Below, in pieces: positions 1 through 64,000 of a stretch of 64,000 nt of DNA. The stretch covers positions 682,001 through 746,000 of the forward strand of contig NZ_VKKZ01000019.1 of NCBI RefSeq assembly GCF_008271745.1, read 5' to 3'. The notes under the pieces were generated by a model. The model was given only the letters and a program-made list of their open reading frames with translations. It was not told where the DNA came from and did not search any database. The position numbers and the translations under genes were made by a program. Each line of letters opens with the position of its first letter. Position 1 is the stretch's first letter. This DNA is from Rufibacter glacialis (GTDB lineage: Bacteria; Bacteroidota; Bacteroidia; Cytophagales; Hymenobacteraceae).

Positions 1-863
1 CCAGCGGCGGAATTGCCTTGCTGCAGTTATTGAATATGATGGAGCCGTATGATCTTAAGGAGTGGGGCTGGCAACAAGCCAATACGGTGCATGTGATGGT
101 AGAAGCCCAGCGCCGGGTATACGCAGACCGGGCCTCTTACCTGGGCGACCCTGATTTCATCAAGGTGCCGGTGGGCAATCTTCTCGACCCAGCTTACCTG
201 CGCAGCCGCATGACCACCCTGGACATGGAAAAAGCAACGCCTTCTACCCAAGTGCAGGAGGGGAAACTGCTGGCCCGGGAAAGCGACCAAACCACACATT
301 ACTCCATTGTAGACCAGTGGGGCAACGCGGCCTCCGTGACCACCACCTTGAATGGGGGCTACGGCTCAAAGGTGGTCGTGGAAGGCGCCGGCTTTCTCCT
401 GAACAATGAGATGGATGATTTCAGCGTGAAGCCGGGCGTGCCCAACATGTTTGGGCTGATAGGAGGCGAAGCCAATGCCATTGCTCCCGGTAAACGGATG
501 CTGAGTTCCATGACCCCCACCATTCTGGAGAAAGACGGCCAACTCTTCATGGTAGTGGGCACCCCAGGCGGGTCTACCATTATCACGTCTGTCTTTCAGG
601 CCATCCTGAACGTGGTAGACCATGGCATGGGCATGCAGCAGGCTGTGGCAGCCCCTAGGTTCCACCATCAATGGCTGCCAGATGTGGTACAGCCCGAAGC
701 CAGAGCCCTTGCCGCACCGGTCCGGGAGGCGCTCCAGAAGAAAGGGCATGCCTTGCGTAACCGGTCAGACTATGGGGCGGTGGACGGGATTTTGAAACGC
801 AAAGACGGTACTTGGGAAGGAGGAGCAGATCCCAGGGGAGATGATACCGCTCTGGGATACTAA
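1..863 (+). CDS. ggt: gamma-glutamyltranspeptidase, C-terminal part (5' truncated by window edge)
   Basis: This is the 3' portion of a gamma-glutamyltranspeptidase, which cleaves the gamma-glutamyl bond of glutathione in the periplasm. The reading frame is open from base 3, and the first visible residues SGGIA continue a typical family motif. The autoprocessing Thr that becomes the N-terminus of the small subunit is visible in QTTHYS (Thr codon at 291-293). It is followed by the small-subunit signatures GYGSKVV, LLNNEMDDFS, GKRMLSSMTPTI and the glycine loop GTPGGSTIIT. So the entire small subunit and the end of the large subunit are present. The large-subunit start and signal peptide lie outside the window. 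A probable terminator follows at 896-948. Confidence 0.95.
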   Translation, partial: SGGIALLQLLNMMEPYDLKEWGWQQANTVHVMVEAQRRVYADRASYLGDPDFIKVPVGNLLDPAYLRSRMTTLDMEKATPSTQVQEGKLLARESDQTTHYSIVDQWGNAASVTTTLNGGYGSKVVVEGAGFLLNNEMDDFSVKPGVPNMFGLIGGEANAIAPGKRMLSSMTPTILEKDGQLFMVVGTPGGSTIITSVFQAILNVVDHGMGMQQAVAAPRFHHQWLPDVVQPEARALAAPVREALQKKGHALRNRSDYGAVDGILKRKDGTWEGGADPRGDDTALGY

Positions 864-895
864 TCCCTAACTGTCCGCACAATACGTTTTGTTAG

Positions 896-948
896 CCGTC
901 CTTTTGCTTTGTATCCCTTTGGGGAAGAGAGCAAGAGGACGGTTTTTT
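896..948 (+). terminator. Probable intrinsic terminator of the ggt gene
   Basis: A 13-base arm at 896-908 pairs with 930-942 with one mismatch and is followed by six T residues. It lies 33 bases after the gamma-glutamyltranspeptidase stop codon. Confidence 0.7.
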
Positions 949-1360
949 GGTTGTTTTCATAAAAAGATACTTTTTCCTTGCCTTCCCTTCTAAGATGGAG
1001 GTTACTTGTTGAGGTCTCCTCTTTTACAGGCACCCGTTCTTTATGCAAGTCCTTTAGCCGCCTTTAAAGGCTTTAGAATCCGGTGCAGTTTAGAAGAATC
1101 AAGCCGAAAACATCATTGGTTTTGTATTGGTTTTAAAAGCAGATGAGGTGGGTATTACTTTTTATGCTTTTATTTGTGCTTGTGAATCAGGTTGTTGTAT
1201 AAATATATAGGTTTTTAAATATTGAAGGTTACAGGTTTTGTGAACTAAAAGGTAGGACTGGTAGTTGTACCAACATCTATTTAAATTTTTATCACAGATT
1301 ACTTTTCTAATCCACTGATAGTATCCCCCACGGTTTTATTTCTTCCCTAAATTCTAACAA
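949..1360. other. Gene-free interval upstream of the PorP/SprF gene
   Basis: No supportable gene is seen in this interval. A weak copy of the interspersed hairpin element lies at about 949-970. The 160 bases before the next gene are AT-rich, as expected for a promoter region, but I could not identify a clear TAnnTTTG motif. Confidence 0.5.
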
Positions 1361-2266
1361 ATGAAATTAAAACAAATTACTGCTCTAGGCTTGTTTTTGC
1401 TGTTGGCTAGTGTGGCCAGCGCGCAAATCACTCCGCAGCGCATGGTGATTCCTCGCCTTTACCAACAGAACTACTTCTACCTGAATCCTGCGTTCGCGGG
1501 GGCCGAGGGCAGAAAGGAGCTAGGTATAAATGGGCACCTCAACTCTCTTGGCGGAAAATCATCTACCGCCCCTTTGTCGGTGATTGCGCATTACCAAGGG
1601 TATGTGAGCGAAACCAACCCCAATGGGATTGGGATTGTAGGAGTCTATGACCAGTTTGGACCCTATTGGTTGGGCAAGTTAGGGTTTACCTATGCGAAGC
1701 GTTTCAGGTTAGGGGAGCAAAGCAGCCTGGCGTTTGGGGCTCAGTTAGCCGCCGAGTACCTGAATGTGGACCTTTCTGAGAAAACATCCGAAGAGGGAAA
1801 GAAAATGGTGGGGCATGACAATGACCTAAGACCAGACGTAGACGCCGGGGTATGGTTGAAGATCCGTAATTTCTATGCCGGTGGCACGGTGGCCAGCATT
1901 CTGGCGCCCAACTATAACCTGATCGGTGATGCCGAGCATGAAGGCATTAGGGAGTTGCTGCTCACGGCCGGTTATAAAGTAGCCTTTGCCCCGGAATACT
2001 CCGTGACACCTTCTGTTTTCATGAGCCAGGCGCTGGAAGATGGAGAGCAGGAGTACCAGTTTGGCGCCATGGCCAACATCAAATTCCTGACGGCCGGGGT
2101 AAACTACCGCGGCCAGTTTGATAAAACCGCTCCCTGGAACGTGAGTGCCGGCGTGAACATCAAAGACAACGTGCAATTGATGACCACCTTTGACCTCACC
2201 AAGGAACATGCTGGAACCCCTAAACCAGACTCACAGGTAGAAGCGAACCTGCGCATCAGGTTCTAG
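1361..2266 (+). CDS. PorP/SprF family type IX secretion/gliding membrane protein
   Basis: This 301-residue protein has a signal peptide ending near ASAQ (residues 1-21). The family hallmark follows: QQNYFYLNPAFAGAEG at about residues 35-50, then alternating beta strands typical of the PorP/SprF outer-membrane proteins. Members work with the type IX secretion system and gliding adhesins of Bacteroidota, where they help anchor or export surface proteins. The final residues LRIRF form the aromatic C-terminal strand of an outer membrane barrel. In many genomes such genes follow a giant adhesin gene, but here it stands alone with its own terminator 20 bases downstream. The partner is therefore unknown, and the exact paralogue cannot be named. 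Confidence 0.88.
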   Translation: MKLKQITALGLFLLLASVASAQITPQRMVIPRLYQQNYFYLNPAFAGAEGRKELGINGHLNSLGGKSSTAPLSVIAHYQGYVSETNPNGIGIVGVYDQFGPYWLGKLGFTYAKRFRLGEQSSLAFGAQLAAEYLNVDLSEKTSEEGKKMVGHDNDLRPDVDAGVWLKIRNFYAGGTVASILAPNYNLIGDAEHEGIRELLLTAGYKVAFAPEYSVTPSVFMSQALEDGEQEYQFGAMANIKFLTAGVNYRGQFDKTAPWNVSAGVNIKDNVQLMTTFDLTKEHAGTPKPDSQVEANLRIRF

Positions 2267-2284
2267 TAATTCTTGCGTAACCTT

Positions 2285-2318
2285 TCAAAGGCTTGCCCCT
2301 TCGGGCAGGCCTTTTTTT
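2285..2318 (+). terminator. Intrinsic terminator after the PorP/SprF gene
   Basis: A hairpin built from AAAGGCTTGCCC and GGGCAGGCCTTT around a CTTC-type loop is followed by a T run. It starts about 20 bases after the stop codon. Confidence 0.85.
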
Positions 2319-2398
2319 GTGCCTGTGCGGAGGGTGACTTCCGCTTTAAAACCTAGGCAGGAAGGGGAGAGTAGAAGGAGAAACTGACATTCTTCTGT

Positions 2399-3562
2399 AT
2401 GGACCTATCGTATATCCTGAACGAACTAGGGGAGGACCGGGCTGCATATTTCAATGCGGTGGCGCCCCCCATCATCCAGACCAGCAACTTCGCCTGTAAA
2501 ACCGTGGCAGACATGCGCTTTATGCTGCAGCATGAAGCCGAGGTGGATTTCTATTCCCGGGGCAATAACCCTACGGTAGACATTCTGGAGAAAAAGCTGG
2601 CGGCTCTGGAAGGAACCGAGCATGCCATTGCCTTCGGGAGCGGGATGGGGGCGGTGGCCGCAGCGGTGCTTTCACAGGTGAAGGCGGGAGACCACGTGGT
2701 GTGCGTGAACAGGCCGTACATAGGAACCAATAAACTCATGCGGTACTTTCTGCCCCGCTTTGGGGTGGAGGTCACCATGGTAGACGGCACCCAGGCTGCC
2801 AACTTTGCCCAAGCCACCAAAGAGAACACCACCCTCTATTACCTGGAAAGCCCTAATTCCTTCACCTTTGAATTACAGGATATAGCCCAGATAGTGGACA
2901 TAGCCCGGGAGCGGAACATCTGCACGGTCATAGACAATAGCTTCGCCACGCCGTTGCTGCAGAACCCGGCTGCCATGGGCGTAGATCTGGTGGTGCATTC
3001 GGCCACCAAGTACATTGGGGGGCACAGTGACGTAATGGGCGGCATTGTGTGCGGGAGCCGCGAACGGATCAACCGGATCTTCGCGGCCGAATACCTCACG
3101 CTGGGGGCGGTGTTGTCACCGCATGATGCCTGGCTTTTGCTGCGGGGCCTGCGTACGTTGCCGCTCCGCATGGAACGGGTAGCGAAAACCACCCGCCAGG
3201 TAGTCGCCTTTCTGCAGCGGCGCGAAGAGGTGGCCGAAGTTTTATGGCCTTTTTTGCCAGAACACCCCCAATACCGGCTGGCCAGAAAACAGTTGCGCAA
3301 CAACACCGGGCAGTTCACGGTGCGCCTGCAAACGGAAAGCCTTGCGGAAGTGGAGCGGTTCTGTGATAGTCTGCAGCATTTTCTCATGGCAGCTTCCTGG
3401 GGAGGGCATGAATCCCTGATTTATCCGGCCGCCGCCGCTTACATGGAAGGCAAGTTCCGGTCTTCCTTGCCGTTCACGCTCATCAGGTTCTACATTGGGC
3501 TGGAAGACCCTGAGTACCTGATCAGAGACCTGGAGCAGGCTTTTGCCAGAATGAAAGAGTAA
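2399..3562 (+). CDS. Gamma-family PLP enzyme (cystathionine gamma-synthase/lyase or methionine gamma-lyase type)
   Basis: This 387-residue, full-length cytosolic enzyme belongs to the Cys/Met metabolism PLP family. The PLP lysine is K204 in HSATKYIGGHSDVMGG. The cofactor-phosphate and substrate motif YSRGNNPTV is at about residues 52-60, and the DNSFATP motif at about 179-185 carries the Asp that contacts the pyridine nitrogen. These enzymes catalyse beta/gamma elimination or replacement on sulfur amino acids, and sequence alone does not separate lyase from synthase. The start is supported by an AGGAG-like stretch upstream. It is convergent with the tail protease gene and shares a terminator with it. 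A second, distinct member of the family lies at 44477-45598. Confidence 0.88.
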   Translation: MDLSYILNELGEDRAAYFNAVAPPIIQTSNFACKTVADMRFMLQHEAEVDFYSRGNNPTVDILEKKLAALEGTEHAIAFGSGMGAVAAAVLSQVKAGDHVVCVNRPYIGTNKLMRYFLPRFGVEVTMVDGTQAANFAQATKENTTLYYLESPNSFTFELQDIAQIVDIARERNICTVIDNSFATPLLQNPAAMGVDLVVHSATKYIGGHSDVMGGIVCGSRERINRIFAAEYLTLGAVLSPHDAWLLLRGLRTLPLRMERVAKTTRQVVAFLQRREEVAEVLWPFLPEHPQYRLARKQLRNNTGQFTVRLQTESLAEVERFCDSLQHFLMAASWGGHESLIYPAAAAYMEGKFRSSLPFTLIRFYIGLEDPEYLIRDLEQAFARMKE

Positions 3563-3593
3563 CCTGTTTTCAGACCGTTTTTCAGAAAAAGGC
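3563..3593 (-). repeat. Copy of the interspersed hairpin element (minus orientation)
   Basis: Read on the minus strand it has GCC, TTTTTCTGAAAAA, GGTC and TGAAAAC in order. It begins directly after the stop codon of the upstream gene. Confidence 0.6.
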
Positions 3594-3594
3594 A

Positions 3595-3627
3595 TAAAAA
3601 AGGCCGGTACTTCAGCACCGGCCTTTT
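3595..3627. terminator. Bidirectional terminator between convergent genes
   Basis: The perfect hairpin AAAAAGGCCGGT ... ACCGGCCTTTTT serves both the PLP enzyme gene and the protease gene, with A and T runs on both sides. Confidence 0.9.
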
Positions 3628-3645
3628 TCAGAGGGTGACAACAGT

Positions 3646-5757
3646 CTATAAGCCGTCTTTCAAGATGGCCACTGCTTCCTGAATGTACAGGTCTTTCTTG
3701 GCGTTCTTGGTAAAGGCCTCAAAGCGAGCCGAAGCGGCAGTATCTCCCACCAGTTTGGAAAGGTCCTGCTTCAGGCCGGCTACCTCTAACTGAGGAATGT
3801 TCTTGCGTAGGTTTTCCAGTTTCTTAGACTCTTCCTGGGTTCTGCGCTCCTCTGCCAGATAGGTGCTTAGCTTGAGGGAACGGGTGGTGTTCTCTGTTCT
3901 TTCTTTCAAGCGCAGGGCGCTTTGGTTGATAAGGGAGAACGTTGGGCTAGTAGATACCCGGTTTTTAGAGGCAGCTTTCAGTTTCTCTACAGAGAAATTA
4001 GGGCTATTCCAGGTATTGAACTTAGCGGACTGGATCTCATCAAATGGCAGCGCGTATTCCTGCTCTTTCTCTCCGTATTTGAGGTACGTATAGGTGTCTG
4101 GTAACAGGATATCTGGCGTCACGCCCCGCAACTGCACCGTTTTACCACTGATGCGGTAGTATTTCTGGGTAGTCAGTTTCAGGTGGCCTAAGGGTTTCAC
4201 AGCGTCAAAAGAGGCAGGTAATACCTGGTCCAGGTCGAAGAACTGTTGCACGGTTCCTTTTCCATAGGTAGAGCTTCCTACAATCACCCCGCGCTTGTAA
4301 TCCTGGATAGCGGCGGCCATGATCTCTGAGGCAGACGCGCTGTTCTCATTCACCAAAACCACCAGCGGTCCGCCAAATTGCACCTGCGGATCACGGTCTT
4401 CCAGTACCGCGGCCGGGCCATTGGCAGATTTTACCTGTACCACCGGACCAGATTTGATGAAGAGGCCTACCATGTCAACCACATCCTGCAGGGATCCCCC
4501 GCCGTTGTTTCTTAGGTCAAGGATGATGCCCTGGGCGTTTTCCTGCTTCAGTTTCTGGATCTCAGCCGCTACGTCTTTGCCACTGTTGCGGCCACCGGCG
4601 TTCTTGAAATCTGCGTAGAAGGCAGGCAAATGGATGTAGCCCAGCGTTTTAGGGCCGCCTTTGATCAAAAGGGATTTGGCGTAGCCTTCTTCCCGTACCA
4701 CCACATCCCGGATGATGGAAATCACCTTCATGGTGCCGTCTACTTTCTTCACTGACAAGCGCACTTCAGTACCCTTTTTCCCTCTGATCAAGGAAACGGC
4801 TTTGTCTATGCGCATGCCCTGGATGTCAACGGGAGCCTGGTTTCCCTGGGCTACTTTCAGGATTACATCACCGGGTTTCAATTCTCCTTGCAGGTAAGAG
4901 GGGCTACCGGGGGTGATTTCAGAGACTTTGATCAAGCCGTCTTTCTCCTGCAGCAAAGCTCCAATGCCTTCTAAACGGCCAGAGAACTCATAGTCAAAGT
5001 CCTCTTTCTCTTTAGGGGCATAGTACTCTGTATGTGGATCATAGACGTTGGCGAACGAGTTCAGGTAAGAGGAACGGTAGTCTTCGTTCTCCAGCTGGCT
5101 CATGCGTTTGAACAGGTCGTCATAGTTTTCCCGAAGTTTTTTACGGGCATCGGCCTCAATCTCTGTCATGCTCTTCTTGGGTTCCTTAGAGCCCGCCGAG
5201 TCGGATTTCTGCTGGGTATCCAGGGCATCGGCCACGCGGGCCAGGGCCTGGTACTTAAGGTACTTGCGCCATTCTTCCTTCAAGGCGGCCGGTGAGGTGG
5301 CAAATTTCAGTTTCTCAGGCTTTACCTCAATGGTTTCCTCTTTGTCAAATTCAAAGGGCTTGTCCAGGATCTCTTTGTAGAAGCTTTCGGCCTCTTTGAG
5401 TCGCTTGTGGAACAGGCTCATGGAAAGGTCAAAGAACTTGAAGGAACCGTTCTTGAACTCGTCGTCCAGTTGGGTTTCGTATTTGGCCAATTGGTCCACG
5501 TCTGACTGAAGCAGGAACTTCTTGTTGTAGTCCAGGCGCTCCAGGTAGAGATTAAAGGCCTTTTTTGAGAAATTATCGTCTAAACGCTCAGGGGAATAGT
5601 GCGCTGAACTCAGGCCCTGCATGAGCACCTTGGTAAGTACTTCGTTTTTCTGGTCCCGTAGTGCGCCATCTGTCTCCAGGAATTTATAGGAGGCAATGCC
5701 AAACACCACAGAGGCGGCTGTACCGTAAGTGACCAGCTTTGTCTTTAAAGAAAACAT
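3646..5757 (-). CDS. prc: Carboxy-terminal processing protease (S41 family, Tsp/Prc type)
   Basis: This 703-residue periplasmic protease cleaves proteins from hydrophobic C-termini and takes part in envelope quality control. It starts with a hydrophobic signal/anchor (about 7-25), followed by the Tsp N-terminal helical region (to about 240). A PDZ domain occupies about 260-350 (EGIGALLQEKDGLIKV, SYLQGELKPGDVI). The S41 core runs from about 370 to 540. The catalytic Ser/Lys dyad is visible: S475 in ENSASASEI and K500 in SSTYGKGTVQQ, 25 residues apart as in E. coli Tsp. The remaining C-terminal part matches the Tsp-type tail domain. Length is normal for the Prc subgroup and exceeds that of the shorter CtpA group. 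Confidence 0.95.
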   Translation of the reverse strand: MFSLKTKLVTYGTAASVVFGIASYKFLETDGALRDQKNEVLTKVLMQGLSSAHYSPERLDDNFSKKAFNLYLERLDYNKKFLLQSDVDQLAKYETQLDDEFKNGSFKFFDLSMSLFHKRLKEAESFYKEILDKPFEFDKEETIEVKPEKLKFATSPAALKEEWRKYLKYQALARVADALDTQQKSDSAGSKEPKKSMTEIEADARKKLRENYDDLFKRMSQLENEDYRSSYLNSFANVYDPHTEYYAPKEKEDFDYEFSGRLEGIGALLQEKDGLIKVSEITPGSPSYLQGELKPGDVILKVAQGNQAPVDIQGMRIDKAVSLIRGKKGTEVRLSVKKVDGTMKVISIIRDVVVREEGYAKSLLIKGGPKTLGYIHLPAFYADFKNAGGRNSGKDVAAEIQKLKQENAQGIILDLRNNGGGSLQDVVDMVGLFIKSGPVVQVKSANGPAAVLEDRDPQVQFGGPLVVLVNENSASASEIMAAAIQDYKRGVIVGSSTYGKGTVQQFFDLDQVLPASFDAVKPLGHLKLTTQKYYRISGKTVQLRGVTPDILLPDTYTYLKYGEKEQEYALPFDEIQSAKFNTWNSPNFSVEKLKAASKNRVSTSPTFSLINQSALRLKERTENTTRSLKLSTYLAEERRTQEESKKLENLRKNIPQLEVAGLKQDLSKLVGDTAASARFEAFTKNAKKDLYIQEAVAILKDGL

Positions 5758-5793
5758 ATTGGTTTCGCTAGAATTGTCTGTTAGTTAGATATA

Positions 5794-5801
5794 CAAAAGT
5801 A
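5794..5801 (-). promoter_or_regulatory. Candidate -7 promoter element of the tail protease gene
   Basis: The minus strand reads TACTTTTG, an exact match to the Bacteroidota -7 motif TAnnTTTG, 36 bases upstream of the start codon. No clear -33 TTG was found. Confidence 0.45.
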
Positions 5802-6101
5802 GTGCCTGATTTCCTGGCGCATTCCTTTACTTTAACGTGTGCCTACTCCAGAAAGGTGTAGGAGTTTTGAGAATATTTGGTAAAGAGTTGCAAGTAAGCA
5901 GAACGTAGCAGGAGTTGTTCTTTTTGGCCCTGTTTTTTTTAACAATCCCACTCCAGGTTTCGTTTCTGGCTGAGTATCAAGGGAGATTGGAATCTGTGTT
6001 TTCCTCCTCCAGGGCCTTGCCTACGGGCCGGTATGGAAAATAGGCGGGCACTGCATCATGGGGGAAATAACCGCTCATGTTCCACCAAACCACAGACCAC
6101 C
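5802..6101. other. Divergent intergenic region between prc and the tonB-like gene
   Basis: About 300 bases with AT-rich tracts. An in-frame extension of the TonB reading frame back to 6033 is not favoured because its 23 residues are unlike the family. Nothing else is recognised. Confidence 0.45.
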
Positions 6102-6938
6102 ATGGAAACCAACCCTACCTACCTCGCCACGCTTGATGACTATGTTTTTGAAGGCCGCAACAAAGCCTACGGGGCGTATGTCCTGCGAAAACTCTACCAC
6201 CGGCATTTAAGCCAGGCCGTTTTGTATGCCATCACCCTTTTCGTGATTGCCTTCTCCTTGCCCTCAGTAGTAGACAAACTCTTCGGGAAGAAAGACCTGG
6301 CTGGCATTGCCCCTAAAAAGAAAGTCAGTGACTGGGTAACGGTAAACCTGCCCAAGGTAGAGGAAATCAAGGAAGCCGAAGCCGTGGCGCCCGCCGCTGC
6401 TAAACCTTCTGGCCCCACCGTGAAGAACGTGGCCATTAAAGTAGTGGAAGAAACCAAGGCCGTGGTAGAGGAAATTCCTTCCCAAGACCAGCTTCGGCAC
6501 GCAGCCTCCGGCACAGTGACCTCTGAGGGAAGTGGCGAAGGGAACGTGGATAACCCTGAACCAGCCGGCGGATCGGGCACTGGTGCGGGAACTGGTAGCG
6601 GGGCAGAGAGCACCCCGGCGCCCGCTTATTTCATCAGCGTGGAGCAAATGCCTCAGTTTGAAGGTGGGCTCTCTAAATTGATGGAGTTTGTAGGCAAGAA
6701 CCTGAGATACCCCAACGCGGCGCAAGCCAATGGGGTAGAGGGAACGGTGGTTCTCAGTTTTGTGGTAGGCGCCACCGGTGACATCACGGATATTCAGGTG
6801 TTGAAGGGCCTGGGGTACGGCACGGAGGAAGAAGCCATACGGGTCATGAAGAAAGTGCCCCGTTGGAAGCCCGGCATGCAGAACGGCAGAGCGGTTCCTG
6901 TGCGCATGACCTTGCCCATAAGACTGGAACTGAAATAG
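6102..6938 (+). CDS. Energy transducer TonB-family protein
   Basis: This 278-residue inner membrane protein spans the periplasm to energise TonB-dependent outer membrane transporters such as SusC. The N-terminus LDDYVFEGRNKAYGAYVLRK is the typical cytosolic segment of Bacteroidota TonB proteins. A single membrane helix follows at about residues 33-50. A Pro/Ala/Glu/Gly-rich spacer runs from about 60 to 175. The TonB C-terminal domain (about 185-278) is recognised from QMPQFEGGLSKLMEFVGKNL, EGTVVLSFVV and VPRWKPGMQNGRAVPV. I chose the ATG at 6102 because METNPTYLATLDDYVF is the usual start. The gene stands alone without ExbB/ExbD, ends at a shared terminator, and may serve the SusC proteins elsewhere in the window. 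Confidence 0.92.
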   Translation: METNPTYLATLDDYVFEGRNKAYGAYVLRKLYHRHLSQAVLYAITLFVIAFSLPSVVDKLFGKKDLAGIAPKKKVSDWVTVNLPKVEEIKEAEAVAPAAAKPSGPTVKNVAIKVVEETKAVVEEIPSQDQLRHAASGTVTSEGSGEGNVDNPEPAGGSGTGAGTGSGAESTPAPAYFISVEQMPQFEGGLSKLMEFVGKNLRYPNAAQANGVEGTVVLSFVVGATGDITDIQVLKGLGYGTEEEAIRVMKKVPRWKPGMQNGRAVPVRMTLPIRLELK

Positions 6939-6994
6939 GAGAGAAGGGTTTGGCCGAACCCGGATACTTATTGCTGAGTACCTTCTGCCTTTTT

Positions 6995-7024
6995 GGGCTG
7001 GTTTCTCAAAAAGGCCGCCTAAAC
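6995..7024 (+). repeat. Copy of the interspersed hairpin element
   Basis: It contains GGGCTG, GTTTCTCAAAAA, GGCC and GCCTAAAC in the family order, between two convergent genes. Confidence 0.65.
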
Positions 7025-7059
7025 AAACCAAGGTTTCTAGTCAAACTTGAGAACAAGCA

Positions 7060-7093
7060 AAAAGCCCCGGCTCTGTGAAGAACCGGGGCTTTT
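7060..7093. terminator. Bidirectional terminator
   Basis: The perfect stem AAAAGCCCCGG / CCGGGGCTTTT with a 12-base loop lies between the convergent tonB-like gene and the glycine-rich protein gene. Confidence 0.9.
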
Positions 7094-7115
7094 GTTTATA
7101 GAGAGTGACTACTGA

Positions 7116-7658
7116 CTAGCGGTAGATATGCTCACCGCGGTTGGTGCGCCACTCGTTTTCAAAGTAATCAGCATCCTCAGCACTACGAGGAGTTACGCCC
7201 ATTACGATATTACCTTCTTTGATGCCAGACTCATATACTTTGGCACGTTCTTCCGGAATACCAGACCCTACCAGGGCACCCAGTAAACCACCTGTCAAGC
7301 CACCGGCTCCGGCGCCTGCCAAACCAGCTGCCAACGGACCGGCAATTACCAAACCTAGTCCAGGCAGTGCAATAGAAGTACCAATAGCGGCAATGGCACC
7401 AACAATAGCACCCAACGTACCTCCAATGGCAGAACCAGCACCGGCTCCTTCTAAGGCTTTGCTGCCAAGTTCAGTATCATTGTTGTCGCTGTCAGAGAAG
7501 TGGCGCTTGCGGGCGTCATCGCTCATGATCACATTGATGTCGTCTTTGCTGTAGCCGCGGCTATGCAAAGAGTTGTATGCGCGTTCTGCGCTGTCTCTGT
7601 CTCTGAACATACCCGTCATCATTCCGCCTGTCCGTGTGTTTCCTGTTTGGTTTTCCAT
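7116..7658 (-). CDS. Glycine/alanine-rich general stress-type protein (YflT/DUF1269-like layout)
   Basis: The predicted protein has 180 residues. The N-terminal part (about 15-45, MFRDRDSAERAYNSLHSRGYSKDDINVIMS) resembles the heat-induced YflT-like domain, which is built to sense or bind through a flavin-like alpha/beta fold. The middle (about 70-120) is a Gly/Ala-rich hydrophobic stretch with GxxxG-type periodicity that may insert in or associate with membranes. The C-terminal part (GIPEERAKVYESGIKEGNIVMGV) matches the end of such stress proteins. The start at 7658 (MENQTGNTRTGG) is preferred over upstream in-frame codons because the extension is not family-like. It is monocistronic, next to the sigma-factor locus. 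Its stress role is inferred from family resemblance only. Confidence 0.72.
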   Translation of the reverse strand: MENQTGNTRTGGMMTGMFRDRDSAERAYNSLHSRGYSKDDINVIMSDDARKRHFSDSDNNDTELGSKALEGAGAGSAIGGTLGAIVGAIAAIGTSIALPGLGLVIAGPLAAGLAGAGAGGLTGGLLGALVGSGIPEERAKVYESGIKEGNIVMGVTPRSAEDADYFENEWRTNRGEHIYR

Positions 7659-7795
7659 AGTCTTTTGTTTGATATTTAGTAGATGTAACATAGTGGTAAT
7701 TGCTAGGCCAGTCGCAAAACTGGCAACTGACAATCAATAGGTAGCTAAACGGATGGGCTACGTATAAGTTACACCTGCCCCATGGCAGAAAACAC

Positions 7796-7822
7796 AAACG
7801 CCAGTGCAAAGCACTGGCGTTT
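7796..7822 (-). terminator. Terminator of the sigma/anti-sigma-protease operon
   Basis: A perfect hairpin AAACGCCAGTG / CACTGGCGTTT lies 46 bases past the stop codon of the minus-strand protease gene and ends in a T-rich stretch on that strand. Confidence 0.75.
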
Positions 7823-7867
7823 AGGACGTGGTATAATGAAATTAAGTGAAAAACAAGGCCTTGAGTA

Positions 7868-8971
7868 TTAGTTGTAAACCTTCACCATGTACACGTAATC
7901 CTGCAATTTCTTAAGCTGTTGCGGACGTGGGTTCCCCGCCAGGGTATTCACCTTGGGCAAGGAGATGGGTTTAGGCAGGCGGTTCTCAGGCAGTTGGTCT
8001 AAAAGGGTCAGTAAATACGCAGATTTCACCGCGAAGGCCGCCCCGTCAACGCCCAGCATTTTTCCGCTGATCACGCCAATCATGTTGCCGCGGTCATCCA
8101 GCAGGGGGCCGCCGCTGTTGCCAGGGTTCAGCGGGATGGAGATCTGGTAAGAGGCCGTATCGCCGTACACGCCAGAGCGGGAACTAAGGGTGCCTTCGCC
8201 AAATACTACGTCTTCTCTAGGATAACCCAGGGTGAACACGCGCTCCCCTAATTCGCTCTCCTTCTGCTTGAAAGAGTACGGCAGCTTGCCGAAGCCCGTG
8301 AAGGTGGTATCAATCACCCGTAGCAAAGCCAAATCACGCACCTGATCAGAATAGATCTCCTCTACCTTGTACTTGGTGCCGGACTTGTTCTCAATCATGA
8401 GGGAGTCTGCGCCTTCAATCACGTGGTAGCTGGTCACGAAATACCCGTCTGAGGTGAGCACGAAACCCGTACCTGAGAACTGCCCTGGGTTCAGGGAGCT
8501 GGCTTTAGGGGCCACCGGGTTGGTGTTCAGGATGGCGTTCTGCTTGCGTTTGAGGTCATCCATTTCACGGCGCAGCTCTACGTAGCGGGCGGCTTGCTGC
8601 TTGGTGGCAGAGCGCCACATCTCCATGCCCAAAAGGCTGCTGAAGACCGTGACAATGGCCACGGTGGCAGCCACGCCCATGGTGGCGGCGTAGCGGCGCA
8701 TGAAGATCTGCACGGGGGTACGGCGTTTCAACACCGGCGGCACGGTCACGTTTTCCTGCTGCCATTGCTGGTGGTGTTGGTTCAGGCGGTCACGCAGGGC
8801 CTGCTGGCGGCCGTGGTTCTGCAGGGCCGCCGTGAACAGCTTCGCCTCCTGTACCCGTTGGGCAAAGGCGGGGTCAGCGGCCATGCGTTCCTCCAGCGCC
8901 CGACGCTCAGAAGAGGTCACCTGGTGCTGGTGGTAGCGTTCAATCAATTCCAATAATTCCCGGTCACTCAT
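7868..8971 (-). CDS. Membrane anti-sigma-like protein fused to an HtrA/trypsin-type serine protease
   Basis: The 367-residue protein has three parts. Residues 1-75 are a helical, charged cytosolic segment (LLELIERYHQHQVTSSERRALEERM) like the N-terminus of Bacteroidota anti-sigma/FecR-type proteins. A single transmembrane helix lies at about 95-117. The rest is an S1C trypsin-like domain that would face the periplasm, with the full triad visible: H183 in TSYHVIEGAD, D213 in VRDLALLRV and S286 in NPGNSGGPL. A PDZ domain, usual in DegP, is absent. The gene lies 51 bases after an ECF sigma factor gene on the same strand, which supports a sigma-regulating role. Whether the protease acts on its own anti-sigma part or on other proteins is unknown. 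Function is inferred from layout; the protease assignment is firm. Confidence 0.85.
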   Translation of the reverse strand: MSDRELLELIERYHQHQVTSSERRALEERMAADPAFAQRVQEAKLFTAALQNHGRQQALRDRLNQHHQQWQQENVTVPPVLKRRTPVQIFMRRYAATMGVAATVAIVTVFSSLLGMEMWRSATKQQAARYVELRREMDDLKRKQNAILNTNPVAPKASSLNPGQFSGTGFVLTSDGYFVTSYHVIEGADSLMIENKSGTKYKVEEIYSDQVRDLALLRVIDTTFTGFGKLPYSFKQKESELGERVFTLGYPREDVVFGEGTLSSRSGVYGDTASYQISIPLNPGNSGGPLLDDRGNMIGVISGKMLGVDGAAFAVKSAYLLTLLDQLPENRLPKPISLPKVNTLAGNPRPQQLKKLQDYVYMVKVYN

Positions 8972-9022
8972 ATATAGCTGTGCATCCTCTGAGGATGTCT
9001 GTTGTTACGCATTCACTTGGCT

Positions 9023-9604
9023 TCAGGATGGAACCTGATAGTCTAAGAAGAACAGTTTCTTCAGGCGCATGAGGCACTTGTACTTCTGGTTTTTGGCAGA
9101 ATCAACATTGTTGTAGCCAAACTTGTCGGTGATCTCGGCCATGCCCATGCTGCGGATGTAGAAATCCTCCAGCAGGGTTTTGCAGGGCTCTCCCAACTGA
9201 GACAGGGCGTTGGCCATGGCCTCAAACTTGAGCTCGTTCTGCTCGGCCTGCTCCACTTCTTCCTCTACCTGCGGGGCCAGCTCAGACTCTGTGTCTTCCA
9301 CCATGCCGTGGCTGAACCGGCTGCTGCGCGAGAGCCGCTTGAGCCACAGGCGCCGGCAGATAGAGTACAGGAAGGTCTTGACCTGGCAGTTGAGTTCCAG
9401 CTGCCCGGCCTTGATCTTCTCATAAAAGACAATGACGGCCTCCTGAAAAATATCCTTGGCATCATCCTCCGTCCCGCTGTTGCTCTGTACAAAGAACAAC
9501 ACCATAGGGAAGTGGAGTTTGTATAGCCTGCTCAGAGCCGTGTCATCGTCCTGGAGAATCCCTTCTATAATGGCCGCATCGGTCACCAGCGCCTTATGAA
9601 TCAT
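9023..9604 (-). CDS. ECF-type RNA polymerase sigma factor
   Basis: The 193-residue protein has the two sigma-70 regions of the ECF group. Region 2 includes SRLYKLHFPMVLFFVQSN, AKDIFQEAVIVFYEKI and the -10-contacting helix VKTFLYSICRRLWLKRL. Region 4 contains a helix-turn-helix (LGEPCKTLLEDFYIRSMGMAEITDKFGYNNVDSAKNQKYKCL, split here by domain). An acidic linker (EEEVEQAEQNE) separates them. The ATG at 9604 is preferred; a TTG three codons upstream is the only alternative. It directs polymerase to a set of stress or envelope promoters, and the downstream membrane protein is its likely regulator. Its targets cannot be read from this window, although the divergent lipoprotein gene at 9745 is a candidate. 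Confidence 0.9.
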   Translation of the reverse strand: MIHKALVTDAAIIEGILQDDDTALSRLYKLHFPMVLFFVQSNSGTEDDAKDIFQEAVIVFYEKIKAGQLELNCQVKTFLYSICRRLWLKRLSRSSRFSHGMVEDTESELAPQVEEEVEQAEQNELKFEAMANALSQLGEPCKTLLEDFYIRSMGMAEITDKFGYNNVDSAKNQKYKCLMRLKKLFFLDYQVPS

Positions 9605-9744
9605 GCTTGTCAATTAATACAGTTTCAGTCAATTAGTAACCCAAAGAAAAAAAATAAAAAATTTCTGAAAAGAGTGGGTTACCTCTGGGGGGGTAGTGGT
9701 ATAAAGGTTGAAATTAACGCTAAAACCCTTTAAAAAAAATCACC

Positions 9745-9972
9745 ATGAAAAAGGTATTATCTCTTGCCCTAGTTGCTGGTATGTTCGTTTTCGCTTCTTG
9801 CGAGTCTAAAACTGCTGAAACTACTGAAACAACTACTGAGACTACAACTGAAGGTACTGATGCAACTGCAACTGATGCTGCTGCAACTGATGCTGACACA
9901 ACTGCTACCACTACTACTGGTACTGACACTACTACCACTACCACTACTACTGGAGCTACTACTGCTCAGTAA
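9745..9972 (+). CDS. Small threonine-rich lipoprotein
   Basis: The 75-residue product has a lipoprotein signal peptide ending MFVFASC, so Cys19 would be lipidated. The mature part is low-complexity, made almost only of Thr with Glu, Asp, Ala and Gly (runs such as TTETTTETTTEGTD and TTTTTTTTGATTAQ). Threonine is encoded largely by ACT and ACA codons, so the DNA is itself repetitive. It is probably an unstructured, acidic, surface or periplasmic tether; no domain is recognised. It is divergent from the sigma factor gene with 140 bases between them, so both could be controlled from the same region. Downstream are two hairpin terminators in series. Confidence 0.75.
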   Translation: MKKVLSLALVAGMFVFASCESKTAETTETTTETTTEGTDATATDAAATDADTTATTTTGTDTTTTTTTTGATTAQ

Positions 9973-9977
9973 TTAAT

Positions 9978-9999
9978 GGTGTGCCTTTGCACACCTTTT
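9978..9999 (+). terminator. Terminator after the Thr-rich lipoprotein gene
   Basis: The stem GGTGTGC/GCACACC with a 4-base loop is followed by TTTT, six bases after the stop codon. Confidence 0.75.
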
Positions 10000-10013
10000 A
10001 ATTAGGACAAGAT

Positions 10014-10049
10014 AAAGCGTCTCTAACGGTTTGCGTTGGAGACGCTTTT
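10014..10049 (+). terminator. Second terminator in series
   Basis: The stem AAAGCGTCTC / GAGACGCTTT is followed by a T-rich run, shortly downstream of the first terminator. Confidence 0.7.
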
Positions 10050-10062
10050 CTTTTTAACGTAA

Positions 10063-10121
10063 AAAGCCCCGCCTCTTTCGGGCCTGTTTCATAAAAACAG
10101 GCCCGAAAGAGGCGGGGCTTT
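10063..10121. terminator. Very long perfect hairpin (27-bp stem) between convergent genes
   Basis: Arms 10063-10089 and 10095-10121 are perfectly complementary over 27 bp around a 5-base loop. Its tip (about 10079-10105) has the layout of the interspersed element: GGCCTG, TTTCATAAAAA, GGCCC and GAAAG. It likely terminates the proline dehydrogenase gene on the minus strand. Confidence 0.8.
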
Positions 10122-10127
10122 CAGTTG

Positions 10128-11306
10128 TTAGCGTTTGCGGCGGGCGAGTTCTTTCTTCACCAAAGAGAATTCACGGCTGCTCTGGCCGGCAATGGCGGTG
10201 TTCTCATCTGCGCGGCGCAGCAGATAGGGCATCACGGCTTCTACCGGGCCGTACGGCACGTACTTGGCCACGTTGTAGCCGGCATGCGCCAGGTTGTAAG
10301 ATAGGTTGTCGCTCATGCCCAGAAGCTGCGCAAAATAGATGCGTTCGTCGTTGGGGGCCACGTTGAACTGCGCCATGAGGTCCATGAGGTAATAACAGCT
10401 TTGCTCGTTGTGCGTGCCGGCGCAGATGGCAATGCGGTCAATGTGCTCCAGGCAGAACCTCAAAGATTCGTCATATAACGCATCAGTGGCTTGTTTGGTA
10501 GGGTTGATGGGGTTGTTAAGTCCCTTTCGCTGGGCTACGCGGCCTTCTTTCTCCATGTAAGCACCGCGCACCAACTTGCCACCCAGATAATACCCGTTCT
10601 GTAGGGCCCGCTCGTAATCACGTTTGATCACGTCCAGGCGGTCATGGCGGTACAGCTGGTAGGTGTTGTAGACAATGGGCCGCTCCTGGTTGTAAAGCTC
10701 CATCATTTCAATGGTGAGTTGGTCAATGGTTTCCTGCATCCAGCTTTCCTCCGCGTCAATGAACACACGCACGCCCCTCTCAAAGGCCCGCTGGCAAATG
10801 GCTTTTACCCGCGCCCGCGCCCGGGAAAAGGCCGCTTTCTCGGCTTGGGTAAGTTCCTGCGTGGTCTGGGCTTTGGCCAACAGAGCCGGGTCTGCCACCC
10901 CGGTCACCTTGAACACGCTGAAGGGGATATGGCTGGAGGTTGCCGCCATCTCAATGGTAGCGATGATTTCCTGCACCGTATGGTCAAAGCTGGCCTCATT
11001 GCTCTCACCCTCCACCGAGTAATCCAGGATGGTGCCAATGCCAGAGCGGCCCAGGCGGTCTATGGTGGGCCGGCATTCCTGGATGGTCTCGCCGCCGCAG
11101 AATTGCTCAAAGATGCTTTTCTTGATCAGGAACTTGACCGGCAGGTTCCAGTTCAGGGCTTTTTTCATCAGGCCTCCCCCCATTTTCACCATGGAGTTGT
11201 TGTTCATGGCCGCAAAGAGGAGATAGGTTTTATAGAGTTCCGCGTCTGATTTGTCAGCGAAGGCGATGGCGGTATCTTCAAATGAAACTTTGGGTGCAGG
11301 AGTCAT
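10128..11306 (-). CDS. Proline dehydrogenase
   Basis: The 392-residue FAD enzyme oxidises L-proline to pyrroline-5-carboxylate, the first step of proline catabolism. It has the TIM-barrel signatures of the PRODH family. GGKLVRGAYMEKEGR is at about residues 241-255. The C-terminal helix segment PYGPVEAVMPYLLRRADEN carries the RR pair that binds the substrate carboxylate. Length fits the monofunctional Bacteroidota enzyme, not the PutA fusion. The P5C dehydrogenase partner is not in this window. It is monocistronic, with a long hairpin terminator 7 bases past its stop codon and a good -7 promoter motif upstream. Confidence 0.92.
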   Translation of the reverse strand: MTPAPKVSFEDTAIAFADKSDAELYKTYLLFAAMNNNSMVKMGGGLMKKALNWNLPVKFLIKKSIFEQFCGGETIQECRPTIDRLGRSGIGTILDYSVEGESNEASFDHTVQEIIATIEMAATSSHIPFSVFKVTGVADPALLAKAQTTQELTQAEKAAFSRARARVKAICQRAFERGVRVFIDAEESWMQETIDQLTIEMMELYNQERPIVYNTYQLYRHDRLDVIKRDYERALQNGYYLGGKLVRGAYMEKEGRVAQRKGLNNPINPTKQATDALYDESLRFCLEHIDRIAICAGTHNEQSCYYLMDLMAQFNVAPNDERIYFAQLLGMSDNLSYNLAHAGYNVAKYVPYGPVEAVMPYLLRRADENTAIAGQSSREFSLVKKELARRKR

Positions 11307-11332
11307 AGATTATGTGCTACATTTAAGCTGCG

Positions 11333-11340
11333 CAAAGATA
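11333..11340 (-). promoter_or_regulatory. Candidate -7 promoter element of proline dehydrogenase
   Basis: The minus strand reads TATCTTTG, an exact TAnnTTTG match, 26 bases before the start codon. No clear -33 motif was seen. Confidence 0.4.
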
Positions 11341-11422
11341 ACGTAAAAACGGTTGTTAGTTGTTTATGAGGCGATTTGCTGAAATCATTTCTTAAACGCT
11401 GGGCCTTTACCAGACACCTGCC

Positions 11423-12514
11423 ATGGAACTGAAAAAAGAACACAACTACTTTCACCAGCTAAGCAAACTGCGCCGCAAACCCCTAGTCATTGCCGGGCCT
11501 TGCAGCGCTGAAACCAGGGAACAGGTGCTGGAAACCGCGCGCCAGTTAAAGGAAATGCAGGTGGACATCTTCAGGGCCGGCGTCTGGAAGCCCCGTTCCA
11601 AACCGGGTTCCTTTGAGGGCGTTGGCACTGAGGGTATGAAATGGTTGCAGGAAGTACGGCAGCAGTATGGGTTGCCCGTCGCCACAGAAGTAGCCCGGCC
11701 CCACCACGTGGAAATAGCCCTGAAACACAACATAGATGTGCTCTGGATTGGCGCCCGCACCACCGTGAACCCCTTTGACGTGCAGGAACTGGCCGAAGCC
11801 CTGCGCGGTACCCAGGTTCCGGTCATGGTCAAGAACCCGGTCAACCCAGACCTCCAACTCTGGGCCGGGGCTATTGAACGGCTGTGGGCGGTAGGGGTAC
11901 AAGACGTGGCAGCCATTCACCGTGGTTTCTCTACCTATGAGCCGGCCGTCTACCGCAACCTGCCGTTGTGGCAGATCCCCATTCAGTTAAGGGGGCTTTA
12001 CCCTTCATTGCCTGTTCTGGTAGATCCCAGCCACATTGGCGGAAAACCAGACCTGGTGCTGCCCCTCTCCCAGAAAGGGCTGGACCTAGATTTTGAGGGC
12101 GTTATGATAGAAACCCATCCAAACCCAGCCGAAGCCCTCTCAGATGCAGCCCAACAAATTACGCCTGCGGCCTTGGGGGAGATTCTGGCGCACCTCCAGG
12201 TGCGTAGTGTTCCAGATGCGGCTTTCCTGACCCGAACCGAAGAACTTCGCCAGAAGATTGACCTCGCCGATCGGGAAATCCTGGAAGCCCTGGCCCGGCG
12301 CATGCGGCTCATCCAGAAGATTGGCCAGGACAAGAAAGAGAACAACATCGCCATCCTGCAACCAGACCGCTGGAAAGTGATCTTTGAGACCCGCAAAGCA
12401 TGGGCCCGCGAGGTGCAGGTGAACCCAGAGTTTGCCGCTGAGCTGTATGAGCTGATCCACCTGGAATCTATCCGGATTCAGACGGAGATCATAGGAGGAT
12501 CTGTGAGTGAGTGA
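11423..12514 (+). CDS. Bifunctional DAHP synthase / chorismate mutase
   Basis: The 363-residue fusion has an N-terminal DAHP synthase of the KDSA-like class, which condenses PEP and erythrose 4-phosphate (about residues 10-260). Motifs include VIAGPCSAE at 22-30, RAGVWKPRSKPGSFEG at about 51-66 and DPSHIGGKPD at 201-210. An AroQ-class chorismate mutase domain follows at about 272-356 (LRQKIDLADREILEALARRM, with the catalytic KK/RxxQ residues). Such fusions commit shikimate flux to prephenate, and the mutase often gives feedback control of the synthase. The last codons and the TGA stop lie inside a (GTGA)n microsatellite. Together with aroB and aroA downstream it forms a chorismate cluster. 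Confidence 0.93.
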   Translation: MELKKEHNYFHQLSKLRRKPLVIAGPCSAETREQVLETARQLKEMQVDIFRAGVWKPRSKPGSFEGVGTEGMKWLQEVRQQYGLPVATEVARPHHVEIALKHNIDVLWIGARTTVNPFDVQELAEALRGTQVPVMVKNPVNPDLQLWAGAIERLWAVGVQDVAAIHRGFSTYEPAVYRNLPLWQIPIQLRGLYPSLPVLVDPSHIGGKPDLVLPLSQKGLDLDFEGVMIETHPNPAEALSDAAQQITPAALGEILAHLQVRSVPDAAFLTRTEELRQKIDLADREILEALARRMRLIQKIGQDKKENNIAILQPDRWKVIFETRKAWAREVQVNPEFAAELYELIHLESIRIQTEIIGGSVSE

Positions 12515-12557
12515 GTGAGTGAGTGAGTGAGTGAGTGAGTGAGTGAGTGAGTGAGTG
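12503..12557 (+). repeat. (GTGA)n tetranucleotide microsatellite, 13.75 copies
   Basis: Fifty-five uninterrupted bases of GTGA repeats begin inside the last codons of the DAHP synthase-chorismate mutase gene, contain its stop codon at 12512-12514 and extend 43 bases past it. Every reading frame through the tract meets TGA within 12 bases. Confidence 0.97.
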
Positions 12558-12571
12558 GCGAAACCATATCA

Positions 12572-12601
12572 GGGGTCTTTTTCAGGAATCTGCCTGAAAA
12601 C
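12572..12601 (+). repeat. Copy of the interspersed hairpin element
   Basis: It contains GGGGTC, TTTTTCAGGAA, TGCC and TGAAAAC in the family order, 15 bases after the GTGA microsatellite. Confidence 0.6.
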
Positions 12602-12712
12602 GGGTTCTGGGGTAAAAGCTTAAACAACTAGTGCTGCGCTTTTGCCAACCCGGCAGTATCTTGCGGTGTTCTTTTGAAGAATGTAAGGCCGCGTTCAATA
12701 TTTCTACTGAAT

Positions 12713-12720
12713 TAATTTTG
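12713..12720 (+). promoter_or_regulatory. Candidate -7 promoter element upstream of aroB
   Basis: TAATTTTG matches TAnnTTTG exactly, about 95 bases before the aroB start. The -33 partner is weak. Confidence 0.3.
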
Positions 12721-12763
12721 AACTGCCCCAGACATTCCCTTCTTTAGAGCATCATCTTGTTTT

Positions 12764-12794
12764 GGGGCTGTTTTCAACAATAGAGCCGCAAGAC
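12764..12794 (+). repeat. Copy of the interspersed hairpin element, just upstream of aroB
   Basis: It has GGGGCTG, TTTTCAACAA, GAGCC and GCAAGAC in the family order, ending about 20 bases before the aroB start codon. Confidence 0.6.
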
Positions 12795-12814
12795 ACCTTT
12801 AAACTGAACGTACC

Positions 12815-13855
12815 TTGACCGAAGAAATATTCATAGGCCAGGAAGCCTTGGGGCAGTGGCAGCAACTGCTGCAGAACAGGGCTTTCAAGAAAACGGTGGT
12901 GCTGGTAGACGAGAACACGCACCGGCACTGCTATGCCCTGCTTAAACCGTATCTGCCCCCAGACCACCACGTGGTGCAGATCAAAAGCGGGGAGGAGAAC
13001 AAGAACCTGGCTACCTGCGAACACGTGTGGCGCGAACTCACCGAGCAAGGGCTGGACCGCTGGAGCCTGCTGGTGAACCTGGGTGGCGGCGTGCTCACCG
13101 ATTTAGGCGGTTTCTGCGCCAGCCTGTACAAACGGGGCATCCGGTTCGTGAATGTGCCTACCACCTTGTTATCTCAGGTAGACGCCAGCGTGGGCGGTAA
13201 GACCGGCATCGACTTCATGGGCTTTAAAAACCACATAGGGGTGTTCCAGGAACCATTGGCTGTGTTGGTGAACCCTGCCTTTCTGCAGACCCTGGACATG
13301 CGCCAGATGAAATCCGGCTACGCCGAGATCATCAAGCACTGGCTTATCATGGATGCTGAGAAATTCTTCGAGCAACGCTACATTGGCCTGTTCACCGAGG
13401 ATTGGACCGACCTGATCCGGCATTCCATTGCCATTAAATCCCGCGTGGTCACTGCTGACCCACTGGAAAACGGGCTGCGCAAGATCCTCAACTTTGGGCA
13501 CACCATCGGGCACGCCGTGGAAAGCTTCTACCTGGAGAAACCGGGGCAAACCTTGCTGCACGGCGAGGCCATTGCCGTGGGCATGCTCTGCGAGGCCTGG
13601 CTTTCGGTGCAGAAAGGCTTGCTGCCGCAGGCGGAATTGGACCAGATAGAAACGTTTATGCTGTCTATTTATGAAAAGGTGCCCGTTCCGGAGGCCGATG
13701 TCCAGGCCATCAGCCATCTGTGCCTGCACGACAAAAAGAACGACGGCGCCACCATCAACTGCACCCTGCTGCAGAAAATCGGCGAAGCCGTGTATGACCA
13801 ACCTATCACTTTACCCGAGGTACAGAGTGCCTTGCGTTATTACCAATTACTATGA
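12815..13855 (+). CDS. aroB: 3-dehydroquinate synthase
   Basis: The 346-residue NAD- and metal-dependent enzyme converts DAHP to 3-dehydroquinate, the second step of the shikimate pathway. The NAD-binding glycine motif NLGGGVLTDLGGF (about residues 88-100), the substrate motif VPTTLLSQVDASVGGKTGID and the zinc-binding LNFGHTIGHAVES are all present. The frame has an upstream stop at 12800 and no ATG near the expected N-terminus, so translation probably starts with TTG at 12815 (MTEEIFIGQEAL). It overlaps aroA by four bases (ATGA), which indicates translational coupling. Confidence 0.95.
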   Translation: MTEEIFIGQEALGQWQQLLQNRAFKKTVVLVDENTHRHCYALLKPYLPPDHHVVQIKSGEENKNLATCEHVWRELTEQGLDRWSLLVNLGGGVLTDLGGFCASLYKRGIRFVNVPTTLLSQVDASVGGKTGIDFMGFKNHIGVFQEPLAVLVNPAFLQTLDMRQMKSGYAEIIKHWLIMDAEKFFEQRYIGLFTEDWTDLIRHSIAIKSRVVTADPLENGLRKILNFGHTIGHAVESFYLEKPGQTLLHGEAIAVGMLCEAWLSVQKGLLPQAELDQIETFMLSIYEKVPVPEADVQAISHLCLHDKKNDGATINCTLLQKIGEAVYDQPITLPEVQSALRYYQLL

Positions 13856-15093
13856 TCTTAGCTGCTGCCGTGCGCGTATCGCACCCCACGGGCGTGTTGC
13901 GCGGACGCGTAACCTTGCCTGCCTCTAAAAGCGAAGCCAACCGGGCGCTCATCATCAGGGCATTATCCGGGAAAGATTTCCCTATCCATAACCTTTCAGA
14001 CGCCAATGACACCCAACTGCTCAACCGCCTGCTTTCTGCCCCCGTGGGGGAAGAAGTGAGTGCCGAGGATGCCGGGACTGTCATGCGTTTCCTGACTGCC
14101 TATTACGCCGCCACCGGCCAGGAACTTACCTTAACCGGCACCGCCCGCATGTGCCAGCGGCCCATTGGGGTGCTGGTAGACGCGCTTCGGCAGTTAGGGG
14201 CGCAGATAGATTACCTGGGGCAGGAGGGCTTCCCGCCGTTGCGGATGAAGGGCTTTACGCCCAGCGGCTCCAACCAATTGACCGTGCGTTCAGACATCAG
14301 CAGCCAGTATATCTCTGCCCTACTCATGATAGGGCCTTTGTTGCCGCAGGGACTGGAACTCACCTTGGAAGGCAAGATCAGCTCTGAGCCGTACATCCGG
14401 ATGACCTTGGCCCAGATGGCCTATTTTGGAGTGGAGGCTACGTTTGAAGGTCAGAAAATCACGGTGGACAAACAAGAATACCAAGCCAGGGAATACACGG
14501 TAGAGTCTGACTGGTCGGCGGCCAGTTACTGGTTCAGCATCACGGCCCTGGCCAAAGAGGCCGACCTGTTTTTGCCTGCTTTGCGGCATGATTCGTTGCA
14601 GGGCGATAGTGTGCTGCCCACGCTTATGGCCCCGTTTGGCGTGGAGACAGAGTTTACACCAGAGGGTGTTCGGCTCACGAAGCAGCCGGTTCAAGAGCCT
14701 CTGGAGCGGATCAATTTCTATGCCTGCCCAGACCTGGCCCAAACGGTAGCCGCTTTGGCCGCCGGTTTGGAGGTAGAGGTGGAAATGACCGGCTTGGAGA
14801 GCCTTCGCATCAAAGAAACCGACCGTATTGCCGCCTTGCAGTTTGAGCTGGTCAAATTTGGGGCAGAGCTCCGCGAGATCGCGCCAGACGTTTTCAAGGT
14901 ATTTCTGAGAAAACAGCCTGAAAACCTGGCTACCGTGCATACCTATGAAGACCACCGCATGGCCATGGCCTTCGCGCCGCTGGCCCTGAAGCAGCCGCTG
15001 GTGGTGGAAGAACCCAAGGTGGTGCGCAAGTCTTACCCGCGGTATTGGGAAGAACTGGAGAAGGCTGGTTTTGAAATAGAGAAAATGGGTTAA
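13852..15093 (+). CDS. aroA: 5-enolpyruvylshikimate-3-phosphate synthase
   Basis: The 413-residue enzyme joins PEP to shikimate 3-phosphate, the sixth step of the shikimate pathway. The family signatures PASKSEANRALI (K26 binds substrate), EDAGTVMRFLTAYYA, the central SDISSQYISALLM and LRIKETDRIAAL near the C-terminus are intact. It lacks the usual LPGSKS spelling at the N-terminus and has LPASKSEANR instead, a common Bacteroidota variant. Its start overlaps the aroB stop, so both are made from one message. The cluster provides steps 1, 2 and 6 of chorismate synthesis plus chorismate mutase; aroC, aroE and aroK are elsewhere. Confidence 0.95.
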   Translation: MILAAAVRVSHPTGVLRGRVTLPASKSEANRALIIRALSGKDFPIHNLSDANDTQLLNRLLSAPVGEEVSAEDAGTVMRFLTAYYAATGQELTLTGTARMCQRPIGVLVDALRQLGAQIDYLGQEGFPPLRMKGFTPSGSNQLTVRSDISSQYISALLMIGPLLPQGLELTLEGKISSEPYIRMTLAQMAYFGVEATFEGQKITVDKQEYQAREYTVESDWSAASYWFSITALAKEADLFLPALRHDSLQGDSVLPTLMAPFGVETEFTPEGVRLTKQPVQEPLERINFYACPDLAQTVAALAAGLEVEVEMTGLESLRIKETDRIAALQFELVKFGAELREIAPDVFKVFLRKQPENLATVHTYEDHRMAMAFAPLALKQPLVVEEPKVVRKSYPRYWEELEKAGFEIEKMG

Positions 15094-15220
15094 ATCAATT
15101 CTTCGGGCAGCAAAAAATTATTTCCTGATATATACGAGATCGGTTTGAATGGATGTAGCCTTCTGTTCGTCTCGCCGGTTTTCAGTTCTTTGTTGGAAAG
15201 GAGCCAGAAAACCAAACTTT

Positions 15221-15261
15221 TCGGGCCAGGGAAACGCCAATTTGGTGCTTCTCTGGCCCGA
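15221..15261 (+). terminator. Possible terminator or structured repeat after aroA
   Basis: Arms TCGGGCCAG (15221-15229) and CTGGCCCGA (15253-15261) are perfect, and the bases between them also pair partly. A T-rich stretch follows only weakly, so terminator function is uncertain. Confidence 0.4.
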
Positions 15262-15384
15262 GAGGTTTTAATGGGGTTAAGGTTCTTAAACTAAAGACCT
15301 GGATTGGATTTTCCGTCAGGAAGATTTAGGCTTTTTGGGTGGCCATTGGGGGGTGGAAAACATATGCTGGAGAGTTAAAGCTCC

Positions 15385-16284
15385 TTAGAAAATAAGGGAG
15401 CTGTTGACCGTTCCCCTGCTCAAAGTACCCGATGGCATAATCAGAAACCGCTGCTTTCCCTCGCCCAGTTTGCGGCCTAAAAAATCATAGACAGTAGCGG
15501 TCCCTTTAACCGACAAATACCCTAAGGCGGCACCGGCCATGACATCAGTGGCCCAATGGGCGTTGTCATTGATCCTTGACAAGCCCACCAGGGTAGCTAC
15601 GGTATGGGCTGCCGGAGACACGAACCTATTTTTATGGCCGTAGACTTCTGATATTGAGGTGGACATGACAAAAGCTACGGTGGTATGGGCAGAAGGAAAG
15701 GATCTATGGATAGAGGTGGGATCAGAGCCGTCAAATTTATTGTTCAAGTGGGATCTGTCTGGCCGGTGCCGGTGGGTAGCGTTCTTTAGATACGTAGTAA
15801 ACCCACCACTCAAAAACAGGCTTCCCAAAGACACGGCGCCTAATTTCTGAAGGTCAGGGTTCTTCATGATAAAGCCCGTCACCATCATCCCCCCGGAAAT
15901 AGGTCCCCAATACTTCTGGCGCCCCATGGGGTCCATGGTGCCTGAGATGCCGTCACTTACTTTATTCTGATACCGCTGGGAAAATTTTTGCAGCGGCTCA
16001 TCTACCCATATATACGTAGCTGCTAACACGCCAGAACCAAGGACCAAAATTCCTGCGGCCTTGGCCACGGGAGAGGGTTTCCACCGGGGGCTAGAAAAGG
16101 CCAGGGAGTCAGGAAGAGGGGGTTGGGGTTTAAACGAAGCGATTTCACCGGTAGGAGCAGTCCGGGTAGAATCAGTTGAAAGGACTTCGGGCTGGGCCCA
16201 GGAAATTTGATGTATAAAAAATAGAGCCGTCACTAGAAGGAACTTCAGGGAAAGCTGGGTGGATGTACTTTTAACTGGACACAT
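15385..16284 (-). CDS. Secreted or membrane-bound PAP2 superfamily phosphatase
   Basis: The 299-residue protein has a signal peptide (to about SWAQ, residue 30), a hydrophobic helix at about 75-93 and a C-terminal PAP2 domain. All three phosphatase motifs are seen: KNATHRHRP (KX6RP), FPSAHTT (the PSGH motif with Ala replacing Gly), and SRINDNAHWATDV with the catalytic His and Asp. Members dephosphorylate lipid phosphates such as undecaprenyl pyrophosphate or phosphatidylglycerol phosphate. The usual five or six membrane helices are not obvious, so it may be a periplasmic lipid-A or phospholipid phosphatase, or a non-lipid acid phosphatase. The substrate is not readable from the sequence. Confidence 0.88.
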   Translation of the reverse strand: MCPVKSTSTQLSLKFLLVTALFFIHQISWAQPEVLSTDSTRTAPTGEIASFKPQPPLPDSLAFSSPRWKPSPVAKAAGILVLGSGVLAATYIWVDEPLQKFSQRYQNKVSDGISGTMDPMGRQKYWGPISGGMMVTGFIMKNPDLQKLGAVSLGSLFLSGGFTTYLKNATHRHRPDRSHLNNKFDGSDPTSIHRSFPSAHTTVAFVMSTSISEVYGHKNRFVSPAAHTVATLVGLSRINDNAHWATDVMAGAALGYLSVKGTATVYDFLGRKLGEGKQRFLIMPSGTLSRGTVNSSLIF

Positions 16285-17002
16285 GCATGATCTTCAAGGA
16301 TGGAGAAAAAGAGGGTGCGGGGGCATGGCGGCAGGTATGATTTGCCAGAAGGCCTTCTTTTATAAGTAGAATACAACAGCAGAAACGATGGTTTTACCAA
16401 ATGGTTTATCTTAAGAGAACTGAATGGTCTCCTTCGCCTGCACAGCCTTTCCTTGGCTCTTCCTCTGAGAACCTATACCCTGCGAAAAAAGGTATAGAGT
16501 GGTTGTAGAGGTACTTGCCTAAAAAGAACTCCCATAACTTCCTTTGAGCTCCTTGATTTCCTTCAAGTATGGTGCGTTAAAAAGATATAGGTGCTGCGGG
16601 CAACTTCTGGCTGGCTGTTCTGCCTTTCTTTTGTCTCTGCATAACCTGTTTTCTCTAAGGCTTGGTTTCTTCTAGAGTAGGAATCAAGTTTTCACCTAGC
16701 GCCAATAATCCCAGAACCAGGGCAGGGCAAGGTATTTGCTCCGGAAGCTATTTTGCCCCTTTCGCTCTGGGTACCTTCTTTTATCTTATTTGGTGAGGAG
16801 GGTGATTGTAGGGAAAATCATAAATCGGTCTAGCTGGGATAGGTCAGAAAAACGAGTTATTTAAAGTTGAGAATAGGATTCTTTTATTTGTAAGGCTTTG
16901 ATTGTTATGCAAGAATGTTAAAACATGAGAACCATTTCAACAAAACTTGAGTTTTACCGTTATAATTACTCTTACTACTAGCAGTTACTAAAAAATACGA
17001 CT
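16285..17002. other. Gene-free 718-base interval
   Basis: I find no coding region here. A small perfect stem-loop (CTATACC at 16473-16479 with GGTATAG at 16491-16497) is the only structure. The last 150 bases are AT-rich and presumably hold the promoter of the DUF4142 gene. Confidence 0.5.
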
Positions 17003-17560
17003 ATGAAAAAGTACAATATATTAGCAATCGCTTCTTCTTTTGTGCTTGGCGGCTTAGGTATGGTGTCCTGTAATTCAGTAGACAAAGAAGCTTATGCGGC
17101 AGACCAGGTGAAAGTAGAGAAGTTCCTGCAGCAGGCGGCCACTAATGATAATTTCCAGCTGATGGCGGGAATGATGGCCAATGACCAGAGCAAGTCTGGG
17201 AATGTAGGGGCGTTAGGCGAGAAAATCTACCATGTGCATTCCAGAACCAACCCTGTGTTGGAGGAAATAGCCAAGAAAAAGTCTGTTAAACTTCCGGCCG
17301 GCATGGGTTCTGAAAAGAAAGCCATTGTGGACAGCCTGGAAGTGAAGAAAGGCGCTGATTTTGACAAAACCTTTGCTGAGGTAGAGGTAAAGGCCTATGA
17401 AGAAGCCGTTGCCGTCTATGAGAAAGCCGACAAAGAGGTGGTTGACAAAGATGTGCAGGCCTTTATTGACCAGATTTTACCGGTTTTAAAAGAGCATTTA
17501 TCTGAAGCGGTAGCGTTGCAGTCAGAATTGGCGAAGCCCTCTGAGCAAGGTAGACCATAA
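17003..17560 (+). CDS. DUF4142-family lipoprotein
   Basis: The 185-residue protein has a lipoprotein signal peptide ending GMVSC (Cys23), followed by a four-helix, ferritin-like DUF4142 domain. Typical features are the KVEKFLQQAATNDNFQLMAG opening helix, which matches the family pattern of an aliphatic helix with AA...N, and the charged helix KAYEEAVAVYEKADKEV. The biochemical role of DUF4142 is not established; members are often stress-induced envelope proteins. Length is typical. It is convergent with the cobalamin-receptor gene, sharing a hairpin terminator. Confidence 0.85.
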   Translation: MKKYNILAIASSFVLGGLGMVSCNSVDKEAYAADQVKVEKFLQQAATNDNFQLMAGMMANDQSKSGNVGALGEKIYHVHSRTNPVLEEIAKKKSVKLPAGMGSEKKAIVDSLEVKKGADFDKTFAEVEVKAYEEAVAVYEKADKEVVDKDVQAFIDQILPVLKEHLSEAVALQSELAKPSEQGRP

Positions 17561-17586
17561 TCATCAATAACGTTATGTTGAATGTA

Positions 17587-17623
17587 AAAGCCCTTCCGCT
17601 TACCAAGCGGAAGGGCTTTTCTT
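17587..17623. terminator. Bidirectional terminator
   Basis: The perfect stem AAAAGCCCTTCCGCTT / AAGCGGAAGGGCTTTT lies between the DUF4142 gene and the receptor gene, touching the latter's stop codon. Confidence 0.88.
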
Positions 17624-18424
17624 TTACCTGCTTCCCAGCTCTTCCCCAATGTCCTGCACCAGCCCCTGCAGGTAGTCAGCTGCTTTCAACAACCGGCTGC
17701 CGTACCAACTGAACATTTCCCCGTCCACCATTTTCACCAAAGCCCCCGGACAGATTGCCTGGAACTCAGCCAGGTGCTTTTCCTGGAACGGGTAAGGCTC
17801 TGACGATAGCAGGATCAGGTCTGGCTTGGCTTCTGCCAGTTGCGCGGCCGTGACCTCAGGGTAGCGCGGCAGGTGGCCCAACACATTCACAAAGCCGCAC
17901 CGGGTGAGCAGGTGATCTATGAAATTCTGGCCGCCCACGCCCATGTAGGGGTTCCGCCAGATAAAGTAGGCCGTCTTTAATTGGGTAATTGCCGGTTGCA
18001 GCGAGGTGAATTGTTCCTGTAACTCCCGTACCAACGCTTGCGCCTTTGGCTCAGTGCCCGTGATCCGGCCCACCTCCGCCATCATCTGAAAGGAGTCCTC
18101 CAGAGTATAGATGTCGCTCATCCAGACGGGGTATCTCTCTGCCAGGTGTTCAATTCCCTCCTGGTAATTCTCTTCTTTGTTGCCGATGATCAGGTCAGGG
18201 GCAAGAGCCTCTATGGCCTCAAAGTGGAAGTTCTTAGTGCCGCCCACCTTCTTTTTCGGTTTTACATCGCTCTCTGGGTGCACGCAGAACTTCGTCACCC
18301 CAACCACCCGGTCGCCCAGGCCTAAGTAGAACAGGAGTTCCGTCTGGGAAGGCACCAGGGAGACAATGCGCTGGGGAAGGTTCGGCAAATAGACCTGCCG
18401 GTTCATTTGGTCAATAACATGCAC
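17624..18424 (-). CDS. Helical-backbone metal receptor / cobalamin-binding protein (BtuF-like)
   Basis: The 266-residue protein has the fold of BtuF/TroA-type substrate binding proteins: LPQRIVSLVPSQTELLFYLG at about 15-34, GGTKNFHFEAIEALAPDLIIGNKEEN at about 80-105 (two halves), and LILLSSEPYPF. Family members bind cobalamin or chelated metals and usually deliver them to an ABC importer. No signal peptide is visible, which is common for this Bacteroidota subgroup and leaves its location open. Translation appears to start at GTG (18424), since the next in-frame ATG is six codons in. The start sits four bases from a 103-base heptanucleotide repeat, so the ribosome-binding region is made of that repeat. 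Confidence 0.85.
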   Translation of the reverse strand: MHVIDQMNRQVYLPNLPQRIVSLVPSQTELLFYLGLGDRVVGVTKFCVHPESDVKPKKKVGGTKNFHFEAIEALAPDLIIGNKEENYQEGIEHLAERYPVWMSDIYTLEDSFQMMAEVGRITGTEPKAQALVRELQEQFTSLQPAITQLKTAYFIWRNPYMGVGGQNFIDHLLTRCGFVNVLGHLPRYPEVTAAQLAEAKPDLILLSSEPYPFQEKHLAEFQAICPGALVKMVDGEMFSWYGSRLLKAADYLQGLVQDIGEELGSR

Positions 18425-18427
18425 TTT

Positions 18428-18530
18428 TTAGGAATTAGGAATTAGGAATTAGGAATTAGGAATTAGGAATTAGGAATTAGGAATTAGGAATTAGGAATTA
18501 GGAATTAGGAATTAGGAATTAGGAATTAGG
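18428..18530 (+). repeat. Heptanucleotide microsatellite (TTAGGAA)14.7
   Basis: One hundred and three bases of perfect 7-base repeats end three bases before the GTG start of the minus-strand BtuF-like gene, so they occupy its leader. There are no spacers between units. Confidence 0.97.
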
Positions 18531-18893
18531 TTTCCCTTAGACGCCTAGCTCTTTCTCTTGTGGCCATCTATCTCACTCTTTTTCCTCCTTCTCTTTGTCA
18601 TCTTTCACTCTTTGTAATCAATCCTTACTTTGTCCTTCATCTCCCTCTTTGTCATCCTGGAAGGATCTTGTAGGCAACCTAGACAGGCGGTGGCTGAATG
18701 GAAAAGTCGAATGATCTATTAGTGATTCCTTAAGGCTTCATGTTTCACTTAGGCGCATCTGCCTTGCCTCTTCATAATTGGAAAGAGAGCACTCTCCCCA
18801 TGTTTACCTCATGTTCCAAACGCACCTTTGAGATCAGGGACGCTCACGTTCCGGGGCTATTTTTAATCAAGTAGGCCTGAAGCGCGATTTACT
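18531..18893. other. Gene-free interval, pyrimidine-rich
   Basis: No gene is supported. The first 130 bases are pyrimidine-rich on the + strand and carry CTCTTTGTCATC twice (18591-18602 and 18645-18656). The end carries a hairpin and a weak interspersed element. Confidence 0.5.
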
Positions 18894-18899
18894 TCAGGC
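18853..18899 (-). terminator. Hairpin at the end of the GNAT gene, overlapping a weak interspersed element
   Basis: GCCTGAAG and CTTCAGGC form a perfect stem around the GNAT stop codon region. The + strand at 18853-18882 also has the interspersed element layout (GGGGCT, ATTTTTAATCAA, AGGCCTGAAG). Confidence 0.5.
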
Positions 18900-19454
18900 T
18901 TTGTCTGCTGATGGTTCGCTGGCCTGCTTCCATTCATGCTCTAAAAGGGCATAGACGTAAGAGTCGCACCACTGGCCTTTGATGAAGATGTTTTCCTTGA
19001 AATGGGCCTCACGGCGCATGCCTAGCTTTTCCATTACCCGGTAAGACCCTGTGTTGCGCGGGTCACAGTCGGCCCAAATGCGGTGCAGGTGCAGCTCGTC
19101 AAACCCAAACCGAAGCATGGCAGCAGCGGCCTCTGTGGTGTACCCTTTGTTCCAGTAGGTCTGGTTCAGGATGTACCACAGAACTGCTTCCTCAGCGTCA
19201 TAGTCCACTTTCATGCCTACACGGCCAATGAGCATGTCGGTTGTCTTCAGAACAATGGCCAGGTCGAACAGGGTGCGTGGTTCTTCTTTCGCCTCGGCCA
19301 GGCATTGTAGAATGTATTCCCGGCTTTCCTTTCCTGACCGGATGTCACTGGTCTGGTACCGCATCACCTCCTCGGTGGCTTCATAGAGGTTGGTGAAGTG
19401 CCAGTCATCTTCCTTGAATTCACGTAAGCGCAGGCGGACGGTAGAAATTTCCAT
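18894..19454 (-). CDS. GNAT N-acetyltransferase (RimJ/RimL type)
   Basis: The 186-residue protein begins RLRLREFKEDDW, the usual start of RimJ/RimL-like GNAT proteins. The acetyl-CoA region is at about residues 95-125, with LWYILNQTYWNKGYTTEAAAAMLRF (in two parts), followed by LHRIWADCDPRNTGSYRVMEKLGMRREAHF. The latter is a textbook motif for transfer to an N-terminal amine or to a small-molecule amine. The acceptor is not predictable. It is a single gene with 257 bases of leader before the next gene upstream. Confidence 0.9.
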   Translation of the reverse strand: MEISTVRLRLREFKEDDWHFTNLYEATEEVMRYQTSDIRSGKESREYILQCLAEAKEEPRTLFDLAIVLKTTDMLIGRVGMKVDYDAEEAVLWYILNQTYWNKGYTTEAAAAMLRFGFDELHLHRIWADCDPRNTGSYRVMEKLGMRREAHFKENIFIKGQWCDSYVYALLEHEWKQASEPSADKA

Positions 19455-19628
19455 GGATCAACAAACAAACTAGATTCTGGAAGTGAAGATAGCCATAAAT
19501 GTAATTTCCAGGGAGGCTTCTGGTAAGAATAACCCTAGAAAGCCAGGACTGGCCAAGTCTTGTATACTTGCTCTTACATAGCACCTCCGTTTTGCGCCTC
19601 TTTTCAGAAGAACAGAGCGTAAACACAA

Positions 19629-19661
19629 AGGCCTGTGAGGTTTCTAAAACCTCACAGGCCT
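19629..19661. repeat. Perfect palindrome of the type CCTGTGAGG-TTT / AAA-CCTCACAGG
   Basis: Two arms of about 14 bases (AGGCCTGTGAGGTT and AACCTCACAGGCCT) are perfect around a short loop. It lies between the GNAT gene start and the M42 peptidase end. It may act as terminator for the minus-strand M42 gene or be a dispersed palindrome. Confidence 0.75.
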
Positions 19662-19677
19662 GTAGTACCTGCGTTCA

Positions 19678-19709
19678 GCGCCTATTTTCTGCAAAACAGC
19701 CCTGAAATA
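19678..19709 (+). repeat. Copy of the interspersed hairpin element
   Basis: It contains GCGCCTA, TTTTCTGCAAAA, AGCC and TGAAATAG in the family order, adjacent to the stop of the M42 gene. Confidence 0.65.
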
Positions 19710-19711
19710 GC

Positions 19712-20782
19712 TTATTTCAGATACCGGAAGTCATGGCCGGTCTGTAATTGGATCAGGAACTGGTAGTAGAGCTTGATGATGTTCTCCACGTCATCTTTGT
19801 GCACGGTTTCCACGGTGGTGTGCATGTATTTGAGCGGGAGGGAGATCAGGGCCGAAGCCACGCCCTCAGAAGAGTAGGCAAAGGCATCTGTGTCGGTGCC
19901 GGTGGCGCGGGTGGCGGCGGCGCGCTGGAACGGGATCTCGTTTTTGCGGGCTACCTCAATGAGCATGTCCAAGACGTTGTTCTGTACTGCCGGGCCGTAG
20001 GTGAAAACCGGGCCTTTGCCACAGTGCAGGTCGCCGTTCGTCTTTTTCTCGTACATAGGCGACTGCGTGTCATGGGTCACATCGGTGATGATGGCCAGGT
20101 CTGGCTTGATGCGATGCGCAATCATCTCGGCGCCCCGCAAGCCAATTTCTTCCTGCACGGCGTTTACGATGTATAATCCAAAGGGAAGCTTCGTTCCGTT
20201 CTCTTTCAACATGCGGGCTACTTCCGCGATCATGAATCCCCCGATTCTGTTATCCAGCGCGCGGCCAACGTAGAATTTCTCGTTCATGACCCAGAACTCG
20301 TCGTCAAAGGTGACCACGCAGCCTACATGAATGCCCATGTCTTCTACTTCCTGCTTGTTGGCCGCCCCGCAGTCCAGGAAAATGGTTTCCACGGTAGGGG
20401 CTTTGTCCTGGTCTGGCTTGCGCACATGAATGGCCGGGTACCCGAACACGGCTTTCACCATGCCTTTTCTGGTATGGATGTTCACCCGTTTGGAAGGGGC
20501 GATCACCGCATCAGAACCACCGTTGCGACGCACGTAGATGAAGCCTTCAGGCGTAATGTAGTTCACAAACCAGGCAATCTCATCCGCGTGGGCCTCAATG
20601 ACCACTTTGTACTCTGCCTCTGGGTTGATCACGCCAACCACAGAACCGTAGGTGTCCACGAAATACTCGTCTACATAGGGCTTTACGTAGTCCAGCCACA
20701 GCTTCTGGCCCGAAGACTCAAAGCCGGTGGGGGCGGCGTTGTTGAGGTAGGTTTGCAGGAATTCAAAGCTTTCTTCTCTCAT
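19712..20782 (-). CDS. M42 family metallopeptidase (glutamyl aminopeptidase/endoglucanase-like)
   Basis: The 356-residue cytosolic enzyme belongs to the M42 dinuclear metal aminopeptidases, which form dodecameric shells and trim peptides. Metal ligands and catalytic residues are seen in VIEAHADEIAW (H65, D67), GRALDNRIGG, VQEEIGLRGAE (catalytic Glu and ligand Glu) and ITDVTHD, with a last His near the C-terminus in KYMHTTVETVHKDD. Length is typical for the family. It is monocistronic. Substrate preference cannot be deduced. Confidence 0.92.
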   Translation of the reverse strand: MREESFEFLQTYLNNAAPTGFESSGQKLWLDYVKPYVDEYFVDTYGSVVGVINPEAEYKVVIEAHADEIAWFVNYITPEGFIYVRRNGGSDAVIAPSKRVNIHTRKGMVKAVFGYPAIHVRKPDQDKAPTVETIFLDCGAANKQEVEDMGIHVGCVVTFDDEFWVMNEKFYVGRALDNRIGGFMIAEVARMLKENGTKLPFGLYIVNAVQEEIGLRGAEMIAHRIKPDLAIITDVTHDTQSPMYEKKTNGDLHCGKGPVFTYGPAVQNNVLDMLIEVARKNEIPFQRAAATRATGTDTDAFAYSSEGVASALISLPLKYMHTTVETVHKDDVENIIKLYYQFLIQLQTGHDFRYLK

Positions 20783-20931
20783 AGCTTTCTGTTTAGGCGG
20801 AGCAAAGCACTCTCCGGTAGTTGTTTGTCTGTTGAAGTAGTAACTGGCTGGGGTGCTTTGTCATGACCAACCAAGGGCGCAATAGTTAATTGAATGTTTG
20901 ATACAATATGAAATAAGATCCTAGTTAGTAG

Positions 20932-20999
20932 ACGCTAGATTTTGGATGAAAAGGTTCTTTCTTTTGGGTTTCCAGGTCTAACGTCTGATATCTAGCGTC
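20932..20999. repeat. Spaced inverted repeat between M42 peptidase and carboxylase genes
   Basis: GACGCTAGA at 20932-20940 is complementary to TCTAGCGTC at 20991-20999, with related GTCTAACGTC between them. It is on the leader side of the M42 gene and just past the carboxylase stop, so a terminator role is possible but there is no T run. Confidence 0.5.
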
Positions 21000-21012
21000 C
21001 AGCATCCTTTTA

Positions 21013-22575
21013 TTAGAGCGGAATGTTGCCGTGTTTTTTCTTGGGTAGTTGGTCTACTTTGTTTTCCAGCATCTTGAAGGCTCTGATCAATTTAGCCCGC
21101 GTTTCTGACGGGTAGATGACCTCGTCTACAAAACCACGGTGGGCAGCCCGGTAAGGCGTAGCGAACTTAGACTGGTATTCTTCCACCTTCTCGGCTAGTT
21201 TGGCCTCTGGGTCCTCGGCGGCGGCAATCTCCCGTTTGAAGATGATCTCCGCGGCTCCTTTGGCTCCCATCACCGCAATCTCAGCGGTAGGCCAGGCGTA
21301 GTTGAGGTCGGCGCCAATGTGCTTGGAGTTCATCACGTCATAGGCACCGCCGTAGGCTTTGCGGGTAATCACGGTCACGCGCGGCACGGTGGCCTCACAG
21401 AACGCGTAGAGCAATTTAGCCCCGTTGGTGATGATGCCGCGCCATTCCTGGTCAGTGCCAGGCAGGAAACCGGGTACGTCTTCCAGTACCAGCAGCGGAA
21501 TGTTGAAAGAGTCACAGAACCGCACAAAACGGGCGGCCTTGGTAGAGGCGTTAATGTCCAGAACCCCGGCTAAGACGGCGGGCTGGTTGCCCACAATGCC
21601 AATGCTGCGGCCTGCCAATCTGGCAAACCCCACCACAATGTTCTCCCCGAAATTCCTGTGTACTTCTAAGAATGATCCACTATCTATGATGCCTTCAATG
21701 ACTTCGCGCATGTCATAGGGCTGGTTGGGATTCTCCGGCACAAGGCTGTTCAGGACCTCACGGGTTTCATCTGCCTGGGGCTCATACGGCAGGGAAGGAG
21801 GAAGCTCCTCGCAGTTCTGGGGCATGTAGCTCAGCAGTTGCTTGATGTTCTGGATGCAGACCACCTCATTGGCGCAGGAGAAATGCGTGACCCCGCTTTT
21901 GGTGCTGTGGGTGCTGGCACCGCCCAGTTCCTCAGAAGTCACGGTTTCATGCGTCACCGTTTTCACCACGTTAGGGCCCGTCACAAACATGTACGAGGTG
22001 TCTTCCACCATCAAAATAAAGTCGGTGATGGCGGGAGAGTAAACGGCACCCCCGGCGCAGGGCCCCATAATGCCCGAAAGCTGCGGCACCACGCCAGAGG
22101 CCAGGGTGTTTTTATAGAAGATATCGGCGTAGCCGCCCAGAGAGACCACGCCTTCCTGAATACGGGCCCCGCCCGAGTCGTTGAGCCCAATGACCGGCGC
22201 ACCGTTTTTCATGGCCAAATCCATGATCTTTACAATCTTTTCGGCGTGGGTTTCTGAGAGGGAACCCCCAAACACGGTAAAGTCCTGGGAGAAGACGTAA
22301 ACCAGGCGGCCGTTCACGGTACCGTAGCCGGTGACCACGCCATCGCCTAAGTAGTATTCTTTGTCCAGCCCGAAATCTTTGGAGCGGTGCATCACAAACT
22401 TGCCTATCTCCTCAAAAGACCCTTCATCTAAGAGTAAGTCAATGCGTTCACGGGCGGTGAGTTTGCCTTTTTTATGTTGGGCATCAATGCGGGCTTGGCC
22501 TCCACCTAAGAGGGCCTCGGCATTTTTGCGGTCTAGAATCTCAAATTTGCTATTCAGGTTATTTTGGTCTGACAT
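21013..22575 (-). CDS. Acyl-CoA carboxylase beta subunit (propionyl-/methylmalonyl-CoA carboxyltransferase type)
   Basis: The 520-residue carboxyltransferase moves CO2 from biotin to an acyl-CoA, most likely propionyl-CoA. The N-terminal acyl-CoA site shows [21 protein letters not shown] and the oxyanion region [21 protein letters not shown] (both given by landmarks). The C-terminal half has [20 protein letters not shown] and [12 protein letters not shown], all hallmark PccB/MmdA motifs. The start is taken as ATG 22575 ([11 protein letters not shown]); the in-frame TTG eight codons upstream is less likely. The biotin carboxylase and biotin carrier partners are not in this window. An exact TAnnTTTG motif lies upstream. 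Confidence 0.93.
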
Positions 22576-22604
22576 TGAAGCAGTTTGATGTTTGTACAAG
22601 AGAT

Positions 22605-22612
22605 CAAATTTA
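22605..22612 (-). promoter_or_regulatory. Candidate -7 promoter element of the carboxylase gene
   Basis: The minus strand reads TAAATTTG, an exact TAnnTTTG match, 30 bases from the start codon. Confidence 0.45.
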
Positions 22613-22674
22613 GGAAAGAATAGGGCAGTGCGAAATTTTTGTTATGTTTTTATTAAAACCCGGTAAAAACAAAA

Positions 22675-22703
22675 AAAGGCTGACAGTTTGTCTGTCAGCC
22701 TTT
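22675..22703 (-). terminator. Terminator of clpC
   Basis: The perfect 12-bp stem AAAGGCTGACAG / CTGTCAGCCTTT around a 5-base loop, flanked by A and T runs, lies 19 bases past the clpC stop. Confidence 0.9.
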
Positions 22704-22721
22704 CCAAAAATCAGGTGGTAT

Positions 22722-25328
22722 TTAGTCTTTTTTCTTGCCGTCTGAAGGCGTGGTTTCTTCCTCTTCTGAAGAAGAAGCCTCTGGAAGATCATCAGAAGTA
22801 TCTGGAGTAACGTTTTCGCCCTTGCGGTTTGCAAACGTCAGCTCCTCTTTTCCTTCCTCGTAGTCAATCACAATGGTGTCCCCCTGGGCTAACTCGGCTT
22901 TCAGGATCTCCTCTGCAATTGGGTCTTCCATGTACTTGGTGATGGCGCGGTTCAACGGACGGGCACCGTATTTAGAGTCATATCCTTTCTCGGCCACAAA
23001 ATCTTTGGCTTTGTCAGTGATCTCAATGGTGTAGCCCAGGGTTTTCACGCGGTTCAACAGCTTGGCAAGGGAGATATCAATGATTTTATGGATATCTTCT
23101 TTCTGCAGCGAGTTGAACACGATCACATCATCCAGACGGTTCAGGAACTCAGGCGAGAAGGTTTTCTTCAAGGCAGAAGCAATGGTGCCTTTCATGATGT
23201 CATCCATGTTCTCCTGACGGGTTTTGGTAGCAAAACCAACCCCAGCCCCGAAGTCCTGCAAATCACGGGCCCCAATGTTGGAGGTCATGATGATGATGGT
23301 GTTCCGGAAGTCTACCTTACGGCCAAGACCGTCTGTCAATACACCGTCATCCAGTACTTGCAAGAGCAGGTTGTACACGTCTGGGTGCGCTTTCTCAATC
23401 TCATCCAGCAACACGACTGAATAAGGCTTGCGGCGGATTTTCTCCGTCAGCTGACCACCTTCTTCGTAACCCACGTAGCCTGGAGGCGCTCCTACCAAGC
23501 GAGATACGCTGAATTTCTCCATGTACTCACTCATGTCAATACGCACCAGCGCGTCTTCCTTGTCAAACAGATAGGTAGCCAGTACTTTAGCCAATTCTGT
23601 TTTCCCAACCCCGGTAGGGCCCAGGAATACAAACGAACCGATGGGGCGCTTAGGATCTTTCAAGCCTACACGGGTCCGCTGGATGGCTTTCACCAACTGC
23701 GTAATCGCTTTCTCCTGGCCAATCACTTTGCCTTTCAGCTCTTCGCCCATGTTCAAAAGCTTGAGGCTTTCTTTCTGCGCAATACGTTTCACCGGAATAC
23801 CCGTCATCATGGCGATTACCTCGGCCACGTTTTCTTCTTTCACAGCGTAACGCTTCTTCTTGGTTTCCTCTTCCCAGCTTTTCTTAGCGGTCTCCAGTTG
23901 GTCAAGAAGTTTTTTCTCTTTGTCGCGCAGTTGAGCCGCCTCTTCGTACTTCTGGCTTTTCACCACGCGGTTTTTCTCGTCTTTGATATTCTCAATCTGT
24001 TGCTCCAGTTTGAGGATATCTTCCGGCACTATGATGTTGTTGATGTGTACGCGGGCACCAGCCTCGTCCAGAATGTCAATGGCTTTGTCTGGCAGGAAAC
24101 GGTCGCTCATGTAGCGGTCGCTCAACTTCACACACGCCTCAATGGCTTTGTCTGTGTAGTTTACGTGGTGGTGATCCTGGTACTTATCTTTGATGTTGTG
24201 CAGAATCTCAATAGTCTCCTCCGGTGTGGTAGGATCTACCATCACAATCTGGAAACGACGGGCCAGGGCACCATCTTTCTCAATGTACTGACGGTACTCA
24301 TCTAGCGTGGTAGCGCCAATGCATTGGATCTCGCCGCGGGCCAGGGCAGGTTTGAACATGTTGGAGGCATCCAGCGAACCGGAGGCGCCACCAGCACCCA
24401 CAATGGTGTGCAGCTCATCAATGAAGAGAATCACGTCTGGGGATTTCTCCAGTTCGTTCATCACGGCTTTCATGCGCTCTTCAAACTGACCGCGGTATTT
24501 AGTACCCGCCACCAAAGAGGCCAGGTCTAAGGTAACCACGCGTTTTCCGAACAGCACCCGAGAAACCTTCTTCTGGATGATGCGCAGGGCCAGGCCTTCC
24601 GCAATAGCGGTTTTACCTACCCCAGGCTCCCCAATGAGGATAGGGTTGTTTTTCTTACGGCGGCTCAATACCTGGGCCACGCGCTCAATTTCTTTTTCCC
24701 GGCCCACAATAGGGTCCAGTTTGCCTTCTTCGGCCAATTTGGTCAGATCACGGCCAAAGTTGTCCAGCACGGGTGTGCGGGATTTCTCAGCACCCTTCTT
24801 GGCGGCAGCGCCAGCACCTCCTTTAGAGGAAGAGCCAAAGAGTTTGTCGTTATCGTCGTTGTCATCGGTATCTGAAGAGGCGAGAGGGTTGTTAGCATGG
24901 TAGTCTAACGAGTCCCGGATTGCTTCGTAGTTCACGTTGAATTTGGCTAAGGTTTGCGATGAAATATTATCCTCATCCCGCAAAATGGACAACAACAGGT
25001 GTTCTGTGCCTATGATGTCTGATTTGAAGATCTTGGCCTCCAAATACGTTATTTTCAGGACCTTCTCCGTCTGTTTGGTAAGCGGGATACTTCCGGTAAT
25101 ATTGGTATTAGGGCTGGCGGTATTCTTGGTGGCTTGCTCCAGTGCGTACTTGAGCTCCTCCATGGGTACCCCCAACTTTTTAAGTAAAGAAATGGCGGTG
25201 CCTTCTCCCTCGCGGATCATACCCAGAAGCAGGTGCTCAGTGCCTATATAATCATGCCCCAAGCGGATGGCTTCCTCGCGACTGAGAGAGATCACCTCTT
25301 TCACTCTATTTGAGAATTTGGCTTCCAT
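22722..25328 (-). CDS. clpC: ATP-dependent Clp protease ATP-binding subunit ClpC
   Basis: The 868-residue AAA+ unfoldase feeds proteins to ClpP. Domains in order are two Clp N-terminal repeats (about 1-145), an acidic linker (DTDDNDDND at about 153-161), AAA module D1 with Walker A GEPGVGKT at 233-240, a UVR coiled-coil segment at about 445-480, and AAA module D2 with Walker A GPTGVGKT at 570-577. A C-terminal D2-small domain follows. The protein ends in an acidic tail with Ser/Glu runs (about 835-868), typical of Bacteroidota ClpC. The UVR domain distinguishes it from ClpB and ClpA. It is monocistronic. Confidence 0.97.
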
Positions 25329-25424
25329 GTAAGTTCTTGTCTAGTAATTTGTTGTTGTGCGTGTGCTGCACCCGTGTGCTGCCAAGGCTGCGCTATGAAT
25401 TAACAAGCTTAAAGGGGCAAATGT

Positions 25425-26042
25425 TCAACAGAAGGCCGCGCGATTCTGTAAATAAGTAGATGCCTCTGGGCCAAGGTTAAACAACAGATCCAGTATACTA
25501 AGGTTTGATGCAAATTGTTTGCCAAACACCTGCCGGTAGGGCATTAAGCGCAAATTGTCAGGCTCCTTCTTGGGATGAAGTTCCCCCCGCCAGTCTAACA
25601 CCGGTGCCTCGTATGTGGTTACATACGTTTGGGTAAGCTGTATGGGTTTGTTCAACTTCAGGAATTTACCGAATATTTTGAACAAATCCATATTCAACTG
25701 GAAGAGAAGGGCCGGCCGGCTGTCATAGATGGCCTTTAAGTAATCTGCGTAGTACTCAAAGAAGGGAGCGTTGCCGTAGGCGCTCTGCAGGGTGCGCCAA
25801 TGGATGTCTACCCAGCGCTGGCTATAGTCAATCTCCAATTCTGTCACCAAGGTCTTGCTGTTCCCTTTGACCACGGGAATAGACAGCGGCCTGATGCCCT
25901 GCGCCGTGAGAATATGGCAACGGTTGCGGAAGCTCTGTTTTTGGTAGTGTTCGTGGGCCTCCAGGAGAATCTCCTGGGCCTCAAACGCCTTCTGGAAATA
26001 CAGGATACCCGGGTTGTAGTGAAGTTCAGTTAAGAAAAGCAT
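25425..26042 (-). CDS. WbqC family protein
   Basis: The predicted protein has 205 residues beginning MLFLTELHYNPGILYFQKAF. WbqC family proteins show YNPGxxYFxxA near the start, as here, then SFRNRCHILTAQGIRPLSIPV, where the polar residues are conserved, and a later aromatic-rich part (SAYGNAPFFEYYADYL). They are often near glycan or lipid-carrier synthesis genes, but their biochemistry is unclear. The reading frame continues 60 codons upstream, but that extension is Cys/Arg-rich and unlike the family, so I start at ATG 26042. Its neighbours (ClpC and a monooxygenase) give no clue. Confidence 0.82.
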   Translation of the reverse strand: MLFLTELHYNPGILYFQKAFEAQEILLEAHEHYQKQSFRNRCHILTAQGIRPLSIPVVKGNSKTLVTELEIDYSQRWVDIHWRTLQSAYGNAPFFEYYADYLKAIYDSRPALLFQLNMDLFKIFGKFLKLNKPIQLTQTYVTTYEAPVLDWRGELHPKKEPDNLRLMPYRQVFGKQFASNLSILDLLFNLGPEASTYLQNRAAFC

Positions 26043-26361
26043 GCAAACGAAAAATTGAATAAGTGCAAGTAAGGCAATTTTTGCAGACTTGCACGGACCC
26101 CCTTGTTTCCAGACCCTCCTCACCAAGGCCTGGGGAGGCGCCTGAATTGCCAGACAGACGCAGGGCGAAAAACGGCTGATCTCTGAAAAGTAGCATTTAT
26201 CTGTGCGCCGTTGGACAGGCAAGGCCAGACGACAGCGGATTTACTGCAAAGAAACAGCCGGGAGGGGAGAAGCAGACAGCTTTATGGTATTGCTGCTGCT
26301 GCCGGCTTAGGAAAGGTAGCCGCGGAAAAGCCTATTACCGGAGCCGGGGCTGCTGATTCCC

Positions 26362-26390
26362 GGGTTGTTATCTGAAAAGGTGCCTGAAAC
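26362..26390 (+). repeat. Copy of the interspersed hairpin element
   Basis: It has GGGTTG, TTATCTGAAAA, TGCC and TGAAAC in the family order. Confidence 0.6.
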
Positions 26391-26449
26391 CACCGGGTGG
26401 TATCCTAAAGGGAACGGGTGCCAGCAGGCCAGTCAGAACTTTCTAGGTG

Positions 26450-26457
26450 TACTTTTG
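26450..26457 (+). promoter_or_regulatory. Candidate -7 promoter element of the monooxygenase gene
   Basis: TACTTTTG is an exact TAnnTTTG match about 50 bases upstream of the start codon. Confidence 0.4.
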
Positions 26458-26507
26458 CCTTGTAAGGAAGCAACTGTACCAAGAGTTTGACTTCATAAAA
26501 ATACGCC

Positions 26508-27524
26508 ATGAGTACGAAAAAACTTTCCGATATACCTGTTTCGGTGCTGGATCTGGTGCCCATTCTGCAGGGGCAGACAGCGGCCGCCTCTTTCCAGCAT
26601 ACCATTGATTTAGCGCAGAGAGTAGACCAAATGGGGTTCAAGCGCTACTGGATGGCCGAGCACCACAACATGGCCGGTATTGCCAGTTCCGCCACCGTGG
26701 TGCTGATTGGGCACGTGGCCGGGGCCACCTCCCGGATACGGGTAGGCTCTGGCGGGATCATGCTCCCCAACCATGCGCCCCTGGTGGTAGCTGAGCAATT
26801 CGGCACCCTGGCCACCCTTTACCCGGGCCGCATTGACCTGGGCCTGGGCCGGGCTCCTGGTACCGACCAGGTAACGGCCATGGCCCTGCGGCGCGACCTG
26901 CGCGGCTCCGTGGATGAATTTCCGCAGAACGTGGTGGAGGTGAAGAACTACCTGGGGCCGGTGGATCCTACGGCGCGGGTAAGAGCTGTTCCCGGCGAAG
27001 GTTCTCAGGTGCCTATCTGGATTCTGGGATCCAGTACTTTTGGCGCGCAGCTGGCGGGTATCCTGGGCATGCCTTATGCCTTCGCCAGCCATTTCGCCCC
27101 ATCGCAGCTGCAGGCGGCCTTGAAAGTGTATAGGGAAAGTTTCCAGCCCGTGGGAGACCTGAAGGAGCCTTACGCCATGGCCTGCGTCAACGTGATCGCC
27201 GCCGACACAGATGAGGAAGCCATTCATCAGTCTACTTCCCTGTACCAGTCTTTCCTGAATGTGGTGCGCGGCACGGCCAAGCCCATGCAGCCACCTGTGG
27301 AAAGCATGGACGGCCTTTGGGATGCCCAGGAACGCTACGCCGTGCAACAGATGCTGCGCTATTCCTTCATTGGCGGTCCCAAGACCGTGCAGGAAGAGCT
27401 GCAGGCCTTTCTGGACGAAACCGGGGTAGACGAGATCATGGTGGGGTCCAACATCTATGACCACGCTGGCAGGGTGCATTCCTACGAGATTATCTCCCGG
27501 TTTTTTCAGCCGTCAAAAGATTGA
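26508..27524 (+). CDS. Luciferase-like flavin monooxygenase (LLM class)
   Basis: The 338-residue protein matches the bacterial luciferase-like TIM-barrel family of FMN/F420-dependent enzymes, YhbW/YceB-like subgroup. Landmarks are [20 protein letters not shown] near the start, [21 protein letters not shown], the flavin-binding region [21 protein letters not shown] and [15 protein letters not shown]. It most likely uses FMNH2. The substrate cannot be inferred from family membership. It is monocistronic with a strong terminator. Confidence 0.9.
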
Positions 27525-27546
27525 CGGGGAAATTACTGAGTAAGAC

Positions 27547-27617
27547 AGCCCCGTTTTGCGGGGCAGGTGAAGGATGAACCGGTCCCCTCAGCTGCCCCGC
27601 AAAACGGGGCTTTTTTT
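27547..27617 (+). terminator. Strong terminator with 20-bp stem
   Basis: Arms 27547-27566 and 27592-27611 are perfectly complementary around a 25-base loop and end in a T run, 22 bases past the monooxygenase stop. Confidence 0.9.
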
Positions 27618-27690
27618 GTGCCCGCATCCGGTAGGCAAACCATTGCCTGCCACCAAGACCGGTTTACCGGGGAAATGTCTAATTGCTTCT

Positions 27691-27698
27691 TACCTTTG
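27691..27698 (+). promoter_or_regulatory. Candidate -7 promoter element of the acyltransferase gene
   Basis: TACCTTTG is an exact TAnnTTTG match 46 bases before the start codon. Confidence 0.35.
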
Positions 27699-27727
27699 TG
27701 GCTGCCGCGAATGCCTTTTCTGTTTTC

Positions 27728-27757
27728 GGCCTGCTTTTTAGGAAATGTACCATAAAC
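27728..27757 (+). repeat. Interspersed hairpin element overlapping a start codon
   Basis: GGCCTG, CTTTTTAGGAAA, TACC and ATAAAC follow the family order. The copy contains the ATG (27745) of the acyltransferase gene, so the hairpin could affect its translation. Confidence 0.55.
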
Positions 27758-28680
27758 CTTCTACCGCTCCTTCCTCCTGCCCCACGCTCACGCCCGGCCA
27801 GCTTCCGCTCTGGTGGTTGTTGAAGGGGATCTCCCTACTGCCTTTTCCGGTGTTGTATGCGTTGTCCACGTTTCTGTACTGGGTGATGTACTACGTGGTA
27901 GGCTACCGCAAAAAAGTGGTTCGGCAGAATCTGGAGCGCTCTTTCCCAGAAAAAAGCAAGCAAGAACTCCTCCGGATTGAAAAGCAATTCTTCCTGAACC
28001 TCACTGACCTGATGGTAGAATCACTGAAGCTGATTTCGCTGACCCCGGCGGAACTGCGGAAAAGGGTGGCCTCACGGGGAGAGGAGAAGGTGATAGCCCA
28101 ATTGGGAACCGGCGCTTCTGTGCTGATCCTGGGGGCGCATTTGGGCAACTGGGAATACATGTCAGCGGCGGGTAATTCTATCTTTCCCTATCCCATTGAC
28201 GGGGTGTACAAACCGTTGGCCAATCCTTTCTTTGAGGAATTCATGAAGTTCATGCGCAGCCGGTTTGGGATCAACCTGGTGAAAATGAAAGACACGCTGC
28301 GGCACTTGATCCGGCACAAAAGCGAAAGCCGCATCTTCACGCTGTTGTCAGACCAGGTGCCACCTTACGGCGAAATCCAATACTGGACGAACTTCCTTCA
28401 CCAGGACACCGCCTTCTATGTGGGGGCAGAGAAACTGAGGACCTCCTTTCAATTCCCTGCCTTCTTTATTGGCATGCGGCACGTGAAACGCGGCTATTAT
28501 GAAATCGAGTTCCAGGAACTGTTACCTGCTCCCGTGCCCGGTACCCCAGAGGAAGGGCATCCGCTGACGGAGCTGTTCTCCCGAAAACTGGAAGCCTGGG
28601 TACAAGAAAACCCCGCAGAATACCTGTGGTCGCACAAGCGCTGGAAACACAGCCGTCCCACGGCTGCCCCGTTGGCTTAA
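27745..28680 (+). CDS. Lysophospholipid/lipid A acyltransferase (LpxL/HtrB family)
   Basis: The 311-residue membrane acyltransferase has an N-terminal membrane helix (about 23-50, with WWLLKGISLLPFPVLYALST) and an LPLAT domain. The catalytic HX4(D/E) motif is seen at LGAHLGNWEYMSA (H132, E137). The RQNLERSFPEK element matches the LpxL start, where the enzyme transfers secondary acyl chains to Kdo-lipid A in the inner membrane. A lysophospholipid role cannot be excluded. It is monocistronic; the ATG overlaps a copy of the interspersed element. Confidence 0.9.
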   Translation: MYHKPSTAPSSCPTLTPGQLPLWWLLKGISLLPFPVLYALSTFLYWVMYYVVGYRKKVVRQNLERSFPEKSKQELLRIEKQFFLNLTDLMVESLKLISLTPAELRKRVASRGEEKVIAQLGTGASVLILGAHLGNWEYMSAAGNSIFPYPIDGVYKPLANPFFEEFMKFMRSRFGINLVKMKDTLRHLIRHKSESRIFTLLSDQVPPYGEIQYWTNFLHQDTAFYVGAEKLRTSFQFPAFFIGMRHVKRGYYEIEFQELLPAPVPGTPEEGHPLTELFSRKLEAWVQENPAEYLWSHKRWKHSRPTAAPLA

Positions 28681-28696
28681 GCAACCCCTTTTTTCA

Positions 28697-28725
28697 GGCC
28701 TCTTTTAGCAAAACAAGTCCAAAAC
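28697..28725 (+). repeat. Copy of the interspersed hairpin element
   Basis: GGCCTC, TTTTAGCAAAA, GTCC and AAAAC follow the family order, 16 bases after the acyltransferase stop. Confidence 0.55.
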
Positions 28726-28978
28726 CCAAGGTACAGGTTCTAAGAAGAATAGCTGGTCCTTACCCATTCCTTGACAGAGGTTTACCGGTGCCTCACCCTT
28801 CCTGGGGATAACGCTTGGTTTGTTCTATGGATCTTTTTCCTGGCAATAAGGAAGAAGGTGGCCATTCCCAAGTCTGAAAAGGATTTTTCTTGTTCCTGTA
28901 CTCTCCGCTATAGGTTCTCTAAAGTAATGAGGGCCAATACTGCTTCGGCTAGCGGCCTACTGCGTCTCCTTCCATACT

Positions 28979-29021
28979 GCCTTTGTCCAAATAAAAAATG
29001 CCTTTGCTCAAGTAAAAAAGA
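28979..29021 (+). repeat. Tandem duplication of a 21-22 base unit
   Basis: TGCCTTTGTCCAAATAAAAA is followed directly by TGCCTTTGCTCAAGTAAAAA, an imperfect duplication in the gene-free region. Confidence 0.7.
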
Positions 29022-29194
29022 GGCACTGCGGTCTTTCTGGTGCCGGGTTGAATATTTTTTGTCTGGAGATGCAGCTAAATGATTTTTATGGGGTCTTTAG
29101 AGGAAAGGCATAGGGAATCGGGCCCTAACCCTGCCTTTGTAGCCCATCACTGCTTAAAAAATACTTAGCTTCATTTGTTAATTAATGTTAATAT

Positions 29195-29227
29195 TTTGCT
29201 AAATTGATAGGTACTAATGTACTTGGA
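29195..29227 (+). promoter_or_regulatory. Weak candidate promoter of the first susC gene
   Basis: TTTG at 29195-29198 and TACTTGGA at 29220-29227, 21 bases apart, roughly match the -33/-7 pair, but the -7 element is imperfect and lies about 590 bases from the gene. Confidence 0.22.
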
Positions 29228-29303
29228 TTTTTAGAAGGCAAAATTTAAAATACAGGACACTAGGGGGTGCAAGTGCAGTAGCTGGCTCTATCTGGCTATT
29301 GGT

Positions 29304-29332
29304 GTTTAGGCTTACTTGCGCAGAAACAGCTC
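29304..29332 (-). repeat. Copy of the interspersed hairpin element (minus orientation)
   Basis: On the minus strand it reads GAGCTG, TTTCTGCGCAA, AAGCC and TAAAC in the family order. Confidence 0.6.
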
Positions 29333-29817
29333 AAAAAATGGCTGTTCATGGATCTGAGATAACAGGACCATTAATCTAAGAAAAAAGAAAACCGCTGGTT
29401 TACAAAAGGCCACCAAAGCCAAATCTGCTGCCTGCGTAGTGTTGTTCCCGCAAGAGAGCGGTACAACAAGCGGTACACCCATCTCCAGATAAATCCCGCA
29501 GGTAGAGGCTACCTGACTTTTCCTATACGCTATTCCTAACCGCTGCCTGCGGCCTAGTATTCCACAGGCCTGGGTTCTGGAATATGCAAGTCCCCTGTCA
29601 GCGGTTTGTTTTCCTGCTCTCCTCCACCTGGGCTTGCCTGTGCTGTTGTTTGATTGGCTGTTGATTAGGCGTTGAGGCGCAAAGCCGGCTAAGTGACCAA
29701 GGTGCATTGTTTTCTTGCTAGCGGGCGCTGGGTCGCCCCATTGGTTAGTACCTGCTTTCTGGATTACAGGAGGCATGAACACCACCTTCATCAACTAACG
29801 ATCATTCTATAAAGATT

Positions 29818-32800
29818 ATGAGGAAGAATTTACTACTCACATGGGTGTTGGTATTCTGCCTGCTGAGTCAGGTATGGGCACAGACCCGAACCGTTACAGG
29901 TAAAGTGTCCTCTCCTGGCGGGGAAGGCATGCCTGGGGTAACGGTGCAAGTGAAAGGAACTGCTACCGCTGTTCCTTCAGATGCCAACGGAAATTATTCT
30001 ATCCAAGTCCCAGCCCAGGGTGGAACCTTGGTATTCACCTACATTGGGTACCTGAACCGGGAGGTGGAAATAGGCAGCCAAAGCACCATCAATGTCACCT
30101 TGCAGGAAGATTCTGAGCAATTGGGCGAGGTAGTGGTGACCGCGGTAGGGATTGAGCGCCAGAAAAGAGAGGTGAACTACGCGGTGCAAGACGTGAAAGG
30201 CGAACAGATCGCCCAGAAATCAGAGCCCAACGTGGTGAACGCCCTGCAGGGGAAAGTGGCGGGGGTGGAAATCATCTCTTCCAGCGGTTTGCCGGGCGCC
30301 TCATCGCAGATCTTTATCAGGGGCCTTTCTTCGGCTACCGGTAATAACCAACCGCTTTTTGTGGTAGACGGGGTGCCTATTAGCAACAGCACCGTCTATT
30401 CCTCCAGCCCTACCGTGGGCGGAGCCTCCTACTCCAACCGGGCCTTGGACATCCACCCCAATGACATTGAGTCTATGACGGTGTTGAAAGGTCCGGCCGC
30501 GGCCGCCTTGTACGGGGCCAGGGCCAGCAACGGGGCGGTAATCATTACCACCAAAAGAGGGCGGGGAGAAGACGTGGAGATCACCGTTACCTCTTCCTAC
30601 AACCTGCAGGAGGTGTACGGCTTGCCCCAATACCAGAATGAGTACGGGCAAGGAACCAACGGCCGCTACAATGTGGCCTCTACAGACAGTTGGGGGCCTC
30701 GTTTTGGTACCCCAGGTCTAGATTCCGTGCCCAACGCGCCGGGGAATCCCTTGACTATGCTGGCGTATAGGGCCTATGAAGACAACGTCAAAGACTTTTT
30801 CCAGAAGGGAAGCATCTGGGACAATGGTATCACTCTATCGGCTGGTTCACAGAAAGTGCGCTACATCTTCAGTGCCAACACCACCAACCAGGAGGGGGTC
30901 ATCCCGAACAGCGGCTTAGACCGGTACACCCTGCGGGCCGCCGGGAACGGTGATTTAGGAAGGGGATTTTCTGTGGATGCCTCCATTCTTTACGTCAAGA
31001 CCAACCAGGAAGGCGCACTGCAGGGAAACTCTGGTTCCAGCCCCTGGTTCACGTTGCCGTTCATACCTAGAAGCTTTGACATCCAGAATGTACCTTATAA
31101 ACTGCGGGCCGGGGTGCAGGCGCCCACGTTCTTTACCTTACTCAACCGTGATAACCCCATGTGGAGTATCAATGAGTCTTTCTATGAGAGTGAGGTGAAC
31201 CGGTCTATTGTGAGTGGCACGTTCAACTATAACCCGCAGTTCTTCAAAGCGTTCACGGCCACCTACCGCATTGGCCTAGACCAGTATTCTGATGACCGCC
31301 TGGAAGCCTACGGGTACGGGTCTATCAACGCCAACGGGAATACCGCTTCCAACCGTAAGGGTTCCCAGTTGTATGATGACATCCGGTTTCTGTCTGTGAA
31401 CCATGATCTGTTTGGGGTGTATCAACAGGACATTACCCCCGACTTTAACCTGAGGGCCTTGATTGGAACTCAGGTGAACACGATCCAGACGCGGCAGAAC
31501 TCCATCAGGGCAGAAGACCTGTTGGTACCAGACTTCTATAACCTGGCCAACCACCTGCCTTCCACCACTTTTGCCACCAATGCCAAATCAGAGAGAAGGT
31601 TGGTAGGGCTGTACGGGCAGTTGGGGCTGGCTTATAAGAACTGGTTGTTTACGGAGTTTACCGCCCGTAATGACTGGTCTTCTACGTTGCCAACCAGCAA
31701 CAACAGCTATTTCTACCCCTCCGTGAGTGTGGGCTTTGTCTTCACAGATGCCTTCGGGATCAGCAACAACATCCTGAGTTATGGGAAGCTGCGGGCCAGT
31801 TACGCCATGGTAGGCAATGATACCAACCCGTACCTCACCAATACGTTCTATGTGACGCAGGCGTTTGGGAACAATGTGGCCGGGCTCAATTTTCCCTTCA
31901 ATGGCTCCACCGTGGCCTTTACCCGGAACAACAGGCGGGGCAATCAGAACCTGAAGCCAGAATCCAAGAAATCTTTTGAGATGGGGGCTGAGTTCACCTT
32001 CTATGATGGGCGGGCCACCCTGGATGTGAACTATTTCAATAACAGCACCACTGACCAGATCCTGAACCTGACGGTGCCTGGTTCAACCGGCTTTTCCACC
32101 TTCACCACCAACGCCGGCCAAATTGACAACAAAGGATGGGAGATCTCTGCTAACGTCACCCCGGTCAACATTGAAGAAGGATTCCGGTGGGATATAGGAA
32201 CCAATTTCACCGCCCTGGAAACCGAAGTGGTGTCACTGGCCCCAGGCCTGGATCAATTCAGCCTGACCACCGGGTTCGTGAACCCAACCACCGGTACCGC
32301 CAGTGCGGGGTTTTCGGGCTTGAGCCCGTTGTTGCAGCCTGGCCAGCCCTTTGGTATCCTGCAGGGCAGCACTTTCCGGCGTACGCCGGAAGGGCAGTTG
32401 ATCATTGATGCTACCAATGGCTTACCCATTGTAGACGCTAACCCGCAGATCATTGGGGACCCTAACGCCGACTGGTGGGCAAGTCTTTCTAATAATTTTA
32501 CCTTCAAAGGGTTTACCGTGGGGGCCATGCTGCAATATGTGCACGGCGGCGACTTCTACTCCCGGCAGACGCAGATAGCCCGTTTAAGGGGTGTTTTAGA
32601 GGAAACCGCTGAAAACCGCGAACAGCCCCACATGTTTGAAGGCGTACTGGCCAATGAGGCGGGTGAGGCGACCACCACCCCCAATAACATCCAGATTTCG
32701 GCGCAGCAATACTGGACGCACTTCAACAATGCCTCTGAGTTCGCGGTGTTTGATGCCTCTGTGTTAAGGTTGCGGGAGGTAACCATCGGGTACGCCCTGC

Positions 32801-32997
32801 CGGCCACCTTACTGGCCAAGACCCCTTTCAAAGGCCTCAATGTTTCGCTTACCGGCCGAAACCTGCTGTTCTACGCGCCTAACCTGCCGCACGCTGATCC
32901 GGAGTCAAACCAACTGGGAGGAAACACTCGGGGCTTTGAGTTCAACTCGCCGCCGTCAGTCCGCAATTATGGTATAAATCTTCGGTTTTCATTCTAA
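29818..32997 (+). CDS. SusC/RagA-type TonB-dependent outer membrane transporter
   Basis: The 1059-residue outer membrane protein has a signal peptide (to about VWAQ, residue 21). A carboxypeptidase-like regulatory domain follows at about 25-105 (GEGMPGVTVQVKGTATAVPSD). The TonB plug is at about 115-230, with EVVVTAVGIERQKREVNYAVQ and FIRGLSSATGNNQPLFVVDG (both in short form), and ends VLKGPAAAALYGARASNGAV. The rest is a 22-stranded barrel ending in an aromatic strand (INLRFSF). It imports a large nutrient together with the SusD lipoprotein 19 bases downstream. The substrate is not evident: no glycoside hydrolase or regulator accompanies the pair, and a secreted peptidase follows. Confidence 0.95.
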   Translation: MRKNLLLTWVLVFCLLSQVWAQTRTVTGKVSSPGGEGMPGVTVQVKGTATAVPSDANGNYSIQVPAQGGTLVFTYIGYLNREVEIGSQSTINVTLQEDSEQLGEVVVTAVGIERQKREVNYAVQDVKGEQIAQKSEPNVVNALQGKVAGVEIISSSGLPGASSQIFIRGLSSATGNNQPLFVVDGVPISNSTVYSSSPTVGGASYSNRALDIHPNDIESMTVLKGPAAAALYGARASNGAVIITTKRGRGEDVEITVTSSYNLQEVYGLPQYQNEYGQGTNGRYNVASTDSWGPRFGTPGLDSVPNAPGNPLTMLAYRAYEDNVKDFFQKGSIWDNGITLSAGSQKVRYIFSANTTNQEGVIPNSGLDRYTLRAAGNGDLGRGFSVDASILYVKTNQEGALQGNSGSSPWFTLPFIPRSFDIQNVPYKLRAGVQAPTFFTLLNRDNPMWSINESFYESEVNRSIVSGTFNYNPQFFKAFTATYRIGLDQYSDDRLEAYGYGSINANGNTASNRKGSQLYDDIRFLSVNHDLFGVYQQDITPDFNLRALIGTQVNTIQTRQNSIRAEDLLVPDFYNLANHLPSTTFATNAKSERRLVGLYGQLGLAYKNWLFTEFTARNDWSSTLPTSNNSYFYPSVSVGFVFTDAFGISNNILSYGKLRASYAMVGNDTNPYLTNTFYVTQAFGNNVAGLNFPFNGSTVAFTRNNRRGNQNLKPESKKSFEMGAEFTFYDGRATLDVNYFNNSTTDQILNLTVPGSTGFSTFTTNAGQIDNKGWEISANVTPVNIEEGFRWDIGTNFTALETEVVSLAPGLDQFSLTTGFVNPTTGTASAGFSGLSPLLQPGQPFGILQGSTFRRTPEGQLIIDATNGLPIVDANPQIIGDPNADWWASLSNNFTFKGFTVGAMLQYVHGGDFYSRQTQIARLRGVLEETAENREQPHMFEGVLANEAGEATTTPNNIQISAQQYWTHFNNASEFAVFDASVLRLREVTIGYALPATLLAKTPFKGLNVSLTGRNLLFYAPNLPHADPESNQLGGNTRGFEFNSPPSVRNYGINLRFSF

Positions 32998-33016
32998 GAC
33001 GTGGGAGAACAGAATT

Positions 33017-34540
33017 ATGAAAAGAGTGATAAGAGTTTCTAAAAGCATAGCGGTGGCGATAGGGCTGGTGATCATCAGTTCCTGTGATGATTTCCTGGAC
33101 GTGAACACCAGCCCCAATAACCTGCCAGCCGCTGAGATTCAGTATATCCTGCCCGGGTCACAGTTGGGAGTGGGGTTTACGTTGGGGAACACCATCCAAT
33201 TGGTGACCTCCTTGTGGGTGCAGCACATGGCAGGCACCGGCACCCAGTCAGACCCCTATGACCGCTACAACATAGGCCCTAGTGAGATGGACAATGAATG
33301 GATAGGCATTTATGCCAACCTGTTGGATGACCTGCAGCAGGTGAAGACCCAGGGCAGGGCAGAGGGTAACTTCGTGCATGCGGGCATGGCGGGCATTCTG
33401 CAGGCCTATGTGTGGACCGTGACTACTGATATGTGGGGCGATGTGCCATTTACCCAAGCCCTCAATTTTGATGCAGATCCCACCCCGGCGTATGACCCCC
33501 AGCAAAACATCTATGCGGGCATCATCACCATCTTGAACGAAGGTCTTGCTGACTTAGGGAAGACCAATGTGCTTGCATCTTCTGAAGGAGACCTGATCTA
33601 TGGGGGGAGCGTGGATAAATGGACCAGGATGGCCAATTCACTGAAGCTCAAGCTGTATGTGCAGAGCCGCAAGAAAGACGCCGCCAATGCCACCGCCCGC
33701 ATCAATGAGTTGATCACCCAAAACAAGTTCATCACCTCTAATGCCGATAATTTCAACGTGCCGTTCTTTGCCTCCTCAGGGGCTCAGAACCCACTGTACC
33801 AGTACAATCATTTAACCCGGCCTAATGACTTGATTGCCAGTACGCGGTTTCTTGATTCACTGAATGCGTTGAATGACCCGCGGTTGCCTGTTCTTCTCAC
33901 CCAGACCAACGGCGCCTACGTGGGGTATGACAACGGAGCCCATACTTTACTCAACTTCACCAATGCCAACCGGTCACGGTGGGGCTTGTATATTGTGGGC
34001 AAAGGGCAGACGGCCTCCAATGGAACCATCAACGTGGCGGTGGCCAATGACCAGGCCCCCATGCGCCTGATCACCTCTTACATGGTGTATTACTGGTTGG
34101 CAGAGGCGGCGCTCACCCTGGGTACCACCGGTAACCCAGCCACGCTGTACCGCCAAGCGCTGGAGGCCAATTTCAATGACATCTCCACGTTCCTGGGAGC
34201 CACTTATACGCCTGCTAACTTTACCGCCAACGGCCAGGCTTACACCAACGCCCGGGTGGCGGCCTTCAACGCCCAGCCCACCACAGAGGGTAAGCTGAAC
34301 GTGCTCATCCGGGACAAATGGGTTTCCTCGGCGGGCAACTCCTATGAGGCTTACAATGATTACCGGCGCACCGGATACCCAAGGTTGGCGTTGCCGCAGA
34401 ACGCGCTGGCAGGGGTGAACCGGATTCCCACCCGTTGGCCGTATGCCCTCAATGAGTTGCAGTCTAACAAGGAGAATATCCCGCAAGGGCTGGGTACGTA
34501 CCCCGCCGGTTTCCTGGTTCCCGTATGGTGGATGCAGTAG
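33017..34540 (+). CDS. SusD/RagB-type lipoprotein (SusD-like 2 group)
   Basis: The 507-residue surface lipoprotein caps the SusC barrel. The signal peptide ends IISSC (Cys23). The TPR-like helices, including DLQQVKTQGRAEGNFVHAGM and YIFQAYVWTVTTDMWGDVPF (short landmarks), and the C-terminal RDKWVSSAGNSYEAYNDYRRTGYP match the SusD-like 2 subgroup, which is often peptide- or unknown-substrate specific. It is coexpressed with the SusC gene and the next lipoprotein. Confidence 0.92.
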   Translation: MKRVIRVSKSIAVAIGLVIISSCDDFLDVNTSPNNLPAAEIQYILPGSQLGVGFTLGNTIQLVTSLWVQHMAGTGTQSDPYDRYNIGPSEMDNEWIGIYANLLDDLQQVKTQGRAEGNFVHAGMAGILQAYVWTVTTDMWGDVPFTQALNFDADPTPAYDPQQNIYAGIITILNEGLADLGKTNVLASSEGDLIYGGSVDKWTRMANSLKLKLYVQSRKKDAANATARINELITQNKFITSNADNFNVPFFASSGAQNPLYQYNHLTRPNDLIASTRFLDSLNALNDPRLPVLLTQTNGAYVGYDNGAHTLLNFTNANRSRWGLYIVGKGQTASNGTINVAVANDQAPMRLITSYMVYYWLAEAALTLGTTGNPATLYRQALEANFNDISTFLGATYTPANFTANGQAYTNARVAAFNAQPTTEGKLNVLIRDKWVSSAGNSYEAYNDYRRTGYPRLALPQNALAGVNRIPTRWPYALNELQSNKENIPQGLGTYPAGFLVPVWWMQ

Positions 34541-34567
34541 TTTTTAGACCTAATTCCTGAAAAAGAT

Positions 34568-35152
34568 ATGAAAATCAGAAAGATATACCTTGGGCTCTTG
34601 AGCGTGGCGCTCTGGGCGTTCAGTGCCTGTGAAAAGGACGAATATGATGGACTAACGGATCCTGATCCTATTCCGGCGGCGGCCATCACTTTTCCGCAGT
34701 CAGTAGAGGCGAACGGGGTGGCCCGCATGGAAGACAACGCCTATATCATCAAACAGAATTCCATTGCGGCGGGGCAGATTTCGGTACAGATCAAGGTGCC
34801 CGAGGGCAGAACCATCCAGGAACTGACGAGCGTGACCGGGCAGCGTTTCAGAAGTCCTGCGCCCACCGCGCCTAACTACAGCCCTACGGTGGCTTCAACG
34901 GCGGCTAACCTGGCCCCAAACGCCCCTATTACCCGAAACACTGCGGGTAACCTGCCTACCACCCTCACCGGCGCGCCGGGCAACATGGTGACGTATACTC
35001 TGTCTTTGGCCAACCTGCCCGCCGTGCTCTCAGATGCGCAGATGCCCACTGTGGCCGTGGGAGACGTGATCCGGCTGTTCTTCCGGGTACGGGTAGACAA
35101 CACCCAGCAGGAACAGCGCCCTCTGGAGGTGAGAGTCTACATTACCGGTTGA
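34568..35152 (+). CDS. Accessory lipoprotein of the susCD locus, unknown function
   Basis: The 194-residue protein has a lipoprotein signal peptide ending AFSAC (Cys21) and a following acidic stretch EKDEYD typical of surface-exported Bacteroidota lipoproteins. The rest is Thr/Ala/Pro/Asn-rich with beta-type alternation, and no domain is recognised. It lies 27 bases after SusD and ends at a strong terminator, so it is the last gene of this operon. It is likely an extra ligand-binding surface protein, by analogy with SusE/F. Confidence 0.75.
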   Translation: MKIRKIYLGLLSVALWAFSACEKDEYDGLTDPDPIPAAAITFPQSVEANGVARMEDNAYIIKQNSIAAGQISVQIKVPEGRTIQELTSVTGQRFRSPAPTAPNYSPTVASTAANLAPNAPITRNTAGNLPTTLTGAPGNMVTYTLSLANLPAVLSDAQMPTVAVGDVIRLFFRVRVDNTQQEQRPLEVRVYITG

Positions 35153-35167
35153 GGTAGGGGAGACCAC

Positions 35168-35231
35168 AAAAGCGGCATCAAACAAAAGCCCAGCAATGAC
35201 CTGCTGGGCTTTTGTTTGATGCCGCTTTTTT
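35168..35231 (+). terminator. Very long perfect terminator hairpin (28-bp stem)
   Basis: Arms 35168-35195 and 35202-35229 are perfectly complementary over 28 bases around a 6-base loop and end in a T run. It closes the susCD operon. Confidence 0.92.
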
Positions 35232-35265
35232 ATAAATCGGGTCAGAATCATAATCCCCCTTATCC

Positions 35266-36195
35266 ATGAGTAAAACTGTCTGTAGCGCTTTGCTGGTGCT
35301 GTTGTTTGGGCCACTCCAGTTTTTGCAGGCGCAAAGTGACACCACGCTTATCCGTACGCATTTCCGCCAGATCCTGCAGACGCCGGGGTTCCGGCACCAC
35401 GCTAACCCCGCGGCCCTGAACCAGGTGGCGGATTACGTACATGCTACTTTCCGGAAACATACAGAACGGGTAGAGCGGCAGGTGTTCCAGGTAGACGGGC
35501 AGACGTACCAAAATATCATAAGTTCTTTTGGGCCGCAGGAGGCACCACGGCTGATCATTGGCGCGCATTACGATGTCTGCGGAGAACAGGCCGGGGCTGA
35601 TGACAACGCCAGCGGTACCGTGGGTTTGCTGGAGCTCGCCCGATTGCTCCAAGGTAAATCTTTGCCGTTCAGGGTGGACCTGGTGGCGTACACCCTGGAA
35701 GAGCCGCCGCATTTCCGGACCGAGAACATGGGGAGCCACGTGCATGCCAAATCCCTGGCAGACCAGAAGGTCCCGGTTGTAGGCATGTTGAGCCTGGAGA
35801 TGCTGGGGTATTTCAGGGATGAGAAAAATACGCAGGATTACCCTTTCGCCCCTTTGAAACTGTTCTATGGAAGCCGGGGAAACTACATCACGCTCGTGCG
35901 GAAGCCCGGCAACGGCAGGTTTCCCCGCCGGTTCACCCGGCTCTACAAGAAGAACGCACTGGTAAGAACCAAGTCTATCGCGGCACCCGCCTTCATTCCG
36001 GGCATTGACTTTTCTGATCACCTCAACTACTGGAAATACCACATACCAGCCCTCATGCTCACGGATACCGCTTTCCTGCGGAACAAGAACTACCATGAGA
36101 AAACCGACACCCTGGAAACCCTGGATCTGTCTAGGATGGCCCAGGCGCTGGATGGAGTTTTGAAGACGGTTCTGGCACTTGCGGCGGAGAAGTAA
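35266..36195 (+). CDS. Secreted M28 family zinc peptidase
   Basis: The 309-residue protein has a signal peptide (to about LQAQ, residue 23) and an M28 aminopeptidase domain. The two-zinc ligands are seen as IGAHYDVCG (His and Asp, about 98-100), GADDNASGT, YTLEEPPHF (Glu pair) and a C-terminal NYHEKTDTLETL His. Such periplasmic or secreted enzymes remove N-terminal residues from peptides. It lies just downstream of a susCD operon of unknown substrate, and might process peptides imported by it, but a terminator separates them. Length is on the short side of the family without extra domains. Confidence 0.9.
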   Translation: MSKTVCSALLVLLFGPLQFLQAQSDTTLIRTHFRQILQTPGFRHHANPAALNQVADYVHATFRKHTERVERQVFQVDGQTYQNIISSFGPQEAPRLIIGAHYDVCGEQAGADDNASGTVGLLELARLLQGKSLPFRVDLVAYTLEEPPHFRTENMGSHVHAKSLADQKVPVVGMLSLEMLGYFRDEKNTQDYPFAPLKLFYGSRGNYITLVRKPGNGRFPRRFTRLYKKNALVRTKSIAAPAFIPGIDFSDHLNYWKYHIPALMLTDTAFLRNKNYHEKTDTLETLDLSRMAQALDGVLKTVLALAAEK

Positions 36196-36331
36196 AGCCA
36201 ACCCCAAGTCATCCTTCGGACCGGTTTACCGTCTGGGCCCAAGTGCCTGCCAAAAGTGAGTCTCCTAAGTGAAAAGGGCCGCAAAGGTTGGTAGAGAAGC
36301 TACCTTCCTGCATAGTGCCAAAGTATCACAA

Positions 36332-36372
36332 GCGCAAAAGGCTGGCAGGAAAAATCCACCAGCCTTTTGCGC
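36332..36372 (+). terminator. Terminator of the M28 peptidase gene
   Basis: Perfect 14-bp arms GCGCAAAAGGCTGG and CCAGCCTTTTGCGC surround a 13-base loop. Confidence 0.75.
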
Positions 36373-36398
36373 TGGTTTTTCAAAAAGTGGCCTGAAAT
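36369..36398 (+). repeat. Copy of the interspersed hairpin element
   Basis: It shows GCGCTG, GTTTTTCAAAAA, GGCC and TGAAAT in the family order and touches the terminator of the M28 gene. Confidence 0.65.
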
Positions 36399-36417
36399 GA
36401 TCTGGTCGGTTGAGTTC

Positions 36418-36459
36418 AGGACTGAAGACTCAGGACTCAAGACTCAAGACTCAGGACTT
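36418..36459 (+). repeat. Short heptamer tandem repeat (about 6 copies of ARGACTC)
   Basis: Six consecutive 7-base units of the form ARGACTC/T form an imperfect microsatellite, ending two bases before the stop codon of the YrdC-type gene. Confidence 0.8.
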
Positions 36460-36460
36460 A

Positions 36461-37090
36461 TTACAGGTACTCTTCAATGTCTCCGGCGCCCTGTCTGAGC
36501 ACTTCGTATTCCTCGTTCTCGCAGTTGACCACGGTAGAGGCCACGTTGTTCCCGAAGCCACCGTCAATGACCATGTCTACCAGGTGGCGGTATTTCTCAT
36601 AGATGAGTTCCGGATCGGTGGTGTATTCTATGACCTCGTCCTCGTCCCGGATGGAGGTGGACACAATGGGATTGCCCAGTTCCTGCACCAGGGTCAGGGA
36701 AATGTTGTTATCCGGGATCCGGATGCCCACGGTTTCTTTCCGTTTGCCACCTATCTTGGGCACTTTGCTGCTGGCCTCCAACACGAAGGTGAAGGGGCCC
36801 GGCAAGGCTTTCTTCATCACCTTGTAGGTTTGGGTAGAGATGCGGGCGTAGTCTGAGATGTGGGTGAGGTCATGGCAGATAAACGACAGGTTGGCTTTGG
36901 CCGGGTTGATGCCGCGTATCTGGCACAGCCGCTCCACCGCCCGCGCGTTGTGCAGGTCACACCCCAGGCCGTAGATGGTGTCTGTGGGGTAGATCACCAG
37001 GCCGCCTTTCCTGAGCACTTCCACGGCTTGGGCTATGGATTTGGGTTGGGGATTGTCTGGATGTATCTTGAGGAAGGTAGCCTGTGCCAT
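36461..37090 (-). CDS. YrdC/YciO-type L-threonylcarbamoyladenylate synthase-family protein
   Basis: The 209-residue protein has the YrdC fold: GGLVIYPTDTIYGLGCDLHN at about 29-48, KANLSFICHDLTHIS, PGPFTFVLEA and NPIVSTSIRDEDE. Family members make threonylcarbamoyl-AMP for tRNA t6A or act as the YciO paralogue. The size fits the short YciO/YrdC form without the Sua5 C-terminal domain, and the sequence leans to the YciO subgroup, so t6A activity is likely but not assured. The stop is bordered by a heptamer repeat and the start by a duplicated 16-base unit. Confidence 0.88.
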   Translation of the reverse strand: MAQATFLKIHPDNPQPKSIAQAVEVLRKGGLVIYPTDTIYGLGCDLHNARAVERLCQIRGINPAKANLSFICHDLTHISDYARISTQTYKVMKKALPGPFTFVLEASSKVPKIGGKRKETVGIRIPDNNISLTLVQELGNPIVSTSIRDEDEVIEYTTDPELIYEKYRHLVDMVIDGGFGNNVASTVVNCENEEYEVLRQGAGDIEEYL

Positions 37091-37097
37091 ATTAACT

Positions 37098-37128
37098 GAG
37101 AGATTGAATGATTGAGAGATTGAATGAA
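37098..37128 (+). repeat. Two tandem copies of a 16-base unit
   Basis: TGAGAGATTGAATGA is repeated directly, eight bases upstream of the start codon of the minus-strand YrdC-type gene. Confidence 0.8.
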
Positions 37129-37239
37129 TAGGAAAGAAGAGGTTATGCTTTTGGTTGTAGGGTGGAAAACCTGCGTTCTTTCCGGAAATTTCTCTGTGCC
37201 ATGCCTACGCATACGCTTGAATTAAAATTTGCGTTTTCA

Positions 37240-37268
37240 AGGCTGATTTCCAAAAGTAGGCCCAAAGC
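37240..37268 (+). repeat. Copy of the interspersed hairpin element
   Basis: It shows AGGCTG, ATTTCCAAAA, TAGGCC and CAAAGC in the family order in the divergent leader between the YrdC-type gene and mltG. Confidence 0.65.
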
Positions 37269-37357
37269 AGCATTTGTCTAAATCAATCTTCGAAATCCCT
37301 GATCCAAAGCACCAACATTCCCACATTCAGGCAATCTCTCATTCACTCATTAATTTG

Positions 37358-37365
37358 TACCTTTG
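37358..37365 (+). promoter_or_regulatory. Candidate -7 promoter element close to the mltG start
   Basis: TACCTTTG is an exact TAnnTTTG match ending six bases before the chosen ATG at 37372, so the transcript would begin at or near the start codon. Confidence 0.35.
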
Positions 37366-37371
37366 TTGTCT

Positions 37372-38460
37372 ATGTCAGAACAAAACATACCTGTAACGCG
37401 CGGTTCCAGAAAGCCGCGGAAACCCCAGAAGACGAGCAAATGGACCTATGTCCTGGTGGTGCTGATGTTCCTCTTCGTGTGCTTCTCGTATTATGCCTAC
37501 CAGATCGTGTATACCCCCAACGTGGAGAACAAAGGGGAGCCGGTGTACGTGCTCATCCCCAAAGGGGCCACCTATGAGCAGGCCATGGATTCCATTGATG
37601 CCAAGAAAGTGATCATTGACCGCCTGTCTTTGCGGTTCATGGCCAAACTTATGGACTACCCTGAGCTGGTGAAACCCGGCCGTTATGAACTGAAAGATGG
37701 CCTGACCAACTACAAGCTCATTGCCAAGCTGCGGTCCGGGGACCAGGACCCCGTGAAGCTGACGTACACCAACGTGCGCCTCAAAAAAGACCTGGCCCAG
37801 AAACTGAGCACGTTCATTGATGCGTCGCCCGCTGAGATTGACTCTCTGCTCAACAGCCCCTCGTTTACCAAGAAGCTGGGCTTTGACACCACCACCATCC
37901 TCACCATGTTCATCCCCAATACCTATGAACTGTACTGGACCACCTCGGCGCCAGACATGATGGAGCGCATGAAAAAGGAATACGACAACTTCTGGACGAA
38001 GGAACGCAAAGCCAAAGCAGCGGACCTGGGGCTTACCCAGAAGGAGGTCTCCATTCTGGCCTCCATTGTGCAGGCAGAACAGTCGGTGCACGCAGATGAG
38101 CGCCCCCGTATTGCCGGGGTGTACCTGAACCGCCTCAAGCGCAACATGGCCCTGCAGGCTGACCCTACGGTGGTCTTCGCCACGGGCGATTTCACCATCC
38201 GGCGCGTGCTCAACGTGCACCTGAAAACGCCTTCGCCCTACAATACTTACTTGAACAAAGGCTTGCCGCCCGGGCCTATCAACCTGCCGTCCAGCACGTC
38301 TATCAACGCGGTGCTGAACCCAGAGGAGCATGAGTACCTGTATTTCTGCGCGAAAGAGGATTTCTCGGGTTACCACGCCTTTGCCGTGACGGAAGCCGAG
38401 CACAGAAGAAACGCCCAGCGGTTCCACGCAGCCATGAACCAGCGCAACATCATGCGATAG
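37372..38460 (+). CDS. mltG: Endolytic murein transglycosylase MltG
   Basis: The 362-residue inner membrane enzyme cuts nascent glycan strands and so sets their length. An N-terminal cytoplasmic basic stretch is followed by one membrane helix (about residues 23-43), a LysM-like segment (about 55-105, VYVLIPKGATYEQAMDSI) and the YceG catalytic domain. The catalytic Glu lies in SILASIVQAEQSV, followed by PRIAGVYLNRL and the substrate motif SPYNTYLNKGLPPGPI. ATG 37372 is preferred over the TTG codon three codons upstream. Length is typical. Confidence 0.95.
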   Translation: MSEQNIPVTRGSRKPRKPQKTSKWTYVLVVLMFLFVCFSYYAYQIVYTPNVENKGEPVYVLIPKGATYEQAMDSIDAKKVIIDRLSLRFMAKLMDYPELVKPGRYELKDGLTNYKLIAKLRSGDQDPVKLTYTNVRLKKDLAQKLSTFIDASPAEIDSLLNSPSFTKKLGFDTTTILTMFIPNTYELYWTTSAPDMMERMKKEYDNFWTKERKAKAADLGLTQKEVSILASIVQAEQSVHADERPRIAGVYLNRLKRNMALQADPTVVFATGDFTIRRVLNVHLKTPSPYNTYLNKGLPPGPINLPSSTSINAVLNPEEHEYLYFCAKEDFSGYHAFAVTEAEHRRNAQRFHAAMNQRNIMR

Positions 38461-38472
38461 ATAGCTGGTTGA

Positions 38473-38503
38473 AGGCTTGTTTTCTGAAAAGTAGCCTTGA
38501 AAC
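38473..38503 (+). repeat. Copy of the interspersed hairpin element (one of the best matches)
   Basis: AGGCTTG, TTTTCTGAAAA, TAGCC and TTGAAAC follow the family consensus closely, 12 bases after the mltG stop. Confidence 0.75.
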
Positions 38504-38801
38504 AAAGCTTCGGCATCTTTTATTCCTTTCTGGCTAGGGCAGTAAGCAAATCAACAGGGCCCTGCGCATAAGGCTAGGGGGAAAGGTACAATGACCCTCA
38601 GGCCGGGGAATTTTCCCTAAAGTGGAGGGAGGGCCGCAGAGCAGTTGGTGTCAGAGATACGGTGGAAGAAAACGCCAAATTACTTACCCGCACCCTTGTA
38701 CCTACTCAGGCGTTGCCCAAATAGAAGATAATGTTCTGCCAGGCCTGGACCCTGACCTGGCAGGCTGTTGGCCCAAACCGATTCCTTATTTCCCGGTTTC
38801 C
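38504..38801. other. Gene-free interval between mltG and the thioesterase gene
   Basis: No gene is supported in the roughly 400 bases between the two genes. Apart from the two interspersed elements at its ends, nothing is recognised. Confidence 0.5.
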
Positions 38802-38831
38802 GTTTTCAGGCATTTTTCAGAAAATCAGGCC
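38802..38831 (-). repeat. Copy of the interspersed hairpin element (minus orientation)
   Basis: On the minus strand it reads GGCCTG, ATTTTCTGAAAAA, TGCC and TGAAAAC, close to consensus, upstream of the thioesterase gene. Confidence 0.7.
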
Positions 38832-38865
38832 TGAACGGGACAGATGATTTTAAAAGAAGAGAACA

Positions 38866-39279
38866 GTGTTTACATCAGAAGTGCAGATTCGCGTGCGGTA
38901 CGCTGAAACCGACCAGATGGGCTACGTTTACTACGGAAACTACGGGGCTTACTATGAAGTGGCCCGTACCGAGACGTTCCGGCAGTTGGGCATCAACTAC
39001 AAAGAGATGGAAGCGCAGGGCGTGATGATGCCGGTGCTGGAGCTGCGCTGCAAATACATCAGGCCGGCGCGCTATGATGATCTGCTCACCGTGAAGCTGC
39101 TGCTGAAGGAAAAGCCCAAAGGTGCCCGCATCAAGTTTGAGTACGAGGTGTACAATGAGGCGCAGGAGCTTCTGAATATAGGTGAAACCATGATGGTTTT
39201 CGTAGACATGAAAAGCGGTCGGCCCACGGCCATTCCAAAATACATTCATGACAGGGTAGATCCGCATTTCACGGCATGA
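38866..39279 (+). CDS. Acyl-CoA thioesterase, 4-hydroxybenzoyl-CoA thioesterase/YbgC hot-dog family
   Basis: The 137-residue single hot-dog domain protein carries the family active-site motif RYAETDQMGYVYYGNYGAYYE, here shown in parts: YAETDQMGYVYY with catalytic Asp at about 17, then NYGAYYEVARTE. Such enzymes hydrolyse short acyl-CoA or acyl-ACP esters; Bacteroidota members resemble YbgC, which associates with the Tol-Pal and phospholipid machinery. It probably starts with GTG at 38866 after a purine-rich AAAAGAAGAG. Its stop overlaps the start of the YihY gene (ATGA), so the two are translationally coupled. Confidence 0.88.
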   Translation: MFTSEVQIRVRYAETDQMGYVYYGNYGAYYEVARTETFRQLGINYKEMEAQGVMMPVLELRCKYIRPARYDDLLTVKLLLKEKPKGARIKFEYEVYNEAQELLNIGETMMVFVDMKSGRPTAIPKYIHDRVDPHFTA

Positions 39280-40229
39280 GTATAAACCAGCAACTGGCCC
39301 AGAAACGGTGGTACCGCCACCTGATCGTCTTCCTGAAGCGGCTGCGCTTTGGTGAGGCCCAAGTCTCTGTGTACCATGTGCTCAAGGTCATGATGGACGA
39401 ACTCAAGATGGATTCGCTCACCAAGCGGTCTTCTTACATGGCGTTCAACTTCACGCTGGCTATTTTCCCTACCATTATCTTCCTGTTCACCCTGATCCCC
39501 TACATCCCGGTGGGGCACCTGGACCGCGACATTCTGACCTTGCTGGAGGACATGATGCCCGCTGGGATCTATGACGTGGCCGCCGATACCATAGAGGATA
39601 TCGTAAACAAGCCCCGGGGAGGGTTGCTGTCTTTCGGTTTTCTCTTCGCGCTGGTGCTTTCCACCAACGGCATCATGAGCCTCATGGACGCCTTTGACAA
39701 GAAATACAAGACTTTCCGGCGAAGAACCTATCTGCGCAAGCGGATTATTGCCACCCTGCTCACCGTGGCCTTGGCCCTGATCCTGTTCCTGGCCATTGGC
39801 GCCATCTTCTTCGGAACCTATATTCTGGATGCCCTGGTGTTCTATGAGGTAGTGACGGAGTCCTTCACCTACGGGCTTATTGTCTCTGTCAAGTATGTGG
39901 CGGTGGTCTTGCTCTTCTTTCTGGCCACCTCCATGATCTATTACTACGTGCCGGCGGTGCATGACAAATGGCCGTTTGTCTCAGCGGGCTCTGTGGTGGC
40001 CACGGTGTTGATCTTTCTGGTTTCCTGGTTGTTCTCGCTCTATATAGGCAAGTTTGACTCTTACAACAAGTTCTACGGCTCTATTGGGGCCCTGATAGGT
40101 TTGATGGTGTGGCTGGATTTTGTGTGTATGAGCCTGATTGTGGGATTTGAGGTGAACATCAGCATTGACTCGCTCACCAAACGCCTGGAAAAAGGCAAGC
40201 TGTCTCCCAAAAAAAAGCGCCGCATTTGA
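39276..40229 (+). CDS. YihY/BrkB family inner membrane protein
   Basis: The 317-residue protein has about six membrane helices after a short cytoplasmic N-terminal segment. The family signature is near SSYMAFNFTLAIFPTIIFLF at about 48-67, with later GFLFALVLSTNGIMSLMDAFD and the C-terminal GSIGALIGLMVWLDFVCMSL. YihY proteins were once annotated as RNase BN, but are now held to be membrane proteins related to lipid transport or envelope maintenance. It is coupled to the thioesterase gene upstream and ends with a basic tail (KGKLSPKKKRR). Confidence 0.92.
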   Translation: MSINQQLAQKRWYRHLIVFLKRLRFGEAQVSVYHVLKVMMDELKMDSLTKRSSYMAFNFTLAIFPTIIFLFTLIPYIPVGHLDRDILTLLEDMMPAGIYDVAADTIEDIVNKPRGGLLSFGFLFALVLSTNGIMSLMDAFDKKYKTFRRRTYLRKRIIATLLTVALALILFLAIGAIFFGTYILDALVFYEVVTESFTYGLIVSVKYVAVVLLFFLATSMIYYYVPAVHDKWPFVSAGSVVATVLIFLVSWLFSLYIGKFDSYNKFYGSIGALIGLMVWLDFVCMSLIVGFEVNISIDSLTKRLEKGKLSPKKKRRI

Positions 40230-40278
40230 GATCAGGTGCCAAGGCGCTAACCGCTGTAAATCATGGGTTTCTGCTTTT

Positions 40279-40306
40279 GGGGCGTTTTTGTTATAGGCTT
40301 ACTTTG
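40279..40306 (+). repeat. Weaker copy of the interspersed hairpin element
   Basis: GGGGCG, TTTTTGTTAT, AGGC and TTACTTTGG partially match the family, 49 bases after the YihY stop. Confidence 0.4.
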
Positions 40307-40336
40307 GAAAAATTGCGTAAAAAATCGTCTTAGCAC

Positions 40337-40367
40337 TTGACAGATACCGTTTCAACCCTTACTTTTG
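40337..40367 (+). promoter_or_regulatory. Promoter of the tRNA-Ser gene
   Basis: TTGACA at 40337-40342 and TACTTTTG at 40360-40367, separated by 17 bases, match the Bacteroidota -33/-7 pair (TTG and TAnnTTTG). They end 10 bases before the tRNA. Confidence 0.75.
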
Positions 40368-40377
40368 TGTCACATTT

Positions 40378-40462
40378 AGAGAGATGGCAGAGTGGTCGAT
40401 TGCGGCGGTCTTGAAAACCGTTGACCTTTGCGGGTCCGGGGGTTCGAATCCCTCTCTCTCTG
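40378..40462 (+). tRNA. tRNA-Ser (anticodon UGA)
   Basis: The 85-base gene has a perfect 7-bp acceptor stem (AGAGAGA with TCTCTCT), discriminator G, the class II D arm GCAGAGTGGTCGATTGC, an anticodon arm CGGTCTTGAAAACCG with anticodon TGA, a long variable arm (about TTGACCTTTGCGGGTCC) and a T arm with GGTTCGAATCC. The CCA end is not encoded. The long variable arm is diagnostic for serine. It reads UCA and UCG-type codons. Confidence 0.97.
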
Positions 40463-40469
40463 CTTGATG

Positions 40470-40505
40470 AAAGCCCTGTAAGATATTTCTTACAGGGCTT
40501 TTTGT
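40470..40505 (+). terminator. Terminator of the tRNA-Ser gene
   Basis: The perfect stem AAAGCCCTGTAAG / CTTACAGGGCTTT with a 6-base loop is followed by T residues. Confidence 0.85.
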
Positions 40506-41017
40506 TTTTGTTCGGACATATATCGGACAAAGCGATGGTACTCCACCAGTGGTAGCGGCAGGTAGTTTTTTGGGCTGTTTTCTGAAAGGTAAGTACCCAT
40601 GGGAACATGCCGTTAACAAGGACAGCAAAAGAATGACCACCTCTCACCTAGAACACTTGCTGATACTGCGTCCGCTTCTATAACCGCCAGCTCACCACCC
40701 ACCACAATGAAGGGGGCTTGGGAGAGGTTTGCAAACCTTTTGGCTAAGTATTTCCTGCCAGATAAACTCTAATTGGTTGGCTTACCCATCCGTCGCCCAA
40801 TACGCTAGTAAAATTAAGTGGTGTATGCGTTATTCCAGGGGCCTGGTAGAAAAGGAGCACGTAGGTAAGGTAGAGCAGAGGGATAGTTCATTCCAAACAA
40901 AACACCTGCCTTGAGTTTACTCCCCATCCTCTTACCCATTCCTCGGCAACATAAAATAGCGCATTCCTTAGTAGGCCTGGGTGTGGTGCCGATCAGACTC
41001 CAGGAATTGAATCTGGT
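40506..41017. other. Gene-free interval after the tRNA
   Basis: I see no supportable gene in these 510 bases. Short open frames have no recognisable sequence. One interspersed element copy is present. Confidence 0.5.
40572..40598 (+). repeat. Copy of the interspersed hairpin element
   Basis: GGGCTG, TTTTCTGAAA and GTACCC follow the family order; the tail is altered. Confidence 0.6.
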
Positions 41018-41719
41018 TTACTCGCCATTCAACCCGGTTACGTCCTTGAATTTCTCCTTAGCCTGGTGAAGCAGGTTATCCGTGATGGTGACATGGTCAG
41101 TGTCCATCGTATTGCCATGGGGAACCTGGAACTGGAGCTTCTCTGCAAAGGGGGCAGGCCGGTTCATCACGAAGGCGGCAGTCTCCTCTGAGTACTTCTC
41201 CCGCGCCTGCTCCGCCGTCAGGGTGCCGGTCACGATTTCGTGCATCAGGTTCAGCGCCAGGATGTTGGCCGCCTCCATGTCGCAGCGGGCGGAGACCTCT
41301 CCCTTGGTGCGTTCCACCACCACACTGCCGTCGAATTTGGCCAACTCGGTGAACTTCTCCACCGGTACCTGGTAGTCGATCACCTGTTCCAGGGTGTCTG
41401 AGTGGGGTTGGGGAAAGTTGTGCGGGATCTCGTCGCGGTAGACAATGGTTCTCTTCCAAGGGCCGTTGTTGTACCAGATGAGCCGGCTGGGGATCGCCTC
41501 GTTTGGCGGCCCGTACTTCTGGGTCATCTGTTCGGCGGACTTTCTGGACATGGCGGGCCAATCCTGCGTGATGGCGTTTACCGTACCCATGTCGGCGTAA
41601 GACGGGGTGGGTTGTTCCCCTGCCTCCCCAAACGTCTGGGTTTTGATATTGCTCATCATGCCGGTGGCGGCGGTTTTCAGCCTTTTGGCGGGGTTCTGAA
41701 TAGGGTCTTTTTCTTGCAT
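41018..41719 (-). CDS. Hypothetical protein, 233 residues
   Basis: I do not recognise the family. The protein has no signal peptide or membrane helix and is polar. Notable stretches are SRKSAEQMTQKYGPPNEAIP (an acidic/basic helix), RLIWYNNGPWKRTIVYRDEIPH (shown in part), HSDTLEQVIDYQVP, RTKGEVSARCDMEAANILAL and DHVTITDNLLHQA. The density of conserved-looking aromatic and Pro residues in the centre suggests a compact domain, and the frame is clean over 700 bases with plausible codon usage, so I take it as real. It is monocistronic, near a decarboxylase gene on the other strand. Confidence 0.7.
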   Translation of the reverse strand: MQEKDPIQNPAKRLKTAATGMMSNIKTQTFGEAGEQPTPSYADMGTVNAITQDWPAMSRKSAEQMTQKYGPPNEAIPSRLIWYNNGPWKRTIVYRDEIPHNFPQPHSDTLEQVIDYQVPVEKFTELAKFDGSVVVERTKGEVSARCDMEAANILALNLMHEIVTGTLTAEQAREKYSEETAAFVMNRPAPFAEKLQFQVPHGNTMDTDHVTITDNLLHQAKEKFKDVTGLNGE

Positions 41720-41925
41720 AAGAATTTGGTTTAATGAAACTTAGGGTAGGCTTGTCTACAGTTGAGGAATAGCTGTGGAAGGTATATCTTGCTTACGGCC
41801 AGGGTTTAGCGCTGGTTTAAAAGAAGCCTAACAATTGGAAGGCTTTGGGAGCTGTTTCTTCCACTTCTGTTGATTTGTGTTCCTATGACCCCGTTCTTTG
41901 CAGAAACACAGGAGACAACGAGCAG

Positions 41926-43362
41926 ATGGAAAACAGATTGGAACAAGCCTATTCGGCAGAAACCTTCCGCCGGCAAGGGCATGAATTGATTGACATGCTG
42001 GCCAATTACCTGGCAGAGGCTTCTACCGATAAAGAAAGTGTAAAAGTTACCCCCTGGCAGCATCCCGACCAGCAATTGGCGTATTGGCAGGAGGACTTCC
42101 GGAAGCCCTTGGCAAACCCGCTGGACTTGTTTCAGGATGTCATGGATAAGTCGATCCAGGTGCACCGCAAGCGGTATGTGGGCCACCAGACCACTCCCTC
42201 GTTGCCGGTGACCATTTTGTCCTCTGCCATGGTGGCTACCCTGAACCAGGGGATGGGCGTGTACGAGATGGGGATGGTGGGCAACACCTTGGAAAAGGTG
42301 ATGACTGAATTCCTGGCCCAGAAGTTAGGCTATAGCCAGGAGGCCTCCGGGTTTGTGACCTCGGGCGGGTCTTTGGGAAACCTGACGGCCTTACTGGCAG
42401 CCAGGGCCGCTTCTACCAATAGCTGGGAGACTGGCTATGAAGAAGGGCAGAAATTAGCAGTGCTGGTGTCTGAAGAGGCCCATTACTGCATAGACCGGGC
42501 GGCTAGGATCATGGGCCTGGGCACCACCGGAATTATCAAGGTACCCGTTAACGAGAAGTTCCAACTGCGCACCGACCTGCTGGAGCAGTATTACCAACAG
42601 GCCATCTCCGAAGGCAAACAAGTCATCAGTGTCATTGGCTGTGCCGGCACCACCTCCACCGGCTCTTACGATGATCTGGAAGCCATCGCCGAGTTCAGTG
42701 AGCGGCATAACCTGTGGTTCCACGTAGATGGCGCCCACGGAGCCCCGGCGGCTTTTTCCCCAAAATACAAGCACCTCATCAAGGGCATGGAACGCGCCGA
42801 TTCAGTGGTGGTGGACTACCACAAGATGATGATGACCCCCTCTTTGTCCACTGCCCTGATTTTCAGGCGCGGCAGCGATGCCTACAAGACCTTCTCCCAG
42901 CGGGCGCAGTACCTTTGGTCTGAGCAGGAGACGGAAGATTGGTACAACGGCGGCAAGCGGAGTTTTGAATGTACCAAAGCGATGTCTGTGCTCCACGTGT
43001 ACACCATTTTCAGAACATATGGCGAAGAAGTGTTCCAGGAGAACATTGAACGCGTGTATGGCATGGGCACCGCCTTTGCGGCCATGATCAAGGCGAACCC
43101 TAACTTTGAGCTTGCCTATGAGCCGCAATGCAACATTGTATGCTTCAGGCATAAGGCTGAAGGTGACCAAGACAAAGTGAACAAAGAAATCAGAAGGCTT
43201 GTGCTGGAAGAAGGCCGTTTCTATATGGTGCAGACCATCCTGAATGGGCAGAGCTATCTGCACGTATCTTTGATGAACCCGCTTACGTCTGAAGGTGAGT
43301 TGCAGGAATTGCTTCTGGATATTGAAGAAAAAGCGGCCAGTCTCACCCACCTTTTGGGGTGA
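41926..43362 (+). CDS. PLP-dependent group II amino acid decarboxylase (aromatic-L-amino-acid / diaminobutyrate type)
   Basis: The 478-residue enzyme matches the pyridoxal-dependent decarboxylase (DDC/GAD-like) family. The PLP lysine is K300 in VVDYHKMMMTPS. WFHVDGAHGAPAAFSP holds the cofactor-ring Asp, and EEAHYCIDRAARIMGLG the stacking His. It may decarboxylate tryptophan, tyrosine, DOPA or 2,4-diaminobutyrate; the sequence leans toward the latter or the aromatic group. The ATG at 41926 is favoured because an AGGAGA lies at the correct distance, over an earlier in-frame start at 41845. An amine oxidase gene follows after 39 bases, which suggests the resulting amine is oxidised further. Confidence 0.88.
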   Translation: MENRLEQAYSAETFRRQGHELIDMLANYLAEASTDKESVKVTPWQHPDQQLAYWQEDFRKPLANPLDLFQDVMDKSIQVHRKRYVGHQTTPSLPVTILSSAMVATLNQGMGVYEMGMVGNTLEKVMTEFLAQKLGYSQEASGFVTSGGSLGNLTALLAARAASTNSWETGYEEGQKLAVLVSEEAHYCIDRAARIMGLGTTGIIKVPVNEKFQLRTDLLEQYYQQAISEGKQVISVIGCAGTTSTGSYDDLEAIAEFSERHNLWFHVDGAHGAPAAFSPKYKHLIKGMERADSVVVDYHKMMMTPSLSTALIFRRGSDAYKTFSQRAQYLWSEQETEDWYNGGKRSFECTKAMSVLHVYTIFRTYGEEVFQENIERVYGMGTAFAAMIKANPNFELAYEPQCNIVCFRHKAEGDQDKVNKEIRRLVLEEGRFYMVQTILNGQSYLHVSLMNPLTSEGELQELLLDIEEKAASLTHLLG

Positions 43363-43401
43363 GGTTACCGGTCAATCACGTAGAACAGGAAAGAGTTTGG
43401 T

Positions 43402-44475
43402 ATGCACGAGGTGATGGTGGTAGGGGCAGGGTTAAGCGGTTTATCGGCTGCTTACTACCTGCAGAAAAAAGGAATCAGGGCGCTGGTGCTGGAGGCCCGG
43501 GAAAGATGCGGCGGTAGAATCCTTACCGTGCGGGCCCCAGGGAACAATACCCCCGTAGAAATGGGCGCTACCTGGTTCGCCGACAAACATACCTATCTGA
43601 GGCAGTTGTTGCAGGACCTAAACCTACCCACCTTCTATCAATACCAGAAAGGAACCGGGGTGTTTGAAACGCATCCTGCAGAGCCACCGCAATTCTTCCA
43701 ACTACCTGGAACGGAGGTGCCCTCCTATAGGGTAGCGGGCGGCACCTCCGCTATCATTGAAGCCCTGGAACGGCAGATGGGGCAAGATCAGATTAAGGTA
43801 AACTCAGCTCTTGCGGGTGTGGTAGAGCAGAGGGACCATCTAGAGGTGAGGACCCAGCAAGGGGAAACGTTTACCTGCCGACATCTTATCTTGACTTTAC
43901 CGCCTTATCTGTGCCTGGCGCAGCATCTGACCTTTGAGCCTGCTTTGCCCAAGGGCTTGGTTTCCGTGATGGAGCAGACGCATACCTGGATGGGGGAATC
44001 CATCAAGTTTGCCGTGGAGTATCAGCAACCCTTCTGGAAGCAGAAAGGCTATTCCGGCTCGGTTTTCAGCCAGGCAGGAATTATCCAGGAAATGTACGAC
44101 CACAGCAATGCGGAAGAAACCCGCTTTGCCCTGAAAGGCTTTCTTTCCTCTTCCGCTTCTAAGCTGGAGGAGGAACAGCGGGAGAGTGCTGTCAGGAAAC
44201 AACTGGTTAAACTACTGGGGGCAGAAGCCGCCCATTATCTTTCCTATACTGAGAAGGTCTGGCAAAAAGAGGAATACACCTTTGCTGAGTACGGGAGGTT
44301 TCTCATGCCCCACCAGAATAACGGGCACCCGCTTTATGCCCAACCACTGATGAACGGGAAGTTACATGTAGCAGGCAGTGAGACCTCGCCTTATTTTGGG
44401 GGCTATCTGGATGGCGCTGTGTACAGCGGCTTAGCCGTCGCCACCAAAGTAGCGGACAGCCTACGGAAAGAGTAA
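43402..44475 (+). CDS. Flavin amine oxidase (MAO/PAO family)
   Basis: The 357-residue protein is short but complete for the flavin-containing amine oxidase family. The dinucleotide fold [20 protein letters not shown] is at about 5-24, then the GG motif RCGGRILTV. The C-terminal FAD motif [22 protein letters not shown] is at about 325-346. These enzymes oxidise amines to aldehydes with peroxide release. Being 39 bases after the decarboxylase gene, it probably acts on that enzyme's amine product. Its stop lies one base from the convergent PLP enzyme gene's stop, with no terminator between. Confidence 0.88.
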
Positions 44476-44476
44476 G

Positions 44477-45598
44477 TTAGCGCAGGGCTGCTTCCAGGTC
44501 CTGCAGCAGGTCCTCGGCGTTTTCAATTCCTACCGACAACCTCAGCAGTCCGTCGGTGATCCCCAGTTCTAACCGCTCGCTTTCCGGCAAGCTGGCATGG
44601 GATGATTTTGATGGCTGGCAGATGGTAGAATCCACGCCACCCAGGCTCAAGGCAGGAACAATTAATTGCAGCCGGTTCAGGAAATCCTCTGTTTGGGCCG
44701 CGTCTTTCAATACAAACGAGAGCATTCCGCCAAATCCCCCAGGCATCTGCCGGGCCGCAACGCGGTGGTGAGGGTGGCCTGGCAGACCAGGGTAGTACAC
44801 CTTTGCCACCGCCAGATGGTCCTGCAGCGCTTGGGCCAGTTGAAGGGCACTGGCGTTTTGCCTTTCCACCCGTAACGCCAGCGTCTTTAGGCTTCTCTCT
44901 ATCAGGTAGCAATCCAACCCGTTCAAACTGCCGCCCAAGTTCACCGCGCTCCTGTAGATGATATCCTTTAGGTGCTGAGACGTAACAACTGCCCCAAAGC
45001 ATAGATCATGGTGGCCGCCCAGGTACTTGGTCCCGCTATGGAGGACCACGTCAAAACCCAGCAACAGCGGATTCTGGTTCATGGGGGTGGCGAAGGTGCT
45101 GTCTACCACTGTCAGGAGGCTGTGCCTTTTGGCTATCGCACTGATCGCCTCCAGGTCCACAATGGAGAGCAGGGGGTTGGAGGGGGTCTCCGAGTAAATG
45201 ATTCTTGTGTTTGGCTTGATTCTGGATTCAATATGCGCCATGTCTGCGCTGGAGACAAAGTCAAAGGAGATATTGTATTTAGATAATTCTTCTATGGCAA
45301 GTTTGGTGGTACCCCCGTAGACTTCCTGCGAAAACAGGACATGGTCGCCGGCCTGGAGAAAGGATAAGAGAACGGTGGAGGTAGCGGCGGCCCCGGAGCT
45401 GAAGACCAGGCCCGCCTCCCCGTGCTCTAACCGGCACAGCTTCTCCACAATCGCGTTCTGGTTTTCGGTGTTGTAACTTCTGGGGTACAGGATTTCAGTA
45501 TGCCCCAGGTACCGGTTGGCGGTGGAGGTATGGATAGGGGTGTTCACCCCCTGGTGCCTGGGTGGGTTGTACACGCAGTCTGTGTCTTTTCTGTACAT
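44477..45598 (-). CDS. Second gamma-family PLP enzyme (trans-sulfuration type)
   Basis: The 373-residue enzyme is related to the one at 2399-3562 but distinct. The PLP lysine is K191 in LHSGTKYLGGHHDLCFG. The YPRSYNTEN motif is at about 38-46 and VVDSTFATPMNQNP at about 164-177. An N-terminal RHQGVNTPIHTSTANRYLG loop fits cystathionine beta-lyase or gamma-synthase type enzymes. It is convergent with the amine oxidase gene, only one base from its stop. Whether it acts with the decarboxylase pathway or in methionine metabolism cannot be decided. Confidence 0.87.
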   Translation of the reverse strand: MYRKDTDCVYNPPRHQGVNTPIHTSTANRYLGHTEILYPRSYNTENQNAIVEKLCRLEHGEAGLVFSSGAAATSTVLLSFLQAGDHVLFSQEVYGGTTKLAIEELSKYNISFDFVSSADMAHIESRIKPNTRIIYSETPSNPLLSIVDLEAISAIAKRHSLLTVVDSTFATPMNQNPLLLGFDVVLHSGTKYLGGHHDLCFGAVVTSQHLKDIIYRSAVNLGGSLNGLDCYLIERSLKTLALRVERQNASALQLAQALQDHLAVAKVYYPGLPGHPHHRVAARQMPGGFGGMLSFVLKDAAQTEDFLNRLQLIVPALSLGGVDSTICQPSKSSHASLPESERLELGITDGLLRLSVGIENAEDLLQDLEAALR

Positions 45599-45940
45599 GG
45601 GGCAGGGTTGGCTTATCTTCCATTACCCACCAGAGCCACTGTTGGTTGAAAATGATTTTGTCGTTCAGTCCCGCAGCCCTTGGCAGGTCAGGCATAGGAG
45701 GCAGGTGATGCAAACCTTATCTGATATTTTTCTGCTGGCGAAGCGCCTTGCGCATCGTGTCTTCTGTACTATTGGGAGAATTGGGGACATGCTTTTTACC
45801 ACTATGCCCGTTTTAACAGATGAGGAGCCTTCTTTAAAGTCCTTTCTGCTTTGGCCTAAGAAGCGTTACCTGAAACACCACCTGGTCATTTAAAATTGTA
45901 AAAGTGACAGATAAGTGGCTATTTTTAACTTTTGATTTTT
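45599..45940. other. Gene-free interval before the beta-galactosidase gene
   Basis: About 360 bases with no supportable gene. The start of the GH2 gene overlaps a weak copy of the interspersed element. Confidence 0.5.
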
Positions 45941-45969
45941 GGCTCATTTTTTAAAAAGAGATGATAAAC
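45941..45969 (+). repeat. Weaker copy of the interspersed element overlapping the GH2 start
   Basis: GGCTC, ATTTTTTAAAAA and ATAAAC follow the family order and include the ATG at 45961. Confidence 0.35.
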
Positions 45970-48387
45970 AGGTGGTTAATGGCCTTGTTGCTCCTGGTGT
46001 CGCCCTTCTCCTTTGCGCAGGTGCGGGTGGTGACCGAATTAGAGCACGGCTGGACGTTCAAAAAGGGCCCGCACGCGCAGGCGTACCAGGTGGGGTTCAA
46101 TGACAAGAACTGGCAGAAAGTCACGGTGCCACATGATTGGGCCATCTACGGGCCATTTGACAAAGAGATAGACAAGCAGGTGGTGGCCATTGAACAGAAC
46201 GGCGAGAAAGTGCCCTCTGAGAAAACCGGCCGTACCGGGGCCTTGCCCTACATCGGCGAAGCCTGGTACCGCAATGAGTTTACCTTGCCTCATTACAAAA
46301 AGGGGCAGAAAGTACTGATCGTGTTTGAGGGCGCCATGAGTGAGCCCAAGGTATACCTGAACGGGCAGAAGGTAGGGGAGTGGGGGTACGGGTACAGCTA
46401 CTTCTACTTTGACGTCACCGATCAGATCCAGGAAGGGAAGAAAAACACGCTAGCCGTGCAATTGACCAACCAGGGGCAGTCCTCGCGCTGGTACCCGGGG
46501 GCGGGCTTGTACCGCAAGGTGCAGGTAGTGGTGAAGAACCCTGAGAGCATTGACCAGTGGGGCACGTTTGTCACCACGCCGTTTATCTCCGCAGAACTGG
46601 CTAAGGTGAACATTAAAACCAAGGCTTCTGGCAGCAACGTGCGCCTGTTCACCCAGGTGCTGGATGCCAAAGGCAACACCGTGGCCACGGATAGTACGGG
46701 CAAGCGCTTCGGGAAAGAGTTCGAGCAGAATCTGGCCGTGCCCAACCCCCAACTCTGGAGCCCTGAGACCCCGTACCTGTATACCGCCGTTTCCAGGTTG
46801 TATGTAGGCAAAGAACTCAAAGACGAAGTCTCTACCCGCTTCGGGATACGGGAGATCAGTTATAAATCCACTGTGGGGTTCAGCCTGAACGGGAAGGTGC
46901 GCAAGTTCAAAGGAGTCTGCCTGCACCATGACCTGGGGCCGTTGGGAGCCGCCGTGAACAAGGCCGCCCTGCGCCGGCAACTGCAGATTTTGAAAGACAT
47001 GGGCTGTGATGCCATCCGGAGCTCGCACAACATGCCGTCCCTGGAGCAGTTAGAGCTAGCCGACGAGATGGGGTTCATGTTCCTGGCCGAGAGCTTTGAC
47101 GAGTGGGCCAAACCAAAGGTGAAGAACGGCTACAACCTGTTCTTTGAAGAGTACGCCGAAAAAGACATTGTGAGCCTGGTGCACGCTACCCGCAACCACC
47201 CGTCTATTGTTATGTGGAGCTCGGGGAACGAGGTGCCAGACCAGTGGGGGGCCGAAGGGGTGAAGCGCGCCAAATGGCTGCAGGATATCTTCCACCGCGA
47301 GGATCCTACCCGTCCGGTCACCGTGGGCATGGACCAGGTGAAAGCCACCATGGCCTCCGGTTTCGGGGCTCTTTTAGACATTCCGGGCCTGAACTACCGC
47401 GTGCACCTGTATGAAGAGGCGTTCAAAGCCTTCCCGCAAGGGATGATTCTGGGCTCAGAGACGGCATCTACCGTGAGTTCGCGCGGCATCTACAAATTCC
47501 CGGTAGAGAAAGCGATTGAGAAACAATACCCAGACCTGCAAAGCTCTTCCTATGACCTGGAATACTGCAGCTGGTCTAACCTGCCGGATGATGACTTCGT
47601 GCTACAGGACGACAAGCCCTGGGTGATTGGTGAGTTTGTGTGGACGGGCTTTGATTATCTGGGCGAACCCACACCGTATGACAACAAGTGGCCTTCTCGC
47701 AGCTCATACTTCGGGATCAATGACCTGGCGGGCTTGCCCAAGGATCGTTTTTACCTGTACCGCAGCCGCTGGAACAAGGACGCCGAGACGCTGCACCTTC
47801 TGCCGCATTGGAACTGGGAAGGCCGTGAAGGTCAGACCACTCCGGTGTTCGTGTACACCAACTATGACAGCGCTGAGTTGTTCGTGAACGGAAAAAGCCA
47901 GGGCATCCAAAAGAAACACGCCGCCACGCCCCAGAACCGGTACCGCCTCATGTGGATGGACGTGAAATACGAGCCGGGCACGGTGAAGGTAGTCGCCTTC
48001 GGGAAAGACGGCAATCCCGTGGCGGAAAGGGAAGTAAAGACCGCCGGCAAGCCGCATAGAATCGTGCTGCAACCAGACCGGACGCAGATCACCGCCGACG
48101 GGAAGGACATTTCCTTTGTGACCGTATCCGTGGTAGACAAAGACGGGAATCTTTGCCCCACGGCCACAAACCAACTCAGCTTCCAGGTGAAGGGGAAAGG
48201 CAGGTTCCGCGCCGCCTCTAACGGAGATCCTACCTCGCTGGAAATGTTCCATTTGCCCACCATGAAGCTGTTCAGCGGAAAACTGGTGGTGCTGGTGCAA
48301 GCCACAGACCAGGCCGGTGACATGGAGTTGTCGGTGAAAGGGAAAGGCCTGCAGACTGGACAGGTAAACCTGAAAGCTGTACGGTAA
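45961..48387 (+). CDS. GH2 family beta-galactosidase-like glycoside hydrolase
   Basis: The 808-residue secreted enzyme has a signal peptide (to about FAQ, residue 20). The GH2 sugar-binding domain (about 25-200) is followed by the immunoglobulin-like domain (200-310). The TIM barrel (about 310-590) has acid/base E424 in MWSSGNEVPDQ and nucleophile E500 in ILGSETASTVS. The WVIGEFVWTGFDYLGEPTPYD region (about 559-579, given by landmarks) matches the DUF4982-type GH2 group. A C-terminal DUF4982 and a beta-sandwich domain (about 700-808) follow. The likely activity is release of galactose, but other beta-linked sugars are possible in this group. It is monocistronic, 1.3 kb upstream of the sialic acid regulator gene, so it may help remove galactose beneath sialic acid. 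Confidence 0.92.
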   Translation: MINRWLMALLLLVSPFSFAQVRVVTELEHGWTFKKGPHAQAYQVGFNDKNWQKVTVPHDWAIYGPFDKEIDKQVVAIEQNGEKVPSEKTGRTGALPYIGEAWYRNEFTLPHYKKGQKVLIVFEGAMSEPKVYLNGQKVGEWGYGYSYFYFDVTDQIQEGKKNTLAVQLTNQGQSSRWYPGAGLYRKVQVVVKNPESIDQWGTFVTTPFISAELAKVNIKTKASGSNVRLFTQVLDAKGNTVATDSTGKRFGKEFEQNLAVPNPQLWSPETPYLYTAVSRLYVGKELKDEVSTRFGIREISYKSTVGFSLNGKVRKFKGVCLHHDLGPLGAAVNKAALRRQLQILKDMGCDAIRSSHNMPSLEQLELADEMGFMFLAESFDEWAKPKVKNGYNLFFEEYAEKDIVSLVHATRNHPSIVMWSSGNEVPDQWGAEGVKRAKWLQDIFHREDPTRPVTVGMDQVKATMASGFGALLDIPGLNYRVHLYEEAFKAFPQGMILGSETASTVSSRGIYKFPVEKAIEKQYPDLQSSSYDLEYCSWSNLPDDDFVLQDDKPWVIGEFVWTGFDYLGEPTPYDNKWPSRSSYFGINDLAGLPKDRFYLYRSRWNKDAETLHLLPHWNWEGREGQTTPVFVYTNYDSAELFVNGKSQGIQKKHAATPQNRYRLMWMDVKYEPGTVKVVAFGKDGNPVAEREVKTAGKPHRIVLQPDRTQITADGKDISFVTVSVVDKDGNLCPTATNQLSFQVKGKGRFRAASNGDPTSLEMFHLPTMKLFSGKLVVLVQATDQAGDMELSVKGKGLQTGQVNLKAVR

Positions 48388-48392
48388 GTTTA

Positions 48393-48420
48393 GGGCGTGT
48401 TTTCTAGAAAGATGTTAAAA
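48393..48420 (+). repeat. Copy of the interspersed hairpin element
   Basis: GGGCGTG, TTTTCTAGAAA and GTTAAAA follow the family order, 6 bases after the GH2 stop. Confidence 0.55.
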
Positions 48421-48499
48421 TCAGAGTGTACTTGGTGATAAGTTGATCAGGTTATCCCACATAAGAGGGTAGCGAGCCAATAACTTTCATTCTTCTTAG

Positions 48500-48545
48500 A
48501 AGCCCCAGAAAAACCTTTCTAGGTAGAAAGGCTTTTCTGGGGCTT
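48500..48545 (+). terminator. Strong hairpin terminator
   Basis: AAGCCCCAGAAAA with TTTTCTGGGGCTT, plus an inner CCTTTCT/AGAAAGG stem, and a T run form a stable terminator about 110 bases after the GH2 gene. Confidence 0.8.
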
Positions 48546-48568
48546 TTTTTAAAAAAGGCACCTAAAAC
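48539..48568 (+). repeat. Copy of the interspersed hairpin element joined to the terminator
   Basis: GGGGCT, TTTTTTAAAAAA, GGCACC and TAAAAC follow the family order, and its 5' arm is shared with the terminator. Confidence 0.5.
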
Positions 48569-48750
48569 TAAGACATGCCTGCCCATGGCCGGGCCAGGTT
48601 TACTATGTAGGTTAGGTCTCAGATCAACTGATGGGTTGTTTTAGTTGATAAATTGTTGTGTGCCAATTAAATACCTACTGGTGGGTATTCTCTTTGTTAG
48701 GTTTTATCTGTAGCTAGCAGTAGTTACTGGAAAACTTAAAAAATACAGAT

Positions 48751-49080
48751 ATGCCTAGAGGAGTTGTAATTTCCGCAGACCCAGCACCTTTAGTGGAAAG
48801 GTGCAAGGGTACCGTTGTTGCTATTGAAAGAGATGATAACATCGGGATTGATATAGGTGTCACCTACGAGTTTAACCGGGGCTCAGGAAACTGCTGTAAC
48901 AAGCACCCTGGTGACATCATTGAGATCCTCAACAAGTTTGGGGATGGATCAGTCAACATTAGGTGTGAAAAGAAATTCAAAGTGGTGGAGGTTCGGACCG
49001 GAGGGAAAGAAGAGGCTACCGGAGTAGAGGAGGAGTCTACCAAAGCTGGAGAAACTACCGGCGGGAAAGAGGCGGTTTAA
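48751..49080 (+). CDS. Small hypothetical protein, 109 residues
   Basis: I do not recognise it. The first 75 residues look like a small beta-rich domain with alternating hydrophobics (CKGTVVAIERDDNIGIDIGV) and a conspicuous NCCNKHPGD motif; with the other Cys residues it contains at least four cysteines. The last 34 residues form a Glu/Gly/Thr/Lys-rich tail with the repeated TGGKE/AGETTGGKEA pattern. No signal peptide is present. The ATG follows a promoter-like AT-rich region. It is monocistronic in a gene-sparse region and the frame is the only long one there, which supports it being real. Confidence 0.55.
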   Translation: MPRGVVISADPAPLVERCKGTVVAIERDDNIGIDIGVTYEFNRGSGNCCNKHPGDIIEILNKFGDGSVNIRCEKKFKVVEVRTGGKEEATGVEEESTKAGETTGGKEAV

Positions 49081-49734
49081 GTGGAGCTCCTTTTAAGGAA
49101 AATTTCCCTTTCTTCACCAGTGCTTCCTTAACTCAACAGAGCCTCCAGGTTTTGTAATGGAAGCAGGGAAGAAGCCTTTCTTGTCAAAAAGGAAACCTAA
49201 AGTAGTGCAGGAGGGGTTTCCTGGTTGTTTTCTGAAAAGAACCAGGAAAGCGGGGAGGTTTGCTTGCTCAGCCCTTGAGCCCTTGATCATATTTCGTTTT
49301 CCGGTCTGAACTTGAAGAATCAAAGACCATAACACGTTTCAAAGGCATTCTCTACCAAAGCCTTACTGAAAAGAACCGTTCACCGGCCCGGAGGAAAGAT
49401 GTCTTTTGATGTAAAAAAGACCAGGAAATCTGCCTTTCTTAAGGCAGGGCATGATTTTACATGCTTTTCTTAAGAACAGGCCCTAAATACATGGAGATGT
49501 TCAACTCCCCGCGCCTAAGATCAAGCTTTGTAAGACATTAGCCTTTCCTACGCCAGAGGAAGGCAGCAAGTGCCGCCAATTTTTCAGAGAGGGTTACGGT
49601 ACTATATAAAGGAGTACCCAGGGATCCGTTGGCTTTCCGGCAGATGCCTGAGGCGGGTGGCCTTGTTGGTTAGTTCCTCAAGGAAATCGTTGAAATATTC
49701 AGCAGTGCTCTTCCTATCCCAGCCGAACCGTTCC
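49081..49734. other. Gene-free interval before the regulator gene
   Basis: No supportable gene in about 650 bases. One good interspersed element copy and a small palindrome GCATG/CATGC (49449-49464) are present. Confidence 0.5.
49221..49250 (+). repeat. Copy of the interspersed hairpin element
   Basis: CTGGTTG, TTTTCTGAAAA, ACCAG and GAAAG follow the family order; the outer arms CTGGTT and AACCAG pair perfectly. Confidence 0.7.
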
Positions 49735-50436
49735 TTAAATAAAGATTCTGGCAAAGTGGTTGTCCAGGTGGTTGCGCATGCCGTTGCGCAGCATCTCCGC
49801 CGATCCATGCTCAATAATGTCTACCAGGCCCTTGTGGGAGACAAACTTCCGTACGGCCACGTCTTTGGTCAAAATGCCGCTGCTGTGGGCGTAGTCAAAA
49901 ACCGGGAGCAGCATTTTCTGGAATTTTTTGAGGGTGGTGTTGCCTGTGATCTCATAGAGCTTGCCGTGGAAATTGATCTCATGCTGGATCTGGAAATGCA
50001 TGGTGTCTGACAAATCCGGCTCTTTAGAGGCGATTTCCCTTAGTTCCTCCACGTCTTCCTTCGTGACCCGCTCCATGATAAAATCGGCCATGCCGATCTC
50101 CAGGACCAGGCGTAGCTCAAAGGCCTCGCGCAGGGTGGCATTGTCCAACACCTGCGGAATCATCCGCTTCTCCAGCAACGCCAACAGGTCTGGGTTAGTG
50201 ATTACTGCGCCCCGGTGCCGCTTAGACTCAATGAGCCCAATCATGCGCAACCGTAAGAGCGCTTCCCTTACCACCGTGCGGCTTACCCCAAGGCTGCTGG
50301 CCAGCTCAATCTCTTTGGGGATGGCGTCGCCTACTTTGAAGTTCTTGTGGATGAGCAGGTCAATGAGGTTCTTCTCCACTCTGTCTACAAGGGAACTGGT
50401 GTCTATGGTGTTTATTTTATCAAATAGGTTATCCAT
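49735..50436 (-). CDS. FCD-domain GntR-family transcriptional regulator of the sialic acid locus
   Basis: The 233-residue DNA-binding protein has an N-terminal winged helix (about 15-80; EIELASSLGVSRTVVREALLRLRMIGLIES in parts) and a C-terminal FCD domain (about 95-225) with conserved metal-binding His/Asp positions (HFQIQHEINFHGKLYEITGN). FCD GntR proteins such as E. coli NanR bind sialic acid or ManNAc-type ligands. Being divergent from the SusC gene of the sialic acid cluster, it is inferred to repress or activate that cluster. This is a NanR-like role, but it is not proved to be an orthologue. Confidence 0.88.
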   Translation of the reverse strand: MDNLFDKINTIDTSSLVDRVEKNLIDLLIHKNFKVGDAIPKEIELASSLGVSRTVVREALLRLRMIGLIESKRHRGAVITNPDLLALLEKRMIPQVLDNATLREAFELRLVLEIGMADFIMERVTKEDVEELREIASKEPDLSDTMHFQIQHEINFHGKLYEITGNTTLKKFQKMLLPVFDYAHSSGILTKDVAVRKFVSHKGLVDIIEHGSAEMLRNGMRNHLDNHFARIFI

Positions 50437-50444
50437 TCTTATAT

Positions 50445-50455
50445 GTATGATGTAA
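50445..50455 (+). promoter_or_regulatory. Candidate regulator site 1 (GTATGATGTAA)
   Basis: An 11-base motif lies 8 bases upstream of the regulator start codon. A related copy in inverted orientation lies at 50564-50574. The two differ only at two central positions. Confidence 0.25.
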
Positions 50456-50493
50456 GCAGAGGGTAAATCTTTCTTTTTCGCAAAAATACCGAA

Positions 50494-50522
50494 TTGAAGA
50501 TAAACTTTCTTTAAAATCTTTG
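50494..50522 (+). promoter_or_regulatory. Candidate promoter of the sialic acid susC operon
   Basis: TTG at 50494-50496 and AATCTTTG at 50515-50522, 18 bases apart, match the -33/-7 pair with one mismatch in the -7 element. It lies about 95 bases before the ATG. Confidence 0.35.
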
Positions 50523-50563
50523 AAACTGATGTTAGGAAATTATGAAATTGCTATCTAATTTTA

Positions 50564-50574
50564 TTATGTCATAC
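50564..50574 (-). promoter_or_regulatory. Candidate regulator site 2 (GTATGACATAA on the minus strand)
   Basis: The inverted copy of site 1 lies in the leader of the susC gene, just downstream of the candidate promoter, where a repressor would block transcription. Confidence 0.25.
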
Positions 50575-50616
50575 TTAATGCAACTTAATGGTTCATCCTT
50601 CTCAACAAATTCTATT

Positions 50617-53600
50617 ATGACTAAACAACTACTTAAATTCTTATTCTTAGGCATTGGGCTATTTCTTTGCCAAGAACTGTACGCGCAGGCAATAGATGTC
50701 ACCGGGCGTGTTGTCTCTTCAGAGGACGGTCAGCCCCTTATTGGGGTAAGTGTGGTCCTGAAAGGCACAGCGCAAGGGACGCAGACTAACGTAGAAGGTA
50801 AATTCAGCTTAAAGGCCCAAGTAGGAGATGTGGTGCAGTTTACATATATGGGTTATGTTTCGCAGGAGGTGAGGATTGCCGCAAAAAATGCGGTGCTGGA
50901 AATCGCCCTAGCCCGGACGGCTACCAAACTGGACGAAGTAGTGGTGGTGGGATATGGTACTCAATCTAGGGAGACCATTACCAGCTCTATTGCAAAAGTA
51001 GATAAACAGGTCTTGGAAAGTGTGCCACGCGCCAACGTGGCTAGTGCCCTGCAAGGTACCGTTTCCGGTGTGCAGGTGGTTAATGCCACCGGCCAGCCGG
51101 GTGCAGCGCCTTCTATAAGACTAAGAGGGGGAGCTTCAATCAATAACCCGGGGCCCCCACTAGTTATTGTAGATGGAATTATAAGGACTCTGAATGACAT
51201 ACCCACAGATAATGTTGAGTCTATTGAAGTATTGAAAGATGCGGCCGCCACTGCTATCTATGGGGCAAGAGCCAATAATGGGGTGATCCTGGTTACAACT
51301 AAGAAGGGGAAAAATGGGGTGGCCCAAGTGTCGTACAAGTTCACCGGGGGTTACAACCAGCGAAGAGAGGGCTACAATTACCTAGGGGCAAGAGACTATA
51401 TCCATTATACTAGGTTAGGCTACCTGAACTCAGGCAGAACACTGGCGCAGGTAAATTCCTCCAGAGGGCTTGGCTTTCTAAATGATGCCGCCAATTTGGC
51501 AAGTTTTGATATCCGTAAACTGGATGGTACCACTCGCGGCCTCCTGACGCAAGGGTGGGAAGCAATGCCAGACCCTTATAATCCTGCCACAGATTCAATT
51601 CTCTTCAAAGACCATGGCGGTAAGATAGAGGATCTTGTGTTCCGGGACACTTACACCAAAGAGCATTTCGTGAACGTAGTGGGCGGGAATGATAAAGGGA
51701 AATACTTTGCCAGCTTTGGGTATTATGATGAGGATGGGGTCATTGTGGGGTCTCAATACAGACGCTATACTGCCGATGTAAACGGCTCTTACAGAGTAAA
51801 ACCCAATGTGGAGGTGAGTACCGGTGTAACGCTTTCTACCTCTTCTCAAATTGGGACGGTGGGCGGAGAAGTAAACACGCTTTACCGGAGCCTGGCCATC
51901 TGGCCTACCTTTAACCCGTGGCTGGATGAGGCAAAGACGTTGCCAAACCCCGGTAATGGTTCAAGCGACGGGAACCCGCTTTATTGGCTGGGAAGAGTGG
52001 TCCAGGATGATGAGTTGAACAGGGTCACGGCCAGCGGTGCGGTCACCTGGGATATATTGCCGGGCTTGTTCTTGAAGGGATCAGGAAGTGCTTATATGGC
52101 GGAGAGGAAGAATGAGTATTTCCAGAAATCTACCCAAACCTATACTGATATCTTCGCCAATCCTCAGCGATTTAACACCTCTCGTAACTCTTCCGCTAGT
52201 TTACAAAGGGATTTCCAACAACAGTATAGCGCTATTCTAAATTATAGCAAGTCATTTGGCGGAAACCACAATCTGGATGCCACCCTAGGGACAGAGTATT
52301 TTGGGGTTAACTCCTTTTCCATGCAGGTATTGGGCCAGAATGCCCCCACTGATGACATTCCTACGGTGAACGCTTCCACTACCTTCAGCCCAGGAAACAA
52401 TTTCAGCTCTAAATCAGATTACAAAATCATCTCTGCTTTAGGCAGGCTGAATTACAACTATGACGAACGTTACCTTCTTACCATGGTTTTTCGGCAAGAT
52501 GCAGTTTCCAGCTTAGCTAAAGAGAACAGGGTGGGTTTCTTCCCGGGTATGTCTGCCGGTTGGAATGTGCACAGGGAGGCTTTTTTCCAAAACAGCGGAT
52601 TGGTCAACTATATCTCTACCCTGAAGCCCCGGGTTAGCTATGGCGTAAACGGGAACGTGGCCGGTTTGGGTAGATATGAGGTGCAGGGTGTTTATGGTCT
52701 GCAAACCAATTATGGCGGATCAGCAGGATTTCTTAATACCGGTGTGATTAACACTAACTTAAGATGGGAGAAAAGTAAGACCACTGACGTTGGTCTGGAC
52801 TTGGGCCTTCTGGACAACAGGGTCAGCTTATTGTTTGATTACTATAATAGGAAAACCAGCGACCTGCTGACAAACCTTACCCTTCCTAGCTATGTTGGTT
52901 TTGGATCCTTTAGAACCAACCTAGGGACTTATCAAAATAAGGGTTATGAGTTTGCTTTAGAATCTGAAGTTCTAAGGTCTAAGGCTGGAATAAACCTGAC
53001 AGTAGGCGCCAATGCTGCCTATGTGAAAAATAAGATTTTGCAGCTGCCATTCAACGGTAATGAAAACAACAGGCAAGGGGGGATCCAAATTTATGACCCA
53101 GCTGCTGGCAAAGTTGTTTGGGTTGGCGGACTACAGGAAGGAGGAACCTTAGGAGATATCTACGGCTACAAGCAGGTATCTATCTTCAAAAATGCGGAAG
53201 AGGTGGCGACCGTGGCAGGGAAGCGATATGATGCCATTGCCAGGATATCTGGTCCTAACCTTCCGGCAGGCAGCGGTGGGCGCATCACTCCTGGTGACGT
53301 GAACTGGCTGGATGTAGACAAAAATGATACAATTGATACAAGAGATCAGGTGCGTTTGGGGAATTATAACCCAAAATGGACCGGTGGTTTCTCTACCAAC
53401 CTGTCTTACAAAGGCCTCTCTTTGTTTACCCGCTTTGATTTTGCTTTGGGGCATACCATCTACAATGACTTAGTAGCAAGAACTCTAGGTAATTACCAAG
53501 GCTCCTTCAACTACATAGACTTGATAAAAGATGCTTGGTCACCTACCAATACGGAGACAGATATCCCTAAAGTATACTTTGCTGACCAAGTTTCTGGCTC

Positions 53601-53916
53601 CAAGCAAAATTACACCAGGGCTAATAATGGGAACGCGTTCCTGAATGGCAATAACTCAAGGTTCTATGAAAAGGGGGATTACCTTGCCTGCCGCGAGATC
53701 ACGCTTTCTTATAACCTCTCTCAGGATTTCTTGTCGAAAATAAAGGTGCTATCTCAGGCTAGGGTGTATACCAGTTTCAGCAACCTGTTCTATGTAACGA
53801 AATTCAGTGGGCCATCGCCAGAGCCGCCTCTTATCGACGGCAACCCAACCGGTATTTATATGGGTACCTACCCTACGCCAAGGACTGCTATTTTGGGTGT
53901 TCAGGTTTCTTTCTAA
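50617..53916 (+). CDS. SusC-type TonB-dependent transporter for sialic acid or sialoglycan (NanO-like)
   Basis: The protein has 1099 residues from ATG 50617 (MTKQLLKFLFLGIGLF, signal peptide to about LYAQ); an earlier in-frame ATG at 50542 adds 25 residues before the signal peptide and is not preferred. The carboxypeptidase-like domain (about 27-110) has TGRVVSSEDGQPLIGVSVVL. The plug domain (about 115-250) has DEVVVVGYGTQSRE and ends IEVLKDAAATAIYGARANNG. The barrel follows to the terminal aromatic strand. It pairs with the SusD gene 20 bases downstream. Placement next to sialic acid genes makes import of free sialic acid likely, as NanO does in Bacteroidota. The family itself does not prove the substrate. 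Confidence 0.92.
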   Translation: MTKQLLKFLFLGIGLFLCQELYAQAIDVTGRVVSSEDGQPLIGVSVVLKGTAQGTQTNVEGKFSLKAQVGDVVQFTYMGYVSQEVRIAAKNAVLEIALARTATKLDEVVVVGYGTQSRETITSSIAKVDKQVLESVPRANVASALQGTVSGVQVVNATGQPGAAPSIRLRGGASINNPGPPLVIVDGIIRTLNDIPTDNVESIEVLKDAAATAIYGARANNGVILVTTKKGKNGVAQVSYKFTGGYNQRREGYNYLGARDYIHYTRLGYLNSGRTLAQVNSSRGLGFLNDAANLASFDIRKLDGTTRGLLTQGWEAMPDPYNPATDSILFKDHGGKIEDLVFRDTYTKEHFVNVVGGNDKGKYFASFGYYDEDGVIVGSQYRRYTADVNGSYRVKPNVEVSTGVTLSTSSQIGTVGGEVNTLYRSLAIWPTFNPWLDEAKTLPNPGNGSSDGNPLYWLGRVVQDDELNRVTASGAVTWDILPGLFLKGSGSAYMAERKNEYFQKSTQTYTDIFANPQRFNTSRNSSASLQRDFQQQYSAILNYSKSFGGNHNLDATLGTEYFGVNSFSMQVLGQNAPTDDIPTVNASTTFSPGNNFSSKSDYKIISALGRLNYNYDERYLLTMVFRQDAVSSLAKENRVGFFPGMSAGWNVHREAFFQNSGLVNYISTLKPRVSYGVNGNVAGLGRYEVQGVYGLQTNYGGSAGFLNTGVINTNLRWEKSKTTDVGLDLGLLDNRVSLLFDYYNRKTSDLLTNLTLPSYVGFGSFRTNLGTYQNKGYEFALESEVLRSKAGINLTVGANAAYVKNKILQLPFNGNENNRQGGIQIYDPAAGKVVWVGGLQEGGTLGDIYGYKQVSIFKNAEEVATVAGKRYDAIARISGPNLPAGSGGRITPGDVNWLDVDKNDTIDTRDQVRLGNYNPKWTGGFSTNLSYKGLSLFTRFDFALGHTIYNDLVARTLGNYQGSFNYIDLIKDAWSPTNTETDIPKVYFADQVSGSKQNYTRANNGNAFLNGNNSRFYEKGDYLACREITLSYNLSQDFLSKIKVLSQARVYTSFSNLFYVTKFSGPSPEPPLIDGNPTGIYMGTYPTPRTAILGVQVSF

Positions 53917-53936
53917 AGCGATAAACGATTCTAAGC

Positions 53937-55466
53937 ATGAAAAAATATATAAGGTTCATTCTCTCCATCATAAGTGTAGTAACGCTAACGAGCGCCTGTT
54001 CAGATGAACTGGACTTAGCGCCTGTCAGTAGTTTAAGTGATGCCAGTTACTGGAAGTCACCTGACCAATTTGATGCCTTCGTCACGGGCGTCCATTCGTC
54101 CTTCAGGAGCCATAACTCTAATTTTCAGCGGTTGGGTGAAATGCGCTCAGATATTTTTGGCACGGAGACGCCTTTGGGGCCAACCTTTACTGGAGAGGCT
54201 ACGCAAGGTTTGGAACGTATGTGGTTACAAACTTTGGATAACAATGATCCGGGGGTGAGTAACTTTGGTGGATTTTATTTTAATATCAACCAGCTAAACC
54301 TGCTAATCAATAAACTCACTACTTCAGATATCGTTACTGCCGCCAATAAGGAATATTATCTGGGCATTGCCCACGGCATGCGGGCGTACTACTACTTCCA
54401 CCTGTTGCGTTCATGGGGCAAAGTGGTGATCCAAACAGAGCCTGTTTTTTCAATTGACGTTTCTAATCTGGCAAAGCCTGCCTCCAGTGAGGAGGAGGTG
54501 ATGAAGCTCATTAAGGCCGATATTGAAAGCTCAGCCAGCAGTTTTGGCACCAACTATACCTTCAGAAACAACAAAGGCTTCTGGTCTAAAGCCGCCACGT
54601 TGATGCTGAAGGCGGAAGTGTACCTGTGGACCAGCTACAGAGGCGGCGGAGGCGGAGATGCCACCATCGCCAAGACCGCACTGACAGATATCCAGACCAA
54701 CATCCCTTCGCTTGCTCTGCAACCTAACTTTGCTAATGTGTTTGCGACTAAAGGAAATAATGAAATTATTTTTGCCATTCGTTACTTGCTGAATGAGGCC
54801 ACTATGGGGTTTGTGCCTGGCAGCTTCACGCCGCAAACCAGCTTAATCATAAACTTCTATGACTCCTTGCAGAACAGGAAGTTTGACGTGGGGACTGACA
54901 ACTGGGGTGGCCTTCTACGGGCGCCAATCAAGGTGTCTACATTCAGAGCATTTGATAATAACGACTCCAGAAAATGGGCAACCATACAGCCCGCCTATAG
55001 CAAAGTTGGCGCGAATTACGTCATTGCTGGGGCATTTGTAAAGAAATACCAAGGGGAGCAGAATGCCGGCAGCCGCCAGTATACCAACGATTTTCCTATA
55101 TACCGGCACGCAGACCTGCTTTTAATGTTGGCAGAGGCTAAAGTGATCTTAGGGGAAGACCCTGCTCCCGAGATTAATAGGGTGCGGCAACGCGCCTTCG
55201 GGGCAAACTTCCTCCCGCTGGTACACGGGTATCCTAACCAAGCTATAGACACAAACCCCAAAGAGGCTATTCTTAGGGAACGTTTCCTGGAATTTGTTTT
55301 TGAAGGAAAGCGCTGGTATGACTTAAGAAGGATGGGCGATAATTTTGTCTATAAGTACACCACACTTACGCCAGGTCAGTCTTACAAGCTTCTCTGGCCA
55401 ATAGACCGCACCACTTTGACCAACAACAGGGCTCTTGAGCAAAATCCAGGCTACCCTAAATTTTAG
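53937..55466 (+). CDS. SusD-type lipoprotein of the sialic acid locus (NanU-like)
   Basis: The 509-residue surface lipoprotein has a signal peptide ending TSAC (Cys21), a SusD N-terminal domain with the TPR-like helices (NKEYYLGIAHGMRAYYYFHL at about 139-158) and the C-terminal RagB/SusD domain with RHADLLLMLAEAKVILGE and LRERFLEFVFEGKRWYDLRR (partial landmarks). It binds the ligand delivered to the SusC barrel. It ends at a perfect hairpin with 17-bp arms, so the genes downstream are probably transcribed from another promoter. Confidence 0.92.
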   Translation: MKKYIRFILSIISVVTLTSACSDELDLAPVSSLSDASYWKSPDQFDAFVTGVHSSFRSHNSNFQRLGEMRSDIFGTETPLGPTFTGEATQGLERMWLQTLDNNDPGVSNFGGFYFNINQLNLLINKLTTSDIVTAANKEYYLGIAHGMRAYYYFHLLRSWGKVVIQTEPVFSIDVSNLAKPASSEEEVMKLIKADIESSASSFGTNYTFRNNKGFWSKAATLMLKAEVYLWTSYRGGGGGDATIAKTALTDIQTNIPSLALQPNFANVFATKGNNEIIFAIRYLLNEATMGFVPGSFTPQTSLIINFYDSLQNRKFDVGTDNWGGLLRAPIKVSTFRAFDNNDSRKWATIQPAYSKVGANYVIAGAFVKKYQGEQNAGSRQYTNDFPIYRHADLLLMLAEAKVILGEDPAPEINRVRQRAFGANFLPLVHGYPNQAIDTNPKEAILRERFLEFVFEGKRWYDLRRMGDNFVYKYTTLTPGQSYKLLWPIDRTTLTNNRALEQNPGYPKF

Positions 55467-55470
55467 ATAA

Positions 55471-55528
55471 GTGGTGTGATATGAAAGTAAGGGACTATGA
55501 AAAGACCTGCGCTTTCATATCACACCAC
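55471..55528 (+). terminator. Hairpin terminator after susD of the sialic acid locus
   Basis: Perfect 17-base arms at 55471-55487 and 55512-55528 surround a 24-base loop, followed by a pyrimidine-rich stretch. Confidence 0.75.
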
Positions 55529-55694
55529 CTTCTTCTTGGTTTAGCGGAATGGGCAGAAGGTAGGGTGTAGACGGCAGAGTTGGTAGCAGTGCTTGCCTAC
55601 CTGATTAAAGCTCAAGACCTAAAGGTAAATAGAGTGAAAGTAAGTCCACCTAGTACCAGCTCTAGCTTTTTTATTTCCACTTGGCAACAATGGC

Positions 55695-55721
55695 TTGCGA
55701 CAGCCATTATAAGTACTTTTG
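55695..55721 (+). promoter_or_regulatory. Candidate promoter of the nanL operon
   Basis: TTG (55695-55697) and TACTTTTG (55714-55721), 16 bases apart, match the -33/-7 pair, about 130 bases before the lyase ATG. Confidence 0.5.
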
Positions 55722-55726
55722 TTTTT

Positions 55727-55756
55727 GGGCTAGTTTTAGAGAAATAGCCCAAAAAC
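55727..55756 (+). repeat. Copy of the interspersed hairpin element in the nanL leader
   Basis: GGGCTA, GTTTTAGAGAAA, TAGCCC and AAAAAC follow the family order. Being directly downstream of the promoter, it would be in the 5' part of the transcript. Confidence 0.65.
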
Positions 55757-55851
55757 AAAACAGCTTCTTTTAAAGTGTTACCGGGCGCTTGCCCAATTAT
55801 TTCCTTCAACATACTTCTTGAGAAAGAGAAGTTTAGTGACAAAGAGAATTT

Positions 55852-56805
55852 ATGAATTTAGAACATTTACAAGGGCTGATCGCGGCTCCATTCACTCCCA
55901 TGCATGTAGATGGAAGCCTGAATCTTTCACTAATCCCTGCGTATTATCAACTCCTGAAAAGTAACGGAAACACTGGCGCCTTTATCTGCGGTTCAACCGG
56001 CGAAGGGGTTTCGCTGACGGTTGCGGAAAAAAAGCAGGTGGCGGAGGCGTGGGCCGAGGCCACCGAAGGGGACCTTGATTTCAAGGTGATCACCCTGGTA
56101 GGCGGCACCTGTCTGCAAGACGCCGTTGACCTGGCCCAGCACGCCCGGCAGGTAAACTTACACGGCATCTCGTTTACCGCCCCTTTTTACTTTAAGCCGG
56201 CCAATGTGCAAAAGCTGGCCGAATGCTGTGAAGTGGTGGCCAATGCCGTGCCAGACATGCCGTTCTATTATTACCATATTCCCGTGCTCACCGGCGTGAA
56301 TTTCCAGATGATTGACCTCCTCAAGGAGGTGTCTGGCCAGATTCCTAACTTTGCGGGCATCAAGTATACCCATGAAGATTTCATGGACTTCCTGTCTTGC
56401 CTCCAGTTTGAGGATGGGAAATACGATATGCTGTGGGGACGCGATGAGAACTTGCTCTCAGCCCTGGTGCTGGGCGCGAAAGGCGGCGTAGGAAGTACCT
56501 ACAACTATGCGGCTCCGCTGTACCAGGAACTTATTGAAGCCTACAACCAGGGAGACCAGGAGAAGGCCCGCCGCCTGCAGCAATTATCCATTGACATGAT
56601 CCGGTTGCTGGGCAAATACGGCGGCATTGCCACCGGTAAGGCCTTCATGAAGTTGGTAGGCTTAGACTGTGGTGAATTCCGCCTGCCGGTACGCAACATG
56701 AGCGCTGCCCAGTTTGAAGCCTTCAGTGAAGAGGTAGCGGCCCTGGGCTTTAAAGAATTCTGTTCACGCTCTTCTGAGTTGAGCATGCACAAAATGGTTT
56801 TATGA
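55852..56805 (+). CDS. N-acetylneuraminate lyase (dihydrodipicolinate synthase family)
   Basis: The 317-residue cytosolic aldolase splits sialic acid to ManNAc and pyruvate. Schiff-base Lys171 is in AGIKYTHEDFMD. The catalytic Tyr141 is in YYYHIPVLTG and the GSTGEG motif at about residues 47-52 binds the carboxylate. The sialic-acid-lyase signature around the Lys and the neighbours (sialidase, transporter, epimerase) exclude dihydrodipicolinate synthase. It overlaps the next gene by four bases (ATGA), so both are translated together. Confidence 0.92.
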   Translation: MNLEHLQGLIAAPFTPMHVDGSLNLSLIPAYYQLLKSNGNTGAFICGSTGEGVSLTVAEKKQVAEAWAEATEGDLDFKVITLVGGTCLQDAVDLAQHARQVNLHGISFTAPFYFKPANVQKLAECCEVVANAVPDMPFYYYHIPVLTGVNFQMIDLLKEVSGQIPNFAGIKYTHEDFMDFLSCLQFEDGKYDMLWGRDENLLSALVLGAKGGVGSTYNYAAPLYQELIEAYNQGDQEKARRLQQLSIDMIRLLGKYGGIATGKAFMKLVGLDCGEFRLPVRNMSAAQFEAFSEEVAALGFKEFCSRSSELSMHKMVL

Positions 56806-59498
56806 GAATTACATTAACAATTCTTTTATCTCTTTGGGTGCTGACTGCCAGTTATGCGCAGTTGCCCAAAGCGAACAGCATTTCCTGGTCTATGGCTGCC
56901 GAGGTGCCTGCTTCCCCGGGGAGCAAGGTACAGCCCGGCCTGGCCGGCTCAACGGGAGGTGTGCACAACAATGTCCTGCTGGTGGCAGGGGGCGCCAATT
57001 TCCCGGAGGGTATGCCTTGGGAGGGAGGCAAGAAAAAATACTGGCAAGACATCTTTGTTCTGTCTAAAGGTGAAAAAGGAGACTATACCTGGCTGGAGAA
57101 AACCTTCCAGCTTCCAGAGCCTGTGGCTTACAGTGCCAGCGTGACCACCGAGAAAGGTGTGGTGAGTATTGGGGGCGAAAACGAGAAAGGCATCCAGAAA
57201 CGGGTGCAACTGTTGCAGTGGGACCCAGCGGCCAAAAAGGTAAAGATCTTGGCCTTGCCTGATCTTCCTTTGCCGCTCACCAACGCGGCCGCCGCCTTGC
57301 TAGGCAACCACGTGTACGTGGCCGGGGGCGAAACCACGGGAGGCAGTACCAATGGTCTCTTCCGCCTAAATCTTGCTTCTACGGCCTCTGGCTGGGAAAC
57401 CCTACCAGCGTTGCCTGCTAAGTTGTCGCACGCGGTAGCGGTGGCGCAGTCTAACGGAGAATATCCAGCGTTGTATGTAATTGGGGGTAGAACCCAATCG
57501 CCTTCGGGCGTGAGCCAATTACATGGCACCACTTTCCGGTTTGATCCTAAACGAACTGCGTGGAAACAGTTGAACGGCGTGTCAGATGGCAAAGGAAACC
57601 AGACTCCGCTCTCCGCCGCAGCCGGCCTGGCTTCTGGGGCCAATTATATCCTGGTGCTGGGGGGCGACAAAGGCGATGTCTTTACCAAGATTGAGCAGCT
57701 GAACGCGGCTATTGCCCAAACCCCAGATGGGATCCAAAAACAACAACTGCTAGCCGAGAAGCAAAAGTTGCAGACCACCCACGTGGGCTTCAGCAAAGAC
57801 ATTTACCTCTACAACACCGTCACTGATTCCTGGACCAGGAACGGGGAGTTGCCCTATGCTCCGGTCACTACCTTTGCCGTCCGGTGGGGGAGCGACTTCT
57901 TCATCCCTTCTGGGGAGGTGAAGCCAGGGGTACGTACGGTGCAGGTACTGAAAGGCAGCCTTACCCCGCAGCATTACTTTTCCTGGTTAGATTACCTGGT
58001 GGTATTCGTATACCTGGGTCTGATGGTGGGCATAGGCATCTGGTCTTCCAGCAAGCAAGATACGACTGATGATTATTTCCGGGGCGGGCAACGCATACCC
58101 GGTTGGGCGGCCGGCCTCAGTATCTATGGCACCCAGCTGAGCGCCATCACCTTCATGTCTATACCGGCCAAGACCTACGCCACCAACTGGAATTACTTTA
58201 TCCTGCAGATGACCATCATCATGGTTATTCCGGTCATTACCACGTATTTCATTCCGTTTTACCGCAAACTGCAGATCACCTCGGCATACGAGTACCTGGA
58301 GAAGCGTTTCAATTATGCGGCCCGGGCCCTGGCCTCGGCCCTGTACATCTTGTTGCAGCTGGGCCGCCTGGCCATTGTGTTGCTGCTGCCTAGTCTGGCG
58401 CTTACGCTGGTAACGGGCATCAACGTGAACCTGTGCATTCTGCTCATGGGCGTCATCACCGTCTTCTATACCATGAAAGGCGGAATTGAGGCAGTAGTCT
58501 GGACCGATGTGGCCCAGGTGGTGATTCTCTTGGGAGGTGCCTTGGTGTGTCTTGTCATGATTCCTTTTCAGTTGGAGGCAGACGCCAGCACCATGTGGCA
58601 GACCTTGCAAGACAACGGAAAACTGGACCTGTTGAATACCACGTTCAGCTTCACAGAGCCAACCCTTTGGGTGGTCCTGTTGGGCGGTCTGGCCATCAAC
58701 GTGATCACCTATGGGGCAGACCAATCGGTGGTGCAGAAGTACCTGACCACCAAAGACGAGGCCGGTTCTAGAAAAAGCCTGCGCCTGGGGGCTTGGATGG
58801 CCTTGCCCTCGGCCTTGATCTTCTTCTCCATTGGTACGCTGCTTTACCTGTTCTTTAAGGAAAACCCGCAGAAAATAAACCTCCAACTCCAGAGCCAGGA
58901 TGCCATCTTCCCGTGGTACATCGTGTCTGAGTTACCGTCTGGGATCACTGGTTTGCTCATTGCCGCCGTTTTTGCCGCCGCCATGTCTACCCTCAGCAGC
59001 AGCATCAACTCGGTGACCACAGCGTTAGTGACGGATTTTTACCGGAAAGCCTTCACCTCAAAATCCGAGGAAAGCTACCTGCGCACGGCCAAATACATGA
59101 CCTTGGCCATTGGCGTGGTGGGTACCTCCCTGGCGCTGGTGATGGCGCAATGGGGCGTTTCTTCCCTTTGGGATCAGTTCAATACCATTCTGGGGTTGTT
59201 TACCGGCGGCTTGGGTGGTTTGTTCGTCCTGGGCATTTTCACCAAGAGAGCAAACGCCAGAGGAGCCATCACCGGTCTTTTCCTCAGCGGCCTGGTGCAG
59301 TATTATATCAGCCAATACACCAACATCAACTTTTTGCTTTTCGCTTTCACGGGCTTAGTTACCTGTGTCTTCTTTGGCTACCTGTTCAGTCTGCTGTTTG
59401 GTGGGCAAGACAAGGAGATCACCGGGCTAACGGTCTATGAAAGAAACAACCCAACCGTGCAGGAGGGGGAAGTGGTAGAAAAGGCAGTGGGGGTTTAA
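56802..59498 (+). CDS. Fusion of a NanM-like Kelch beta-propeller and a sodium:solute symporter
   Basis: This 898-residue protein contains two complete modules. Residues 1-20 form a signal peptide; residues 25-385 form a Kelch-type beta-propeller of the NanM mutarotase family (GGVHNNVLLVAGGANFPEG, NHVYVAGGE, YVIGGRTQSPSG, NYILVLGGDKGD). NanM interconverts alpha and beta anomers of sialic acid. Residues 392-880 form a sodium:solute symporter (SSS) with about 13 helices, DYFRGGQRIPGWAAG, QLSAITFMSIPAKTYA and KGGIEAVVWTDVAQVV being typical. The propeller would face the periplasm and supply the anomer preferred by the transporter. The neighbouring lyase is translationally coupled. The function is deduced from domain composition and context. 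Confidence 0.9.
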   Translation: MRITLTILLSLWVLTASYAQLPKANSISWSMAAEVPASPGSKVQPGLAGSTGGVHNNVLLVAGGANFPEGMPWEGGKKKYWQDIFVLSKGEKGDYTWLEKTFQLPEPVAYSASVTTEKGVVSIGGENEKGIQKRVQLLQWDPAAKKVKILALPDLPLPLTNAAAALLGNHVYVAGGETTGGSTNGLFRLNLASTASGWETLPALPAKLSHAVAVAQSNGEYPALYVIGGRTQSPSGVSQLHGTTFRFDPKRTAWKQLNGVSDGKGNQTPLSAAAGLASGANYILVLGGDKGDVFTKIEQLNAAIAQTPDGIQKQQLLAEKQKLQTTHVGFSKDIYLYNTVTDSWTRNGELPYAPVTTFAVRWGSDFFIPSGEVKPGVRTVQVLKGSLTPQHYFSWLDYLVVFVYLGLMVGIGIWSSSKQDTTDDYFRGGQRIPGWAAGLSIYGTQLSAITFMSIPAKTYATNWNYFILQMTIIMVIPVITTYFIPFYRKLQITSAYEYLEKRFNYAARALASALYILLQLGRLAIVLLLPSLALTLVTGINVNLCILLMGVITVFYTMKGGIEAVVWTDVAQVVILLGGALVCLVMIPFQLEADASTMWQTLQDNGKLDLLNTTFSFTEPTLWVVLLGGLAINVITYGADQSVVQKYLTTKDEAGSRKSLRLGAWMALPSALIFFSIGTLLYLFFKENPQKINLQLQSQDAIFPWYIVSELPSGITGLLIAAVFAAAMSTLSSSINSVTTALVTDFYRKAFTSKSEESYLRTAKYMTLAIGVVGTSLALVMAQWGVSSLWDQFNTILGLFTGGLGGLFVLGIFTKRANARGAITGLFLSGLVQYYISQYTNINFLLFAFTGLVTCVFFGYLFSLLFGGQDKEITGLTVYERNNPTVQEGEVVEKAVGV

Positions 59499-59605
59499 CG
59501 GCCGTTTCTGGCAAATGACCCTCTTTTCAAAAAACGCTTTCCGGCCATGTGCAGCGCCGGGAAGCGGATTTCTAACCAAGTAAAGAGTACCAACTTAGGA
59601 GTATA

Positions 59606-61180
59606 ATGAAAACCAAATTCACAGTGCCTCACAGTAAACACCTTTTAGTCTGTTTGTTCTTGTTTCTGATGGGCAGCGTTAGTTGCGCCCAGAAAGTACC
59701 TCAAGCCTCTACCGGGGGCATTACCAGTACAGCGCCCGCCGTTCCGGTGCTTAAAGGAATGGAGACCAACCCGCTGCTGCGCGTAACGGTCTATGTGCCG
59801 GCCGGGCCAGAGGTGGCCTATGAGCAAATCACCGCCCGGCTGAATGCCACGGCCCTGAAGGACCTGGAAAAGCTGGAGGTGTTTTTCACGGGCAATGAGC
59901 CCTTGTTTTCTTCTAAAAATCCGGTGGCTTCCCTTTCTCCCTCCACTGCCACCTTTCAGGTGCCGGTGCAACTCCGCCTGAAGCCCGGGAAGAATTACCT
60001 CTGGTTCAGTGCCAAGTTGAAAGAATCAGCCAATCCTGACCATTTGGTAGAGCTCCACGCCACCCACCTTACCAAAGCCGGGGGCCAGAAGCAGCCGGTG
60101 CTGGAAGACAATTCTGTCTATGCCAAACGCATTGGCGTGGCCCTGCGCAAGGCCGGTGACCAGGGCGTGGATACCTACCGTATTCCCGGTATTGTCACCA
60201 CCAAAAAAGGAACCCTGCTGGCCGTGTATGACATCCGGTATGACCACTCCCGTGACCTGCCGGCGAACATTGACGTGGGCCTGAACCGCAGCACCGACGG
60301 CGGCAAGACCTGGGAGCCCATGAAGATCATCATGGACATGGGGGAGCCGCACAAGAACAATGGCATTGGGGACCCCGCCATTCTGTATGACCCCAAAACC
60401 GACAAGATCTGGGTAGCAGCCCTTTGGAGCAAAGGGAACAAATCAATTGCCGGCTCAAAACCAGGTTTGTCTCCTGATGAAACCGGCCAGTTTGTGTTGG
60501 TGAGCAGCAATGATGATGGCCTTACCTGGTCAGCCCCGCAGAGCATCACAGATCAAGTGAAGAACCCCGCCTGGAACCTCTATTTCAACGGTCCCGGCAA
60601 CGGCATTGCCATGCAGAACGGCAAACTGGTGTTCCCGTCACAGTACTGGGACGAGAAAGGCATGCCGCACTCCGCCATCATTTACAGCGATGACCACGGT
60701 ACTACCTGGAAGAGCGGCATTGGCGCTAAGTCAAACACGACTGAGAGCCAAGTAGTGGAAACCACGCCCGGCACGCTCATGCTGAACATGCGCGATAACC
60801 GCGGCCAGTACCGCTCTGTGGCCACTACCACAGACATGGGCAAAACCTGGGTAGAGCACCACACTTCCTACAGTGCGTTGCAAGACCCGGTGTGTATGGC
60901 CAGTCTGATCAAAGCCAACGTGAAAACGAAGAATGGGAAGAAAGACGTCCTTTTCTTCAGCAATCCTAACACCCTCAACAGCCGCACCAACATCACCCTG
61001 AAAGCGAGCCTTGACCTGGGAGAGACCTGGCAGCCCGCCAACCAACTCTTGCTGGATGAGCGCTCTGGGTTTGGCTATTCTGCCCTCACCAAAGTGGATG
61101 ATGAAACCATCGGGATTCTGTATGAAGGAGTGAAAGACCTCTACTTTGTGCGCATCCCGGTGCGTGATATCATCAAATAA
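59606..61180 (+). CDS. Exo-alpha-sialidase (GH33)
   Basis: The 524-residue enzyme removes terminal sialic acid from glycans. The signal peptide ends GSVSC (Cys27), so it is probably a lipoprotein. Residues 35-175 resemble a sialidase N-terminal beta-sandwich, which precedes the catalytic propeller in Bacteroidota sialidases. The catalytic domain begins at YRIP (191-194), the FRIP motif with one of the three arginines binding the sialic carboxylate. Five Asp boxes follow: STDGGKTW, SNDDGLTW, SDDHGTTW, TTDMGKTW and SLDLGETW. It is 107 bases after the transporter gene, in the same direction. Confidence 0.95.
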   Translation: MKTKFTVPHSKHLLVCLFLFLMGSVSCAQKVPQASTGGITSTAPAVPVLKGMETNPLLRVTVYVPAGPEVAYEQITARLNATALKDLEKLEVFFTGNEPLFSSKNPVASLSPSTATFQVPVQLRLKPGKNYLWFSAKLKESANPDHLVELHATHLTKAGGQKQPVLEDNSVYAKRIGVALRKAGDQGVDTYRIPGIVTTKKGTLLAVYDIRYDHSRDLPANIDVGLNRSTDGGKTWEPMKIIMDMGEPHKNNGIGDPAILYDPKTDKIWVAALWSKGNKSIAGSKPGLSPDETGQFVLVSSNDDGLTWSAPQSITDQVKNPAWNLYFNGPGNGIAMQNGKLVFPSQYWDEKGMPHSAIIYSDDHGTTWKSGIGAKSNTTESQVVETTPGTLMLNMRDNRGQYRSVATTTDMGKTWVEHHTSYSALQDPVCMASLIKANVKTKNGKKDVLFFSNPNTLNSRTNITLKASLDLGETWQPANQLLLDERSGFGYSALTKVDDETIGILYEGVKDLYFVRIPVRDIIK

Positions 61181-61227
61181 AAGTAGCCGCAGAAAGTAAA
61201 TGTAGACTGCCGTATTCTGATGCTTCT

Positions 61228-61261
61228 GCCCAATGCCCTCCTGAAAAGGGGGGCATTGGGC
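61228..61261 (+). terminator. Hairpin between the sialidase and esterase genes
   Basis: Arms GCCCAATGCCC and GGGCATTGGGC are perfect, but there is no T run, so it may be an mRNA-stabilising or attenuating structure. Confidence 0.55.
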
Positions 61262-61296
61262 CTAAAGGGAGTTATTAGGAGAACGGCCTGGGTTTA

Positions 61297-63462
61297 ATGT
61301 CCCTTTTTACTAAAATCCACTTGAACCAGTCAATCACCAATCCTTCTTCTCCTTCACTTTGCCTGCTTTGGGGAAAAGCTCTTTTTCTCCTTGCTTTTCT
61401 GAGCGTTCTGGTGGCTTTCCCCGGGGTAGCGCTGCCGCAGGCAAAGGTGCTGAAAGTGGCCTGTATCGGTAATTCCGTAACCTACGGGTATGGCATCCAG
61501 GACCGCGAGCAGAGTTCCTACCCGGCGCAGTTGCAGAAATTGTTGGGCGCAGGGTACCAGGTGGGTAATTTTGGCTTGAGCGGCGCCACCTTGCTGGAGA
61601 AAGGGCACCGGCCTTACAACAAGACCCAGCAGTACCAGGACGCGCTGGCCTTCAAAGCTGATATCGCTATCATCCACCTGGGTCTCAACGACACCGACCC
61701 CCGCAATTGGCCTAATTACCAGGATGAGTTCGCCGGTAATTATTACAACATCATAGATGCGTTGCGCGCCGGTAACCCGGAGGTCAAGATTTACATCTGC
61801 CGCCTGACGCCCATTTTCTCCGGCCACCCAAGGTTTATTTCCGGTACCAGAGAGTGGTATTGGCAGATTCAGTCCTTGATTCCGGTGATTGCCCAGAACA
61901 GGAAGACCGGCTTGATTGACTTGCATAGCCCGCTTTACCCGCGCCCGGACCTGTTCCCAGATGAGCTGCACCCCATCAAAGAAGGCGCTACTATTCTGGC
62001 CAACACCATTCACGCGGCCATTACTGGTCAGTATGGCGGTTTGAAAGTAGATCCGGTTTTTGCTGACCACATGGTGTTGCAGCAGAAAATGCCTTTGCCG
62101 GTGCAGGGTACGGCCAATGCAGGAGCGAAAGTAACCGTGCAGTTTGGGCCGGAAAAGGCGACGGCTACCGCCGATGCCAATGGTAAGTGGCGCGTGGTGC
62201 TGGGGCCGCAGAAAGCGGGCGGCCCTTATCAGCTGCAGGTTTCCACGCCAGATACCAGCCTCCTCATCCGGGATATCCTGGTGGGGGAAGTGTGGTTATG
62301 CTCGGGCCAATCCAACATGGCGATGCGGGTGAAAGAAGTTGTGCACACCAGCGCAGAGATGCGGGACGCGCAGCAGGCGTCTACTATTCGCCTATTGAAA
62401 ATGAAACCTTTGGCCGAGACCGGTGACTATACCTGGGATTCTTTAACCCAGAAAAAAGTAAACCAACTGGAATACTTTTCCGGCACCTGGCGCCGCGGCG
62501 ACTCAGCGGGAGCCAAAGATTTCTCCGCCGTGGCCTACTATTTCGGGAAGCGGTTGCAGGAGCAGCTAGGCGTGCCCGTTGGGCTCATTGAAGTGGCCGT
62601 GGGTGGCTCCGGTACTGAGTCCTGGATTGACCGGTACACCCTGGAGCACCATCCGCAGTTGGTGAGCCTGCTGGCCAACTGGCACAGTTCAGATTTCCTG
62701 ATGCCCTGGGTACGGGAGCGGGCGGCTAAAAACCTGGGCACCGCAGCCGTGGGCAAGCGGCGGCATCCGTACCAGCCTGCCTATAATTATGAGGCGGGTA
62801 TTGCGCCCCTGGTTTCGTTTCCCATCAAGGGCGTGCTCTGGTACCAGGGCGAAAGCAACGCCCACAACATAGAGCTCCACGAAACGCTGTTCCAAACCTT
62901 GGTCAGCAGCTGGCGCCAGAAGTGGGGCTATGAATTTCCGTTTTACTACGTACAGCTCTCGGGCATCAACCGCCCCAGCTGGCCCCAGTTCCGGGACAGC
63001 CAGCGCCGCCTGCTGACTCAGATTGCCAACACCGGCATGGCCGTGAGCAGTGACCTGGGCCATCCTACCAATGTGCACCCCACCCAGAAAAGACAGATAG
63101 GCGAGCGGCTGGCGGCTTGGGCATTGGCCCAAACCTACCAAAAGCGCGTGCCCTACAGCGGCCCCTTGTTCAAAGAGGTAACGGTGTCCGGAGGCAAAGC
63201 TTTTTGCTCGTTCCAGTTCAGTGAGGGCCTGCGTTCCGCTGACGGTCAGCCGGTGCGCGGGTTTGAAGTAGCGGGCCCAGACCTGGTATTTCGGGAAGCT
63301 ACTGCTGTGATCAAAGGCAGCAAGGTACAGGTGTCGTCAGACCAGGTGCCAGAACCCAAATATGTGCGCTACGCCTGGCAGCCTTTCACCACGGCCAATC
63401 TGGTGAACAAAGCAGGTTTTCCGGCCTCCACTTTTAACAGTTATACCATCCCCAAAGGATAA
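61297..63462 (+). CDS. Fusion of an SGNH hydrolase and a sialate O-acetylesterase
   Basis: The 721-residue protein has a signal or anchor segment (about 25-45) and two hydrolase modules. The SGNH module (about 52-245) has block I VACIGNSVTYGYG (Ser60), GLNDTDPRNW in block III and DELHPIKEG with D222/H225. The second module (about 250-715) is a sialate O-acetylesterase (SASA/DUF303) with catalytic Ser339 in LCSGQSNMAM and GVLWYQGESNAH. It would remove O-acetyl groups from sialic acid so that sialidase and lyase can act. Two-catalytic-domain esterases of this layout occur in Bacteroidota sialic acid loci (NanS-like). It is 12 bases from the epimerase gene. Confidence 0.92.
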   Translation: MSLFTKIHLNQSITNPSSPSLCLLWGKALFLLAFLSVLVAFPGVALPQAKVLKVACIGNSVTYGYGIQDREQSSYPAQLQKLLGAGYQVGNFGLSGATLLEKGHRPYNKTQQYQDALAFKADIAIIHLGLNDTDPRNWPNYQDEFAGNYYNIIDALRAGNPEVKIYICRLTPIFSGHPRFISGTREWYWQIQSLIPVIAQNRKTGLIDLHSPLYPRPDLFPDELHPIKEGATILANTIHAAITGQYGGLKVDPVFADHMVLQQKMPLPVQGTANAGAKVTVQFGPEKATATADANGKWRVVLGPQKAGGPYQLQVSTPDTSLLIRDILVGEVWLCSGQSNMAMRVKEVVHTSAEMRDAQQASTIRLLKMKPLAETGDYTWDSLTQKKVNQLEYFSGTWRRGDSAGAKDFSAVAYYFGKRLQEQLGVPVGLIEVAVGGSGTESWIDRYTLEHHPQLVSLLANWHSSDFLMPWVRERAAKNLGTAAVGKRRHPYQPAYNYEAGIAPLVSFPIKGVLWYQGESNAHNIELHETLFQTLVSSWRQKWGYEFPFYYVQLSGINRPSWPQFRDSQRRLLTQIANTGMAVSSDLGHPTNVHPTQKRQIGERLAAWALAQTYQKRVPYSGPLFKEVTVSGGKAFCSFQFSEGLRSADGQPVRGFEVAGPDLVFREATAVIKGSKVQVSSDQVPEPKYVRYAWQPFTTANLVNKAGFPASTFNSYTIPKG

Positions 63463-63474
63463 ACTCTTTTTCCT

Positions 63475-64000
63475 ATGACCACCATTGATCCATCTACCAT
63501 AGACCATTACCGGGCGTTTTACAAAAAACAGCTCTTAGAAGACACCGTGCCCTTCTGGTTCCCGCGCTCCATTGACGAGGAATTCGGCGGGTATCTGTTC
63601 ATGCGCGACGCTGATGGCTCCCTGATAGACGACGACAAAGCCGTCTGGATTCAGGGCCGGGGTGCCTGGCTCTTGTCCACGCTTTATAACACCGTAGAAC
63701 AGAAGCCTGAGTGGCTGGCGGGTGCCAAGAAAGGAATCGACTTCCTGCGCCAACATTGCTTTGACACAGACGGCCGCATGTTTTTCCACGTGACCCGTGA
63801 CGGCCAGCCTATCCGGAAGCGCCGCTATTTCTTTTCAGAGACCTTTGCCGTGATTGCCTTTGCCGCTTACGCCAAAGCCAGTGGTGACCAGGAAGTGGCC
63901 GCCGAGGCCCGCCGGCTGTTCGGGAAATGCATTGAGTACGCCACCACCCCTGGTTTGCTGCCGCCCAAATTTACCGGCACCCGTCCGGCCAAAGGCATTG
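63475..64000 (+). CDS. N-acylglucosamine 2-epimerase (AGE family), 3' truncated by window edge
   Basis: The frame runs open from ATG 63475 to the end of the window (175 codons). It starts YRAFYKKQLLEDTVPFWFPR, with EEFGGYLFMRD, KAVWIQGRGAWLLSTLYN and RRYFFSETFAVIAFAAYAKA following, the classic opening of AGE family (alpha/alpha)6 barrel proteins. It would convert ManNAc from the lyase to GlcNAc, completing the Bacteroidota type of sialic acid catabolism in which phosphorylation comes after epimerisation. The last catalytic His residues lie outside the window. Twelve bases separate it from the esterase gene, so it is part of the operon. Confidence 0.9.
   Translation, partial: MTTIDPSTIDHYRAFYKKQLLEDTVPFWFPRSIDEEFGGYLFMRDADGSLIDDDKAVWIQGRGAWLLSTLYNTVEQKPEWLAGAKKGIDFLRQHCFDTDGRMFFHVTRDGQPIRKRRYFFSETFAVIAFAAYAKASGDQEVAAEARRLFGKCIEYATTPGLLPPKFTGTRPAKGI

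What the first reader, a model, noticed from the sequence alone, without database searches (positions are those of the whole stretch)
949..55756. Interspersed hairpin element of about 30 bases, roughly twenty copies between genes
Reading the intergenic DNA I find the same pattern again and again: arm GGGCT(G), core TTTTCTGAAAA, 2-3 variable bases, arm AGCC, tail TGAAAC. Good plus-strand copies are at 6995, 12572, 12764, 19678, 26362, 27728, 28697, 36369, 37240, 38473, 40572, 48393, 48539, 49221 and 55727. Minus-strand copies are at 3563, 29304 and 38802, with a symmetric copy at the tip of the 10063-10121 hairpin. Weaker ones are at 949, 18853, 40279 and 45941. Arms and core are self-complementary, so each can fold as a stem-loop with a conserved single-stranded tail. 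They cluster right after stop codons or just before starts. Copies differ in sequence but keep the layout, as expected for a REP/BIME-like or RNA-level element. I am not aware of a name for it.
Basis: seen in the sequence. Interest (0 to 1): 0.72.

Follow-up and report, generated by a model that had tools for sequence, protein, structure and literature searches.

The report
Position-locked DNA palindromes between Rufibacter genes
Bacteria of the genus Rufibacter carry hundreds to thousands of copies of a 36-base mirror-symmetric DNA sequence, mostly between genes, and where we could compare species the copies sit at the same places while most of their letters change, as expected of landing sites for a still unknown DNA-binding protein.

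Summary
The repeat is real and larger than described: a 36-bp imperfect dyad, GTTT-NNRGSCTG-TTTT-N(3-4)-AAAA-NRGSCYNN-AAAC. All 23 listed copies and 26 further window places exceed 10 bits (reversed control 2). A <=3-mismatch pattern finds 161-1857 matches per strand in 16 of 16 Rufibacter genomes and 0-2 in 188 other genomes of the family. Positions are kept: 55 of 57 mappable copies of one species have a counterpart in a second; tract-core bases diverge 2-7%, flanks about 39%. Half-site spacing is rigid, inner half-sites do not covary, G·U does not exceed A·C on the sense strand, copies lie inside genes in all phases, and one species carries a shifted half-site, also in place at shared sites. 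Best reading: a double-stranded site for an unidentified symmetric DNA-binding protein near edges of transcription units. About 17% are extended palindromes, half beside a T-run, perhaps terminators. Transposase genes are not enriched for flanking copies. Protein and function are inferred; outer pairing is unexplained.

The parts
942..977 (.). element core (listed, weak)
   Evidence: 16.7 bits
3239..3274 (.). element core inside called gene 2399-3562
3566..3601 (.). element core, next to a T-run terminator-like hairpin on the minus strand
   Evidence: 30.7 bits; sequence
5550..5585 (.). element core inside called gene 3646-5757
   Evidence: 22.4 bits; not listed
6989..7024 (.). element core
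   Evidence: 32.1 bits
7819..7854 (.). element core
   Evidence: 21.2 bits; not listed
10074..10109 (.). element core at the tip of a long terminator-like hairpin (extended palindrome)
   Evidence: 28.5 bits; hairpin seen
11362..11397 (.). element core
   Evidence: 22.1 bits; not listed
12566..12601 (.). element core
   Evidence: 27.1 bits
12759..12794 (.). element core
   Evidence: 28.9 bits
14890..14925 (.). element core inside called gene 13852-15093
   Evidence: 30.6 bits; not listed
15177..15212 (.). element core
   Evidence: 22.9 bits; not listed
18848..18883 (.). element core (listed, weak)
   Evidence: 20.9 bits
19589..19624 (.). element core
   Evidence: 34.0 bits; not listed
19673..19708 (.). 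element core
   Evidence: 32.6 bits
22635..22670 (.). element core
   Evidence: 20.7 bits; not listed
26355..26390 (.). degenerate element core upstream of gene A (26508)
   Evidence: 19.5 bits; 12 of 16 species have a match <=7 mismatches in the 250 bp before A, one of them elsewhere in it; 11 of 12 species with a match <=9 mismatches have it at the same distance within 4 bp
27722..27757 (.). element core overlapping the ATG of the ORF at 27745
   Evidence: 29.4 bits; 12 of 15 species
28690..28725 (.). element core after the stop at 28680
   Evidence: 28.7 bits; 6 of 15 species
29303..29338 (.). element core
   Evidence: 16.4 bits
32582..32617 (.). element core inside called gene 29929-32997
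   Evidence: 29.2 bits; in G004 and G015 an element lies at the same 398 bases from the stop; not listed
34541..34576 (.). element core
   Evidence: 20.2 bits; not listed
35214..35249 (.). element core
   Evidence: 24.3 bits; not listed
36363..36398 (.). element core after gene C (36461-37090, minus)
   Evidence: 22.4 bits; 15 of 16 species within 140 bp
37233..37268 (.). element core in the divergent gap C-D
   Evidence: 25.4 bits; 14 of 16 species at <=7 mismatches, the own copy at 8
38468..38503 (.). element core 7 bp after the stop of gene D
   Evidence: 29.0 bits; 15 of 16 species
38802..38837 (.). element core upstream of gene E
   Evidence: 32.4 bits; 15 of 16 species, (in G005, G006 and G013 the same copy as the one after D)
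40290..40325 (.). doubtful element (listed at 40279)
   Evidence: 19.8 bits; 2 of 16 species with 1 in the reversed control
40566..40601 (.). element core, left half only
   Evidence: 11.7 bits
45934..45969 (.). element core (listed, weak)
   Evidence: 28.8 bits
47360..47395 (.). element core inside called gene 45979-48387
   Evidence: 20.1 bits; not listed
48387..48422 (.). element core
   Evidence: 17.7 bits
48533..48568 (.). element core
   Evidence: 27.3 bits
49216..49251 (.). element core
   Evidence: 23.5 bits
49453..49488 (.). element core
   Evidence: 20.1 bits; not listed
55721..55756 (.). element core, best copy of the window
   Evidence: 38.9 bits
61292..61327 (.). element core
   Evidence: 21.1 bits; not listed

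Best explanation
Each copy is a double-stranded DNA site, read as two inverted 16-bp half-sites (GTTT-NNRGSCTG-TTTT) around a 3-4 bp centre by a protein that binds symmetrically (dimer or pair of dimers). The T/A tracts are the main fixed contacts and the GSC/CTG letters secondary ones. Shown here: restriction to one genus within the family, rigid spacing, positional conservation in the comparisons made, tract-specific constraint, independence of the inner half-sites, lack of an RNA-strand signal, presence inside genes in all phases, and a shifted half-site in one species. Inferred: that a protein reads it; that protein and sites coevolve; that its job is at the edges of transcription units (chromosome architecture, boundary, or RNA-polymerase roadblock), because copies gather just after stops and 80-120 bp upstream of starts and are rare inside genes. 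A minority (79 of 475) are longer palindromes, half beside a T-run, and may double as intrinsic terminators. Many positions were in place before the genus diversified, perhaps by spread of a short mobile palindrome later put to use (inference).
For: Genus restriction: 16 of 16 Rufibacter genomes, 161-1857 matches per strand; 188 other genomes of the family 0-2, 11 of them with any (also 15). Position: 64 G004 copies, 57 mappable by both flanks, 55 with a G015 counterpart; divergence 0.02-0.07 at positions 3-4, 14-15, 22-23, 33-35, 0.11-0.24 at tract edges 2, 13, 16, 21, 24, flanks 0.24-0.51 with mean about 0.39. Six of eight loci around window 26-41 kb have a copy in 12-15 of 15-16 species with no reversed-control hit. 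Geometry: of 283 half-site pairs with a gap of 2-5, 244 have 4 and 32 have 3; none at 6-13. Independence: inner positions 8-16 pair no better than with swapped halves, z -0.6, 0.0, 1.1, -0.6, -0.1 in five species. Strand: sense-strand G·U 297 against A·C 267; outer pairs G·U 254 against 311 expected, A·C 243 against 285. Inside genes: 51 deep internal copies, phases 20/16/15; all 8 in G004 have a G015 copy at the same distance from the stop. Half-site shift: G013 consensus CTCATTT from 67.5 kb, its tract-pattern count 37 against 313-1714 in the other 15, and the shifted form in place at D3/E5 (one copy) and C3. Position profile.
Against: No protein was identified and no binding measured. Positions 5-7 (z 6.3, 6.1, 5.1, 0.5, 3.6) and unique flanks (z 3.9, 2.3, 4.9, 8.8, 4.0) pair beyond chance, as do tract positions 2-4 in two of five species (z 4.1, 3.4); simple dimer binding does not predict this. 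By species 9-39% of copies are extended palindromes. The tract constraint is partly ascertained: copies were chosen by a pattern containing the tracts (<=5 mismatches in G004, <=7-8 in G015). Some G004/G015 pairs have flanks so different that base-for-base orthology is doubtful. Coding constraint may conserve in-gene copies. The half-site shift of G013 is not isolated: G003, G004 and G015 already have T or A at the same base. G009 keeps only weak copies, so the site may be dispensable. A genome of another family, G060, has a repeat with a similar tract frame (19 tract-pattern matches against 3 reversed; 38 + 29 matches to its own sequence), though the 8 copies read share flanks beyond the 36 bases.
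Confidence: 0.5

Rival explanations
1. Relics of a REP/REPIN or MITE family mobilised by a tyrosine (Y1, RAYT-type) transposase; the copies have no present role and persist by descent and occasional re-amplification.
For: Palindromic, interspersed, mostly intergenic, one genus, species-specific consensus; Y1 transposase genes in 15 of 16 genomes; a 34-bit copy lies about 115 bp upstream of one of them (L053); 32 transposase loci (of 45 matches) hold 65 copies in 103.5 kb, 0.63/kb against 0.36-0.42/kb in six other stretches. REP classes in pseudomonads also track host phylogeny and switch sequence (PMC3686654, passages).
Against: Flanking is at background: 6 of 32 transposase loci have a copy within 400 bp on both sides and 23 of 32 on at least one, against 118 and 288 of 394 genes with gaps of 100 bp or more on both sides; G007 has no transposase match at E<=1e-3 and about 1000 matches to the element; 55 of 57 positions shared and tract cores diverging 2-7% against about 39% in flanks, which neutral relics would not show; no GTAG head.
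Confidence: 0.2
2. A docking or cleavage site for a general enzyme such as DNA gyrase or a condensin rather than for a dedicated protein, placed downstream of genes where positive supercoils collect, as proposed for BIME-2.
For: By profile 28 of 47 convergent, 81 of 167 tandem and 12 of 49 divergent gaps have one; 26 of 29 convergent gaps in G005. BIME-2 repeats bind gyrase in E. coli (PMC6379681, passages).
Against: With the symmetric pattern divergent gaps also carry it, 13 of 18 in G004, 11 of 25 in G007, 9 of 32 in G005, 5 of 19 in G000, and so do genes; such enzymes are general while the element is confined to one genus of the family; a rigid 36-bp dyad is not the long wrapping motif known for gyrase (recalled).
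Confidence: 0.15
3. An RNA hairpin (terminator or mRNA 3'-end stabiliser).
For: Enriched 0-30 bp after stops in five species; 79 of 475 copies are extended palindromes, 75 of these in tandem or convergent gaps and 39 beside a T-run, against 68 of 306 plain copies beside one; outer positions and flanks pair beyond chance; T-runs near 3'-end copies modestly exceed A-runs (61 against 40 of 239) and T is raised 5-15 nt after the copy.
Against: No sense-strand excess of G·U over A·C; inner stem does not covary; centre fixed at 3-4 bases; in the consensus the T tract lies 5' and the A tract 3' of the GC arm on both strands, the reverse of a terminator; copies occur in divergent gaps and inside genes in all phases. 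No Rfam family matches in the window but a tRNA.
Confidence: 0.1

Closest known systems
REP / BIME / REPIN repeats with RAYT transposases (enterobacteria, pseudomonads)
   Same: Short palindromic, interspersed, intergenic, 3'-biased, hundreds to thousands per genome, lineage-specific sequence classes.
   Different: No GTAG/GTGG head in the consensi, transposase genes flanked no more than other genes, two independently read half-sites at rigid spacing, positions shared between species.
CGTC-tagged REPs (PMC3733652, passages read)
   Same: Palindromes without a dedicated transposase; reported also from Bacteroidetes.
   Different: 8-9 bp stems with a CGTC tag; this is a 36-bp dyad of T/A tracts with no such tag in its consensus.
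Nucleoid-associated or global regulator binding sites (recalled: Fis, IHF, MatP/matS, CcpA, CodY)
   Same: Degenerate dyad in double-stranded DNA, fixed letters interspersed with free ones, site positions kept while letters drift.
   Different: Far more sites than matS, longer than most dimer sites, one genus only within its family, protein unknown (comparison recalled).
Roadblock terminators (recalled: yeast Reb1; LacI roadblocking in E. coli, PMC4132739, search listing only)
   Same: A bound protein at gene ends could stop RNA polymerase.
   Different: I recall no bacterial genome-wide system of this type; not tested here.

Membership tests
REP/REPIN | GT(A/G)G tetranucleotide head | tested here: not met
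   no such head within 4 bp of the dyad in the 16 species consensi
REP/REPIN | RAYT gene flanked by inverted copies | tested here: not met
   6 of 32 loci with a copy on both sides against 118 of 394 control genes, (32 of the 45 matches examined); one genome without a match
REP/REPIN | high copy number, intergenic, palindromic | tested here: met
REP/REPIN | mobility (empty sites between relatives) | tested here: inconclusive
   55 of 57 mappable copies shared by G004 and G015; neither of the other 2 shows a clean empty site as I read them; 7 unmapped; strains of one species not compared
intrinsic terminator | GC hairpin directly followed by a U-tract | tested here: not met
   not for most copies: a T-run lies within about 30 bp on either side of 136 of 475 (39 of 79 extended, 29 of 90 middle, 68 of 306 plain)
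structured RNA element | covarying stem with G·U tolerated on the transcribed strand | tested here: not met
   inner stem z about 0, outer pairs do covary; G·U not above A·C
dyad protein-binding site | two half-sites at rigid spacing, read independently, under position-specific constraint | tested here: met
   (inner positions)
dyad protein-binding site | a cognate protein that binds it | not testable with these tools
   no candidate identified
known Rfam family | match above gathering score | tested here: not met
   window only: one tRNA

The most novel reading that the evidence does not exclude
A genus-founding burst of a short palindrome was domesticated into a chromosome-wide network of about one to a few thousand binding sites for a dedicated, still unknown symmetric protein that marks the borders of transcription units; the protein and its sites coevolve, so that in one species (G013) both halves of hundreds of sites moved together, in place, to a new sequence.
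Probability: 0.33. Interest if true: 0.86.

Novelty: new variant of a known kind. Interest (0 to 1): 0.72.

Why it matters
Interspersed palindromes in bacteria are usually taken as mobile debris whose positions turn over. Here, in the species compared, positions are kept while letters drift within a fixed frame of four T/A tracts, the mark of a selected binding site, at roughly one site per 1-3 kb. That gives a directly testable case: pull down the protein, map it, delete it. If it is an architectural or boundary protein, Rufibacter would offer a bacterial counterpart of sequence-defined boundary factors, and sixteen species with differing half-sites would show how a protein and hundreds of its sites change together.

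Tried and rejected
Terminator scan with folding: criteria too loose (488-611 terminator-like sites per strand per 200 kb), so it could not separate gaps with and without the element; replaced by the T-run comparison. Orientation relative to genes: 54 same, 58 opposite in tandem gaps, but orientation is ill defined in a near-palindrome, and an apparent left/right asymmetry came from an asymmetric pattern, so a symmetric pattern was used from then on for pairing tests. Half-sites at a gap of 14-15 (7 cases) looked like a helical-turn variant but on inspection mostly looked like overlapping or shifted registers. Viral contigs: 6 stretches with an exact inner match, 3 carrying a copy at <=5 mismatches; not pursued. 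Outgroup repeats in Pontibacter and Hymenobacter: other sequences at the same gap. A look-alike in G060, another family: the 8 of 67 matches read (counting both strands) share flanks beyond the 36 bases, so it looks like a longer ordinary repeat; relation not settled. Literature: Rufibacter with palindromic/repeat and intergenic gave 0 papers; REP with Bacteroidetes and RAYT gave 2; the wider search (154 papers, 15 listed) listed none on it by title or abstract start. The library is open-licence PMC only.

Gene calls come from a home-made ORF caller, not from annotation.
Full report
Observation. The window lies at C10:682001-746000 of a 5.32-Mb genome in 25 contigs. The window holds 49 places above 10 bits against 2 in the reversed sequence, so 26 were not listed. 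In 464 kb a profile finds 216 places above 8 bits against 0 reversed; 160 of 182 above 10 bits are outside called genes, which leave only 20% of the DNA.

Anatomy. Aligning 143 copies shows a dyad wider than described: GTTT, two free bases, RGSCTG, TTTT, 3-4 free bases, AAAA, N, RGSCY, two free bases, AAAC. Of 283 half-site pairs with a gap of 2-5 bases 244 have 4 and 32 have 3, none has 6-13; 13 more lie at 14-39.

Where it occurs. With <=3 mismatches to a 36-base pattern, 16 of 16 genomes of the genus have 161-1857 matches per strand (own genome 322/318), while 188 other genomes of the family have 0-2 (11 of the 188 have any), reversed control 0-1; 38 genomes of the order outside the family have 0-1. 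A looser tract-only pattern gives 37-1714 per strand in the genus and 0-5 in the 44 other genomes of the family searched, where the reversed control is also 0-5. G013 has only 37 because its half-site differs. One genome of another family, G060, has 19 against 3 reversed: a repeat with a similar tract frame, 38 + 29 matches to its own sequence, whose 8 copies read share flanks beyond the 36 bases. The genus is Rufibacter: contig lengths of G004, G001 and G008 equal those of R. hautae, R. ruber and R. roseus.

Positions are conserved. In G004 and G015 (aligned blocks 86% identical) 64 copies were taken in 200 kb; 57 could be mapped by both flanks, 7 not; 55 of the 57 have a counterpart in the orthologous gap. 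Across 55 aligned pairs, divergence is 0.02-0.07 at positions 3-4, 14-15, 22-23 and 33-35, 0.11-0.24 at the tract edges, 0.16-0.42 at the other positions, and 0.24-0.51 in flanks, mean about 0.39. The copies were chosen by a pattern that contains the tracts, which lowers the tract values, but 55 of 57 retained shows that few were lost by that choice. Around window 26-41 kb eight loci were followed through up to 16 species: 15/16, 12/15, 14/16, 15/16, 6/15, 2/16, 12/16 and 15/16 have a copy at <=7 mismatches; the reversed control gave 0 at seven loci and 1 at the one with 2/16. Two of these loci (after D, before E) share one copy in three species. Upstream of gene A, 11 of 12 species with a match have it at the same distance within 4 bp although the arms differ widely.

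Little sign of an RNA stem. On the sense strand of tandem gaps, G·U pairs are not clearly commoner than A·C (297 against 267); in outer and flanking pairs both are below expectation alike (G·U 254 against 311 expected, A·C 243 against 285). Swapping halves between copies shows no pairing beyond consensus at inner positions 8-16 in five species. Of 501 copies (<=6 mismatches), 64 lie in called genes; 51 are deep inside with reading phases 20/16/15, and all eight such copies of G004 have a G015 copy at the same distance from the stop. The reversed control for this pattern totals 5 in 1.26 Mb. Coding constraint may help to conserve these.

Two populations, and what does not fit. Positions 5-7 (four of five species), the unique flanks (all five, z up to 8.8) and tract positions 2-4 (two of five) do pair beyond chance. 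This comes at least partly from a subset of extended palindromes: 9% of copies in the own genome, 39% in G005, against 0.6-9.8% with swapped halves. Of 475 copies, 79 are extended; 75 of these are in tandem or convergent gaps, 4 divergent, none in genes, and 39 have a T-run beside them. Of 306 plain copies 48 are divergent, 50 in genes and 68 have a T-run. I read the extended ones as copies that became part of intrinsic terminators; half of them lack a T-run, so this is incomplete.

Species-specific half-sites. Symmetrised consensi differ by species, for example GTTTAGGGGCTSTTTTT in G005, GTTTTTGGCCTGTTTTC in G007 and GTTTTYGGSCTCATTTC in G013 (from 27.5-400 kb per species). Most others read T at the base where G013 has A; G003, G004 and G015 have T or A. 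At the orthologous sites after D/before E (one copy) and after C, G013 has its own version in place; at C-D it is mixed. A protein tree of five genes places G013 with G008 (96/97), whose half-site is the common one. G009, inside a clade with normal copies, has decayed ones: its matrix is diffuse and hits 18 reversed against 54 forward.

Location. Copies are enriched 0-30 bp after stop codons and 80-120 bp upstream of starts in all five species examined, and depleted within about 30 bp (own genome) or 60 bp (the other four) of starts. By profile, 28 of 47 convergent, 81 of 167 tandem and 12 of 49 divergent gaps have one; with the symmetric pattern divergent gaps in G004 are not poor (13 of 18), so the bias varies.

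Mechanism. Rigid spacing, independent inner half-sites, position-specific constraint, indifference to strand and reading frame, and a shifted half-site in one species are what a symmetric DNA-binding protein would leave. That the protein exists, and that it works at borders of transcription units as architecture, boundary or roadblock, is inference. Against known REPs: no GTAG head, transposase genes flanked no more than control genes (6 of 32 against 118 of 394 on both sides), shared positions. PMC3686654, PMC2817692, PMC3733652, PMC12306157 and PMC6379681 were seen as passages only.

Noticed in passing
window about 37091-37460 (gap upstream of gene D): A second repeat type, ATTGAATGATTGAGAGATTGAATGAAT with its inverted partner CATTCACTCATTAAT next to the likely promoter of D, seen in several of the species whose sequence was shown (that output was cut).
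   Followed up: no
L122-L138, gap after gene D: Several Pontibacter loci have AT-rich inverted repeats (ATTGTTAATTGTTG ... CAATTAACAATCAAC) in the gap that holds the element in Rufibacter.
   Followed up: no
L139, L141, L142, L146, L149, L152 after gene D: Hymenobacter carries GTCATGCTGAGC...GAAGCATCT-like inverted repeats after the same stop codon; a different interspersed palindrome at the same place.
   Followed up: no
L051-L054 and L055-L082: Short Y1 (RAYT-type) transposase genes, 4 in the own genome and in 15 of 16 Rufibacter genomes; one each in G008, G001 and G013 matches the family far better (E below 1e-24).
   Followed up: partly
G009 genome: Copies are decayed in this one species although its sister species keep them, a natural loss case that could point to a lost protein.
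   Followed up: no
L245-L252 (G060, another family of the order): A near-identical interspersed repeat, GTTTTTAGCCTATTTTGTCAAATAACTGGCAAAACC, whose left part resembles the Rufibacter half-site; 38 + 29 matches on the two strands, with shared flanks in the 8 read.
   Followed up: partly
window 27722-27757: The element overlaps the start codon of the downstream ORF, and a similar overlap is visible in other species printed.
   Followed up: partly
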